From contig CAMPDV010000209.1 in assembly GCA_946699065.1 (NCBI GenBank), positions 310,001-374,000 on the forward strand: a stretch of 64,000 nt of DNA, written 5' to 3'. The DNA comes from Loxodes magnus (Eukaryota > Ciliophora > Karyorelictea > Loxodida > Loxodidae). Shown here one piece after another: positions 1 to 64,000 of the stretch. How positions within the stretch are numbered: position 1 is the stretch's first letter; each line of letters begins with the position of its first letter. The notes beneath the pieces are model-generated. The model was not told the origin of the DNA. It ran no database searches and saw only the letters and a program-made list of their open reading frames with translations. Made by a program: the position numbers and the translations under genes.

Positions 1-168
1 CAAACTTTCATACTGATAGAGAGAACCCTCGGGGCAAGTTTGGCATGTCTCAACAGAACTTATCCGCCCTTCCCCATGGTGGGATCTAGTATGAGATTAC
101 TCGCAATGCGGTATACACTGCACTAGATTACCTACTATTTTTCTGACGTAGCCTACATCAATTTTATA
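1..168 (-). repeat. Family H1 retroposon, 5' part (cut by window edge)
   Basis: This is a copy of the multi-copy repeat named H1 here. It shares its conserved block (CTCGGGGCAAGTT, GAGATTACTCGCAATGC, ACTGCACTAGATTACC) with copies at 15230-15445, 19406-19850, 28120-28520, 40918-41050 and 55140-55559. Judged from the full copies, whose 3' end is a hairpin plus microsatellite, this copy lies on the minus strand with its 5' end near position 168; the rest lies outside the window. Confidence 0.8.
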
Positions 169-1900
169 TTATTTATTTTAAGAAAGACATAAATTCATTT
201 TATTTAGTGTAATCAATTAATTTAATATTTATTGTCTTTAAATTAAAATATTTCATAGGATGATAAAATCAATAAGATTTTAAATAATAGAAACAGAAAA
301 AGCTTAAAAGAAAGAAGTAGGAGACGAGAAGAATTCAAGATAGATTGACTAACATTGAGAATTAAGGCGTAATTAGAAAAATAAGTATAATAAAACAAAA
401 TGGTAGCAAAATATTTAATTTTGATTATATTTCTAATCTACGAAAGATCTCTGGTTAAATCCAAGATTTTGAAGAGAATGCTTCTGGAGATTTTATAGTT
501 TTAATAATTGCTTGAAGTTTGAGATTTTCTAATTTATATTTATTACTTAATTTATTCTCTGTTTGCAGAAACTGATTAGTAAAATATCCCTTTTATGACC
601 ATTAAAAATACATCCAGAAAAAACAGTACGATGAGAATTACTTTTCTTAAACATTAAAAATTTATACTTAATTGATTAAAAGAATTTCAAGCATAAATTG
701 GTAAAGAAAGTATTTGATATAATTTAAGTTTTCAAAAACTCTTTAGCTTAAAAATCTAAATTTAAAATTATAATTAACTTTTATTATGCTATGAGATTAA
801 ATCTACGCAGAAATAATTCAAACTTAAAAAATCTACATTATTTAAAATCTTTTGTCTTATAGATTAAAAAAATAACTTTTTCTTAGTAAGTTTAGAAAAT
901 CTAATTATTTTAAAATTAATCTAAAATGTATGACTTGAAAAAGAATTATTCAAATTATTTTTGTCTTAATTATAATTTTTATTGCTCACATAATCGTGCA
1001 CTAAACATAAATTTAAAATTATATAAAATGAAAGCTTTAAATATTTAATAATTAGATATTAAATTATTATATTAAGGTTTATTTATAATTAATGAATATC
1101 AAAATAATAAATTTTAATATCTTCAGATAAAAAATTTAATTGCTTCTTTCAAATTAAAAGAGTAAATCTTTTAAGTTTTTATAGTTGCTCAACAGACATT
1201 CAAAAATTCTAGCTTGAAAATTTTTAATTTCTTTACTATTTAGTATGTTTTTCTCTCATCTATTTGTTAATCATTTATAATTTATTTATTTCATTATGAA
1301 AAATAAATTTTTTAGTTAAAAGTTGTTTTTAGCAATTCTGAATTCATAAATATACATAAAAAAATTTAATTTTTTCTAATTGTTTTTTTATTAAATTTAT
1401 CATTCTTACCTGTATTTAACATCAAAAATAGTAAAATTAATAAATTATTATTAATAAAATGTAAAAGTTTTATAAAATCAATCTAGATTATAAATATTTT
1501 TATTTTAGAGAGATATAATTAAAAATGTATGTAGAATAAAAATTATTTAGATTATTAAAATATTCATAAAAATATTTAATTTTTTTAAATATTTCTTTTT
1601 AAAACTTTCTTTTTGTCTATTCTTAAAATTTCCTGAAGTGAACATCCAGAGAAAAAGCAAAAAATTAATTAAAATTTTTTATTCTGTCCGAAAAATCTCT
1701 TGCAGTGTAAAACACTGAGCAAAAAAAATATTTATTTTTGCAATTTTTATAGAATAAAATAAAAATAAAAAGTTTTTAAATATTTAATAAAAATTAAATT
1801 AAAAAAATTAAAAATATAAAACTAAAAAAATTAATTAAAAATTAAAATATAATGACATCTAAATAAAACATTAATATAATATATCTCTTAGTTTACATAT
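169..1900. other. AT-rich spacer, no gene recognised
   Basis: Very AT-rich, low-complexity DNA between the truncated H1 copy and the next retroposon. No protein motif, tRNA or repeat family was recognised on either strand. Confidence 0.5.
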
Positions 1901-1929
1901 CTTTTTTACCTTTCTATTTTATCCACAAA

Positions 1930-2785
1930 AAATAACTTTAATTAAAAAAAATGGCAGAAGGTCTCAAGAAGGGTTTTTTCCAGCTTCATAGAAAAAGGAA
2001 AAAAATCAGAGACTTCTAATTCTTCCTCTAACACGTCTTCTTTAATAATATAATAATTTTCTTAGGTTCTTGAACCCCAAAATTTAGAAAAGTAAAGATA
2101 ATCTTAAATTGAATAAGAAATTAAATCAACAGAAACTGACTAAAGCAAGCGAGACTTTTTACTCCCATAGCCATGATCAAGCAACTACATGAAAAGTGGT
2201 AACTAAAAAATAATGTGGAAATAGAAAAATGATGAATAGCTAATAATAAAATAACTTATGAAATCTATCCGTAACCTCTAAGAAGAAGTTTAAATATTAA
2301 AGAAAGAAAACCAAAAATTATTATAGAAAAGTTAAAACAATGAAGAAAGATTAATGAAACAGGAAATCGAAGTGAAACTTTTGGGAAAAAAAAGAATTTA
2401 ACCTTAAACTTTAGCTGAAAATAAAATGGAATTAGAATACACAAAACCCATAGAAATAATTCCTCCCAGAAGGATCGTTAAACTGTGCTACCTGTGCAAA
2501 TCAAGATTCTATACATACAAGAGAAGCAAGATATATCTGGATAAACAGAGAATAAACAGTGAAGAGATTTGGAGAGAACTGTCAAGAATTTATGTAGACA
2601 AAGATGGAAGAATATTTAGAAGGAGGCTTTTTCAAGGGAGTGCCAGTACTTAAAAAAAACTGGGAGTCTCCGAGCTTTTATTTAAACATCAAGGAACGAA
2701 CTCTGGAGTTAAGTGTTAAGGGGTTTAAAATCCCCGGAGATACGAACACTTTAATTTAGTATATTATTATTATTATTATTAAATT
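1930..2785 (+). mobile_element. ORF1-type retroposon E1 with 3' hairpin and (TTA)n tail
   Basis: This is a short retroposon. Coding begins near the ATG at 1951 (MAEGLKKGF), and a second stretch starts at 2426 in another frame. That stretch contains LCYLCKSRF, in the place of the CCHC knuckle of sister elements, then EEIWRELSRIYVDKDGRIFR, equivalent to LYCTAEGRIYRRK in the element at 7955-8755. The ORF is followed directly by an inverted repeat (AGTGTT at 2712-2717, AACACT at 2745-2750, with a GGGG/CCCC inner stem) and a TTA microsatellite at 2760-2782. No reverse transcriptase lies between ORF and tail. The coding part is interrupted, so the copy looks dead. Element membership rests on the shared motif plus shared 3' architecture. 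Confidence 0.7.
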
Positions 2786-3059
2786 AAAAAAAACTATTAC
2801 CTCCATAAAAAAACAAAAACTTCTAAATATTTTTAACACTCTTAATACTCTTAACTCTTTTAATATTCTTAGAATTTACTTTTTTTAACACTAAAGAAAC
2901 CATCCACACACTAACTATATACGCACCCTCTCAAAACAAATTTGATAAAAATATTTGTAATTTTGCTTATAATTAATCTTTAATATATAAATATACATAT
3001 ATCATTATTATTTTAATTAATAGATAAAATATACGATAGTATTTAAGAAATTAAAGATT

Positions 3060-5250
3060 ATCCACTCTCATATTTATAAGGATTTTATCTTTTTACCATA
3101 CAAGAAATATAAGAAATTATAAAAGAAATTCCCAATGGAAAATCAGCTAATTTAGACAGAACAAAAGGTGAACTTCTGAAATATGGTGGATAATATTTAT
3201 TAATAATTCTTCATTCTTTTCTAAATAATATGCTAAGACTTGGAAGAATCCCTTAGGAATTAAATACATCGGTGATAATTCCAATATTTGGAAAAGGAAA
3301 TAAAGATGATTGGAAAAACTGACGAATTATTTCTCTTATTAATATTATTCTAAAACTATATGATAAAGCTTTAGCAAAAAGACTATACAGTCTGATTTAT
3401 TAGAGAAATTTTATTCACCCTTCATAAATGGGATTTATGAAAAACAGATAAACAACTTAATAAATTTGAATAATATAACAAATAATCGATAACTATCGGA
3501 AATGTGCTAAAGGTAAGACTAAATTGATAGCAACACTGATAGATGTTGAAAAAATGTTTGACTCAATAGAAAGAAGACTTTTGTTTGATTAACTTAAGAG
3601 AGTTAAACTACCACTTGGAATAATAATAGCCTTAGAATCATTTTATAAAAACCTAAGTTCTTCATTTATCATAGAAGGAAAGAGCACCAGAACTTTATAA
3701 TTCAACAATGGAGTTGTGTAAGGAAGTTCTCATGGACCAGTTTTAGCATTATTGTATTATGACATAGTAATTAGATATTTGGAAAGTAAAAGTAACTAAT
3801 TGGGATTTAAATGCCAGGATTCAAGTATTAGCTTTGCTTGTAGAGGATGGGCAGATGATTTTATTCTTCTTTCCAAATCTGCAAAGTAGATGTAGAATTT
3901 AATAAATGAAACAAATAAAGTTTTTGCATGAACACATTTAAAGATCAATGTTACCAAATCTGAATGCATCTAATTTCTAAAGAAGAATCAGAAGTAATAA
4001 ATTTTAAATTTATGATTAGGAAATTAACCAATTGCTTAAAAAGAACAAGTAACATATTTAGGAGTTATTCTACATCAAAAGAAGAACTTGAATCCCCATT
4101 GCATTGCATTTAAATATATAGCTGCAATGAAGAAAGCTGTTTTTTTAACTAATGAGATATAAGAATGTAACTCCTTGACATTTTAAAACTTTATGTAGAC
4201 TTTTTACATTACCTAAAGCAGAATATGGAGGAGACTTAGTACCATGAAGTATTCAAAAAGGAGTAACTGGAGTTCTGAACAGAATAGAACCAAGCATGAG
4301 ATTAATTTCATGAAAAGATTTTTAAGTAGCAACTTCAACATTTAATGAATCATGTTATATAGACCTGAATTGATTACCCTTTAAGCACATTATGGCTATA
4401 AAATTCTTCAGATTCTACCATAAAATTAAATAAGAAAGTATTGATTTTCCAAGATCAGCAATAGGCTCTCTTTTCATTAATATATGGAAAAAAGGATTTC
4501 AATACTACGATTAAGTGTAGCAATTATCAGACCTTTATAATATCGATCTGCAGAATTAATAGAATAATACCAATCTTAAAACTTTTACTAAACATATAAG
4601 AGAAAAAATACAACAATATTTCTACAAAGTAGCTACTAAAAAATTTATGAGAATGAAAACAGCTAAAGTATATACTGAATAATTTGGTAATATTTAACAG
4701 TTTCCACAAATTACTTATACGAAATTAAACAAATAGTATAGACGAGAAATTATCAGTATATATAGACTTAGAACCTAAACTTATAATTTTCGTAAGGATC
4801 TATAAGATCGTCATTACCCCATTGATAATCCCTATTGTATGTGTGAAGAGTATGAAACTTTCGAGCATATCTTTAAATGTGTGTACTATTCTAATATAAT
4901 GAATTGATTATCGGAAAAGATCGGAAATTATGACTTAAGGCGCCTTATACAATACAATCAAGAATATCTAAACTCATTTTCAAGGTCTAAATTGGAGTAC
5001 TTAGACTTATAGATCAAAATATTTCACAAGAAGCTAATGACAAGGAGACTTGAGATTCTAGAAATGGAGAAAGCAAAAAAGGAAGAAGCTAAAGATGAAT
5101 AGAAAGAAGAACTAATTAAAGAAAAATGATGAAATGTAAACAAGATTAAAAAACAGATTTAAAAACATTTACTAACGTCTATAATTGAAAGAAGCAATTC
5201 TTGCAATTAAAGACGTCAAAAAACTCTTTTAGTTTAAATTTAAATTTTAT
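3060..5250 (+). mobile_element. LINE (non-LTR retrotransposon), copy A: reverse transcriptase to 3' end
   Basis: This is a 5'-truncated LINE whose reverse transcriptase can be read with TAR = Gln and TGA = Trp. Visible in order are the RT opening (NGKSANLDRTKGELLKYGG near 3130), NWRIISLINIILKLYDKALA (near 3315), DVEKMFDSIERR, the VVQGSSHGPVLALLYYD block, the catalytic box WADDF near 3850 (WADD instead of the usual YADD), a thumb region, then a C-terminal CCHC-type finger CMCEEYETFEHIFKC near 4840. Reading needs at least one frame change, near 4150, so the copy is probably not active. The 3' end carries AAAAAACTCTTTTAGTTT, shared with copy C and with the SINE at 16611-16924. No apurinic endonuclease domain is seen, consistent with 5' truncation. 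TGA codons in this copy align with TGG in copy C at two Trp positions. Confidence 0.9.
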
Positions 5251-5833
5251 TTTAATAAGAGTTAAAATTAAGCATTTAAGTAGTCCTCTCTCAAACAGGA
5301 ATTAGATTCAACAATCACTATATTATTTATTAAATATATTCTTACGACCTTGATTTCCATTAACATTCAAATTTACCCCCTTATTATTTTTTAAATTAAT
5401 ACATTCTTTCATAATTACAATTTATATTACTAACTAAAAATAGACATAAAACAATTACCATCTATAAATAAAATATCCTATAAAGAACACTTACATACTA
5501 AAATTAATCCAAAAATTACATTCTAGAAAAATATATTTAGTACTTAAGTACCATGATCTAATATTTTTAAATAAATAACTATTACCAGCTTTAAAACATA
5601 TGTCAAATTTTAAATTACTAACTATACGATTAATAAATGCTTACGAACTATGTATTTAAGAATATTAAATGTTTTACTTACATCCTATAATTTTAAGAAT
5701 TAAATGTTTAACTTACCCACTATAGTTTTAAAGAATATTAAATTTTTAACTTACCTGTTTTAAAAATAAAAGTTTAAAAATATGACATACCTCCTTTAAT
5801 AAGATTATGTTTATTTACCATCTACATATTATT
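5251..5833. other. Spacer with a tandem ~36-bp repeat
   Basis: AT-rich spacer between the LINE and the 3' end of the RING/B-box gene. It contains no recognised gene. Its only structure is the degenerate tandem repeat listed at 5637-5795. Confidence 0.6.
5637..5795 (-). repeat. Four degenerate ~36-bp tandem units, each GTAAG...ATAG
   Basis: On the minus strand four consecutive units each start with GTAAG or a near match and end in ATAG (for example GTAAGTTAAACATTTAATTC...ATAG). They lie just past the end of the ubiquitin-like domain of the minus-strand gene. The unit limits resemble intron borders, but no spliced product can be inferred; slippage or local duplication explains the pattern equally well. 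Confidence 0.65.
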
Positions 5834-7651
5834 TTAAAAATTTAACTCACTCCATCTCATTTTGAGATTTTCCTCATCCACAATCTTTAACGATTGTATA
5901 GTCTAGTTGTCCTCTAACTTATTCCCATTTTTAAAAATGTCCAACGACCATCATTTTAACTTAATTTAATCTTCTATCATGTCCTTCAGTTATTCGATAG
6001 TTGTATTTTATTTGACAGTAAGATTCACATGTTTATAATTCGGAGATTCTACCAATATTTAGATTTTAAAATTCATGATCTTTGTTGATAACTCATTCAA
6101 CTAACATGTTAACTATTTTCTTTCCTCCAATAAACTTTTAATTTGTTTTTCAAAATTAGATTTATCCTATTATAAAATCTTAATTTACTAACTTAATTCC
6201 CGATTCTATGAAATGTTATTAATACTAGCCTTAGTAAGTGCATTCAAATCATTCTCTTTCTACCTATTTAACTCACTCAAATTATTCATTTAGTCTCTTA
6301 AAAGATTATTATCCTTTCTTCAACCGTCAAGCTAACTTTCTAACTCTCTTATCTTTTACTCTTTTAATAAATTTTATTTTTAATACTACTCCTATAAAGA
6401 TAGATTTCTCTAATCCTTCTCTTTAATAGTCTAAAGCAAATCCTTTATTTGCGTTTGATATTAAACACCCTGACTAGATAATTTTTTTATTTATTCATTC
6501 AAAAACTTAGACTATTCCTCTAGCTTATTTTTATAATCTTATAACTCGAAACTTTTTTACTACAAGATAGTGTTTTACTGCTAGATCATTCTCTCTCGCT
6601 ATATCTCTTACTCCTCTATTACTTTCTAGTAACGGGATATTTATTTTCTCAAATCATTCAATACTAATTCCTTATCTCTTATATCTTAAAGTAACTTTTA
6701 AATTTATTCTTTACTTTCCTTATTTACACTCTCATACTATCTAGCCTACAACTACAAATATAACTTCTATCATAAAAATTATATAGTTCTCTAAAAAGAA
6801 TATTTCTATACTCTAACACGCAACTCTTATTCTTATTTTGGCTGTATCTCATTCATAATTCTCTCAAAGGCCTAAGCTTCTATGATCTTTAAGTTAAGAA
6901 TAGCTTAAAATTAAGAATATTTTTATTCATCCTTTATTTACTTCTCTTAAAGTTATAATTCCAATCTCTCTATCTCAACTTTCTTTATCTCATATTACTA
7001 TATAGTGATCTATTACATTGACCCAATACTTTCTACTTACTTACTCATCTCAAAAAGATTATTTTAACTTATTTCCTACCTACACTACTCACCTAACTTT
7101 TATACTCTTATCACCACCTCCTCACATGCTTACTCTAAACTTCTCTTGATTTTATCATAGATCAATACTATATATTTTCTATTTATCTTATAATCTTCAG
7201 ACAATTACTTTTATCATTGACCTAAGACAGAAGAATATTGATTCAACCCCTCTTTTATTTCCCTCAAAGTCATTTACATTCGAACTTACATAATAGGAAT
7301 GATCTCCTCTTGTCTATCATATTGATGATTCTTATGAGAATCCTACCGACACTTTTCACATATTAATGTACTTTCACTCAGACAAGGCAAAGCTAGAAGC
7401 TCATTATGCTCTTAACATATATTCAATTGGCTTTATTTAGACTCCTCTTTAAGATGTTAAATTAGTATTTCCAATTATTCAATTGGTCTATCAGTGATTA
7501 TGTCATGCTTTCTACACATGAACTTCCCCTAGATTTTGTAGAAATATTTTAAACATTTCTCACAAAGAATACATCCACAATCCAACTTTCTAGGCTTTTT
7601 AAGCTCTTAATAGAACTTTTCTTCACAAGCTTCATATTTAGATGCTTGCAT
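5834..7651 (-). CDS. TRIM-like protein: RING, B-box, long coiled coil, C-terminal ubiquitin-like domain
   Basis: About 605 residues in one unbroken frame from the ATG at 7651 (MQASKYEACEEKF). Residues 8-50 hold a RING-like Cys/His cluster (CGCILCEKC...KFMCRKHD). Residues about 85-120 hold a B-box zinc finger (CQEHNELLALPC...ICEKCRQDSHKNHQYD). A very long Gln/Lys/Glu-rich coiled coil follows to about residue 520. The C-terminal 70 residues read VNLTVKQNTTIEQLKDMIED and then DIFKNGNKLEDNQTIQSLKI, which matches the ubiquitin fold (beta hairpin, helix, KLEDNQTI turn). RING/B-box proteins are usually E3 ubiquitin ligases; a C-terminal ubiquitin-like domain is not a standard TRIM partner. Termination is unclear: no in-frame TGA occurs near the end of the domain, so the end given (a TAA) is provisional. 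Intronless. Two Lys-flanked TGA codons are read as Trp. Confidence 0.85.
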
Positions 7652-7944
7652 TTTATTTTTGAATAAACTAGAATTAAAAGAAACTAATTTTATTGTGTAA
7701 GAGATACTTAGATATAAAAAAGGATTCTTCTATTAACTTAATACTTAATAAATAGAAGAGTAATTACTATTAAAACTTAAATATATAATGCAAGAATTTT
7801 CCCTATAAAATATTAGCTATATTTATAAATAATAAATATTTAGTCACATAGCAACAACAACAAAATGAATATTATCTTAGGAATTACTTGAAGATGTGAA
7901 ATACTAATATATTAATAGATTATAATTAGGTTTAGCTACATTAC
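7652..7944. other. Spacer upstream of the TRIM-like gene
   Basis: AT-rich DNA between the TRIM-like gene start and the tail of retroposon E2. It probably holds the promoter of the minus-strand gene, but no defined element was recognised. Confidence 0.4.
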
Positions 7945-7954
7945 TATATTTTAG

Positions 7955-8755
7955 AATAATAATAATAATAATAATTAATAATTAATTAATTAATTATAGT
8001 GATCCCACCTATCAATAAGGTTCGTCACTTTTTAAAGTTTAATAGTTTTGTTAAAATTTCCATTTCCAGTTTTCTTCTGGGTCTTCTTCTTGAAGCACAT
8101 ATCTATCTGTGCTGTGTTCTCCCTTTTTTATTTTCGTAATCTTGCTTCAATCAATCTTCATTCCAAGCATTTGTTCATTTCTTCTTTGTCCTGCTATAAT
8201 CACGTCTTCTAGAATTTCATGCCCTGCGTTCATCTTTCTTCTATAAATTCTTCCTTCCGCGGTGCAATATAGTTTACTTATGGTTCTTCATAGCTTTAAA
8301 TTTTAAATTTTCTGCTTTCTGTTTTTATTGGAATTAGAAGCAGTTTCTAACTATGTGTCCTGGTCTCTTGCAGTATCAGCATCGCAGTATTTTCCTATAG
8401 GGAATATCTTTTATTGCAGGCTGTTTCTCCACATCCATAGGATCATTCCCCTGTATATTTTGCAAAAATATGCTTTCAGTTAGTTCAGCGAATTAGTCGA
8501 ATTTTTTCTCTAGCTCTTCTGTTTTTTTGTTTCCTGTCTATTTATTTTCATTTTTCATTTATTCTTATTAATTGTACATCAGGTGCTCTATTTTTCTTTC
8601 TAGTTCTTGAACTGTTCTTAGGAGGTTGAAATTTTCTTATTACAGCAATTGGAGTGCTTAAAATATATTTTATTGCTCGTAAGATGAATCCTTTTGAGAA
8701 GAGGTTTTTTACAAGAAATTTTCCATTTTTTCTCAGAATAATATATGCCAAATGG
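7955..8755 (-). mobile_element. ORF1-type retroposon E2 with canonical CCHC zinc knuckle
   Basis: Minus-strand retroposon. The ORF opens at 8751 (MAYIILRKNGKF) and carries a perfect CX2CX4HX4C knuckle, CWYCKRPGHIVRNC (around 8340-8390, its Trp encoded by TGA), then KLYCTAEGRIYRRKMNAGHE (around 8220-8290), the signature shared with E1, E3, E5, E6 and E9. The 3' end is an inverted repeat (AGTGA/TCACT, 7998-8029) followed by TAA and TTAA microsatellites (7961-7995). No reverse transcriptase is present. The 5' end lies close to the start of the LRR coding region on the other strand and may have cut that gene. Confidence 0.8.
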
Positions 8756-8759
8756 AGTT

Positions 8760-11640
8760 AATAAGCAAGCAAATTATCTAAACCATAAAATTATATTTAA
8801 AGAGTTCTTGTTAGCTAGAATTATCCCTTAAATGTAATTTTGAATAACCTTTAGATCCATTAGAAAGTAATCTAGAAAAAATTAGAATAAATAATTTCTT
8901 ATATAAGCATAAGATGATAAAAAAGAAATTGTCACACATTTACAGTAATCTCTATAGATGCAAATAAAAAAAGAAAATATATAAATAAACCTAGAAATTG
9001 ATGTCACGAAACTAATAAGTCTTAATAAAAATTTAGTACAACAGCTAGATAATACCTAAATTAGCCTCTAGTAGATAACTAAATTAATGCGCGTGACAGA
9101 ATATCAGGTAAAAATGTCAAATGTTTCTAATTCCCATCATTGCAGAATCTTAACTTAAGTTATAATCACATCCAAGACTTCTCTTTTATCAGCTGCATGT
9201 AACTGGGAAAGCTGGTAGTTAATCATAATTAAGTTCACCGAATTTCTTGAAATGCTGATCTCTTAGAGTTGACAGAAATTAATATTTCCTGAAACTAGTT
9301 GAAAAACCTAGAATGAAAGGAGAGTTACATTTAGTGCTTGATACTTCCTACAATGAAAAGAGTCGTAAAAGGAAACGCGAGATAGCATATAAAATTTGGC
9401 CTATATTTAAAAAATAGACTTGTTATAGAACCTCTTTAATCGTAAGTATTACCCATACTAAGAATAGAGACTAAAATTTTAAGAATATATTAAGAGCCAC
9501 TTACATTAGAAAAATAAGAATAATAGAAATAAGAAACAAAATTTAAAGCAGTTAGCTAAACGAATAAGGCAGATGGATTCTTTTATAGTAGCATGGAAAA
9601 ATAAAACATTAGATTGCTTTTATGTTGATGTGCATGCCAAAAATTACAGTTAACCTAGCAGGTTAGATAGATTGCTGTTCTCTTAGGTGAGGAAAGTAAA
9701 ATCACAAGTTATTAAACAGCTCATATGAAGAAGTTCAAACACCTTTAAAAATGATTATAGTTAGTTATTAAAAATGCTATTTCTCTTAAAGTAGAATACC
9801 AGGATTAATTTCCAGAGAAGTGCAAAATTTTTCATAACTTCCTACGTATTAGCTAAGTTCCATTTCAAGTATGAAAATCCGCATATCATCTCATACTTAT
9901 TAAGAATAATAAAAGTATTATAATCTTTATAGCTCTTTATGTGAAAAAACTTTTTCATTATCATAACTGAGAAACAAAATGAACAAAACTTAAGACTAGC
10001 AAGAAATAGCAGTTCTAAGTAAAAAAAAGTGCTCAATGGAGTAAAGATAATTCGTTCGGCATTTCTGAAATTATTCAAAGAATTAAAGGTATTCAGATAA
10101 GTCTAAATCTTAATCAAGAGAGTAATTTAAAGTACTAATAACCAATAAAGTAGAAGCAGCTTTATTAATCAAAGGAATCTAAACTGAGTAATTATTTTCA
10201 TAGCTACTTAAGACGAAAGTAATGCTAAGAAGCAAGAATTGTAAACAAATGCTTGACAGAAGATTTTAAAAATAGATCTGCTGCTTCTTTTATCTTCAGG
10301 TGGATATATAAATCATTGGAAAGGTATAATTTTGATAAATTTATAGAGCAGATAAATTTAAAAACATTAACAAGTTTTTCCAATAATGAAAAATAAGCTA
10401 AGTACAGTAAACTAGTAAAAATAACTGAAAATTAGTAGGTAAAACAGCTAGGGAATCAAATTTTGCTCTCCTTAGAGAAATAAATAAATGAATGCCTTTA
10501 AAGTTTGTTTGAAATTAACGAGTCATAAAAGGAATTGACTTTATAAGAGTAATATAGAGAGGCATCCAAACTGCATTAAGCGAGTAGAAATATCTTGAGG
10601 ATAAATTTTTATCACACTTCAATTTTACCAATTTCTATCTTCAGATCTGCTCAAAGACACTAGGTATAGTAAAGTGATAAACTTAGTCAAGAAAGTAAGA
10701 ATGATCAAGATATTAGCGATAGACAAAACATTAATTGAACTAAAGCGAACAATAGTAAAAGTAAATTAGACTAAAGGATAAAAAACCAGGTTACTCAAAA
10801 ATTTCTAATTGAAAAACTTGCAAATCCAGTCCAATTTAGAAATCTATTTAAGCTCTAATTTGCAAAGCTAATAAATAGCAGAAATACCCAAGTTTTAAAA
10901 ATCCTACTACGATACTAGAATAAAAATAAATTAAAACAACACCAGATGAATATTGAAGCTTAGAGGATAAATCAGTTTCTCTATTAACTTGAGAGAAGCA
11001 TCCTAGAAATCAGGGTTATATAAAAAGAAGACAAGTGTCTTAGATTAAAAATGATAACAAAAAAGAATTAAATAATAAAATTTGGCTCAAGAATACAAAA
11101 TCAAATAAGAAAAGCATTAAATACAAAGTTTCTCATTTATGTATGCCAGATAAAACTCCAAAATATAAAGCTATAAGGGATAAAAAAGCACTTTGAAGGA
11201 AAGTTCAGTATCTAGAAAAATATTCAAAGCGTATTAACTAAACTACTATAGTAAGTACTTGTATAGAAAGTACTAAGAAAAGTTAAAAAAATTGAAGTAA
11301 AAGATTAAAAAGTAGTTTATTAAGGCAATTGAATTGAGATAATTGCTAAAGAAAAGAAGAAAAGTGAAAATTGCTGTCAAGGTCGAATAGTAATATGTAG
11401 GAGAGTTTAAATTAATCTATTAGAAACTCTAAAATTACTATTTAAAGTTTTTTTAGATATTTTAAGATAGAAATAAAGTGATGATTATTATAATCATTTT
11501 TGAAAGATCGAAAAAGGAGAATAAACCAGTTATCTCAGTAAAAAAAGAGTCAAAGAAGCTTTTAAACTCAGAGATGGATTTTAATAGAAGCTTTAACAGT
11601 TAGATTGAAAGGTTAAGTAGTTTTAATAAGTGATCTGCTA
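8760..11640 (+). pseudogene. Large leucine-rich-repeat / Gln-Lys-rich protein gene, 5' end lost, possibly decayed
   Basis: One plus-strand frame stays protein-like for about 2.8 kb. Clear LRR units occur at 9135-9330 (SLQNLNLSYNHIQDFSFISC; LLELTEINISWNQLKNLEW). Downstream is a long basic, Gln-rich helical region (for example SLEKQINECLQSLFEINESQ near 10480; RWIYKSLERYNFDKFIEQIN near 10310). No ATG in this frame was found before retroposon E2 begins at 8755, so the start may have been removed by that insertion. Composition weakens around 9650-10050, where another frame reads about as well, so a frameshift or decay is likely. Function unknown. LRRs in ciliates are often scaffold or F-box substrate modules. 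Confidence 0.5.
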
Positions 11641-11784
11641 ACAGATTATTCATTCAACTTTTAGAACATAATAAGACCTATTTCATGAACTAAAACTTGT
11701 TTAGACTAGAAGATAATTTTCTCATTTTTAAAAGTTTAGAAATTAGTTAACATAATCTGATAGTTATTTTCTTATCAGTAAATA

Positions 11785-12597
11785 CTTCAGACATATTCCC
11801 CTTCAATTACTTCTTCATTTCGAATAATTCTAGTCTTCTTGACATAAGTTTCTTGTGAGGTATTTTTATTTATAAATCTAAATATCTCAAATAAGTCTTC
11901 GGAAAGGAGTTCATAAGTCCTTAATCATATAATATAAGGCGTCTTAAGTCATAATACCCAATTTTTTACGATAGTCCATCTCTTATAATATACATTTAAA
12001 AATGTGCTAGAATGTATCATACTCCTCATACACGCAGTAGTTATTATCAATAGGATAGTGACGATCTTAAAGATCTTTTCGAAAATTATAGGATTGGGTT
12101 CTAAATTTACATACTGATAATTTCTTTACTAAATTCTTAGTTCAACTTAGTGTAAGTAATTACTGGAAATTGGCTAAGATCACTAAACTGCTCAGTAAAT
12201 ATTTTAGCTATTTTCACTCTCTTAAATTTTTATCAGCTACATTATAGAAATATTGTTATATTTTGTCTCTTATATATTTAGTAAAGCTATTTTATCTTGT
12301 ACTAATCTTAGAATTCTACAGGTCTATACTTTAGAGGTCTGATGATTGCTAAAATTGATATAGTATTGAAATCCTTTTTCCTGTTGGTAATGAAAAGAGA
12401 GCCTACTGTCGATCTTGGAAAATCAATGCTTTCTTATTTCATTTTATAATAGAATTTATAATGCTTTACGGCCTTAATATGCTTAAAAGGTAGCCAGATT
12501 AAATCCATATAACATGGCTCGTTAAATGTTGAAATTACTGCTTAAAATGTTTTTCTTGAAATTACTCTTATGCTTGACTCAATTCTATTGTTTCAAG
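11785..12597 (-). mobile_element. LINE copy B, C-terminal fragment
   Basis: 5'-truncated minus-strand copy of the LINE at 3060-5250. It covers the region from the RT thumb to just past the C-terminal zinc finger; the reverse complement of 12400-12450 matches the GGCTCTCTTTTCATTA stretch of copy A. It is diverged and interrupted, and abuts the WD40 fragment that begins at about 12640. Confidence 0.85.
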
Positions 12598-12639
12598 ATA
12601 ATTTGTAATAGAAATTCTTATAATTTATATGTATTATCA

Positions 12640-13017
12640 TAATTATGCTCAGGATTCTCTCAAAAACCATTGTAGCTTTAACAAGTTACATGCAATGAAT
12701 TATCTCCAGAAGTTGAGATAACACGATAAAGATCTGGTTTTTCTCAACTGGTCAGCTTATTCGAGCTCTGAAAAGTCATATAGGTGTTATATCAAGTATT
12801 TAGATTAATACTGATTTGAGTGTTATTTTTTCTGGATCTTTTGATGGAGCTATTAAGATATTGAATTTTAATAAGGGTGAATGTATATAGACTAAGGACA
12901 TGCAGAAGGAATAATTTCTATAGCATTGAGTGGTGAACGTAGATGGGTGGTATCTGGAGGATATGACGAAACTGTGAGAAAGTGGAAGGTTGCGAGTTGA
13001 GCAATAAAGTAATTTTA
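12640..13017 (+). pseudogene. WD40 gene fragment, last three to four blades
   Basis: The fragment encodes WIISRSWDNTIKIW, GQLIRALKSHIGVISS, VIFSGSFDGAIKILNF and, after one frame change near 12895, GHAEGIISIALSGERRWVV and YDETVRKWKVAS followed by TGA. These are WD40 blades. They match the last blades of the minus-strand WD40 gene at 28600-29602 almost residue for residue (GQCIRTLYGHSDIVSSIQIS; VIFSGSYDHLIKIWNFNTGE). The 5' part is missing and the LINE copy B boundary lies just upstream, so this is a decayed paralogous remnant. Confidence 0.8.
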
Positions 13018-15229
13018 ACATTTTAAATTTTGCAATTAAAGTTGATTATGCTAATTATATAAAGTCATTTGATTAATTGTTCTTTGGGAGTTGGCAAGAT
13101 TCAAAGGTTTATTAAGTTTTTTATTAAAGTTAAAATTATTAATGTTCTAAGTTATTTAGTTATTAAAAAAGGTAGTCTGTTCTTACATAAATTAAGATAA
13201 AGGAAAATAATTAGTTTATATAATTGGGTTTTGAAACTTTTTCGAAGTGGGTTCGGCAGTAAGCGATTGGGTATTATATTTTTTATTTAATGTATTTAAT
13301 AAAAAACGGTTAATTAGGACGATTCAAGTTATTTAATTAACTTTGAAAGATTTTTTCGATTACTTTATTTTTTAATTAAAGGTTTATAAAAAAATTTACT
13401 TCAAGCAGAATTTACAAGTTAGTTTTTACTTTTTATCTAAGTTATGGAATGAAAGAAAATTTTTGAGGTAGACTGGTAAAATTATCTTTTTAAGAATATT
13501 TAATTTATTTTTGCATTTAATATATTCTTTAATTTGAATTAGTATTTACTTTTTGAGCTAAGTGTAGTTATAATTTTTAATATTAAGTGTCGTTTTTTGC
13601 TTCAAAGAGAATTTTTTATTCAAAGCAATTTTGATAAATTCATCTTATTTCTATGTATAATTTTTTCTCTATAAGAAGAATAATTTTTGCGATAGTAAAA
13701 AGTTGCTATTTATTATTTTCTTCCTAAAATTTTAGAATTTTAAAGTTTTAAATTGCAAAAATAAAAAAATCGTTTTTGCTCAACGTTTTATACTAGAGGA
13801 CATTTTTCGGATGGAATAAAGTTAGGGAATCGGGATGAAAAAAGTTAAATTTAATAAAAAATTCAAAAAATGCAAACTATAAAAATTTTTGATTTTGATT
13901 TTAAAATTTTTTTTAATTTTGGTTTTGAAAAAAAGGAAAGCAAGAGATAAGAATTTATATGACATTAACTTGTGAAAAATCAAGAAAGAGATTTAAAAAG
14001 GGAAATTTAAAATAGAAGGATTGGAAATCGGAGAGTTTAAAGGTGGCTTTAATTTTGAAGAAATTGTAAAAGTCTTCTTTTGCGAAGAGATTTAAAAGAA
14101 AGGCGATTTAGGAACATAATCTTTTTTTTAATGAGTCTTAACTGAAAATAATGAATTTTGTGAAAAAAATCTTAAAAAGCAGAATAAGCAAAATTACTTA
14201 AAAAAATTATAAAATTAACTTAACTCTTAAAAAATAAAAAAATTAGAAGGAACAAAACTTAACTATAAAAACTAATTAATAAAAATAACTTCTTAAACAA
14301 AGAATCTTTTTAAATTAAAAAAGATTTTCAGTCTAAATACTCAAAAATAAAAAGTTACAAATACTATTTTGGGTTTAAATACTTTTCAAAAAAAATCTCG
14401 AGAAAATTTTATAAAAATAAGAAAGAACAAATTTCTAGAGAAAGTAAGGCAAAGAAGTGAAATAAAATAGAGCTTCAAAACAATTTTAAGGAAATAAAGC
14501 AATTATAAGTAAAAATGATAAGATTTCTAAGTAAAGTAAAGTAATAATTTAAATGAAAATTTTTATTAAAAAAGAACCTTAAAAATAATAAAATGATATC
14601 CTCTATCTTATAATACAGAAAATTAAAAATTTTTATCTTTCGAAGCCAAAAATTATACTTTTAAATTACATTTCTTTTAAAAAAAGAAAAAATCACCTAA
14701 GGCTTGAAAAAAAATTCAAAAATTTTTGATTATGAATATAAAGCTTAAACAAAAATAAAAGATTCTATTTAAATTATCATTAAAACTAAAAAAATGACAA
14801 AGAAAATAATTGTTCTCTTATTTTGTTAAAATGTATTAGAAAAGAAAAAAATCTTATAAAAGATAAATTTTAAAAGGCAAAGCATTAAAATAAAGCAAAA
14901 TAAAAGTTTTTTGAAAAATAACTATACAATATTGCCGTTTTTAATTTAGAGAAAAATGAGTCTAAAAAGATAAAAAATTAAAAATAAATAATAAAACGAA
15001 AATCTTTTGAGATGAAACTACAAAATTACATGCTTTTTAGTATTTTAAAGATAAAAGAAAATAAAAATAAATTTAAAGAAGTAAGAGCGAAAGAATTTAC
15101 ATGAGTAATAAAGTGAAGAAGAAAAGTAAGAAAAAAAATAAGAAAATCAATTTTAATGAATTCTTAACAGTCTATAGTAATCAAGCTTTAATTGTTTGGA
15201 AAATTAAGGATGAAAGTCTTACCAAGGAA
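13018..15229. other. Long AT-rich spacer, no gene recognised
   Basis: The left half is T-rich and the right half strongly purine-rich on the plus strand. No domain, RNA gene or repeat family was recognised. Short Lys/Asn-rich readings exist in every frame and are not evidence of coding under this genetic code. Confidence 0.5.
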
Positions 15230-15445
15230 GGTAAAATATCCGAGTAAGAATTAGTAATTAAGTCATTAGCATCATATCAGTCAAACTTTCATACTGCTAA
15301 CGTGAACTCTCGGATAAATTAAGCTTGTCCTTCCGAGTTTGTTCACCCTTCCCCATGTTGTTATCTAGTGTGAGATTACTCGCAATGTAGTGTACACTCA
15401 CAAGATTACCTATTAGTTCTCTTGATAGCGACTGACATCCATTTT
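15230..15445 (-). repeat. Family H1 retroposon, partial copy
   Basis: Diverged H1 copy with the conserved blocks CAGTCAAACTTTCATACTGC, GAGATTACTCGCAATG and GACATCCATTTTATTATAT. It begins at GAATTAGTAATTAAGTCATT, as the copies at 28340 and 55340 do, and lacks the 3' hairpin. Confidence 0.75.
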
Positions 15446-15459
15446 ATTATATAAAGTTA

Positions 15460-16255
15460 AAGTTAAAAAGCCTTGTTAAAGCCTAAGTAGCCAGCCATCT
15501 GACCTAAACTATCAGCTTGTCTCCATTAGTTTGTCATGAATTCCTACTAGGCTTAGTTAGGCGGTGTAGTTTTGATCTTGCACGTAGCGTTCCTAATTAT
15601 TTATCCAAGGATTAAGATTAAAATTAAAGAATTTTTTTCTATAAATTTTTCCGCTTTATGTTGGATATATCCTAAATAGTTTTCTAAAACTATCTTTTTT
15701 ATTCTTTCTTTAAATTTCGCTTAGTTAGTAACATTATTTTCATTGGTGTTATTTATTGCACACGTAGTATTTTATTCTTCTTTCAACTATTATTCCTGTA
15801 ACACTTACTTATTTAAATTTACTAGTTATTTTAAATAATTTTTTACTGTTTATTTTAATTTTAGGCTTCATTTTCTATTTCCATAGAATCTGATTGATTC
15901 TTTTAAAACAAAAATAGCGTTACCTGATTTATTATTAAATTTAAAAAATTCTTTATTCCAGTTTGTTTTCTATCTCTTATGATGATTAATATTTTTTCAC
16001 AAGTAAAGATGTTATTAGTTTTTCTAATTTTTTTATTTTTCAGTGAGGCATCTATTTTTGAATATAAACTCTTTTAATGACTTAGATAATATTTCTATTT
16101 GAGTTTGTGTTGGAAGTTTTTTAATTCTTGATTTCCAAGTGGTTAATGTTCGTCATATCAATCATATTTCTCACTTTTACTCATTGTAATTATTTCGCTT
16201 TTTTATTTTTTAGAGAATTTTCCTGTTTAAATATTTTGTTCAAAGTTCTGTCATT
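15460..16255 (-). CDS. Hypothetical Lys/Gln/Asn-rich protein, possibly a retroposon ORF
   Basis: A minus-strand frame from an ATG near 16245 (MTELWTKYLNRK) stays coherent for roughly 260 codons and ends with a GC-richer, well-formed stretch (QEFMTNQWRQADSLGQMAGY) beside the H1 copy. No CCHC knuckle or GRIYRRK motif was found and no domain was recognised. Its position between repeats and its basic composition would fit another ORF1-type retroposon or a small host gene. Several in-frame TGA codons near the N-terminus lower confidence. Confidence 0.35.
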
Positions 16256-16594
16256 TCTTAGAAGCTATTTTATATTAAATATATATAATAAATTAATGAA
16301 TCTATAATATTTAAGAGTTAATAAAAGGTCTAAAAGTTAAATCTAATTATAAAGAAAATAAATTAAATGTTTGAGAAGCTTTATGATTATTTTTTATGTT
16401 TCCAAACATCTTGTCATATTGGATTAAAAATAGCTTTAAAGTATAAAAGAAAATGATAAAACTGAAATTAATTAATTTTAAATTACCTTCTTTTATAAAA
16501 TTTTAAATCAAAAAAATTCTTTAACTTAATTAAAAATTCAACTTAAAGAACTAAGATTTAAACTTAATTATTTTAAAGATATAAATATTAGTTA

Positions 16595-16940
16595 TAATTT
16601 GGTTAGCATATAATTGAAATGATGATGGGAGCTGAGAATGAACTTCGTGACAACACTTTCTGGTTTTATGGCTAGGAACAAGTTCCTTTCTTGTCGCTGA
16701 GAAAGTCCCTGGTCAGAGTCACTTTCTGAAGGGAACGATGTCTTTGAGATTATCCGCTCTTGGTAGGGTCTTGAAACCTGGCTGCTCATAGCGATGGAGC
16801 TCCCTAGCAGCTGTGCCTGGAGCACAACAGGATATCCCCGTTATTCCATAAAAAGAGAGCGTCGGGTCGTGTAATCGGAAATGAGTTTCCAGTCCAAAAA
16901 CTTTTTTAGTTGAAGCTAATTAATTAATTTGGTTAGCATA
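16595..16940 (+). mobile_element. SINE (named S1 here), copy 1, with 16-bp target-site duplications
   Basis: The insert at 16611-16924 is flanked by the identical 16-mers TAATTTGGTTAGCATA at 16595-16610 and 16925-16940. The body starts TAATTGAAATGATGATGGGA and is much less AT-rich than the surroundings, with local hairpins such as AGGAACAAGTTCCT. It ends AAAAACTTTTTTAGTT, which matches the 3' end of the LINE at 3060-5250. Two further copies lie at 31417-31732 (minus) and 32174-32490 (plus). No A/B box promoter or parent RNA was recognised. Apparent open frames inside it are incidental. Confidence 0.9.
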
Positions 16941-17045
16941 AAACGCAAAAATAAGGAGATTTAATAAATAAATTAGTTAAATAATAGTTTCTAATTTAAG
17001 ATATATTTATTTAATATTTATGTTATTTCACTTTTATAAAGTAAA

Positions 17046-17118
17046 ACCCGGCTAGCTCAGTCGGTAGAGCGTCAGACTCTTAATCTGGTGGTCGTGGATT
17101 CTAGCCCAACATTGGGCG
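17046..17118 (+). tRNA. tRNA-Lys (CUU), probably a degenerate copy
   Basis: A 73-nt cloverleaf with D arm (GCTAGCTCAGTCGGTAGAGC), anticodon arm CAGACTCTTAATCTG with anticodon CUU, and a T-run (17119-17123) as Pol III terminator. The T arm reads GATTCTAGCCC where the B-box consensus is GGTTCGAGCCC, and the first acceptor pair is A-C. These changes in the internal promoter and acceptor stem suggest a pseudogene or a weakly expressed copy. Confidence 0.7.
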
Positions 17119-17156
17119 TTTTTAATATTATATACTTATTAGAAATAACAAAATAG

Positions 17157-17228
17157 TTCCGCATCCGGGACTTGAACCCGGGTCTTTCGGGTGAGAGCCG
17201 AATATCCTGACCACTAGACTAATGCGGA
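17157..17228 (-). tRNA. tRNA-Glu (CUC)
   Basis: Complete minus-strand tRNA. Acceptor TCCGCAT pairs with ATGCGGA, the D arm contains TAGTCTAGTGGTCAGGATA, the anticodon loop CTCTCAC gives anticodon CUC, and the T arm GGGTTCAAGTCCC is a good B box. All stems pair. It lies 38 bp from the tRNA-Lys locus in convergent orientation. Confidence 0.95.
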
Positions 17229-17334
17229 TTTAAATTATTAGAAATGAAAATTATTTAAACATGCTAATAATAAAGAAAGCAGTCTATTCTAATTTTATCT
17301 ATTTAGAATTAAATAAATCTTAAAAGAAACAAAT

Positions 17335-18425
17335 GTTTAGTATGCATATATCTAATATAATTTAAGGAAGATTAATAAAGTGATATCATCATTATTAGGC
17401 TTATCACTGATAAGTTTATAAGTTGTTTTATGAGGTAATGGGATTACTTCATGCGATCATAGGATCATTCCCATCTTCTGCAGAGTTCATTTCTTCTATT
17501 ACAAAACGGTTTGCGCAAATTTAACCTTTATTGACCACAAGAGAATCTAGCTTTATTCTCACTTTGGTCCAAATATTTCTTTTTTTCTTTTTTTTTGTGC
17601 GTTTATTATATCTAATAGTAATTAGTTTCCACTGTATATCTTTTTCCTGTAGATCTTTCCTTTTGGAGAGTAGTATAATTTAATCAGATTATTTCATATC
17701 TTTTAGATACTTAGTTCTTACTTCTTCTAAAAATACTAGCATCTTTAAAAATATACCCAATCTGCTGACGATAGAAGCATCTTGTTTTACAATTCTTAGA
17801 ACCATGACCTAATTTTTAGACATTTTTGACATTTTTAGAATTTTTTTCTACTTGAAAGAAATTTTTAATTATGTTCTTCAATTATCATAGATTGCTATTA
17901 GGATTGTGATTGAAAAGAAATTATGCAGAATTGTTCGGCTTATTAATTTCTTCTATTTTTTACTCCGTTTTTTCCAGTTCATAATTAACTTGCGATGTTG
18001 AAGTTTAAGTGTTAATTTCCGTTTTAAATCAACGGTTTACATTTTATAGTTATTGTAAAGTAAAGATTAGAGAAATATTTTGCTAATTTAAGTAATAGAT
18101 TTATTTTTTAAGTTTTTATTTACTACTTCAAGGGAGTAAATTTCAATGGCGAGTTTTATTAGTCGAAATTCTGTTATTTTTCTCAAGTAATTTCTTAGGA
18201 GTTATTATTTTATTTAGGAATAATAAATTAAAGTGGATACGCCATTATTAGGTTAATCTCTTTTGTTCAAATGTAATTGCTTTAGTAGAATTTCCAATAC
18301 TTTCTTTGGATTTACTCAAATATAAATTGTTCTTCTTTTTCTTCATCTTACTCTAATTTTCAATCCTCTTTTTCATCTTTGCTTATTAAGCGTCCTTTAG
18401 TTCTTCCAGCATTTTTTTCAATATT
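17335..18425 (-). mobile_element. ORF1-type retroposon E6
   Basis: Minus-strand element whose knuckle reads KCQKC and then, in a neighbouring frame, KLGHGSKNCK (around 17790-17830). It is followed by GYIFKDASIFRRSKN, equivalent to the GRIYRRK motif. Upstream is a coiled-coil-like stretch (MLEELKDAQQAKMKKRIENQ). The 3' end is a perfect 7-bp inverted repeat, AGTGATA/TATCACT (17379-17408), then a short AT tail. The ORF is interrupted. Confidence 0.65.
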
Positions 18426-18900
18426 GTATTATTTAATTAATTATTAATTACTATAATCCAGTACTTAGTGCAGTTTTCTTCTATAGATTTTAACTTCTTT
18501 TGAGCAATATATTTAGCTCATTATAGTCAAAATATTTTCCTCTATTCTTTATTTTATTTGAAATATTAGCATTAGATACGAGATGTCCTTTCTTCTTATA
18601 GAATCAATATCTAATATGTTTTTTCATTTCTAGACATAAATTGATTTTTAATTTTTCTAATTTAAAACAGATTTAAATGATTTAATTTTATAATGTTATC
18701 AATTATATATAAGATAAACAAATTGAATCTCTATTCCATTTATTTTAGTTGGAAATTTACCTATTCCACTTCCGATTTGCTGCTCATTTCCTATTTGATT
18801 GATTGTTTCTTTCAAAATCATCGCCTCTGCTTATTATAAGACCTTATTTTTTTATTTCCAGGAATTAAGATTTTAAATTCCGATTCTCTGATAATAGTTG
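18426..18900 (-). mobile_element. ORF1-type retroposon fragment E6b
   Basis: Minus-strand fragment with IRYWFYKKKGHLVSNA (around 18565-18620), which aligns with RCWYCKRPGHIVRNC of E2 but has lost knuckle cysteines. The 3' side ends in AATTAATAATTAATTAAATAA. It abuts E6 in the same orientation, either as a tandem insertion or as part of one longer element. Confidence 0.45.
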
Positions 18901-19405
18901 TTAAATCTCTTGATAGTATTTAATAATTATGATTGTTTATTTTCCTTTTAAAGAAAGGGATTAATCTATTATATATATAGTATTTATATTTTTAAATTGA
19001 ATATTTAAACCATTTTTAATAATATTTTAATTCAAATTAAATCCTTAACTTCATTTATTAAAAACAAACCTATTATAATTATAAAATTACATAAATTAGA
19101 TTTAGCAAAGATAATTCATTAAAGTTGAAAAAGCAGCTTTTATTACTTATAATAAAAACGATAGTAATTATTAGCAAATTAATAGTAAAATGAAAGATAT
19201 TTTAAACTTATTAATATTTTATCTTTGAATCAATAAAGTTAATTATAATAGTTTTAGAATTTGTTTCTACTTTATGATTATGCTATAAAAATTAAGGTTT
19301 TTTAGCAAAAAAGTTTATTTTTAGATTATGTTTTAATTTATGAAGTAAAAATGAAAAAATTTTTTTTTATTCACATAAAATTTAATTTATTAAATATAAT
19401 ATAAA
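18901..19405. other. AT-rich spacer, nothing recognised
   Basis: Low-complexity AT-rich sequence without recognised coding or RNA features. Confidence 0.5.
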
Positions 19406-19850
19406 ATGGATGTCGGCCAAATCAGAAAAAATAGTGAGAAATCTATGCAGTGCATACTGCATTGTGAGTAATCTTGCACTAGATGCTAAAACGGGAAAGG
19501 GTGGATAAGCTCAGAAGAGACAAGCCTAACTTGCCCGAGGGTTCTCTCTAGCAGTATGAAAGTTTGAATGACGGGCCTGTTAATGACTAATTACTAATTC
19601 TTATTTTGACCTTATTCAAAAGACTGAAGCATTTGATTCAAGATTTAAGAATAATTTTTAATTAGAAGATTCCCCATTTGGAGAAGCTGAAATGAATCAC
19701 GGACGAATAGAGAGAAATCAAAAAGCATGAGAATACGTTTTTTTAATATTAAATATTAATAGTGAAAAAGCTTTGAGCCAACGAGGTGTACGTGCTTTAT
19801 AGCAATATTTTTTTTTTTTTATTTAATATATAAAATATTTTTTACGTATT
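19406..19850 (+). mobile_element. Family H1 retroposon, full-length copy
   Basis: Plus-strand copy that gives the element's orientation. The 5' end is ATGGATGTCGGCCAAATCAG; the conserved inner block runs to GGTTCTCTCTAGCAGTATGA, followed by a body region (GGAGAAGCTGAAATGAATCA), an AATATTAAATATTAATA stretch, the 3' hairpin (AAAGC...GCTTT, about 19767-19799) and a T/A-rich tail. It is about 400 bp long. No clear protein is encoded. The shared 3' hairpin groups it with the ORF1-type elements. Confidence 0.8.
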
Positions 19851-20821
19851 GCTAAAAGATTAAAAAGGAATATCAAAATAAAAAATAATATTGAAAGAAA
19901 AAGATAGATATTAGGAAATATTTTGGACATTGGAAAATTATTTAAACAAATTCGTAAAATAATTGAAATTCTTATGAATTAATATTAAAATATTTTAAAT
20001 TCAGTTCTAAAATCTATAAAGGGAAAAATATATTAAAAAAGATAATTAAAAGTATCTAAAGATAATTAAATGTAATTTTAATAAGCTTAGAAAAGAGACT
20101 AAAATTCTGTCATCAGAAAGTTTGAAGAACCGAGCTAAAATCTTAGCAGGAGTTAGAGGGACAAAACTGGAGTTATCATGAAGCGATTATGTTGAAAGAT
20201 GCCAGATACCAAGGTCTCTTAGGATAGTACATGTGATATTCTTAGCGAACTTCATAATTCATAAGCAGTTAGTTTTGTTAAATAAGATACTTTAAGATAA
20301 AACAACAAATAATGACAATTTACTTACTAACTTAATCCAAAAAAAATTTAAAAGCTATTACTTATAAATTTATTTATGAGCAAGCTAAAAAAGAAATTTG
20401 AGAAATGTTTGCTCTATATTTTTAAGAAAAAGCATACCCATTAATAAAATAGATAAATAATTTATTAATAAAATCCTTTTTTATATATTAAAACAAACTA
20501 GATTTATAAAAGCAAAAATAGCTACAATTATATATAATATTTATATATTATAATTATATATTATAATTATATAATTCTTAAAATAAAAAAATATCGTTAT
20601 TTTTATTAATCAAACAATATAAAATTTTAAATAAACATAGAACCTTTAATCTTTGAGTACTTTTCTAAAATAAATATTTCTATTTTCATAATTTCTAGTT
20701 TAAGAAATAATTTTCTATATTTAATGCTAATTATAAATTTGTACGTTTTTTAATTATTCAATTTTTTTATTTAATTCAAAAATTTATTCCTTTTTTTCAA
20801 TTAAAAATAAATTATGATACA
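19851..20821. other. AT-rich spacer
   Basis: No gene recognised. A short AATTATATATTATAATTATA palindromic run lies near 20540. The rest is low complexity. Confidence 0.5.
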
Positions 20822-21109
20822 TTGATAAAAGGAAATACTAGCAACATTATTTATTTATTTTATAATCTTTTTTTAATATTTTTTTACTTTTTAGTTTATT
20901 ATAAATGGAATAAACTCAGTAGATTCAAAACTTACACTGTTGTAAATGTAGCAGGATATAAGCATATGAGTACGAAGGAGAGAAAGGGTTGTCTTATTTG
21001 GAAAACTATTAAATAGAAATCTAAAGAAAAGAATATTAAGAGCAAATAATTTGTCGAGAATGTCAGTTAAATTAGCTAGCGGAATAAAATATCTAAGCTT
21101 TAAATCTGA
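20822..21109 (+). CDS. Small hypothetical membrane protein
   Basis: 95 residues from ATG 20822 to a TGA at 21107, 11 bp before the next gene's ATG. Residues 9-28 form one hydrophobic segment (IIYLFYNLFLIFFYFLVYYK), followed by a basic tail (KERKGCLIW). The first 64 codons contain none of TAA, TAG or TGA, unusual here. No family recognised. Spacing suggests a separate gene rather than a 5' extension of the F-box gene, which is in another frame. Confidence 0.4.
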
Positions 21110-21120
21110 AATAACTATAA

Positions 21121-22716
21121 ATGGGTATTTAAGCATGGAAAAACTTAAATGAAAAAGCATCGAATGAAAAATCTAATAGAATATGGAAAAACAGAAACAT
21201 TTTAGACATAATTATAAACTTCTTAAAAAATAGAGAAATATGCAATTTATAGAAAACCAACAAATACTTCCATTAATTTAAATTCAGTTTTAAAACTTTA
21301 ATTATAAAAAAATACTAAGAAAGAAGTGTAAAATATATATAAAATAAAATAAACTGAGTTTTAAGATAATTGGCTCATTCGTATGTAAAGAGTTTAATGA
21401 TTGATGCAAAAGATTTATCTAGTAATATATGCTTATAATTACAAAATAAATTGAATGATATATTTATACTAAAGGACTAAAGTATTTAATATAGAAATTA
21501 AAATATTATATAAGAACTTGATTTATGAAATTGGCCTATAAAGGACGTAGAATTACCTGATCTTTCTCTATGCAAAAACTTAAAAATATTGAATCTTTAT
21601 TTTATTGACTTAGAAGATTAAAACTTAACCTTCCTAGAAAACTTAGTAAGTTTAGAAAGCATTGATTTCTATTCCTTAGATAATATAACAGGGTAGTTTT
21701 TATTAGATTATTGTAAAAATTTGAAATTAAAAGAATTGTAAATTTATAGCAATAAATTGAATAGTAATATTCTCACACAATACCTGCAATTGAAAGGAAA
21801 TTAGATTAAGAATATTAATATGGATGATAGTAATTAAAACCATTAATTTATACATTTATGTCCTAATTTAAAATAATTAAAACTTCTTAATCCCTTAAAT
21901 TTATAAGATTCCGTCTTAGATAAAATAAATACCAGATAGTTAAAAAATCTATACTTTGAAGACGTTTAATTCTCCTCTTAAGCTTTTTATAACTTTTTCT
22001 CTAATCAATTTCCAAGTTTTTTAGAAATTAGACTTGTTGATTGTAAGAACCTTAATTAAAAAAACTTAGAGTTATTGTTATAAAATTCTCCTAATTTAGA
22101 GAAGATAGATCTAGATAATTTGGATTAATTATAAAAGGAAGATTATAAACTAATAGGGTTGTATGGGTAAAACTTAAAATAAATAATACTAAAATCAAAT
22201 AATGCAGATTTAGACGAAGAATTGTAAGCAATCTTCTAAAATTGTAGAAATGTTGTTCATATAATACTTAAGGTAAAATAAATCAAAAAATAAACTTTAA
22301 TAGTTATTAGAGAAAGTTGTCAATTTTTATAAGACTTTCACTTATCTGAATGCTAAGTTAATGGTGAAAATTGAATACAAGAAATTACTAAAATATAGAA
22401 TCTAAGTAGATTAAGTCTTAATAACTGCTAATTATTAAATACTGATGTAATTGAGATAATAAAAACTAAACAAAGATTAACATTTTTAAGCTTGTAGGAA
22501 AATAAAAAAATAACATTAGAAGCTTTTCCTATTTTAGATGAGAATGGTAGATATTTTCCATTATATTCAAGTTTAAAAGAGTTGTATCTACGAAAATGTA
22601 ATAGAATATAAGAATAATAATTATAAAACTTGATGCAGAAATTCAGTAAAATTAAAATAATTTTAAATTGGTTCTATATGGTTCAAGAGTAGGATGAAGT
22701 TGATTTTGATTTATGA
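21121..22716 (+). CDS. F-box / leucine-rich-repeat protein
   Basis: About 531 residues in one frame from ATG 21121 (MGIQAWKNLNEKAS) to a TGA at 22714; a later in-frame TGA near 22944 is the alternative end. Residues about 27-60 (RNILDIIINFLKNREICNLQ then KTNKYFHQF) fit an F-box. At least ten LRR units follow, e.g. LPDLSLCKNLKILNLYFIDL, CPNLKQLKLLNPL, QNSPNLEKIDLDNL, IQNLSRLSLNNCQLLNTDV, YSSLKELYLRKCNRI. The architecture is that of SCF ubiquitin-ligase substrate receptors: the F-box would bind Skp1, the LRR arc the target. TGA is read as Trp inside (GENWIQE). No intron. The partner and target cannot be inferred. Confidence 0.8.
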
Positions 22717-23440
22717 TAGATTTTAGAAAGCTAATTTAAATATGTAAACAAATAATTTTTTTAAGTTTTTCATCTATTTAGCTTTAATTTTTAAAAATAG
22801 CCTTGTTTTCTTAGATGTTTTCTTATTCATATTTTATTAAACTTAAATAAAAATTTTTATTAAGGAAATATAAAATTTGAAAACAAAAGAACTAAAAAGT
22901 AATTTAAGAATGTATAAAGTTGCAAAATTTAAATTTAAAAATGAAAAATCAATTTTTATTTTATTGTTCAATAAATTTAGATCTGACTATCTTTTTTAAT
23001 TAAGTTTAACGTAAGTAGAATTATATTCTAATGACTATATTTATTATATAATCAAGATTTATGATCAATTTCTTAAAGATATTTTTATAGATTTTATAAA
23101 TTATTTACCTGCTTAAGAACATTAAAGGATCTAATTTTTACATACTTAGTAAATAGAAAGGACCATTTGTTTTAAATAAATTATTTGAATATAAGTAGAG
23201 AAAAATAAAACTAAACTATTAATTAGAAACCAGAAATAAAATTCACAATAGCACAAATTATAGATCATTTAGTAAAATAATTATGCTAAATAGTATACTA
23301 CTAATTATACTTTTTTTATAATTAACTAAATCTTAATAAAAATTGATTTTATAAATTAATTATATAATTATCTTTAAGTCACTTAAATATAAAAATACTT
23401 ATATTTGATTACAAAGTAAGTTAATTATTAATCTAATAGG
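22717..23440. other. AT-rich spacer, nothing recognised
   Basis: 3' flank of the F-box gene and low-complexity sequence. No features supported. Confidence 0.45.
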
Positions 23441-24025
23441 TAAAGATATTCTGAGAATTTCAACACCGTCCGAAAAGCAGCATTTTTGCTTTCTGCTGTT
23501 ATTAAAATATTTTGGATTTCTAATTTTAGCGAGATTGAGAATTAGGCTTTTTCAGGTTTTCTTTCCTTTTTTCTAGTATTAGACTTACCATATTTTCTTG
23601 ATTTTATACTTTGCGGTGCTCAGGCTGCAATACATTCGATTTTATCTGGCTTCTTCTAACTTTCTTCCTCCATTATTCTTGAGACCAAAGTCTCATGTTG
23701 GAATTTCAACACTTCCGATACAGGTGTTATGTACTTACGCGGCAGAAGCATATTTCTTACTTTATTAGTTTCTTTTGCTAAGGTTGCTTTTTAGAATTCC
23801 ACATCCATTGACACTGCTCAAATTTTAATATGCTTTAGTCTTTGCTTAAATTGCTGTAGTTCTTTTTCTGTTTACTTACGCATTCCTTCATCTTTGTTGA
23901 GATGTGATTCAGGTCGTCCCGATTATTAAAGAATATATTTTTCAGGCATTGATATATAAAGATTCTTCTATATCCTGTTGATTTTATCCTCTTGCTTCTC
24001 CCTAACTTCTAGTTAAGGTTGCGTA
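23440..24025 (-). CDS. Coiled-coil protein of probable retroposon origin (E7)
   Basis: A coherent minus-strand frame of about 190 codons: EVREKQEDKINRIQKNLYIS near the start, NKDEGMRKQTEKELQQFKQR (coiled coil), EVLKFQHETLVSRIMEEESQ, and a basic C-terminus (YGKSNTRKKERKPEKAQF). Codon composition is clearly coding. After the ORF an inverted repeat (AGCAG...CTGCT near 23480-23500) recalls the 3' hairpins of ORF1-type retroposons, and size and style resemble E8 at 43240-44115. No zinc knuckle is visible. The N-terminus is not defined. Confidence 0.45.
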
Positions 24026-24640
24026 AAAATCCTTCCTAAAGCTTTCTATCATTTATTATTAAATAATATTTTATTTGCTAGCTAACTATTAAATTTCAGC
24101 TAGATTACTATCTCATTTTGTTTCTTAAATTAACGAGAATCTATAAAGAACTATCTTTTCATATTGATTTTTTTATATTTTTTCTTTTTAATTTCTTAAG
24201 CAAAATTTTAATTTCAGAATAGTAACAAAAAAAAGACAAAGTAATAATAGAGAAAATAGAAAGGAATATTGATATGAGTTGTTACAATTTTTTGAACTAA
24301 ATACATAAACTAAGGATAAATTTTAATTAGAATAGTATCATCTAATTAATAACTAAACTTTTGTATATTTTACTTTGATACTCTAATAACTAATAAACAA
24401 AACTTACTTGCAAATAATTAGAAAATGTTACTAAGAGTTTATTAATACTAATAAATTGCTATGTATTTACTTAAAATCTAAAAGTTAAAATAATTAAGAG
24501 TTTTCAACTTATATAAGATCTTAAGGAATTCTAATGATATAACTCATTAATAGCAAATTTTTATTCTAGCTTTTAAGTATAATGGGAAACGTTTTAATAT
24601 TTGGATCTATTTATATAGGGTTTATAATTTATATTTAGTA
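24026..24640. other. AT-rich spacer
   Basis: No recognised gene or repeat. Confidence 0.45.
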
Positions 24641-24995
24641 AATAGTATTTAAATTGAAATAGGGAAGAGTAATTCTCACACCAAGATACCTAAATATCTT
24701 GGAGCAAGTAAGAAGAACATTGTATAGAGACCCCTTCAAGAGATTAGGTAAATGGCAAAATAGGATTCTAACTGCTAACATCGGATTAGCGAATGTTAAA
24801 GGTGCTTAGAACATTTAAGTCTCATTGAGTGGCATTTCAATCCATGCCCAATGGAGATAAGAACAACTCAAGGGATGCTTATTCGTTTGATTTTCCAGAA
24901 GTATTTTAAAAAACTAAAATTTAAAATTTAAAGAACTATGTGCCATTAAAACGCTACGCGCTCTATATAATTAAATTTTTGTATATAACTAAAAA
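24640..24995 (+). mobile_element. Hairpin-tailed retroposon fragment
   Basis: A short coding-like stretch (LTPRYLNILEQVRRTLYRDP, then FKRLGKWQNRILTANIGLAN) is followed by the family's 3' end: AAAGAACTATGTGCCATTAA then ACGCTACGCGCTCTATATAA at 24930-24970. That end is the same as the tails at 28140, 29780, 35840, 47570, 54790 and 55150. Confidence 0.6.
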
Positions 24996-25354
24996 TAATA
25001 ATCTACTATGATGTTGACTATAATATATAATTATACCAACAATAATTTAATAAAAAATCTTAAATTAAATATACTAACATTAACTAAGTAAAGAAACATT
25101 AGTACATGTAAATATTATTTATTTTTTAATTTCATTAAATTATCTGAAATTTATTTATTCTACCTTTTAAATAAAAATTATAAATAGTAATAAACTAACT
25201 TTTATAGAAGTTAAATCGATAATATAATATAGCAAACTAAAAATAAATATTTAACTTTTTTCTTTTTAAATAGTATTAATATAGATATGCTATTAAGAAA
25301 TCTAGGTAAATTTCTACTTTAAATGGATGAATCTACCTAATAAGTATAGATAAT

Positions 25355-26323
25355 ATGAAAAACTAAATAGATAAATTATTAAAAGCAAAAATAAAACGTA
25401 AAATCATATAAACTAAGGAAATCTTTATGGAAATATAGAACAAGAGCTCTTAGAATATAATTAAAACATAATAAATTAAATATTTTTGCAAAAAAGACTA
25501 TATGACTCAAATTGATAGAATAATAAAATCTACATGAAGCAGAATAAAATAAGCATGAAAATAAATATATTATTTCTAAAACTTAATGAAAAATAGACAA
25601 GTAAATCTAAATTTAATGAGACAAGAAGAAATACTATCAAATATCTAATACGAATTAAAATTACAAAGATAAAGGATAGAAAAACTAGAAGACAAGCTAG
25701 AAAAATTGATTGAATAACCAGACCTATAATTCCCCTCTATAGAAGAATCACTAAGTAAAATCTAATCGTAAATAGTAATTAAATTGGAATAAATTGATAA
25801 ATAATTTAACGAAGTCCCTCAAATATTCCATTTTCATTTTTCTTAATTTGAATATCAAATAAAGTAACTTTAAGAAAAATAAGAATAATAACAAGTAATA
25901 ATCTAAAAATAATTTGATTAGTAACCAAGTATCTCAATGAAAATCGAATCGGAATTATAATAATAAGAAACGAAGTAGATTAAATTCTATTGGAGAAAAA
26001 TAAGGTGCTACATATGTGAAAGGAACCACTGCTGGAGAAATTGTTGAAAGAAACCAGAAAAAGAAAGAAATAATAAGAAGAAAATCTTAGAAGAACTATT
26101 TCGTTTTTGACCAACAAGGACAGGATAAATTTACAGAAAGAAATTCTACAACTCAAAAGCTAACGACTTTAATAACGGGAGAAGGAACCTAAAGGACAAT
26201 TGGATTTCGGGAAGGAGACAAGGATGGCGGAATAGTGAAGTCCTACGACACCTTTAGTTTAGGAGAGAGCAGGAGAAAATGGAAGATATCTTTAAAGCTC
26301 TTCCTAAGAACTATAAACTTTAA
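25355..26323 (+). mobile_element. ORF1-type retroposon E3: coiled coil and zinc knuckle in one unbroken frame
   Basis: About 322 codons in one frame from ATG 25355 (MKNQIDKLLKAKIKRK). Residues about 75-170 form a coiled coil (LMRQEEILSNIQYELKLQRQ; IEKLEDKLEKLIEQ), then a Gln-rich linker. A knuckle, CYICERNHCWRNC, sits near 26013-26050; spacing is CX2CX3HX4C, one residue short of the usual, and its second Trp is TGA. Then ILEELFRFWPTRTGQIYRKK, equivalent to the GRIYRRK motif of sister elements. The end near 26323 is provisional, since no TGA stop is evident. No reverse transcriptase is linked. Among the copies here this one has the best-preserved ORF. A domesticated host gene is the alternative. 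Confidence 0.6.
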
Positions 26324-26512
26324 TTTTTTTTAACATAGATATCTATTCTATCTATTATTTAATTATTATATATCTTATGTTATCTTATAATCGAGTTTAT
26401 AACGTAATTTTGCTTTAAATATTCTAAGTTATCTATATTAAACTTTATGCAACAATCACAACATTTTCTTTTCAAACTCCCACAAAGAAAAGTTGACAAA
26501 ATAAATAAAAAA

Positions 26513-27370
26513 ATGGATCTTTAATTGAAGTAAAAAGAAAAGTCTAAAAAATGAATCTAAATATCTCTTAATTAGATAGAAGCTTTGGATTAATATAAAA
26601 CAATATAGCTATTTAATTTAAAAGTATTTAGCTAAACAAACTGGGTATTTAAACATTTTTAAAGAGATTATATAATTAAAGACTATATAGTGTTAGCACT
26701 ACTTTATTCACTTCTTTTGATTGCTTCATTTTATTTAATTCTAGTTTATTCATTCAAATTACTTTATACAAGCTATCTAGCTTAACTATTTGCTAATAAA
26801 TAAAGTTTAGAAAGTGCTAATGTAATGTTTTAAAGATTTTTTATCATTAAAAGAGCAAAAATATCTCCAAAGGCTTATCAAGAAATTAAATGTAAAATGA
26901 TAAAGTTTTCTTCCAAACAGCTAATTAAATAGAAAAAAGTAAATGAAACTCCTAAAGTTTATAATTTATTAATTATGATAAATAGAACAATCTCAATCAT
27001 AGACTTCGAGTTATAATCTTTATATTAGGATTCCTCTACTTTTAGCTAAATATGAAATACTTCCAAATCTATGTTATTATCCTTAATTTAATTAGCGATG
27101 CTAAAAGTGTACACTTAATGCTTAAATTTTAAGTGACTCTAAAACACTAACTAAACTTTAAATGACCAATTTAAATGACAGTTAACACTTGTAATGGAGA
27201 GATTGCATATTAAGTAGTTGGAAAATATTGTGGAATAGCTTTTACATAGCCAAAAGAATTAAAAAATGGAAATTGTATGTATCTGTAAGTCTTTTTCGAG
27301 AAAATGAAGTATAGCAATAGTTAAGCAGACGATAAAGCCAAATGTTATGCGATAAAACAAAGTGTTATGA
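26513..27370 (+). CDS. Hypothetical single-pass membrane protein
   Basis: 285 codons in one frame from ATG 26513 (MDLQLKQKEKSKKW) to TGA at 27368. Residues about 62-88 are a strong transmembrane helix (YIVLALLYSLLLIASFYLIL), preceded by a Gln/Lys-rich N-terminal segment and followed by a mixed helical region (NVMFQRFFIIKRAKISPKAY; VNETPKVYNLLIMINRTISI). Several internal TGAs are read as Trp. No family recognised. It lies 190 bp after retroposon E3 in the same frame, but nothing links the two. Confidence 0.55.
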
Positions 27371-27544
27371 AAACTTAAAAAATAAATAATAGTTATGGAC
27401 AACTACTTACAATAAATATAAAGTAAGTTTATTAAACATTTAAGAACAACAATATAAATTAATGCTTACATTGTTTTATTAATGGAGATATTATTGCTTA
27501 TATTTTTATTTAATATATAAGTTTGTTCCAATTATATTATTTTT

Positions 27545-27885
27545 TTAATTAAAAAATATAGAGCATGTAGTATCTCAATGATGTGCAACTTTTTTTATTA
27601 AGTATTTTTAAGTTTAAAAAAGTTTCTTCCTTGAAATCTTCCTCGTTTTTATCATTCCTTGCTAATTTTGTATTTTATAGAATCGTGATTGGAATTCTAC
27701 CCTATGAGATCTTAAAATTTAAGTATAACTAAACCTTCTTTAGCTCGATACCTAAAACTCTGAATTCTCTCTTGGTTTCTACCAATTATCTTGTCCAGTT
27801 TTTCACAAATGGGGTAATTCCATGTACCAGAGATTAAGGTGATACTCAGTTAGCTAATATTTATTTCTTTAAGCCATTATTTTTT
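27545..27885 (-). mobile_element. Hairpin-tailed ORF1-type retroposon fragment
   Basis: Minus-strand fragment encoding LVHGITPFVKNWTRQLVETK, then FRVLGIELKKVQ and a degenerate GRI motif (KISQGRIPITILQ). It ends in the family 3' hairpin (TGCACATCATTGAGATACTA then CATGCTCTATA, 27557-27595) and an A/T tail. Confidence 0.6.
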
Positions 27886-28119
27886 AAATATTGATTAATT
27901 TAACACCTAAGCCCTATTTACTAAATACTAAAATTTAATATCTTATTAATTGATAAAGATATACAAAAGCATATTCTAAAAAAAGCTAATTAGCTTTAAT
28001 ATCCTTTAATATAAAATGCTAAACAATATAAGATTTTTATACTTAGTAGCAATCATAAACATAAATATATAAGTATTTAATACAAAAAATTAATAGCCTT
28101 TGAAACTTTATAAATAATA
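27886..28119. other. AT-rich spacer
   Basis: Nothing recognised. Confidence 0.4.
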
Positions 28120-28520
28120 ATAATAAATAAAAAGGATTATAGAGCATAGCACCTCATTGGCGCGTAGCTCTTTCAATATTAATATTTAATATTTAGAAAA
28201 ATGTTTTCAAGTTTCTTGTTAAAATTCTAGAAGTCCAATGAGTCATGTCAGTTTATCCAAATGGGGAATCTTATTATTAAAAATTATTCTTAAATCTTGA
28301 GTCAAATGCTTCAGTCTTCTTGAATAAGGTCCAAATAAGAATTAGTTATTAAGTCATTAAGCCCTGTCAGTCAAACTTTCATACTACTAGAGAAAACCCT
28401 CGAGGTAAGTTAGGCATATCTCAAGGAGTTTATCCATCTTTCCATCTAGGGCGAGATTACTCACAATGCAGTATAAACTGCACCAGATTACCTACTATTT
28501 GATCTGACGCGGCTACATAT
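28120..28520 (-). mobile_element. Family H1 retroposon, full-length copy
   Basis: Complete minus-strand copy: the (TAA)/(TAAA) tail at 28112-28130, hairpin head GAGCATAGCACCTCATTGGC, AATATTAATATTTAATATTT, then the conserved block ending GACGCGGCTACATATATA. It lies just downstream (3') of the WD40 gene. Confidence 0.85.
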
Positions 28521-28599
28521 ATATAATAATATTGACTAATATAAAATATGTAACTTAGATTTATCTAATTTTAATCATAAATTCTTAAATCGTAAAAAT

Positions 28600-29602
28600 T
28601 TAAATTGTCTTAATAAGCTATTTATCTTCTCTTAGCTTGCAACCCTCCTCTTCTTACAGTCTTGTCCTATGCTCTCGATACTAACAATTTATTTTCCTTA
28701 CTCAATACTATAGAAAATATTTTATCTATATGCCCTTAAAGAGTCTAGATACATTCTCCCGTATTAAAGTTCCATATCTTGATTAAATGGTCGTAAGAGC
28801 CAGAAAATATAACACTTGAATCAGTACTAATTTGAATACTTGACACAATATCTGAATGACCATAGAGAGTACGAATACATTATCCAGTAGAGAAGTTCCA
28901 TACTTTAATTGAACGGTCAAACGAACATAAAATTTTATATTTATTATCCAAAGTCAAAATTACCTAATAAATTGAGCCTGAATGTCTTATAAAAGTTCGA
29001 ATAAGCTAACCAGTTGAGAAAGACCAGATCTTTATCAGTTTATCAGGAATTGCTGAACCAGATACAATTCATTCCTGGTCACTTGTTATTGCTACGGAGT
29101 TAACTCGATATGCCTGTCCAGCTAAAGTTCGAATACATTGACTAGACAAAAAATCCCAAAATGATTTTTCGAAATTTCATATTTTTATCGTTTTATCTCG
29201 ACTTCCTGATACAATTCATTTCTGGTCTCTTGTTACTGCTACCGATAAAACTCAATTCTTATGTTTAGTCAAAGTTCTCGTACAGCTTCCAGTCTGAAAA
29301 TCCCAAATTTTTATCTTTTTATCTTATTATGCTGATACAATTAATTTCTGATCACTTGTTATTGTTAACAAGTTAACTGAACTCTTATTTCCAGTCAAAG
29401 TTCTCGTGTAACTTCCATTCTGTAAATCCCAGATCTTTATATTTTAATTGTAACTTCCCGATTCAATTCATTTCTGATCATTTGTTATTGCTACTGAGTT
29501 AACTGTTCGCTAATGTCCAGTCAAAACTTAGTCTACAATATTAAAAAATAAATACCTTGTGCTTAGTCGAAGTTGATTTTATTAACAAGTTTTTAGAAGC
29601 AT
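28600..29602 (-). CDS. WD40-repeat beta-propeller protein
   Basis: About 330 residues from ATG 29602 (MLLKTCQQNQLRLSTRYLFF). Seven to eight WD40 blades follow, e.g. LTGHQRTVNSVAITNDQKWI, IVSGSRDKTIKIWNF, GQLIRTFIRHSGSIYQVILT, VIFSGSYDHLIKIWNFNTGE. Trp is TGA in several blades and TGG in others. The last blade reads KTVRRGG where the paralog at 12640-13017 has TVRKWKVAS, as if one base were lost near 28640, so the C-terminus may be altered; the exact stop is not clear. WD40 propellers are binding scaffolds; no specific partner can be named. DNA-level similarity to the WD40 half of the kinase gene at 32720-35191 is high (GTAGCAATAACAAGTGACCA recurs in both). Confidence 0.85.
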
Positions 29603-29754
29603 AAGTTTGGTAAGATTTCATATTTAAAAATAAGAAGAGGTATCCTGCCTAGGTTATCGTTTCTTTGTCTTAAGATTTTTCGTAAAAAATCATTTTAGTA
29701 AAGTGTATTTCTTTTTATTCCATTTTTTATGACTTACCTTAATAATTTATAAAA

Positions 29755-30115
29755 TAATAAATAAATAAATTTGATTATAGAGCGAGTAACACTCTCGTTG
29801 GTGCGCAGCTCTTTAAAAAAAAATGTTTCATACTGACAAGAATGTTTCTTACTGAAAAAATTATCAGATACTGGTAGATTTTGTTCAATACTGGTATAAT
29901 TATTCAGTATTGATAAAAATGTTCAATACTGATATAATTTAAGAATACTCGTAATCTTTAATACTTGTTGGAGGTCCAAGGACATGGCAGGATTGTGTCT
30001 CATTGCATCACCAAAGCAGAGGACGACATGTGTCAACTATGAGTACTTAACTTCCCCAACCTCTGATAAAGATAACCTTGTTGTTCACCTTCGAACAACC
30101 ATGGCGGTTTTAAAA
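29755..30115 (-). mobile_element. Family H2 retroposon, full-length copy
   Basis: Minus-strand copy of a roughly 350-bp element: TAAA-type tail, 3' hairpin (GAGCGAGTAACACTCTCGTT then GGTGCGCAGCTC, 29779-29813), six units of an imperfect 20-bp repeat around CAGTATTGAACATTTTTATC, and the 5' block GAACAACAAGGTTATCTTTA...AACCGCCATGG (30000-30115). Nearly identical to the inverted copy at 35529-35885. Confidence 0.85.
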
Positions 30116-30780
30116 AAAATATATATATAATAAAGTAACTCATTTTAAGAAAATAATCTTTAGACTTAATTTAAATACAATTAAATACTTAAATTATTTA
30201 TTACAACCATAAATACTCTACTACTACTATATTTATTTCAATTCTATTTTTGTCTTAAACCTAGGAAGTTATAAATTGATTTTAAATAGTCCAGCTTAAA
30301 GCATTTATTTCTTTATAAACCCTTTTTAAATCTAAACAAAGCAATAAATTATAACTACTTTGAAAGCTTCTTTTATTAATTTTTGTTTTCACTTATATTA
30401 GATCAAACAAACAATTTTTTTAAACCTTTACTATTTTTTAAAATCAGGATAAAGGTAGTTTCTTAGTAACTAGTTTAGATTATAAAAATAATATATAAAT
30501 AAAAAGCATCAAATTATTTAATGTTCAGTATTTAGCTTTTTAATTATATAATCATTTAATTATCTCATTTCTTTTTACTATTTCATTCACCTTTTTAGTA
30601 GAACAGTTTCCTCTTAAAATATTTTAAAGGAAATTTATTAATTATATTTAATGCTTATTCTAAGTAAAATTGGTTATATCTATTTAAAAAAAATTACAAA
30701 AGTTGTAAAAAGTAAGTAGTTAAGGAATTAAACAGAACTTGTTTGCATTATTACTAATTGTAGTTTCAAAAATTACTTAA
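30116..30780. other. AT-rich spacer
   Basis: No gene recognised; low complexity. Confidence 0.45.
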
Positions 30781-30784
30781 GAAA

Positions 30785-31412
30785 AGTATAGGAATATATT
30801 CGATTGAAAGATGAGATGTTTATACAAGAACATTGGAATAATAAAAAAAAGTAAAATTAGTAATATAGAAGACTATCTATTTTCATAATAATGCTTAAGC
30901 AATAGAAAGAATGTAAGATATGCAAAAATACAATGGTATAGAAGTTATAAATGCAATTTTTATATACGGTCCTACTAATTACATAAGGTTTAACAAACAT
31001 CGAAAATGGGAAATATCCTTTCTTTTTAGATTACGTGCTAGTTTTAGAGGAGTTGCTTAAGAACTTTATGTAGGCACCTAATTGATTCTGGAAACTGTAG
31101 ATTTTGCAATAGTTGAGTGGAAGATATAAATCACATAATAAACATAGGTAATGGGTACTAAGAAGAAAGATAACCATTTATAAAAAATTTAGAGAGCCTC
31201 AGCCTTAGCAAGATGGAGGATAAATCTACCTCCTAAATCTTGGATTGGAGAAATATTCTTTGGTAGTCATATCTATCAGGGTTGCAAATAATTTGATATT
31301 CTCCTTGCTTACTTACAAAATATAGATATTATCTAATAACTATATATAATTTACAAAGGCTATGATTATCTTCTTAACTCTAAAAGCAAATAAGTTATTT
31401 AAGTGGTACACG
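30785..31412 (+). mobile_element. LINE C-terminal fragment (copy D)
   Basis: Plus-strand reading contains CLRTLCRHLIDSGNCRFCNS then WVEDINHIINIGNGYQEE. The CX2C...EDINHI arrangement is the C-terminal zinc finger typical of LINE ORF2 proteins (compare CMCEEYETFEHIFKC in copy A), here with the last Cys absent. The flanks read LPPKSWIGEI-like only in other frames. It differs in sequence from copy A, so it may represent a second LINE lineage. Confidence 0.5.
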
Positions 31413-31416
31413 AAGA

Positions 31417-31732
31417 TAATTTTTTAATAATTTAATTTAATTTCAACTAAAAAAGTTTTTGAACCGGAAACTCCTTTCCGATTACACGACCCGACGCTCT
31501 CTTTTTATGGAATATATCCTGTTGTGGGCACAGCTGCTAGCTCCATGCTATGAGCAGCTAGGCTTCCCAAGAGCGGATAACCTCAAAGACAGCCTTCAGA
31601 AAGTGACTCTGACCAGGAACTTTCTCAGCGGTAGGAAAGGAACTTGTTGCTATCCATAAAACAAGAAAGTTTAGTCACGAAGATCATTCTCAGCTCCCAC
31701 CATCTTTTCAATTATTTAATTTTTTAATAATT
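31417..31732 (-). mobile_element. SINE S1, copy 2, with 16-bp target-site duplications
   Basis: Minus-strand copy. The identical 16-mers TAATTTTTTAATAATT flank it at 31417-31432 and 31717-31732. The 3' tail reads AAAAACTTTTTTAGTT on the element strand and the head is AATTGAAAAGATGGTGGGAG. It is roughly 90% identical by eye to copies 1 and 3. Confidence 0.9.
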
Positions 31733-32173
31733 AAAAACTAATTTTTTTAATAGACATTTTATCAAATTAGTGCCTCAAAATCTTTTATACTGAGATTTTG
31801 TTGCCCCTGTCTATATCTTTCCAAAAAGATTATAAATTTTCCTTTAATAAACAATGAAGAATATTTAAGAGATTAAATTATCAAATTTAGATACCATTCC
31901 ATTATTTTAATATTTTCGTTAGTCTTTAAATAGTATAATGCAAAAATAATAAAATTAAAATGGTAATAATCTAAAATAATTTATTATATATGATATCTAA
32001 AATTAATTTAGATATAATAAATTATATTTAATAATATAACTTTATAGAGAAGCTTATACCTCTTAATAATTTTAGATAAAATATTTACTTAATTATTATC
32101 TTATTGATTTTTACATAAGATATCAACTAATTTTTTTCTTAGTTTTCTTAATTATATATTATAATACAATATT

Positions 32174-32490
32174 TTTATATAATTAAAAAAGATGGTGGGA
32201 ACTGAGATTTACCTCCTGAACTAAACTTTCTGGTTTTATGGATAGGAACCAGTTCCTTTTCTGTCGCTGAGAAAGTCCCTGGTCAGAGTTTTTTTTGAAG
32301 GGAACGCTGCCTAAGAGACTATTTGCTCTTGATAGGGGCTTGGAAGCCTAGCTGCTCATAGCGATGGAGCTCCCAGGCTGCTGTGTCTGCAACACAACAG
32401 GATATTCCCGTTATTCCTTAAAAAGAAAGTGTCGGGTCGAACTGGAAAGAATTTTCCAGTCCCCAAAACTCTTTTAGTTAAAATGGATTA
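32174..32490 (+). mobile_element. SINE S1, copy 3
   Basis: Plus-strand copy starting TAATTAAAAAAGATGGTGGG and ending CCAAAACTCTTTTAGTT, which is even closer to the LINE tail AAAAAACTCTTTTAGTTT than copies 1 and 2. No target-site duplication is recognisable. Confidence 0.85.
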
Positions 32491-32719
32491 ATAAATATAG
32501 CTTATCTAAACAATCTTATTTTACAAAATCTTATGATTTTTGGATTATATTGTGAAAATAATGGAACTAATAAATTAAAAGTTAAAGCTTATTTAATTAG
32601 TAATATAGTATAATAATGTAAAATAAATATATAAATAAGTAACTCTTATAAACATCTAATATTCCTAATTATTTCTGATAATTAATAGTATTTAAAGTGT
32701 TTAATTGTAATACTTATTA

Positions 32720-35191
32720 ATGGAACTTAGTATTGATCAAGATTTCGTTATAGATATTTAGAATTTTTAAAAGGTGTCTGTTATTGATAGTGGAAATTAC
32801 GGTACTGTATATAAAGGAAAATGACAAGGAAGTACTGATGTGGCTATAAAGGAATTGAACAATTAAAATGTAACAAATGAGGCAGTTAAAGAGTTTCAAA
32901 AAGAGTTCTAAATTCTAAAAAAGCTTCTACATCCAAATGTAATTTTGCTATATGGTTACTGTCCTTCTCCAATGAGTTTTATTATGGAGTTGATGTAATA
33001 ATCATTGTATAACTTTTTGCATAGCAGTGAAGAGATATAATGGAAATTAAGATATAAAATAAGCTTATAGATAGTATAGGGATTATAGTATATTCATGAT
33101 TAGAATATAATTCATAGAGACTTAAAAAGCAAAAATATACTATTAAATGCTAATTATCATGCCAAAATTACTGATTTTGGTTTATCAAGAATAAAAACAG
33201 AATCTAAATCGTTAAGTTCAGTTTAATAAGTGGGAACTACGCGTTGAATGGCTCCAGAATTATTAGTACTCAAACCTAAATACAGCATATAATCAGATAT
33301 ATACGCTTTGGGCATGGTATTTTGGGAAATAGCAGCAAGGGATATTCCTTTCAAAACTACAAACGAATAATTTCTTATAAACTATGTTTTGAGTGGTGGA
33401 AGAGAGTAAATACCGTAAGAGTGTCCAGAATAGTATGCCTAAATAATACGAGGATGTTGTTGATAGATATCTTAAAATAGGTTAAATATAGAGTCTATAA
33501 AATAAAAGTTAATCTATTTACTTGAAATAACATAAATCGAAGTAAATCCTGTCAGTAATCCTGAAATCATATAATTTATGAACATAAGTAGTTAAGAAAT
33601 ACGATAATTTTTATTATAGTTTAGGGAATAAAAGATAATTATTGAGTAGATAAAATCAAGCATACTTAATAAAAAAGATTTAGTAGAATAAACTGACATC
33701 TTATAATAGATAGAGGCTATAAAAAACAAGTAAATTGAGTAAAAATTATTAGAAGTAATATAAGTGTCGAAATGGAGTGATGAAATCATATAGGCCTCGG
33801 GAAATGCAATAAAAATATTGAATTAATTAGACTACAAGTTTATAAACTTAGATATGAGAGGAGTAAGAATAAAAGGAGTTGAATTAAATGATTCATATTT
33901 CGAGAATTGTGATTTCAGTAATTCAATTTTAAATGATATTAATATAATTAACTCAGAAATCCTAAAATGCAATTTTGACAAGGCGAATATAAAAAATATT
34001 TAACTAGAAAAAAATATGTCTTTGACTGGACATACGCATGCAGTCTTCTCAGTAGCAATGACAAGTGACCAGAAATGAATTGTATCGGGAAGTTTAGATT
34101 ATACGATAAAGATCTGGAATTTCAAGAATCATACCCTTACGAGAATTTTAACTGGACATACGAATTGAGTTGACACAGTAGCAATAACAAGTGACCAGAA
34201 GTGAATTATATCGGGAAGTGGAGATGCAACGATAAAGATCTGAGATTTCGAAACTGGAAGTTGTACGAGAACTTTGACTGGACATAAGAATACAGTTTTC
34301 TCGGTAGCAATAACAAGTAATCAGAAATGCATTGTATCGGGAAGTTGAGATGCAAAAATAAAGATCTGGGAGTTCCAGACTGGAAACTGTATGAGAACTT
34401 TGACTGGACATACAGATTACGTTAACTCGGTAGCAATAACAAGTGACCAGTAATGAGTTATATCAGGAAGTCGAGATTAAACGATAAAGATCTGGGATTT
34501 CCAGAATTTTACTCTTATGAGAACTTTGACTGGACATAATAGTTCAGTTAACTCGGTAGTAATAACAAATGACCATAAATGAATTATATCTGGCTCAGCA
34601 TATCCTGATACAACTATAAAGATCTGAGATTTCCAAACTGGAACCTGCACGAGAACTTTGAAAGGACATACGTATGCAGTTAACACGGTAGCAATTACAA
34701 GTGACCAAAAATGAATTGTATCTGGATCAGATTATCCTGATGCAACGATAAAGATCTGAAATTTCCTTAATTCTACCCCTACAAGAACTATGACTGGACA
34801 TATGGGTTCAGTTAACTCGGTAGCAATAACAAGTGACCATAAATGAATTGTATCGGGAAGTTACGATTAAACAATAAGAAAATGGAATATCAGGAAAATA
34901 TTAGATTTGGCATAGAAAGAGTAAGAGGAGAAGGTAAGTAAAAATTTAATAAATTAATAAAGATATTTGAGTGAAAGAATTAATATAGTATAAAGGAAAA
35001 TAATTTTAATTAGATAAAAGCAGGAGAAGAGGACAAGAAGATGTTAGAAAGCATTTGCGTGTTATTTTGAGAATTCTTAAGACTAAATAAACTTAAAATT
35101 TATTTTAATTAAAAAAAATAAAAATTAAAAGATGTTAATAAAGACAATTATTAATTTGAAGAATCATAAAATTATTAAATAACATTAATGA
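32720..35191 (+). CDS. TKL-type protein kinase fused to pentapeptide-like and WD40 repeats
   Basis: 823 codons in one intronless frame from ATG 32720 (MELSIDQDFVIDIQNF) to TGA 35189. Kinase at residues 18-290: glycine loop IDSGNYGTVYKG (first Gly is Asp), VAIK Lys, IIHRDLKSKNILLN, ITDFGLSR and GTTRWMAPELL, whose conserved Trp is TGA; the APE motif is TKL-like (Raf/MLK-like). Residues 290-370 are helical, about 375-430 are pentapeptide-like (LDMRGVRIKG, SYFENCDFSNSILNDIN). From about 433 to 725 there are seven WD40 blades in 120-132-bp near-identical DNA units (LTGHTNWVDTVAITSDQKWI; SGSGDATIKIWDFETGSC), with Trp in blades written as both TGA and TGG. A basic tail follows. Catalytic residues are present, so activity is expected; the propeller probably selects substrates or location. 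The last 90 codons are low-complexity, so the true end could be earlier. Confidence 0.9.
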
Positions 35192-35528
35192 TTGTGTTAA
35201 TTTAAGCATATAAGATAATTCAAGGAATTTAAGATGTTCTAATAAAAAAGCAGGAGGAGAGAAGAAAAGGCTATATAAGATTGTTATTTTATATTTTATG
35301 AGTATGCATGAAAATGATTTTAAGATTTTAAACTTACGAAATTATTAAATCAAATTTAAAAATAGTTTAAGTACTCTATTACCTAATTTTAGTAAAGAAT
35401 TTTCAAATATTAGTAAGTTAATTAGAAATTGAAGAATTTAGATATTTTAAGAATTTTATTTAATTATAAAGGTTTTGGAGTTTTAAAAATCCGAAATTAA
35501 ATTTAATTATTATATATATTATTTTTTA

Positions 35529-35885
35529 AAACCGCCATAGTTGTTCGAAGGTGAACAACAAGGTTATCTTCATCAGAGGTTGGGGAAGTTAAGTATCCAT
35601 AATCGACTTTATTTCTTCCTCTGCTTTGGTGATGCAATGAGACACAATCCTGCCATGTCCTTGGACCTCCAACAAGTATTAAAGATTACGAGTATTCTTA
35701 AATTATATCAGTATTGAACATTTTTATCAATACTGAATTATTATACCAGTATTGAACAAGGTCTACCAGTATCTGATAATTTTATCAGTAACAAACATTC
35801 TTGTCAGTATGAAACATTTTTTTTTAAAGAGCTGCGCACCAATGAGAGTGCTACTCGCTCTATAATCAAATTTATTTATTTATTT
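35529..35885 (+). mobile_element. Family H2 retroposon, full-length copy (inverted relative to 29755-30115)
   Basis: Plus-strand copy: ACCGCCATAGTTGTTCGAAG at the 5' end, TTGGGGAAGTTAAGTA, GATGCAATGAGACACAATCC, the 20-bp tandem array (35706-35820), the 3' hairpin GAGCTGCGCACCAATGAGAG then TGCTACTCGCTC, and the (TTTA)n tail to 35885. It follows the kinase gene. Confidence 0.85.
35706..35820 (+). repeat. Imperfect 20-bp tandem array inside H2
   Basis: Six consecutive units on the pattern TATCAGTATTGAACATTTTT (ATCAGTATTGAACATTTT, ATCAATACTGAATTATTA, ACCAGTATTGAACAAGGT, and so on). The same array is present in the other two H2 copies, so it belongs to the element. Confidence 0.75.
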
Positions 35886-37226
35886 GGTAATTTCTTGTTT
35901 TATTTCTTTTATTTATAAGTTTTATAAAAGTTAAAAGACTGTTTCTAAAATGAGTTTAAAATTAAAAAATTATCGAAGGTTTAATTTTTTAAGATATTTA
36001 AGAAATTAAAGTATTTTTGAAAGATTGTAGCTAAATGATATTTATGAAATTAATCTGAATTTATTTTGTTTTATTCATAATAAAATTTAAGTATGTAAGT
36101 TTCTTATATAAAAGATTTCTAGTAGAAAACTTAATCATATAAAAAGTTATCCAGTAGAAATTTCTGAAATACAAATTTTAAAGCACCATTTTTGTTGTAA
36201 ATAATGCTTTCTTCAATTTTTTTAAATTTATCTATTTGTGGAAAATATTCCTTTAATATTTATTAAGTTTGAAAAAAGTGAATACTATTTTTAAGATAAA
36301 GTCTAGTATTTCTTTAAAGTTGTTTGGAGTATTAGATTTTGCTAAAATATAAATTTTGTATTTTCTCAGCGATTAGCTAGAAGAGTTTTTAAAGAAGAAC
36401 TAAATTTGTGTAAAACTGGATGAAGAATTTGAAAAGGGGATAAAAAATTTGAAGTTGTTGAAAGGCAGTAAGAATAAAACTTTAAGAAACGGAATTTATT
36501 TCGAATGAAAAGGTTTTTATAATTAAAAAAGTTGCTATAAAGGAATTAATTAAAAAAATGTAGAAAAAAATTTGCTTGGAATTTTTAGAATAAATTCAAA
36601 AATTTTAAAAAGGAAAAAAAAGAATTTCCCTCGGTAGGTTAAATTATAGAAAATCTTAGTAACAGAAAGAATTTAAATGTATAAAAAACAAAAAATTATT
36701 TAAAGGAGAGCCGAGTTAAGTTAAAAAAATAATAAATGATTGTTGTAACTTAAAAGAAAAATGTTATTAAGAGAAAGAGTTTTAAAAATATTAACGATAA
36801 AATTAATTTTTTTGTCTCAGAAAGTTTAAACTAATAAAATCAAAAAAAAACTAATGAATAAAACGAAACTTTTAAAGTAAATTTATAAAAAACGACTAAA
36901 TTTTTTAATCAGATTTGAATAAAATAAGAAAGGTGCATAATTAATATTAAAAGAAAAGATAAGACCTTTTACTCTAATATTTGTTGTGAAAAACTTGCAG
37001 TCAGCTTTATATTATATAATATTTTTATATTAATGCTTGTCAAAGGTATAAAAATTAAGTTAGTTTCTTATTAAATATAGATAAGCATGATATGCCTTAA
37101 AAATTTTTAATATATAAGATGTTTATTATTATATTTATGAATAAAGAGATATTTAGAAGATATTTTAGAAATTACCAAAAATATTTTAATTCACATTAAA
37201 AAATTAGTAGTATCCCCGCAAAGTTG
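35886..37226. other. AT-rich spacer, purine-rich in its middle part
   Basis: No domain or RNA recognised. Between 36420 and 36960 the plus strand is strongly A/G-rich, like 14000-15150. Confidence 0.45.
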
Positions 37227-38640
37227 AAAATGGAAAAAATAGAAGGAGAAGAAAAAGTATAATGGTTTTAATTAAAATGCCCAAGAAATGCTTAAACAGA
37301 CTAAAAATGCTTTAAATTCCTAAGTTCCTAATAAGCAAGCTGAAATATCTATTGAACAAATGCAAATTGTTGAGAGTTAGAAAAAAAAGTTTCAAGTAAG
37401 CATGCTACTTTCGTTGAAACTGTCATGAAATTTACAATAGAAAATAGAAACAATTCATAAAAAAATAGTTTACAGTTGAATTTGAAATTAAATAATCTTT
37501 AAAAAATCCTCTTTCTTCAGAAAAAACCTAAAAAGTTAAATCTGCTAGTAATAGAACTTCAGATGATGATTACTTGAAAGTAGAAGGAATCAAATATGAA
37601 AGAAAGAAATAGCATAAAATTATAATTCTATTAAATAATATGCTTAAATCATTTTTTAGATCCTTTAAAATTTAATATCCCACCAAGATCTTAAAATGGC
37701 ATCATAAATATTTGATTAACTATCAAACTATAGTATCAATAAACTGTCTAATTGAAATTTAAAATTGAAATCTTGCAAAGTGGTTTTATGGATACATAAA
37801 TGAGCTCAATATTTTTCATAAAAAAATAGAGTTAATATGTAATTTATCAACTAATTAGCAAATTTGAACTATCAATTTAATTATTAACCTACATCGTTAG
37901 TTTTCTGTAAAAATAGCTAAACATTATTTGATTATTGTAAGAAACATTTGATAGTATTTACAGATAATTATCTTTATCATCTTTGAATGCTTGGAATTCC
38001 TTTAAATTTGATGTTGGTTTCAATCTCTATATTTTGATATAGTTTCAAGATTTTTGATTGATAGTTGCCTTACAAGTTATTGAATAAACAACAGAGTTTC
38101 ATAGGGAAGTAACCATGAAATTATACAAGAATTAAGGTATTGCTATATTGTAAAAAAGTTAATACTAAAAGCCCAGGAAAATTGAAAATAGCAAAGCACA
38201 GAAAACTTTACAAGAAAGGAAGATGATAAGTCAGATTAGAAGAGAAAAAGCAAAAGCCAACGGAACATTTGTCATCGAATTAATGTAATTTTATTCAAGG
38301 CAACTAGGATAACCCCTCAATAATCGAAAAAGAAAATCAACCTGTATATGATTAATGAGACAAAATGGCAAAAATTTTCAGAAGTATGATGAAGTAATTT
38401 AGATTCTTTCTGATAGAGAAAGATGACTGATAATTAACTTTTTTCAACTGTTCTAAGAAACAACATACTTATAGAAGTTATTTGCTCAAAATAAAGTCTT
38501 AAAAGAAGTAAGCATTGATGTTAATCATAAGATAACTAAATAAAGGAATTACCAATGAATACTGGAAAAATTAAGACGGAAATAGTGACTAATCAGATAA
38601 ATGATTAGATAGAATATTAAAAACTTTGATAAAAAGAAGA
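37227..38640 (+). CDS. Hypothetical protein-coding region, frame changes along its length
   Basis: Protein-like readings occur from ATG 37227 (MEKIEGEEK): NAQEMLKQTKNALNSQVPNK, then in another frame SASNRTSDDDYLKVEGIKYE and YPTKILKWHHKYLINYQTIV, and from about 38170 in yet another frame IRREKAKANGTFVIELMQFY and DEVIQILSDRERWLIINFFQ. Composition looks coding, but the frame must change at least twice. A GTAAGCATG...TTTACAATAG stretch at about 37398-37440 could be an intron; otherwise this is a decaying gene. No family recognised. Confidence 0.35.
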
Positions 38641-38715
38641 TTAGAAAATTTGAGAATTTTATTTCTTCTAAATAAAAATAATATCAGAAAAAATAAAATG
38701 CATATACTGCACTTA

Positions 38716-39815
38716 AATATAAATTTCAAAGTCTCCTTTTGCCCTTAAAAGTCATTTAGACTAGTTATTTACTGCAGTTGATACTCACGTATACTTTACC
38801 GATTAGGATTTTTTAGTTCAAGTGAAGTTTCTAATGTTAATACAGTAATCTATCAAACACATTTTCAAAGAAATTTTAACTGTTTTTAATCAGTCTCAGG
38901 TAATATTGTAAAAACTTTTACTTACAATATGTGTAAGTATTGAGAATATTAGATTACTCATAGGGTATGCCAGATTTTTATTTTATCCTTTATTTTATTC
39001 GCCGTTTTCTATTTTTTATTTACTATTTTCATTCATATATATGATTCTATAAATTACTTTAACAACTTTTAAAAATCCAATTTCCAAAATTTCTTTTACT
39101 CTGCTTTTTCTTAAAACTATACATTTTGCTACTCCTTAATGTAAAAAAGTCTTCTTACTACTTTTATATCCAAAAAATATATCTATTTCATAAAATTTAA
39201 TTTTAAATTCATACCTTTGTCAAAGATAATATTTTAGCCTACTTTTGATTTTTTTCTACTTTCAATTTCTTATATTATAACATTCTTTTTTTTTGTTACA
39301 CTTAAGTTTATTTCATATTTTCTTTATTCCTCTTCATTCTAAATTTACTTGTTCTAAACTTTTTTATTATTTTCTCAGTTTCAAAGTTCCAAAAATTTGA
39401 AATTATTACTTCCTTTAGAGTTAAATAAATCTTTAATAATATTTTTTAAATCTCTTTTATAATATAACTTTATTTGTTTCTTTCATCTAGAAAATAAAAA
39501 CTAAAGAAGTAGATTCTTTTTCATTATCATCATATAAAGTGAAATCTAAATTAATTTTGTTAATTTCTTTATTTATCTTTATTTCTTTCTTTAAGAATCT
39601 TGATCTAAGTACTTATGCAAACTTATTTAAATCCTAAAATTTAATGAGTCTAGTTATTTACTACAATTGATTATTCATAGATATTTTTCAGATCGGAAGA
39701 TTCCAATACACTTCACTCAAAAATTTCAAAATTTCTTTTGACCTTAAAATCATTTAGAAAAATTATTTACTATAATTTCTAACTCATATATACTTTTCTG
39801 ATCAGTAATTTTATT
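38716..39815. repeat. Interspersed ~100-bp repeat, three degenerate copies
   Basis: A motif on the pattern AATTTCAAA...CCTTAAAA.TCATTTAGA followed by TAGTTATTTACT.CA.TTGAT occurs at 38722-38840, 39640-39690 (second half) and 39724-39812. The last two are nearly contiguous. The function is unknown. The intervening sequence is AT-rich without a recognised gene. Confidence 0.5.
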
Positions 39816-40000
39816 TTTTTATTTAATTTGCTTGATTTTATTTTACTTTTTATTTCTAATTTTTTTCAAATTCACAAGAAAAGCATATTTTTTAACATAA
39901 TTTTGCTTCTATCTTTTTATGTAAACAGAACAGAGATATTTTTCATGCTTGATCTCTTCAACTTTTTTATCGAGCTCATGAAATCAAATCATATAAGGCC

Positions 40001-40529
40001 TTTTTTCTATTTTTTCTATTTTTTCTATTTTTTCTATTTTTTCTATTTTTTCTATTTTTTCTATTTTTTCTATTTTTTCTATTTTTTCTATTTTTTCTAT
40101 TTTTTCTATTTTTTCTATTTTTTCTATTTTTTCTATTTTTTCTATTTTTTCTATTTTTTCTATTTTTTCTATTTTTTCTATTTTTTCTATTTTTTCTATT
40201 TTTTCTATTTTTTCTATTTTTTCTATTTTTTCTATTTTTTCTATTTTTTCTATTTTTTCTATTTTTTCTATTTTTTCTATTTTTTCTATTTTTTCTATTT
40301 TTTCTATTTTTTCTATTTTTTCTATTTTTTCTATTTTTTCTATTTTTTCTATTTTTTCTATTTTTTCTATTTTTTCTATTTTTTCTATTTTTTCTATTTT
40401 TTCTATTTTTTCTATTTTTTCTATTTTTTCTATTTTTTCTATTTTTTCTATTTTTTCTATTTTTTCTATTTTTTCTATTTTTTCTATTTTTTCTATTTTT
40501 TCTATTTTTTCTATTTTTTCTATTTTTTA
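40001..40529. repeat. Near-perfect 9-bp satellite (CTATTTTTT)n, about 58 copies
   Basis: 529 bp of CTATTTTTT repeated with no interruption seen. The plus strand would read as endless Phe-Phe-Tyr, but nothing upstream supports a gene. The high homogeneity implies recent expansion. Confidence 0.98.
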
Positions 40530-40917
40530 TTTATTCTTTATAATAGCTATTAGTTTTCGTAAATAATAGTTATATATTTCACAGCTTTTTTTCAAAGTTT
40601 TTAATTAAATATGTCAAATAGAAATCGCTATATTTTTATTTTTTCAAAATTTTCTTTGAAACATAAAATTCAAATGGAATTTTTTAATTAGATTAATTCA
40701 AAAATATTTTCAAGAATATGATTTCTTCTTTAATATTTCTAAACGAAATTTTCCTTAATCGAATTTATATTCAATAGAATCTATTTTCATGTGAATTATT
40801 TATAGTTTAACTATTCCAGTTTAAATTTTTTTGTAAGATTTTTTTATTTCAATTTCTAGGTTATTGATTTTTATTATAATTCATTTTTAAAATAAATTCT
40901 GATTTCTAGTAAACCGA

Positions 40918-41450
40918 GTAGGTAATCCGGTGCAGTTATGTCTACACTATAAGTACTCTTGCAATAGATGACACCACAAACAAGAAAGGACGGGCTCTTT
41001 GTGTGATAAGTCTTACTTGCTTGAGGGTTCTCTCTATCGGTACTAGAATTCGACTAGAGGGAACCGAAATCCATATCTCAGAAGTTATCCTGATTTTACA
41101 TGTTACTAGTCTGATCTGGAATTAGAAAACAACAAAGAAATGACTGAGATCATAAATAATTATTATTTAGAAGAATTTAACTTAATTAGGAAATTTGATA
41201 CAAATATTGCAATGTTCTCTAACTTCAGCCTTTGTAAAAATTACAAAAATTTAAAGAGTGAAGGCAATCAATTTTGATTATAAAAACGGAGAGAAGAAGA
41301 AAATAAACAAAGAGACCAGATGAAGCTAGAAACATTTCTAGCCTATTATTAGCAATTAAATTTTGTTTTTTATTTTTTCGTGATGAACCAAACAATGGTG
41401 ATACCACGCTAATTTAATTAATTAATTAATTTATTTATAAAAACTTAATT
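40918..41450 (+). mobile_element. Hairpin-tailed retroposon with H1-like 5' block
   Basis: Positions 40918-41050 match H1 (GTAGGTAATCCGGTGCAG, GAGGGTTCTCTCTATCGGTA), but the body after 41050 is different. It reads coding-like (RRKQTKRPDEARNIS near 41310) and ends in a nested inverted repeat (CGTG 41379-41382/CACG 41405-41408, with ACCA/TGGT inside) and a TTAA microsatellite at 41411-41440. So the H1 5' block is joined to a different 3' body. Confidence 0.6.
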
Positions 41451-41454
41451 AAGA

Positions 41455-43195
41455 TTTTTTAAAATAATGCGATTATAGTTTAAATTTATCTCGCTGCATT
41501 TAGTCATTTTTTAGTTTTCACTAATAGTTCTTTAATCTCTTGATCTTGAATTATTTTTCGGCATAATTTAATAAAAGTCTTTCTATTAGTTAGCTGTTCG
41601 AATATTTCAAAGTTTTCTCTTATTCAACTCTTCTAAAATACAAGTTAGCCTGTTTTGCTAATAATTAAAAAAAACTTTTCTCATATTTTAAAAGAAATTC
41701 TAAATGTAGTTCCTCATCAATAGATATCAAATCTAAATCTGATTTAAATTCCTGAATTTTTTTCCTTCTGCTAAGACTGTAGATTAAATTTTACTCTACT
41801 TGTACATTTATCGATTTTACAAATACAAATTTAAATGCTTGATATTCGTGGAGATATTTCAACCTCTTCCTCGCTAGTCTCTAGATTGCTCTACCGGCTA
41901 AATATAAAATTTTAAATGGCTTTACAATTTTTCTCCTTGCATATAGATGTTTTTGAATTTTTCTTTCACATTGATGTTAGATATCTTTTTTCTTGAAAAT
42001 CTCCCCAAATTTTTGCAATATAATATCTCTCTTTCTTTTGATAGTTTTAGTTTGTATTGTATTTTTTTTCCACTACTTCTACTAATTTCAATATTCTTAC
42101 ATGAAACTGAAAATTTTTTCTTGCACTTTTTCTCTAGATGCATTTGAGAATTATAGTAATAACATCTTTTTGCTTCTCTTTTAGCTTAAAATCTTGAGTT
42201 TTTACAACTTCTATTTTAATTGGATCATTTCTTTATTCCTTCAGTTCCATTTATCGCTGCAATTTTTAGTACCTTTCTTCTATTTTTTCTAACTTCTTAA
42301 TCAGTTCTTTCTGTCTCTATTATTAGTTTTGAAATTAACTTTTCTGTTTTGTCGAATTTTTAGGGATATGTTAAGGTCTCTACTTAGAATATGGGTTGTG
42401 ATTCTATTTCCTCTATTAATTCAAGTTTTTTCATTAACTTCTTATTTTCTTTCTTTAACCTTTTGACTCCTACAGGAGGTCCAGCATCTTTTAAATCAGC
42501 CAACCATAGCTTATTTATTACTATATGGTGAGATTAGAGACTTCCAAGCGCATTATATTTTTAGCCTATTTTCTAAGTTTTTCTTCAGAAGTGGGAAACT
42601 CGATTTGATGGATGACCTTTTTTATCCCGTTTCCTGGACCTAGTCTTTCTAGGATGCCATTAACTCCTGGCTTTTAGGAGCCGCAAAGAATGTTGGTTTG
42701 ACATATTTTCTTTATGCTATACAATAATTATTTATCATTTTCATAATTATCAATTGAATCTAATAGTAACTTAAGTTTAATGGTAAAAGGAGTTATAATA
42801 TATCTTCCTAATTTTAGCTTAAATTATAATAGGCTTCATCTCCAAGTTCAATTTTAGATTGCTTGATTTTCTTCCTTCATTATTAAAATAATTTTGCAAA
42901 AATTAGAGCAAAATGTTCTAACTATGTACTATAATTATAAGTTTATATCAGAAATGGTATTTTATCTATTTTTAATATTCTAAATATTTCTAAGTAAATT
43001 ATGTAAAAAAGAAGTATCTTATGTCTTGCATAATCAATTGCTTCTATAATTAAATTAGTTTCTTAAGTTAAATATCTAAATATTTTGGTTTTTATTTTAA
43101 AGAAAATCTAAATTTAGATTTAAGTCTAGTGAGAGTAAGTCTGTATATAATTTAATCAATTACATTACATCATAAGATTATCCTTAATATCATTA
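41455..43195 (-). pseudogene. Copy A of an unknown gene (paralog of 50370-51330), split by a retroposon
   Basis: 41455-41824 and 42736-43195 align collinearly with 50635-50995 and 50996-51460, where the two halves are continuous. Shared readings include QLLAKQANLYFRRVEQEK and KNYQWKLK (41480-41660) and the GDEAYYN/RKIYYNSFYH region (about 42790-42860). The 911-bp insertion at 41825-42735 is retroposon E5. Function unknown. The gene is broken by the insertion. Confidence 0.75.
41825..42735 (-). mobile_element. ORF1-type retroposon E5, inserted in gene copy A
   Basis: Minus-strand insertion flanked by a near-identical 13-14-bp repeat (ATTTATCGATTTTA on the left, ATTTATCATTTTCA on the right). 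The ORF reads WLADLKDAGPPVGVKRLKKE, MKKLELIEEIESQPIF, a knuckle-like CYYYNSQMHLEKKC (second Cys is Tyr), then EILYCKNLGRFSRKKISNIN, the element's version of the LYC..GRIYRRK signature. The frame is preserved for more than 200 codons, so this is one of the better-kept copies. No reverse transcriptase. Confidence 0.75.
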
Positions 43196-43239
43196 TGTCC
43201 AAAGAATTTAATTAAATTAATGAGATAGTCAGAAATATT

Positions 43240-44115
43240 AAAAAAACTCTTTAAACGCCTTTTTCCGCTTTTGGCGTGTTTTCAGTTTTTCTTCTGTTTA
43301 GTTCTAAAAATCAAAATATTGTGGCTCCTCTAAAAATATGCTGTGTATGGAGACGTATTTTTCTGGTACAATATTAGATCTACCTAAGGTTGAAGTTTTC
43401 TTCTTGTTCACTCTTCCACAGGATGCAGTAAATGCAATTTTGCATTTTTCTTAAATCTTGTATTCTTTGTCTTTATTTCTTTATCGCTTACTGCTCCTGA
43501 TAGGTTTAATATCTCAAGCAACTCCTCTATTTTCTAAGAAAGTTGTACATTGTCTATAGAGGTGCTGAGCACTGCCACATAGGCAGCATTATTTTCTGAT
43601 GCTTGGCTTCTGGTATTTTGTGGAAAGAGGTATTATAAGTAAGGAATGCCCATTCTCTTATAGTTCCATCGTTTCAAGATTTATTATTTTGCTACGGTTA
43701 CTCTTTGTCTTACTTTACTTCTTGAGATCTGTTAACTATTTCTTAGGCCTTTCACTTCGTCTTTAAGTCTCTGGATTTCCTTCTCAAAAGCAGGCCTGGA
43801 ATTTCTAGTTTAGAACCAACCCATTATGGTATAGTTTCTTAGCATAATTAGTTTGAACTTTGAGCCTACTCACCTCCTGTCTAAATACAGCAATTATCAT
43901 TGCTATTACTTCAGATTGTTCTAGCTACTACGACTTAGTCGTTAAGAATTCCTTGACCTATGGTATTTTTTTATTATTTTTTCTTATTGTGCTTTTCACC
44001 GGTTAGAGGGGTATCTATTTAAGTATAGGGATGCTCGAAGGAAGGTTTGAATATTGCTTGCTATTAGGGCTATGTCGCAGCTTGATTAACTTCTTCAATT
44101 TTCTTCTCAGTCTTT
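43240..44115 (-). mobile_element. Coiled-coil ORF1-type retroposon E8
   Basis: Minus-strand ORF in two frames: VNQAATQPQQQAIFKPSFEH and QIDTPLTGEKHNKKKQQKNT upstream, RQEVSRLKVQTNYAKKLYH, then EKEIQRLKDEVKGLRNSQQI (coiled coil), NYKRMGIPYLQYLFPQNTRS, SQKIEELLEILNLSGAVSDK and a basic C-terminus. The ORF is followed by an inverted repeat, ACACGCC/GGCGTTT (43253-43281), as in other hairpin-tailed elements. No zinc knuckle is seen. Similar in style to E7. Confidence 0.55.
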
Positions 44116-44244
44116 GACAAATATGTTTATACAAAATAATAGTCCAAAATTAACTTTAGTGATCTTTGGCACAAATAGTATAGTAAATTTTAAGATTTTC
44201 ATCTTTATTTAATTTTGAAAGTTAAAACTTAAGCTAAGTTTATT

Positions 44245-45270
44245 ACAATGGAATATGGAGGAGAGTTAGCATTATGGTTATTCAAAAAGGAGTAACTAGA
44301 GTTTTGAAGAGAATTGAGTCAAGTATGCGAATGATTTCAAGAAAAGCATTTTAAGAAGAAATTTCAATTTTTAAAGGTTTCATGCTACATAGATTTAAAC
44401 TGGCTACCTTTTAAGCACATTAAGGCATTAAAATTTTTTAAATTCTATTATAAAATGAAATAAGAAAGCATCTATTTCCAAGATAGAAAATAGGCTTTCT
44501 TTTCATTACCAACTGGAAAAAGAATTTCAATACTATGATCAATTTTAGCCAATATCAGACCTACAGTACGTCCTGTAGAACCAAGATTAATATAAATTAA
44601 AAAACCTTTACTAAATATTTAAGAGACAAAATACAAAAATATTTCTATAATACAGCTACTCAAAAGTTTAAGAGAATGAAAACAGCTAAAATATATACTG
44701 AGCAGTTTAGTGATCTTAACCAATTTCCAGTAATTACTTACACTAAGTTGAACAAATAATTTAGACAAGAAATCATCAGTATATATAAACTTAGAACCTA
44801 ATTCCTTTAATTTTCGAAAAGATCTTTAAGATAGTAATTATCCAATTGATAATCTCTACTGTATGTGTGGAGAGTGTGATACATTCGAATATATCTTTAA
44901 ATCTATATACTATTTTAATATAAGAGATTGACTATCGAAAAGATTGGGAATTATGACTTAAGACACCTTATATTATATGATTAAGGCCTTATAAACTCCT
45001 TTCCAAAGTCTTATTTGGGATATTTAGATTTATAAATAAAAATATTTCACAAGAAATCTATATCGAGAAGACTAGTATTATTAGAAATGGAAAAAGAATA
45101 AAGGAAGAAATAAAAGATAAGATTATAACAAGAGTAATTAAAAAATTGTGAGATACAGATTATAATTAAAAAGCATTAAAAACATTTACTAATGTCTATA
45201 ATTGAAGGAAACAATTCTTGCAGTTATAAATGTCAAAAAACTCTTTTAGTTTGAAATTTAAATTTTAAGA
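44245..45270 (+). mobile_element. LINE copy C, 3' fragment
   Basis: 5'-truncated copy from the GGAATATGGAGGAGAGTT region to the 3' end AAAAAACTCTTTTAGTTTGA. It covers the thumb and C-terminal finger (YCMCGECDTFEYIFKS-like). It diverges from copy A by a moderate amount. At two sites copy C has TGG where copy A has TGA (ALW.FKKG and NWLPF), direct evidence for TGA = Trp. Confidence 0.9.
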
Positions 45271-46020
45271 CAGAATTTAAAAATGTATGCAAGGTAAATA
45301 AATAAAATCTAAAAAATCTAAAATGAGAGAAATTTCATTAAAAATGCTAAATTCTTAAATTATACATCCTATAACTTCTATGCTTTTGTTATAATTGATA
45401 ATTCTTTAGTAAAAATGTGAATGTTATCTTAAATAATTAAAGAAATTAATTAAAAAAATATATCATTTATATTAAAGAGAAATAATTAAGTAGATATATC
45501 TTTTAAGTATTTAAGTAAGATAAAGTTTGAAGAAGTTCAATAGATTAAGCTTGATTAAGAATCAAATTTTTTAAATTTTATTGTAATTAAAATTCGTTAA
45601 ATCATATAGTTATTGCCAAAATGCGTTTTTCTTTTACCTTTTCCATTTTTATTGCTTTTTATTAATATTATTAAGGAGATGAATATGTGGATTCTTTAAT
45701 TTAATCTTATAAGATGAAAATAATATCCTTAGTATTATCATTTGTGAATTTTTATTTAATTTGAGTAATCTTAATTTTGTTCATTTTTTATATTTGCAAG
45801 ATATTATATCTTTATACGATCTATTTACTTTCTTCTTTTGATTTGTTTAATTTTTAATTTTCTCTTTTTATTGCTTCTCTAAGAGTCGTATAATTCTTTT
45901 TCTACTAAAAAAGTAGAAACATCCAAATCACAAATTGTGTAAAAACAAAAAAATATTTCCGAATTTTACCTAAATGGTTAGTTTAATTAAATTCTTTTTT
46001 TGTCTTCAATATTTTAGTGA
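45271..46020. other. AT-rich spacer
   Basis: No recognised gene or repeat. Confidence 0.45.
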
Positions 46021-46021
46021 T

Positions 46022-46700
46022 TGCATGATAATAATAATAATATATTAAAATTACGTGATTTTTTTTGATTAGTCACTAATTAGAGTTTGCAAAACTTTTA
46101 GCCTCAACAAGTTTCGTAGTTGAATTCTTCTGGCTTTTCTGGGTCGTAAGATCTTATTACTTTCTTGTTTTCTTCTCTAAATAAGGATTGAAAATCAAAA
46201 CTATATTAATATTTTCTAATTGTCTCGGTGCATTCATTATATTTTGAACTTCTAAGTTGAGTTAAAATCTTTCTTTCTAACACAGTCTTCCATTTGGCAT
46301 GTAGTATATCTTACGATTTTAAATACCTTTCTTTATTGCTAAGTCTAATTTTTATTAATTTGTAGTAATTTAATGTATTGTAGCCATATTTTTTGTAGCA
46401 TCAACTTTTAAATTTTTCTTTTTTATGTGAAGAATTAGGAAGAATTCTGTTTTTCTCTTGACTTTGGATTAGTTTATTTGTTGATCTAGACCCGCTTCAA
46501 TTGTTAAATCTCTGATTTTGTCTTAAACTTCTTTCAATTGTATTGAATTACATTTCCATCTATTATAAGAGATGCTACTAGTTAATTCTTATTTAAAGTT
46601 CTATTTATTGATCAAAAAATTTGAATTAGTATTTTGTAGATTATTTAAAGCTAAGCTTTCTTAGAATAGATAGATCCAGATTAATAATATCTAAAATATA
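46022..46700 (-). mobile_element. ORF1-type retroposon E9 with hairpin and (TAA)n tail
   Basis: Minus-strand ORF of about 200 codons: KCNSIQLKEVQDKIRDLTIE, FFLILHIKKKNLKVDATKNM, and RKIYYMPNGRLCQKERFQLN, the version of LYCTAEGRIYRRK here. It ends with GTGA...TCAC (46055-46076) and a TAA microsatellite at 46027-46043, the same order as in E1. Confidence 0.65.
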
Positions 46701-46884
46701 ATTAAATCAAAAGTTTTACAATTTATCCAAAAAAGGCTTATAGTGCTATATTTTAAGTAATTCGAAAATAGCTTAAAGACTTTCTCAAACTTGCTAGATT
46801 GAATAGGTTAAAAATTTCACATTAGGCATATGGATTTTTAGAAAGAAATTACACTAAGGAATCTATACAATTTTAATTAAAATT

Positions 46885-47105
46885 TTTTTTAATTATAGAG
46901 TACATAGCTCTTCAATAGGGTGCATCTCTTTAAAAAGTCAATTTTTAATCGCTTTAAATCGATTACAGGTAGATTTCCAACCCATGATAAAGAGATTAGC
47001 TTGGTCCAACTTTTAGAAAGCTTGCTTCTCAGCTAGTTCATCTTTAGGAAATTCTTCTCATAACCCTTAAGAGGACAAGTCACCTTATTTAAATTAAATT
47101 ATTAT
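46885..47105 (-). mobile_element. Hairpin-tailed retroposon, relative of E4
   Basis: The 3' hairpin (TTATAGAGTACATAGCTCTT then CAATAGGGTGCATCTCTTT) is followed on the element strand's 5' side by CACCTTATTTAAATTAAATT, the same end as the element at 54757-55135. About 210 bp, internally shortened or diverged. Confidence 0.6.
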
Positions 47106-47109
47106 ATAT

Positions 47110-47615
47110 TTTTTTAAAACCGCCATAGTTGTTTGAAGGTGAACAACAAAGTCGTCTTCATCAGAGGTTGGGGAAGTTAAGTACCCATAATCGACTTTAT
47201 GTCTTCCTCTGCTTTGGTTTGGCCTCGAGACATAAGATTCTTAGACCTTCAACACGGGCTTAGTTTATTTTTAATTCTGGAACGAAAAAGAAATAATATT
47301 GCGAGCTTCATCAGAGGTGGGGAATTTAAGTAGCCATAGTTGACACATATCGTCCTCTGCTTTGGTGATGCAATGAGACACAATCCTGCCATGTACTTGG
47401 ACCTCCAGCAAGTATTAAAGATTACGAGTATTCTAAAATTATATCAGTATTGAACATTTTTATCAGTACTGAATAATTATACCAGTATTGAACAAGGTCT
47501 ACCAGTATCTGATAATTTTATCAGTAACAAACATTCTTGTCAGTATGAAACATTTTTTTTTAAAGAGCTACGCACCAATGAGAGTGCTACACGCTCTATA
47601 ATAAAATTTATTAAT
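47110..47615 (+). mobile_element. Family H2 retroposon, copy with internal duplication or chimera
   Basis: It starts ACCGCCATAGTTGTTTGAAG. The CATCAGAGG...GGGGAA...AAGTA...CTTCCTCTGCTTTGGT segment occurs twice (47155-47215 and 47305-47365), separated by about 90 bp of unrelated sequence. It then continues through the 20-bp array to the hairpin TACGCACCAATGAGAGTGCT then ACACGCTCTATAAT and a TTTA-type tail. The other two H2 copies contain the segment once. Confidence 0.8.
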
Positions 47616-48275
47616 TATTTATTTATAATAAACTATTAATGAATAAATTATAAATATAAATCTTTAGTAATACAATTTTTTTATAAATTATGAATGTTTA
47701 CCCTATTAAATAATCAATGTCTTCTACATAAAAAAGAAAGAACATTCTTTCAAGTAAAGCTGTAAAACATTAGAAATATCTTAAATATAAAACTAATAGT
47801 AAAGAATATAAATAACTTTTAATTGCTTATATCTTTGAACTATTAACTCTAGTTTTATTACTCAAATCTATTTATAGAAGCTAGAATCTATATATTGTAA
47901 GTCCTTTAAAAAAAAATAAAAGATAGACTTGATAAACTTGGTTGTAAATTATAAAATGTTATTAGATAAACTTTCAATTTCTAGTTTTAATATTATCTAT
48001 AGTTTGATATAATACAAATAGAAATTTATAACCATTGGATTCGAAGATTAATACCATTATTAGCTACTAATATTTTTGATTAAGCAAAGCAAACTTTTTG
48101 TTTATTTAGAGAATAAATGAATTTTTATAATTTGATTGCAAAAGCTTATGATAATTAGAATAAATAGATTTAAGAGATTAAATAAGGATTATAATTAGTA
48201 ACCAAATATTCTTTCAAAAATTAATTTTATCTTTACTAAAATATTTAAATTAATTCATTACTAAATTTTTTAAAT
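47616..48275. other. AT-rich spacer
   Basis: 3' flank of the membrane-protein gene; nothing recognised. Confidence 0.45.
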
Positions 48276-49310
48276 TCATAAAGACTCAATTTTTGTCCCT
48301 TTACTAGATGTTGGATTACTTTCTTGCTATTTTTTACATTCTCCATAAAAGCAAACACAACACTTGAATATCTTATAAAACTTTTCACAATTAACCATCC
48401 TGATGCACTAACATTTTTCGCATTATATTCTATACTTTTTGCAGCAATAGTTACATGTTGCTAACCCTAAATGTTGCTATAATAACTTTGAAGGCATAGC
48501 TTAATAACCATGTCTTATAGTCAGAAAAACTACATGAAAAAAGCAAAAACATAAAATACTTCCTAAAACTACAGGTATTACAATGGCTATCATTAACCAG
48601 TTTTCAGTCTCTCCTATATATAGTATTAAAAATGATTCAATTTTTTAATAGTCAGTAAAAAGTTCTAGACATGGAAGTTTTTTATGATTATCCTCCAGAG
48701 ATTTGACATAATGGTAAATAATTATAGAGATTCAATTTTCGCAAAGTTACACTTCATTTAGGTGGTTTAAACAAACACTTAATCAAATTTATTCAAAATC
48801 TTCTTCTTTCTTACTATAAGTGCATCTTCCTTTTCCACTACTTTCAAATGCACAAGAACATTTTTTACTTGCACATTATGAATCTAATTCACATTCTCCG
48901 TCCTTAATAGCTGACTTTGGAATTTTTTAACTTTCTAAATAGCTTTTAAAATAGCATTTTGTTTCGCTTCCTTTAGTTTAACAGTATTTGCTACACTAAA
49001 AATCAATAATTAAATCTTATCTTAATGTTTTATTGCAGTATTCAAATTTATAATATTAGAATACATTTAGCAATTAAGTTTCCTAGCACTATTGTTAATC
49101 TTTATAGTCTAAATAATCAAGAAGATAGCATTTAGTTTTAAATTAGTTGGTACAAAAAGGACCAACATACATTATGGATTAATCTTAAGAAAGCCAATAG
49201 CAATAGGAATCTCTTTTTTCTTATTCATTTGCGCATTTCCACTAAGGACAGGAAGAGACAATATAAATCATAAGAAACAAAGCGCATACGACATAACGTA
49301 ATGCTTTCAT
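48276..49310 (-). CDS. Cys-rich type I membrane protein
   Basis: 344 residues from ATG 49310 to TGA 48276-48278. A clear N-terminal signal peptide (MKALRYVVCALFLMIYIVSS) is followed by a Cys-rich ectodomain of about 200 residues (CELDSQCASKKCSCAFESSG then KGRCTY). One transmembrane helix follows (NWLMIAIVIPVVLGSILCFC), then a short cytosolic Cys-rich tail (CNYCCKKYRIQCEKCQCIRM) that may bind metal. TGA is read as Trp at IWLSVC and ENWISI. The C....C.S..C......GRC pattern recurs in the gene at 58980-60053, so the two are probably related. A surface-protein role is inferred from topology only. Confidence 0.8.
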
Positions 49311-50369
49311 TTTATTTATAATCAAAAGGATAAAAATAAAAGAAATAAAGGAAAAGAATAAAATTACAAAATAACAAGGCTAATAGAAAATTATTTCCCT
49401 ATAATTTATAACTTTAAGATAATTGTTCGAAGCCACTAAGTATATTTAAGTGCTTATATATATATATTCTAATTATCAGCATCATACTGGTATAATTATA
49501 TTACTTCATTACCTTTCTTCTCTACTTTAATATAACTAAATAGTCTATGAAGAATTATTTGGAAGGAAATCTAACTAAAGCTTTTTTCATTCATCTAATA
49601 AAGAATTGTTTGGTTGTTGTATTCTAAATGAAAATAATAAGTAGAAATAAATTAGATAGGAAAATTAATAACTATGCTAATAAAGGATAGAATGGATTTC
49701 TTATCTATTAAATATTAAATATTCAAATGGAAAGTAAAAATAAGCTTCAATTAATCAATCCTTAAAATATTGTAAAGTTAAGCTAAGGATATTAACTTAA
49801 ATGTTACATATTAATTATAAAAAATCTAAAAATTTATCTACACTTAAAATAAAAGCAGGTCAATTCAAATTTTAGGGCTTTATGATTTAAAAAATAAAAA
49901 TTGGATAAAATAAATTATTAATTGTATTTAGGCTTTAAACAATGTATTTTAAATAAGCTAAGATATTCTTTTATTTTAAGATATAAAATTAAATATTGTT
50001 AGATTACCCTTAATTTAGATGATCTAATTAAATTTCTTTATTGCTAAAAATATCTTAAATATACAAGAAAAAAATCAGAGTTAATTGTATAAGTTGGTTC
50101 TTAAAGTGGGAAAGTATTTATCAATAAAATTACTATTACATTTTTTTTTCTTTGTTAATAACTAATTGTTTAGAAATATGATTTTTACCAAAAATAATTA
50201 TTTAATCAATTAATTATTAAAAATAAATAATAATAACTAAGCATAGTTAAGGATTGTTAATATAACTGGATTTATTATAAACAATAATTAAGATATTATA
50301 TCAAAAGATAGCTAAAAAGCTTTAAAATAAGCTTTATTAATCTTTTATATTTAACTTTAGATTTTTCTT
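49311..50369. other. AT-rich spacer between two genes
   Basis: Upstream region of the Cys-rich gene; (TA)n at 49457-49470. No other feature supported. Confidence 0.45.
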
Positions 50370-51330
50370 TATTTTTCAATTAAAAATGTCTATTAGTTAT
50401 TATCGAGATCTACCCTTTAAATAAACAATTGAGGAGTAATTTTTCTCATTTGATTAAGAGCTATTTGTTTTTGTCTATTTATAATTTGTTCTATTTCTTG
50501 GTTTTGTATTATAAAGTATTCTAACCTTTTTAAATTTTAAATTTCTTCAATTTTAACCAAGTTCTGCATATCATTTTTTCGGTTTAGTTCATCTTATTTC
50601 TTGCTTTTTAGAATGCTTTCGTTCGTTAGAGATTTCTTAAAATAATGCGATTATAGTTTAAATTTATCTTGCAGCGTTTAGTTTTTTTTTAGTTTTCACT
50701 AATAGTTCTTTAAATCTCCCGATCTTGATTTATTTTTTGGCATAAATTAATAAAAGAAGTCCTAGTTAGTTAGCTTTTTTGAATACTTCAAAGCTTTCTC
50801 TTATTCAACTCTTCTAAAATACAAGTTAGCCTGTTTTGCTAATAATTAAAATTTATTTTTTTCTCATATCTTAAGAGAAATTCTAAATATAGTTAGATAT
50901 TAAAAGATATCAAATTTAATCTGATTGAAATTCTTTACCTTTTTATCTTTTGCTAAGACCGTAGACTAAATTTTACTCTTCCTGTACATTTATCAATTTT
51001 ATAGATGTCAGTTGTATCTAATAGTAGTTTAAGTCTAATGGTAAAAGGAGTTATAATATATCTTCCTAGTTTTAGCTTCAACTTTATATTTGGCTTTATC
51101 TCCAGGCTTAATTTCGAAAATGTTTGCTTTTCTTTCTTCATTATAAAAGTTATTTTAGCAAAAATTGGGGCAAAATTGTCTAAAAATACTCTATAGCCTG
51201 AAAGCTTATATCTGAAATGGTATTTTATCGTCTTCAATATTCTAAATAATTTTTAAGCAAGTTTTAAAAAAAGAAGCATCCAATTGCTTGTATAACCAAC
51301 TACTTCTACAATTAAGTTACTTTCTTAATT
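50370..51330 (-). CDS. Conserved protein of unknown function, copy B
   Basis: Minus-strand coding region, paralog of the split copy at 41455-43195. Readable parts are DDKIPFQIQAFRLQSIFRQF, NEERKANIFEIKPGDKAKYK and VEAKTRKIYYN (51040-51230), then a Lys/Gln-rich helical half: QLLAKQANLYFRRVEQEKAL (around 50800), KNYQWKLKKNQ, and EIEQIINRQKQIALNQMRKI near 50450. Preservation of the same residues in copy A argues for real coding. The frame seems to shift near 51050, so either the gene has an unseen intron or this copy is also damaged. Start and stop are not defined. Confidence 0.5.
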
Positions 51331-51583
51331 TAAATAATTAAATGTTTAGTACTGATATTAAAGATAATCAGAGCTTAGAATTTAAGCCTAGCCAGAGCAA
51401 GTCTGTATATAATTTAAGCAATTAAATTACTCCATAAGATTATCCTTAATATCAGTCTATCAAAGCAATTGAATGAATGAGAATTATTTGTGCTTTCTAT
51501 CACTAAACAATAACTAGACAATTCAAGATATTAAAGCAGCACTTAAACGTACATTCTATACCTTACAATTCTTAATAGAGCAA

Positions 51584-52720
51584 TCACATATCTAGTAATA
51601 GAATCTAAAATCTTTTATAAATCATCTTTTACTATTTTTGCATGGACTATTATCATATCACAACTATATCCTTGTACAAGATATTTAAAGTAACTAATTT
51701 ATTGATATAAAATTCTTTACTAAAAAGCTTGATAACTGAGGTTATTTTATTTATTTTTAAGCACTAGTTGTAAAAATAAGAATTTTGTAATCTAAAAATC
51801 TCTTTTTTGTATAGAAATTTTTTAGTATCTAATTTAAGAAATAGTCTAATTGTTGAATTAAAGGCATTAATTTACTTAAGAATAAACTAGTAAACATAAT
51901 ATCCTACATAAATTCAAAGTTAAAAATTTAGGGAATTCTAACTATAATCAAGTAATTAGCTTAATTTACTAGCAATTTATTTTTTTCATATCATGAAACA
52001 TTTGTTTATCGTTTCAAAAACAAATTTAATTTTAAGATAATTAGAACAAAAAAGGAGCTTAGTGTATTATATATTAAGATGGCTTGCTATAAATTTTTAA
52101 ATTTAGTATAAAAACTAAAATTATTCATTTTTGCAAATAGCACACTTTATATATCTGAAATTCTTTCCTACTCTTTGCAATATACTTTTTAAATATAATA
52201 GCCTTTGAATATTAGATAAATTTAAGTATTCTAATGAGCAATATTTTAGTTATTTCAGTTATTAATATCCTCTTTCTACAGAATTATTAGAAGATATATT
52301 CTTAGATATTTTTCAATTATTTTTTGGACTCTTCTTAATAGCTTTTAGAAATATGATTAAACATATAGATTTATTATAACTACCATTTTCCAGGTCCAAG
52401 TTAGCACTATCATACTTAAATCTTTTCAAAGCAGTCTAATTTAATCCTATATTACAGTCCATCTTAGTTTTCTTCCTTATAAAATTTCAATTTTACTTAC
52501 TTAAAACAAATGAACTTTACTTCTTACCCATAAACTAGACAGTCGATAATTAAAAATCTTATTTAAATAGAATGTTTGTAGTTAGTATCTTCATAAATAA
52601 TATTACTAGTAATCTCATCCAATATTAGCAGAAATTCTTTATCTTACACACAAATGTTCACAAAAATATTTTCTAGCTACTGACTTAAGAATCTTGGAGT
52701 AAAATAGTTAAGCAGTCTAA
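51584..52720 (-). CDS. Leucine-rich-repeat protein, F-box-like N-terminus
   Basis: Minus strand. 52720-52470 reads FLSQQLENIFVNICVQDKEF then LLILDEITSNIIYEDTNYKH. From ATG 52531 or 52462 another frame gives MDCNIGLNQTALKRFKYDSA and the LRR-like YCSLEYLNLSNIQRLLYLKS. It runs to a TGA at 51584-51586 (or a later TGA about 70 nt on). The frame change near 52465 may be a real frameshift or an intron. Resembles the F-box/LRR gene at 21121-22716 in style; function inferred only by analogy. Confidence 0.5.
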
Positions 52721-53122
52721 TATTAAGAATTCTAAATATAATAAAAAATTGAAATATATATAATCAAGCTAAAAATCATTATGAGTACAATTTATATAGA
52801 TGATTGAATCATCTCAATTCTTTAAAAATTCAAAAGTTTAAGTAAAAACAAATTTATTTAGTAATTTCAATAAACTTTGTGTATTATTAATTTAACTACT
52901 ATCTATTTAATCAATTCATAGCCTTTGAAATAGGATAAATAATTTTAAGAGTTGAGAATAGCCTTTTTGCTTAGTAGAAAAAGCTAATAAAAAGATAAAT
53001 TTAGTTAGGATTTAGTATGGCGTTTGAAAGAGGGGCAAATAAATGAGATTTTGGGGAAAATAGTTTGTCATGACTCTTTAAATTATATTTAGTATATTAA
53101 AATACTTATAATTTAAAGAAAA
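52721..53122. other. Divergent promoter region
   Basis: AT-rich spacer between two divergently transcribed genes. The ATG of the plus-strand gene is in an AAAGAAAAATGG context. No other motif recognised. Confidence 0.45.
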
Positions 53123-54118
53123 ATGGATGAAAAGATATGCCTTTGGGGATATGGAAATATGAACAAGATCATTATTGGAATGCTTCTTGAACTGAAATAT
53201 TAGATAGTTACTGTTATAGGTCATAGAAATTTAGGCTAAGATGCAGGAGAAGTTGCAGGTATAGGGAAAATAGGCGTCAATATCATTGACGAAAATGAGG
53301 CTGATTAGCAACTTTAAGCTTCAAAACCTAGGGTTGCAATAGTTGCAACTAGATCTTTTTTGAAAGATCTAATGCCAACTTTGAAAATATTAGCTAAGCA
53401 TAGAGTAAATGTGGTTACAATTTCAGAAGAAGCATTCTATTCATGAAACACAGCTCCTGAACTTACTAATGAGATTGATTAATTATTCAGATCTTAATCT
53501 TGCTCAATAACTGGCACAGGGTTCCAAGATATTTATTGGGGCTATTTACCTGCACTTTTGATTGGAATTTCGCATAAAATAGATCGTGTTTTAGGAAGTG
53601 TTATGTTCAATGTTGATGATTATGGTGCTGCACTCTGTGAAGCTCATGGAGTAGGATTAACAAAAGAAGAGTTTGAGAAAAAGTTCACTTAAGAAAATGC
53701 AGTTCCTGCTTATGTTTGGAATTCTAATGAGTGGTTATGTGCTAAACTTAAGTGAAGAATTATCAAAACGACATAAGTCTATTAACCAATTGTAGTTGGT
53801 AAAAATATCTTATCAAAAACTGTTGGAAGCGAGATATAAGCAGGATTTGTAACAGGACTTAAGGCTATTGTTACAACGACAGTTGAACTACCTTGTGGAA
53901 AAGTTATTTAAATTGAAACTCATTAAATAGGTTAAGTTTATTATGATGACCTTACTGATCATGCAACATGGAATATCTAGGGAATTCCAAATCTTGATGT
54001 ACAGTGCTTAAAGCCAGATACCGTAGGTATTACTTGCGCTTCTGCAGTAAAAAGAGTAAAATCTGTATTAACGGCAAGACCTGGTTACATACCTACATAT
54101 GAACTAGGATCTCTGTGA
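53123..54118 (+). CDS. 2,4-diaminopentanoate dehydrogenase-like NAD(P) enzyme, bacterial type
   Basis: 331 residues from ATG 53123 to TGA 54116-54118, a normal length for the family. The N-terminal Rossmann loop reads ICLWGYGNMNKIIIG. Then come DAGEVAGIGKIGVNI, VAIVATRSF, and the signature VVTISEEAFYSWNTAPELTN with ITGTGFQDIYWG (residues about 108-150), and VDDYGAALCEAHGVGLTKEE, AYVWNSNEWLCAKLKW, then a C-terminal TARPGYIPTYELGSL. These match clostridial/fusobacterial ornithine-degradation dehydrogenases (established knowledge, recalled not searched), which oxidise 2,4-diaminopentanoate. The Trp in YSWNTAPEL is TGA, a position conserved in the family. One other internal TGA also reads as Trp. 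No intron. The gene is probably acquired from bacteria but is adapted to the host code. The exact substrate is not certain. Confidence 0.85.
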
Positions 54119-54475
54119 TTAAAATAACTTGGAACATTTTTAAAGTACTTTTTTACCATTAAACCAATAATCATAAATAATAAATTTTTAACTATATTAT
54201 GTTCTATATAGAATATAATCCAAGAAATCACATTCATATAATAAATAGATTTTTAACTTTCAAAGCTAAGTTTTTATCTCGTTAGAACTAAAAGCAGAAC
54301 CTTAAATTGAATAAGAAGTATTAAAAATTTTTCCTTTAAAGTTCCTTATTATATTAAGAACTAAAATTAAAAAATTGGGTATAATAATTTAAGCAAATCT
54401 AATATATCACTTAATCTAGGTAAAAGACTTTAAGTTTAGAAATCAATAGATATTTTTAAATATATATGCATTATG
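54119..54475. other. AT-rich spacer
   Basis: Nothing recognised. Confidence 0.4.
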
Positions 54476-54757
54476 ATTTCAAGTTTATCTATCAACATGA
54501 AACTATTTTCTTTTGACTAGCAAGTGAAGAATAATTGCCATATCTTTAAGATCGTGAAGGAGTAAAATTACTGCCTAAAAGGGTATTTCCAAATAAAGTA
54601 CATAATCAAGAAATAAACATTTAAACATATTTGGCAATACATAGCTATATAAAAGTAGTGTATTACAGTTCTAAAAATAGAAAGAGAAAATTAGTAAATC
54701 TAGTGCTAATTATTTCAGAGAGGGATATAAAATTATAAGTTTAAGCATTTTACACAT
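54476..54757 (+). pseudogene. Truncated host ORF of unknown function
   Basis: About 94 codons from ATG 54476: MHYDFKFIYQHETIFFWLAS, EGVKLLPKRVFPNKVHNQEI, YLAIHSYIKVVYYSSKNRKR. The reading is protein-like, then runs into the (TAAA)n tail of a minus-strand retroposon at about 54757. Two retroposons fill the next 800 bp, so the gene was probably cut off. No family recognised. Confidence 0.4.
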
Positions 54758-55135
54758 AATAAATAAATAAATTCGATTATAGAGCGCGTAGCACTCTCGT
54801 TGGTGCGCAACTCTTTAAATTAATTTTATTTAATGTCGAAATTTTTTTTTATAAGCCTCTCTTTCCTTGTTTCCTCTTCCTGCGGTACATCCCTGTAATT
54901 TTTCCTTCCAAAGCATAGGATGCAATATGCGATTACGGGTACATTTCCCCGACCTATTATGAAGAAAGTTCCTCCTGGCATTCAGAGTAATCCATCTTGT
55001 TAAGTCTTTCTTCTCTTGTTATTGGTTTCTCTTCTGTCAATTTATCCTCCGTACGCGCTCATTTTTTTGTTGCCTTACTGGGCCTTCAAGCAGCATCTGA
55101 AGGAGAAGGCTTTTCACCCTATTTAAATTAAATTA
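54757..55135 (-). mobile_element. Hairpin-tailed retroposon E4
   Basis: Minus-strand element: TAAA-type tail (54757-54774), hairpin GAGCGCGTAGCACTCTCGTT then GGTGCGCAACTC (54780-54814), and a body that on the minus strand contains CILCFGRKNYRDVP, reminiscent of a decayed zinc knuckle. 5' end near AATTTAATTTAAATAGGGTG. The next element (H1) is inserted directly at its 5' end. Confidence 0.65.
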
Positions 55136-55559
55136 TAAATAAATAAAAATTATTATAGAGCGCGTAGCACCTCATTGGCGCGCGGCTTTTTCAATATTAA
55201 TATTTAATATTAAGGAAAATGTTCTCAAGTTTCTTGCTAAAATTCTAGAGGTCCGATGAGTCATGTCAGCTTCTCCAAACGGGGAGTCTTCTTATTAAAA
55301 ATTATTCTAAAATATTGAGTCAAATGCTTCAATCTTCTTGAATGGGGTCCAAATAAGAGATAGTTATTAAGTCGTAATTAGAAGGCCCGTCAGTCAAACT
55401 TTCATACTGCTAGAGAGAATCCTCGGGGCAAGTTAGGTATGTCTCAACGGAGCTTATCCACCCTTCCCCGTGGTGGCATCTAGTGCGAGATTACTCGTAA
55501 TGCAATATACACTGCACCAGATTACCTACTAGTTTGGCTGACGTGGCCGACATCCATTA
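55136..55559 (-). mobile_element. Family H1 retroposon, full-length copy
   Basis: The best-preserved H1 copy: tail TAAATAAATAAAAATTATTA, hairpin GAGCGCGTAGCACCTCATTG then GCGCGCGGCTTTTT (55150-55186), body with CGGGGAGTCTTCTTATTAAA, conserved block, and 5' end GGCCGACATCCAT. About 410 bp. Confidence 0.85.
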
Positions 55560-55929
55560 TATATATATAATAATTGCATAAATACAGTTACCAACTAAGT
55601 TTAATAAATTATCACATTACGATTTAATATTTAAAGGATTGCTTTCACTATATTTTCTCAAATGCTTCTCACTTTAAAGTAGAATATTGAAATAAAGAAT
55701 AATAGACTCTAGAAATTAGAGAATGTAAGCTGATTTTTAATAAATTGAAGAATGCTTAACTTTAACTAAAAACCATTTCTAATAACCTATTTTAATTATT
55801 ATATAAGCCTTGCATTTTATAATTTAGGACTTGATTTAATAGAAGTTTAAAAAGTAGCTTAAGGATATAGTGATTAGGTAAATTAAAAGTAAACAAATAG
55901 GAATTATAATATCATTTAATTAAGCAGGC

Positions 55930-56577
55930 ATGAAGTTAGTAATGAATAAGTCAGTTGTTTTCACCTTGTATTTATTAAAATTAATTCTGAAAATAATGTT
56001 ACTTTCAAAAATATCAAATACCAACTCATTATACTATGACTTGCTTTTAGTAGTTTATAAGTATTATAGTATATCTAAAATGGTTATCATAAAGCTTAGC
56101 TAATAATCAAAAAATAGTGATATTAGAGTTTTTAAGATTGGATTATATATCTTAGTTTTTGAGAAATCACTAGTTGGATATAAGATCTTGAAGAAAAAGA
56201 ACTTAGACGATTATTAAACTATGGCAGGAGCTTGAAGTCTATGATTATGGAGTATTTATCCTTATTTTAAGTGATTCCTATTTGATGAAGCTGGCCAACA
56301 GAATATTTGCATTATGTTCATTAAAAAGCCTATAAGGGTAAACAACGCGGTGCGAACTAAACTTTCCTCTAATATTCCAATTAAATAACTATCAATCATG
56401 AAAACTGATCTAATAATTATGTTTAGCTATTACAAAATGGATGGAAGATAATTGCAAAAAGTAACTTTAGATTAAATTTCCAGTAGCAAATTTAATGTTT
56501 TAATCATTAAAAAATTTAGGCAAAATATAACCATTAGTAAGTAATAAAATAGGCTAATGTATCTATATAATTGTTGA
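55930..56577 (+). CDS. Hypothetical protein
   Basis: 215 codons from ATG 55930 (MKLVMNKSVVFTLYLLKLIL) to a TGA at 56575; if that TGA is Trp the frame continues to TGA 56701. The N-terminus is hydrophobic and could be a signal or anchor. The middle reads FEKSLVGYKILKKKNLDDYQ and FDEAGQQNICIMFIKKPIRV, then VTLDQISSSKFNVLIIKKFR. One frame with good composition, converging on RPT5. Three internal TGAs are read as Trp (AWSLWLW, FKWF). No family recognised. Confidence 0.5.
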
Positions 56578-56816
56578 TATAATAAGAGTAGTTAGACTTT
56601 ATTAATTTAATCATTTATCTAATTCAACAAATTTAAAAATTATAACATTTAAATTCAAAAGCAACTTACAAAAAGTGAAGAAATAAAGGGGTTATATATT
56701 TGATAGTTTTGAGAAGGTATGTAAATATATTAAAAGTCAGTTTTATAGAATTTTAAGAAAAAGGGAGGTATTTTGCATAAAGTTAAAGAAATGTTAGATT
56801 TAAAAAAATTAAAATT

Positions 56817-58058
56817 TCAAGCGTAATAGATAAGCGAAGCCTTTTTCTTTGCCTAAACTTGAGCCATTCCTTCTACAAAATCTTCGTGATTAATCTAAGT
56901 GGCACCTCTTCTCAATGCAATCATACCTGCTTCGACACATACAGCTTTCAATTAAGCGCCATTAAAATCAGAAGTTGCTCTTGATAGTTCTTCAAAATTA
57001 GTATCTTCTTTATTAACGTTCATTTTTCTTGAGTGGATTTAAAGAATTCTTACTCTTGCTTCTTCATTTGGATGAGGAAATTCTATTTTTCTGTCGAGTC
57101 TTCCAGAACGTAACAGTGCTGGATCTAAAATGTCTGGACGATTTGTTGCGGCAATTACTTTTATTCTGGAATCGCTTGAAAATCCATCTAGTTAATTCAA
57201 AAGCTCAAGCATAGTTCTTTATACTTCACGTTCACCAGATCTATCACCACCATGTCTTTTAGCTCCAATAGCATCTAACTCATCGATAAAAATAATAGCG
57301 GGTGATTTTTCTTTAGCTAACTAAAACGCATCTCTTACTAGCTTGCTTCCGTCTCCAATAAACATCTAAACAAGGTGAGGTCCAGCCAATTTTAAAAATG
57401 TAGCTTTTGTTTAAGCAGCACAAGCTCTTGCCAAAAGAGTTTTTCCTGTACCTGGTGGTCCATATAAAAGAACACCTTTAGGTGGTTAAATTCCTAAGTT
57501 GTCAAACAAGTGTTTATGTGTCATTGGAAGAACAACTGCTTCAATTAGTTCTTCAATTTATTTATCCAATCCTCCAATGTCAGAATATTCTTCAGTAGGA
57601 CGTTCATCTACTTCCATGGCTTTAACTCTAGCGTCATATTCATTAGGAAGCTTTTCTAAAATAAGATGTGTGTCTTTATTAACTCCTACTAGCTCGCTTG
57701 GTTTAAGTTAATCCCAATCTACTAAGCCAGGAGTTGGAAGAAAAGTAGTTGATCTTGTACTAGTTTTTACAACAACTGTTTTTCTGTCAGCTTAAGAAAC
57801 GTTTATGCCAGAATCTTCTGCTTCCTCCTCTGGAGGTAAGTCTAAAATTTCGACTACATGAGCAACTAGCCATGGAAGCTATTTATTAATATCTATTTTT
57901 TTCTTATTTTCTTCAATTTTAGCTTTTATATTTGCCTACTCATGGTGAATTCTTTAGAGTTCTGATTTAAAAGAGCGAATTTCATGCTCTAAAGCCTTTG
58001 TACGTCTAATAATTTCCTAATCCTCAAGTCCTGCCAATTCTTAGGATCTTTATTCCAT
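56817..58058 (-). CDS. RPT5: 26S proteasome regulatory ATPase RPT5 (PSMC3)
   Basis: 413 residues from ATG 58058 to TGA 56817-56819, the normal length. N-terminal coiled coil ([18 protein letters not shown]), the OB region ([19 protein letters not shown]), the AAA domain with Walker A GPPGTGKT, Walker [13 protein letters not shown], sensor [20 protein letters not shown], and RPT5's own C-terminal tail [11 protein letters not shown]. The HbYX-like terminus (LIYYA, compare LQYYA) docks into the 20S alpha ring. It unfolds ubiquitinated substrates and feeds them to the core. No in-frame TGA precedes the end, Trp is TGG, and the sole TGA is the stop; Gln is TAA, TAG or CAR. No intron. This gene anchors the genetic-code call. 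Confidence 0.98.
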
Positions 58059-58621
58059 TTATTTATTATATGGATATTTCAAACTTGTAAAATTCTAGAA
58101 ATAAATGTCTAATCTATTCTAATTTAAAAATGCTTAAGTCTCTTCTATTTACTTCCTACTCAACTTTATAAAGTAAATTCTTTAATTTTATAATCAAATC
58201 ATTAGAATTTAATACTTTATTTCATTATCTTCAATAACTTACTTTCAGCAGTATAATCAGAACTCTTCTAAATCCTTTTTCTTATAAAGCAAAAAGAGTG
58301 TTCTTTCTAACAAGCATCTGAGAGTTTAAAAAAGGAGAGCTTAATTATATTCTATTAAATTAGCTTTTATCTTTTAGACCCTTAAATTAAATCCTTTCTA
58401 TTTGAATTCAAATTAAAGTTCTAGCTTTAATACCTAATAATTCTTCACTATTACTGAGAACTAAATCAAAGCTTAAATCTAAATATTTAATACTTATAAT
58501 CACTTTCTTCTATCTTGTGGTTGTGGGAAAATAATAGCGTAATTGTTGTGATGTGATTATACAACTTTAGTTTGATTTGTCTTTATTGATATAATATTGA
58601 ACATATCCTTTAAAGTATAAG
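58059..58621. promoter_or_regulatory. Divergent intergenic region upstream of RPT5
   Basis: AT-rich interval that must hold the RPT5 promoter. No TATA-like or initiator motif can be told apart from the AT background. Confidence 0.35.
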
Positions 58622-58990
58622 ATGAAAAGAAGGACATCATAAGTAATGAATAAGCCTAAGTTTAAAATTACAGACAATATCTTAGGAACTACAAAATTAA
58701 CTCCCTATTCACATAAGTTTGAGATCTAAGATACAAGAGGAAACTTAATAAAGACTCATTTTTAGTAAAAAGTAAATAAATACTAATAGCTATTCTTAAT
58801 GCTATCTCTTGATTTATACAACCGTATTATACTCAATTAGCTTAGATCTAATTACATATAGTTGAAGAATTCAAGTATTATTAAAAGGTAATCAGGCAAA
58901 GCATTTAGAAATAAATAATAGATATGTAGTAAGTATCTTATTAATCATAATGAATCTTTTATAAACAATAATAAAATAAATGATAACTAT
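58622..58990 (+). CDS. Hypothetical basic protein
   Basis: From ATG 58622 the frame reads MKRRTSQVMNKPKFKITDNI, LTPYSHKFEIQDTRGN, LFLMLSLDLYNRIILNQLRS, without TGA for about 120 codons, and runs into the start of the next gene in another frame. Composition is coding-like, but no stop is identified and no family is recognised. It could be a 5' exon or a separate small gene. Confidence 0.3.
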
Positions 58991-60053
58991 CTTGAATTCC
59001 TCAACCAAGCTTTTAATATGACTCCTATTTTTCTATTAGCCTGCTCTATCACAAAATTATTTTTGGTCCTGTTAATAAACCTCATTTTAAAACTCTAGTT
59101 AGCGAGATTATTGCGCTTATTTACAATAATCGGCTGGCACAGTGTATCTATATTCTGAAAACATTTGTGGAGTTGGTAAAAAATGCCATTTGATGGATAT
59201 TGCTTATGAAGCTTCATAACTCTTCTATTAAAACTAATTCTAGAATGATACTGTATATTTTGGAAAATGTACAAAAGAACCTCCTTAATAGCAAATAAAA
59301 AAATCGGATTGTATAACTCAAGAGGCTTTAAAAGATTACTGCGAAAAAAGTAAAAATGACGGTGTTTTTCAGGGAATCGATGCAACTTATATTCCTTAAT
59401 CTGCAAGTTTTTGGTAGCATTGTACTTATAATTCAGAATGTATCTCAAATTGATGTGTTTCAACTCCTAGTCTAACAAATTAAGGAAGATGTGCTACTTC
59501 TTACTATGACTATTATTTGCTATCAACATATAAAAAGGATTCAATTTGTGAAGAAGACACAAGTCTATTTTGTGCTTATGAAGAACTAATGTCTGATTTT
59601 TATTATATGTACGATATAAAAGGATATTGAGGCTTTAGAGCAGCCTTTTGAATGAGTTATATAAATAATGATTTATAATGCGCAGGATTAAATAGTGCTG
59701 GAGGTTTCTAAGACACTAAGTAAGCAATTCTAGATATTCCTCTACAAGAGATTTTGCCTTTAAATCTAGGAAATTCAATACTTCTAGTTTTACAAGTTTT
59801 GCTTATACTTTTAGCTTTATGATTACCTTTTTAAATAATGCTAGCTTTACCTTATAATCAAAAGACTCATTTTACCATATAGACCTCTCTTATAGCTTTA
59901 CTTTCCCTATTTTTAGATATTTATTATCTAATACACATAAATAATTAAATCTAGTTTATACTTACTAAAGGAATTACTATATCTTAGGTAAGCTAATAGA
60001 AAGCAAGTTGCATATAAAAGTTAAAGATAGTATAAAAGTAACTAGTTAGATGA
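58980..60053 (+). CDS. Cys-rich secreted/membrane protein
   Basis: 357 residues from ATG 58980. Signal peptide MITILNSSTKLLIWLLFFYQ, then a Cys-rich ectodomain (ENICGVGKKCHLMDIAYEAS; TYNSECISNWCVSTPSL; GRCATSYYDYY), then two hydrophobic segments (LLVLQVLLILLALWLPFQIM and TSLIALLSLFLDIYYL). The NSEC.S..CVS....GRC pattern matches DSQCASKKC...GRC in the gene at 48276-49310. TGA at 60051 is taken as the stop, but the same frame stays protein-like beyond it (LQLILLIVAFNTQWYILVRY) to TGA 60465 and past it, so a longer multi-pass protein is possible. Role inferred only from topology. Confidence 0.75.
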
Positions 60054-60482
60054 GCAATAATACAATACTATAAATGCTTAACTATTTATTAGGAAATTAG
60101 ATATAGAACTGATAATTAAACCTTATAACTAATATTGCTAATTGTGGCTTTTAACACTTAGTGATACATTTTAGTCAGGTATTATAAATTAGTCACTGAT
60201 ATCTTTCAGAACTAAAAAATAGTTTGATAGTTACTTAGAAGAACAGATTATAAATCTAGAGTAAGGAGTCTATTAAATAAGTACCTGTTAAACTAAAAGC
60301 GAATTGATATAGTTAAAATAATAAAAAGTAAAAAATGTAATTTTAATCATTAAATGTATTATCTATCTACCTGTATAATCAACTTACCTATTAATATAGA
60401 TATATATAAGCATTAAATTTCTAGATAGTGTAATAATATTAAAACAATTTAAAATACTAACTTATGAGGAAATAAATAGAAA

Positions 60483-61395
60483 ATGGAATAAGATAATAAA
60501 TTCAAATTTTTGCACGCCTAATTATAAGTAATCAAATGAATAAATGTGCTACTACGTTTTGATTAGATAAAGCTTCGTATAATTATAAAATACTTTGAAG
60601 AGTTTTTAAGTATTGAAATTAAGTGCAATGTGATCTAGAAATAAATAAACATAAAATTTAATCTATAATTTGTTGTATTTTAATAGAATACTTTGCAAAT
60701 TAATAAGAATAGATAACTAGATAGCTGTTAATTAGTTAATTTGCTCCTTGCATTTTAAATTTTTATTACACTATTATTTTATTTAAAAAATGTAATCTCT
60801 GTCCCTTTTTCTAAAACCTTTCAAGCATGTGATAAAACTTCTTAATATGTATTTACTAGGTTTGAATAAAAAAGAAAGAGACATAAAATAAAAAAATTAG
60901 GAGCAGTTTGAGATTTATGTAATCATACAATCAAACTTAACATACTTAATGTGAAATTATAATATTGTTAACTTTACTAGACTCTTGATTATCTAGTATC
61001 TAGCTATATTTAATAGTATCTTCTATCTTTAAGCGAAGATTTGGAATAAATTAGCTGACTATTTGTAGAGCAATATTTTAGCTTTTATAATGATATTTAT
61101 TCTTAAAGCCTCTCTATTTTATTTCAGTTGTGATTTGGTATAATTTTAATCCTTTTAACGTAATAAAGTTTTATAAAGCAAATTGTTTATTAGATTTAGT
61201 GAAATTTAGAAAAGAAACTATATCCAATATTGGCTTAAATAAACTGAAAAAATATCTTTCAGTTAAACTTATTTAATTACTAGTGATGAGCAATAAAATT
61301 TATCTTCCTATAATTTTGAGAAAGGGTAACTTAATAAGTTTTAATACAACGAGTAGTATGAAAATGAGGCATAGATAGAATAAAAGTAATGCAGC
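60483..61395 (+). CDS. Possible membrane-protein coding region, or continuation of the upstream gene
   Basis: In the same frame as the gene at 58980, from ATG 60483: FLHAQLQVIKWINVLLRFDQ, NVISVPFSKTFQACDKTSQY, KLGAVWDLCNHTIKLNILNV, and a hydrophobic stretch LSILFQLWFGIILILLTQ near 61120. Only TGAs at 60051 and 60465 separate it from the upstream gene. If both are Trp, the whole 58980-61395 stretch is one gene of about 800 codons. Composition supports coding, but no domain is recognised. Confidence 0.35.
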
Positions 61396-61810
61396 AACAT
61401 GAAATCAAGTATAGTTCTAATTATCATCTTTCTTTTAATAACTTTAAATTAAGAAACATATATACTTATATAACTATTTGCATTCATCTACTTTTATATT
61501 CCATAGTAAATAAAATGATAATTAATAATACTCTAATAGTTAGCTTTATCGTTGCTATACTGTTATAATAAAATTAACATTTGATATAGGTGTATATATT
61601 TAAGTAATCTGATAGACTTTCTTTCTAAAAGTTATTTTGATGAAGTAATTTCATTATATTGTTCGTATTTGTTCTAATTAAGTTTCCAGATTATATATTG
61701 GCTTGTTAATTTTAGCTTATTTCCAAAGTAATTTAAATTAAGCCTCCTTAAAATTAAAGCGTTTTCAGAGTAATTAGCCTTTATTTTAATTAGATTTGGT
61801 AATAGAAGTT

Positions 61811-64000
61811 TCATAATAGAAATATTAAAGTATGAATATATAAAACAAGATGATATAATTAACTAAATTAGAGTTTTTTCCTTAAGGTATGAAAGTCTGT
61901 TCCTGATATTTTCTATTCTAATGGTTTATATTTATAAGAAGAAGGGCTTATTAGCTTTAGATCCAGAACAAAAGCATCAAGATCAGATCCCGTCAAACTT
62001 GATTTTCTTGAAAACTTATTGACAGATTTAGTTTTCTTTTCTGTTTACTAGTCATTTGACTTACTAGTTTAGTGTTCATTAGAGCTGATTGAATCTTATT
62101 TATTTAATTCCACTTTATTTTCTTTCCTTTAGTTAATTCGTTTAATTCTAGGAGAGCCAATTTAAATATTAAAAGGTGTTTGAAGGTGCTAAAATGTTGT
62201 TTATTTTTCTCTATTTTAAATTACATTTTAAGTTTTAGTTTTCGCATTAGCATTAAATTAATCACTACCACTTTTCTATTTTTATTGAGGAAATTCCTCT
62301 TTGCTAAATTCCCTTTTCTTTCTTTGAACTTTTTAGGATACAACATCTTAGAAATTTGTTGTTAAAAGCTGATCCCACATCTTCTGCTTTTTATTTTCAT
62401 AAGTATTCTATTTTTTCAAGTCAAAATCTAGTAAATTTTTCTCTTTGGTATTAGTTCTTTTCTAATTTTGCTTAGGCGATTAAATTTATCTTATATTTAC
62501 CTCTACATTTCCTTTTTACTGTTCTTGCTATTTAGTTTAAATTTAAAGATTTTCTTTTTAGTTGATTCCATTTATATTCTCCATGGAATTTGTCTTTATT
62601 TATTTTTGTTTAGGCTACTGTTTTGTTGCAAGTTTTTAACGCTAATTTTATTAGTCAGGCTTTTAAATTTTTTAAGGGTTTAAGGAAGATTGTCTTTTCA
62701 TTTTAGTTATCTGCTCTTTTATTGGCTATTTGGCATTTTAAATTTTATTACTAGTTTTTCCTTCTTCTTTACCTTTTTACTACTTACCAAGTACCTTTAC
62801 TTAGACATTTTATTATTTCATCTCATCTCCGGAATTAGCACTTTGAATCTTTGAAATATTTTCGAAAATTTTACTATTTACCTAATTTTCTTAAATCTTT
62901 GTCATATCTTTAAAAATTGGCGAAGATTGCATAGAAACATTTGAATTAGTTTATATTCTTTGATTGAAATTGTCTTATGTATTTCTATCTGATTTATAAT
63001 TAATAGCTTTAAACATGGATTGCTCTTTAATTTTTTTAAGGTTTTCTTCTTACACATTTGTCTATTACTTCTATTTCTCTATTTGCTGAAGAGTAAATCT
63101 TTCTATAATTGGCATTTTCATTTTTTAGTTTTTCTCTAAGAGTTCTTTTGATTTTTTATTTGTAAATGAAGTTTTCAATAAGATAGCTGCTAACTGCTAC
63201 TCTTCAAGAGATTTTTAGTTTTATATTTTGTTTAAAAACGATTTTCTACTTTAAGCATCTCCTGTAAGTTTATTTACAATCAAGTCTATTTTTTGTTGAT
63301 TTGCTTTAGTAAAGCTTGGAAATGATTTTCTAATTGCCTACATTTCATGCTCTTCATTTATATTCTTTAGCTATAGCTTGCTGAAGTATTTCATTTATCT
63401 ATCTTTAAAGTCCTTATATAATTTACTTGAAATCTCATCAGCTGCTCTAGGACTCAGAGATCTTGTTTTCTTTAACTAGGAGGATTCGGTCTAAGTTAGA
63501 GAAGTTTCAATTAGCATTTTCGTTCTTTACCTTCTATTAGTGTCTTCTACCAGCCTTGTTCATAAATTTTTCTCAGTACTTGACTGCTCATTTGAGGTTT
63601 TCTTGGTTTTATAAGATCAATTAGCATTGTTAATGATATTATCTTCTGTACATTGCTTTCTTCTATTGCTATCCTCTACCAGTCTATCAATTACATTTTT
63701 CATCCTAGACGACTGACTGGATTTGTTTTACCTTGATTAACTTTTGAGCTATTTTTATCTATTATCATTTTAGCTTATACATTACACTTGGAAGTCACTT
63801 TCACTTTTTTCCTAAGGATTGCTTATCTTTATTTTTGAATTAGTTCTAGATTCTTTCTTCTTATTATGCTTCGATGGGGTTATATCTAAGTTTTTGTACT
63901 CTTTTGAAAAGCTGGAGTTTTAGTATTCGTAGCTGTTTTCAGTTTAGGAAATTTAAGTTAAAGTTTGTTTAGATTTAGTTTAAGGAGATTATTTTTATTG
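61811..64000 (-). CDS. Large Gln/Lys/Ser-rich protein, 5' end beyond window
   Basis: At least 729 codons in one minus-strand frame from the window edge to TGA 61811-61813. Rich in Gln, Lys, Ser and Asn. It holds the repeated motif RMKNVIDRLVEDSNRRKQCT and NLWTRLVEDTNRRQRTK, then KKTRSLSPRAADEISSKLYK, a helical region (EHEMQAIRKSFPSFTKANQQ; KSLEEQQLAAILLKTSF), and a Ser-rich C-terminus (SRKSSLTGSDLDAFVLDLKL). No catalytic domain. The RLVED.NRR...TE motif is known to me as typical of ciliate/alveolate basic proteins, but I cannot name a family. Probably a structural or cytoskeletal scaffold. Confidence 0.7.

Follow-up and report, generated by a model that had tools for sequence, protein, structure and literature searches.

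The 64-kb window, by which we mean the whole stretch of DNA analysed here, lies in a genome of 705.7 Mb and contains units of about 750–860 bp that, read in the karyorelict code, encode a coiled coil, a CCHC zinc knuckle and a GxIYRKK region without a reverse transcriptase (RT). These ORF units (families E1–E4 and relatives) are interspersed with SINE-like elements and a LINE fragment. E-values marked CM come from the covariance model of LINE-B tails described below, and those for domains come from protein profiles.

Elements in the window

1945–2781, + strand: E1 element; leader, then ORF from the ATG at 1951 with coiled coil, zinc knuckle (minus the H and last C in this copy) and GRIFRRR
2711–2750, + strand: E1 3′ hairpin, then (TTA)n; AATTAAAAAAAA flanks the element on both sides (TSDs)
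3062–5299, + strand: LINE-C fragment; RVT_1, E 3e-30; starts about 270 bp past the downstream TSD of E1
7955–8733, − strand: E2 element, frameshifted in this copy; ORF from the ATG at 8726 with coiled coil, CCHC and GRIYRRK
7984–8029, − strand: E2 3′ tail; LINE-B-type hairpin and TTA repeats (CM E 4e-4)
15524–15790, − strand: additional ORF element, domain only; knuckle (first C lost) and GKIYRKK (E 2e-23, copy in profile)
17370–18218, − strand: E3-related element, 5′ end approximate; GKIYRKK domain at 17478–17828 (E 5e-34, copy in profile)
17370–17408, − strand: 3′ end of the E3-related element; LINE-B-type hairpin (CM E 0.094)
18219–19050, − strand: second ORF element, adjoining the previous one, 5′ end approximate; domain at 18378–18599 (E 1.2e-5, outside profile)
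18219–18261, − strand: 3′ end of this second element; LINE-B-type hairpin and TTA-like tail (CM E 0.22)
25629–26332, + strand: E4 element; coiled coil, CYICERNHCWRNC and GQIYRKK, with a 3′ hairpin predicted but no clean microsatellite
27545–27885, − strand: decayed element; LINE-A-like hairpin (by eye), no supported ORF
41379–41423, + strand: end of a SINE-like element; LINE-B-type hairpin and TTAATTAATT tail (CM E 8e-7)
41820–42729, − strand: insertion, probably a decayed member; coiled-coil frame in which CYYYNSQMHLEKKC and GRFSRKK are recognised by eye, below profile significance
43240–44115, − strand: decayed ORF, candidate member; strict CCHC at 43547–43588
46022–46700, − strand: decayed candidate member (domain E 0.23); TTA tail and weak hairpin
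54757–55135, − strand: SINE-like element; LINE-A hairpin and TTTA tail

Six CCHC-GxIYRKK domains in the window are detectable by HMM, with E-values of 2e-5 to 5e-34 (2e-17 for the E1 copy), and the best profile match to the window read backwards is 0.21. Three of these six copies are themselves in the profiles and two more are represented there by sister copies, leaving 18378–18599 as the only wholly independent one. The original prediction put at least ten elements in a single class. Its intervals 1930–2785, 7955–8755, 17335–18425 and 25355–26323 all carry the domain within this range of E-values, but 17335–18425 comprises two elements, 17370–18218 and 18219 to about 19050; the copy at 15524–15790 (− strand) was absent from the list. 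The intervals 41825–42735, 43240–44115 and 46022–46700 lack profile support and hold only motif-like remnants, and 54757–55135 and 27545–27885 are SINE-like, without a supported ORF, and fall outside the class. The common ending in a hairpin and TTA tail is clear at 1930–2785 and 7955–8755 but decayed at 18219, and the ends at 17370 and 26332 have a hairpin but no clean microsatellite. The insertion at 41820–42729 interrupts a repeat that is uninterrupted at 50630–51477, and its flanks have 14 aligned bases in common, the first 7 identical.

We considered whether the LINE-C fragment might be the missing half of E1 and rejected this: it lies past the downstream TSD of E1 and has its own, different 3′ hairpin. 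Its family yields 147 scored RT matches, nearly all 86–88% identical to 3062–5299.

Copies, target sites and tails in common with LINEs

E1 recurs as a complete unit, with all 40 scored places matching nearly full length (the 39 others at 94–95%) and three more matches that are partial, inverted and 74–75% identical. Direct repeats of 12–17 bp (mean 14.7) flank E1 in all ten parsed loci of 13 fetched, against a mean of 7.8 and a maximum of 13 in 90 mismatched flank pairs, so that E1 bears TSDs, with the 3′ tail beside one copy of the repeat, as expected of a non-LTR retroposon mobilised by target-primed reverse transcription (TPRT). For E2, direct repeats of at least 10 bp occur in 2 of 12 parsed loci and in 14 of 132 mismatched pairs; they are short and not above control. 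Exact tails are numerous genome-wide (172 of the 40-nt E1 tail and 152 of the 42-nt E2 tail, with none for the reversed patterns). The E1 direct repeats contain a few bases also compatible with the TTA tail.

Comparison with LINE proteins found no EN or RT inside the ORF units at any of 45 loci (13 E1, 14 E2, 10 E3 and 8 E4), in agreement with the RT-free units first described; LINE-protein matches at three loci all lie in the flanks, and no copy has RT between ORF and hairpin. The ORF units are not autonomous LINEs.

The RT-bearing LINEs of the LINE-B clade end in the same type of hairpin followed by TTAATT repeats, with TTA in two of five tails (L077 and L079) and TTCA in L078. A CM built from these five tails and run on 51 of 89 loci detects the 3′ end at 13 of 14 E2 and 11 of 11 E3 loci at E ≤ 1, and 11 of 14 and 11 of 11 at E < 0.05; among E2 loci, L062 (0.51) and L063 (0.39) are weak and L070 is missed. 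In the window, its best four matches fall on the ends of three ORF elements and of one SINE-like element. L077 and L079 are continuous from LINE-B2 RT to the hairpin, TTAATT and TTA, and the predicted folds of the E3 and LINE-B2 tails are alike. Beside the E1 copy of L003, an ORF-type remnant (by eye) carries what is almost the tail of LINE-B2, followed by TTA (CM E 3e-5). The exact LINE-B2 hairpin occurs only five times. At L074, a GEIYKKK element interrupts the EN domain of a LINE-B2 copy. No tail of the LINE-B type is seen in the RT-bearing relative L075, where similarity to L074 breaks off before that point. In pair counts on the five LINE-B tails, double changes are absent and the counts do not exceed those of shuffles, so they give no evidence of covariation. 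By sequence and predicted fold, then, E2 and E3 have their 3′ stem-loop in common with an RT-bearing LINE, the kind of partner that the original prediction proposed seeking, and E1 does not. Because several families end in a LINE hairpin, they are probably copied by those LINEs.

The E1 tail is a hairpin distinct from the LINE-B type: the CM matches none of 13 E1 loci, and searching with a pattern that disallows two of the E1 stem bases yielded no partner LINE, only one decayed E1 copy. The link of E1 to LINEs lies at the other end, where its 5′ leader aligns to the LINE-A leader with a score of 53 (maximum 31 in 2000 shuffles). The tail of the RT-bearing LINE-A ends the SINE-like element at 54757–55135, with 57–68 bp at 90–95% identity to 29 of 30 LINE-A loci (no match at L008). 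Rfam finds only two tRNAs in the window, with no match at 54757–55135, and no structured 5′ ends at E ≤ 1 in six loci.

These common leaders and hairpins would also be expected if the units were internally deleted LINEs, retaining the ends and the ORF1 of an unsampled LINE clade after loss of EN and RT, and HAL1 arose from L1 in this way (PMC5753468, in part). We regard this origin as unlikely. None of the 45 loci holds RT internally, and three ORF-element profiles have no significant match to ORF1 of LINE-A, LINE-B or LINE-B2 or to the tested LINE-C pieces (eight sequences, plus L038–L040 and L071; best E 0.008, to LINE-B ORF1, or 0.04 for the single domain). ORF1 of LINE-A, LINE-B and LINE-B2 is, by eye, RRM-like plus CCHC. 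The ORF may still stem from a LINE clade outside the sample, and the question concerns where the elements came from more than how they now move.

The Gag-like domain and its coding constraint

Coiled coil and knuckles recur across E1–E4, and the E1 ORF is present in 12 other copies. Pfam places the zinc knuckle at its cut-off in the window E2 and below it in L035, and nothing else in the ORF elements comes near a cut-off; a PDB sequence search matches nucleocapsid knuckles and one terminal uridylyltransferase, in each case weakly. Structure prediction for the knuckle-GxIYRKK region hints at helix, beta hairpin and helix; with a mean pLDDT of 60 and pTM of 0.33, it is too weak for a fold search.

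Between families, the domain retains 21–66% amino acid identity, with silent sites near saturation in many pairs. Where measurable, between-family dN/dS, estimated from 42–76 codons with dS saturated in many pairs, is mostly 0.2–0.35 (0.20–0.26 in five pairs of E3 versus W17, and 0.21 for W15 versus W26), with some pairs at 0.56–0.91. Within families it is about 1, and within E3 it is 0.67–2.27 on few changes. Judged from these codon comparisons, the domain is under coding constraint between families.

This pattern bears on whether the units might be ordinary SINE-like passengers with an ORF that is accidental or out of use. SINEs code no protein, having a Pol III promoter head and no ORF. SINE-like elements with the same tails do exist in this genome, and in a code without an unambiguous stop open frames come cheap. 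Yet the domain is still recognisable between families despite near-saturated silent sites in many pairs, and coiled coil and knuckles recur from E1 to E4; given the between-family codon pattern, we consider this explanation very unlikely. Also very unlikely is that the units arose as processed copies of host genes, with the constraint being that of the host gene family: within-family dN/dS near 1 is as in pseudogenes, but E1 and E2 copies begin at the ATG, E2 and E3 end in a LINE-type hairpin tail rather than poly(A), and E1 and E2 each have more than 150 exact tails.

Proposed trans mobilisation and its precedents

We think it likely that E1–E4 are non-autonomous, trans-mobilised non-LTR retroposons with a Gag-like ORF. 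The element RNA would hold a single ORF that opens at the 5′ end or no more than a few bases into the RNA. Its product, which combines a coiled coil with one or two CCHC knuckles and the conserved GxIYRKK region, would be Gag-like and may coat the RNA of the element. The RNA would end in a two-stem hairpin and short AT-rich repeats, and the hairpin is likely to be the recognition signal, as originally proposed. The ORF2 protein (EN and RT) of a LINE with the same tail type would bind this RNA in trans and copy it into a nicked target by TPRT, leaving TSDs. E2, E3 and relatives would use the LINE-B-clade tail, E1 would combine a LINE-A-like leader with a private tail, and the SINE-like elements appear to use both LINE-A and LINE-B tails.

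HeT-A of Drosophila has CCHC knuckles and takes its RT from elsewhere. Its functional parts are only a 5′ UTR, Gag and 3′ UTR (PMC3357415, in part), and it is telomeric, about 6 kb long and has a long 3′ UTR, whereas the E elements are dispersed, about 750–860 bp and, in E1, flanked by TSDs. The non-autonomous HAL1 (half-L1) of mammals likewise encodes only ORF1p, an ORF1/Gag-type protein alone as in E1–E4 (PMC5753468, in part). The coding constraint over time that would be expected of a HAL1-like element is seen in domain dN/dS in the ORF elements. The original half-LINE reading holds insofar as the units are ORF-only and probably trans-mobilised, but HAL1 ORF1p is L1's own and the E-element protein shows no detectable homology to ORF1 of any LINE sampled. 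L1 uses poly(A), whereas E1–E3 end in a structured hairpin and AT-rich repeats. In stringent LINE/SINE pairs (UnaL2, ZfL2, CR1 clade), LINE ORF2 recognises the stem-loop at the 3′ end, and LINE and passenger have that tail in common (PMC4176376, in part), as E2 and E3 do with LINE-B; unlike those SINEs, the passenger here encodes a protein under selection. The system may thus be best likened to HAL1 or HeT-A in its working, but with LINE-type tail recognition. ORF1-only, RT-dependent retroposons are already known, with this tail recognition being the difference here, and with HAL1 and HeT-A as precedents, to call the class an undescribed superfamily was too strong.

Two L. magnus LINEs of 5–6 kb, rnd-1_family-27 and -19, have complete EN and RT and are autonomous, unlike the E elements; the part of the source that presents them describes neither ORF-only elements nor tail sharing alongside (PMC11441545). 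They probably include LINE-A. Among the matches listed from open-licence PMC full texts without supplements, none describes an ORF-only retroposon from Loxodes.

To our knowledge, the reason for a trans-mobilised retroposon to retain a Gag-like gene has yet to be settled in the cases of HAL1 and HeT-A. The Loxodes elements offer a natural system in which to approach it. They span several families, of which E1 and E2 each have more than 150 copies with an exact tail, and they come with a candidate helper clade picked out by a common RNA hairpin and, as a built-in comparison, SINE-like elements with the same tails and no supported ORF. More tentatively, the ORF elements could form an unnamed Gag-only group of karyorelict ciliates. 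Their protein would be a lineage apart, not derived from any LINE ORF1; their nucleocapsid would have been maintained by selection, and LINE-B-type tails or LINE-A-type leaders would have been taken from at least two LINE clades. If so, such a lineage would be a satellite with its own coat and a borrowed polymerase. The Loxodes genome has a large fraction of unclassified repeats, some of which the ORF elements would account for, and their tails suggest that stringent LINE tail recognition may operate in a ciliate.

The ORF-only units and their protein

The genome totals 705,730,643 bases (window, C209:310001-374000), matching the 706 Mbp published for the Loxodes magnus MAC assembly, for which 915 interspersed repeat families are described, the majority by copy number unclassified, along with two or more LINE families that are complete (PMC11441545). 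In the parts of that article available to us we found no mention of ORF-only elements, and words starting 'sine' number 0. Our RT searches yielded three LINE groups, LINE-A, LINE-C and LINE-B with its B2/B3 relatives, whose RT stretches are open only if TAA/TAG encode Q and TGA encodes W, the karyorelict code.

As originally noted, the ORF elements contain no RT: LINE-protein matches occur in 3 of 45 loci (L001, L002 and L068), always in the flank. In L074, a LINE-B2 copy, a GEIYKKK element is located within the EN domain. In the encoded protein a coiled coil precedes a CCHC knuckle, of which several E3 copies have two, and a conserved 'W..L.KLY....GRIYRRK.Y.G' region follows; Pfam recognizes a zinc knuckle at most. 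Sampled LINE proteins gave nothing significant against the element profiles, the best being LINE-B ORF1 (E 0.008), which has the knuckle in common.

Elements and domains in the window
1945-2781, E1 element
7955-8733, E2 element
25629-26332, E4 element (protein search)
2462-2689, 8045-8402, 15524-15790, 17478-17828, 18378-18599, 25988-26272, CCHC-GxIYRKK domains (profile search)

These six domains score E 2e-5 or better, against a best E of 0.21 in the reversed window; the profiles include three of the six window copies, with E1 and E2 represented by sister copies, so that only 18378-18599 is independent. Protein searches defined E3 (L041, L080-L089; 7123 first-look candidates) and E4 (the window copy plus L091-L098, with L093-L098 all near-duplicates of a single locus; 7721 candidates). 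In L080 and L081 (E3) the zinc knuckles are immediately preceded by variable in-frame microsatellites, either (KML)n or (KCQ)n.

Between families, divergence is far higher at silent sites, with dN/dS of 0.20-0.26 for E3 versus the window copy at 17370, 0.21 for the copies at 15524 (W15) and 25629, and 0.35 for W15 versus L077x; E2 versus E3 is saturated at silent sites. Higher values speak against constraint (E2-W15 0.91, E2-E1 0.62, L077x-E3 0.60-0.67, W15-E3_L086 0.56). Where dS can be measured among E3 copies, the ratio is 0.67-2.27, based on a very small number of changes. Judged from sequence, the pattern between versus within families is that of constrained source lineages whose copies decay freely.

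Insertion and copy structure of E1 and E2

All 40 scored E1 places, drawn from 1310 first-look candidates, match nearly end to end, 39 at 94-95% and the 40th being the window copy; three additional matches are partial and inverted. A single frame runs from the terminal ATG in 12 copies besides the window copy, 'open' for E1 and E2 meaning only free of frameshifts because the karyorelict code has no unambiguous stop. Direct repeats of 12-17 bp lie outside the 5' leader and (TTA)n tail in 10 of 10 loci parsed automatically (13 fetched), whereas 90 mismatched flank pairs average 7.8 (maximum 13; 10 reach 10). A few of the repeated bases also fit the TTA tail, and by eye the repeats start beside TTA, the tail unit, in the target. 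Over its first 105 nt E1 is homologous to the LINE-A leader (local alignment scores of 53 and 40 with two LINE-A copies, where 2000 dinucleotide shuffles per copy reached at most 31 and 32), a similarity that for E2 was not above chance in the shuffle test.

The E2 start was parsed in 12 of 14 loci; nine are in one frame and three, including the window copy, are frameshifted. Direct repeats reach at least 10 bp in 2 of these 12, no excess over mismatched pairs (14/132). Exact tails number 172 for E1 (40 nt) and 152 for E2 (42 nt), the reversed patterns 0. Part of the E2 copies form tandem arrays; E2 tails on contigs C20, C1257 and C1499 repeat at steps of ~13 kb or 28 kb, and some copies are therefore tandem segmental duplicates rather than independent insertions.

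Hairpin tails shared with LINEs

LINE-A ends in GAGCTGCGCACC-AACGA-GGTGCTACGCGCTC followed by TTTA repeats, a tail that the window stretch 54757-55135 also bears (match in 29 of 30 LINE-A loci, L008 the exception). A LINE-B-clade example ends in CGTGGTTAACC-AATTAA-GGTAGCGCCACG, then TTAATTAATT; TTA repeats follow in L077 and L079 and TTCA repeats in L078, and L075 yielded no tail. The exact 29-nt LINE-B2 hairpin occurs only five times in the genome, so the sampled copies do not look young and abundant as a family.

A covariance model built on five RT-bearing LINE-B-clade tails was applied to 51 of 89 loci. The anticipated RT-bearing partner with the same hairpin was borne out for E2 (13 of 14 loci at E<=1, the exception being L070, and 11 of them at E<0.05) and E3 (11 of 11, all E<0.05), not for E1 (0 of 13), whose tail is a different hairpin and for which we found no helper LINE. 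No tail was matched in two LINE-A and four LINE-C loci. Pair counts in the five LINE tails gave no double changes; the basal stem is CGTGG/CCACG in LINE-B versus AGTGA/TCACT in E2, with pairing retained, and the tails of E3 and LINE-B2 share one layout in their predicted folds. An ORF-type remnant (by eye) adjoining the E1 of L003 has an almost exactly LINE-B2-like end plus TTA repeats (E 3e-5).

Four best window matches of the LINE-B tail model
41379-41423, SINE-like element, E 8e-7
7984-8029, E2, E 4e-4
17370-17408, E 0.094
18219-18261, E 0.22

The six remaining matches (E 0.5-1.8) lie in AT-rich sequence and seem to be fortuitous.

Other window features
28107-28533(-), 55129-55574(-), 19387-19834(+), 15239-15454, 1-173, SINE-like family of ~440 bp, in which three copies have, by eye, a LINE-A-like hairpin at their end; near 41423 is the end of a related head that bears a LINE-B tail
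29746-30133(-), 35507-35884(+), 47089-47628(+), second SINE-like family, LINE-A-like tail, 88-95% identity over matching stretches
34020-34861, 29010-29525, 12672-13063, tandem repeats with a 126-bp unit, plus a related stretch, translating by eye to WD40-like repeats (42 aa)
40001-40528, TTTTTTCTA in 58.7 perfect copies
17046-17118(+), 17156-17228(-), convergent tRNA-Lys(CTT) and tRNA-Glu(CTC), the only Rfam matches, adjoining the ORF element at 17370

A probable mode of mobilization

In stringent LINEs, ORF2 binds a 3' stem-loop, as described in PMC4176376. For the ORF elements we infer trans mobilization, RNA binding and priming. Most likely, by analogy with stringent LINEs, element mRNA would be made and its ORF would supply a Gag-like coat protein; ORF2 of the LINE-B clade would then recognize the hairpin in trans, and priming at a TTA-like target would be followed by a TSD. 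The elements would work like HAL1, which encodes only ORF1p and has several independent origins (PMC5753468), and HeT-A, whose functional parts are the 5'UTR, Gag and 3'UTR (PMC3357415). Their ORF, however, is not detectably homologous to the sampled LINEs. The suggested undescribed superfamily gives way to elements that would work as HAL1 and HeT-A do.
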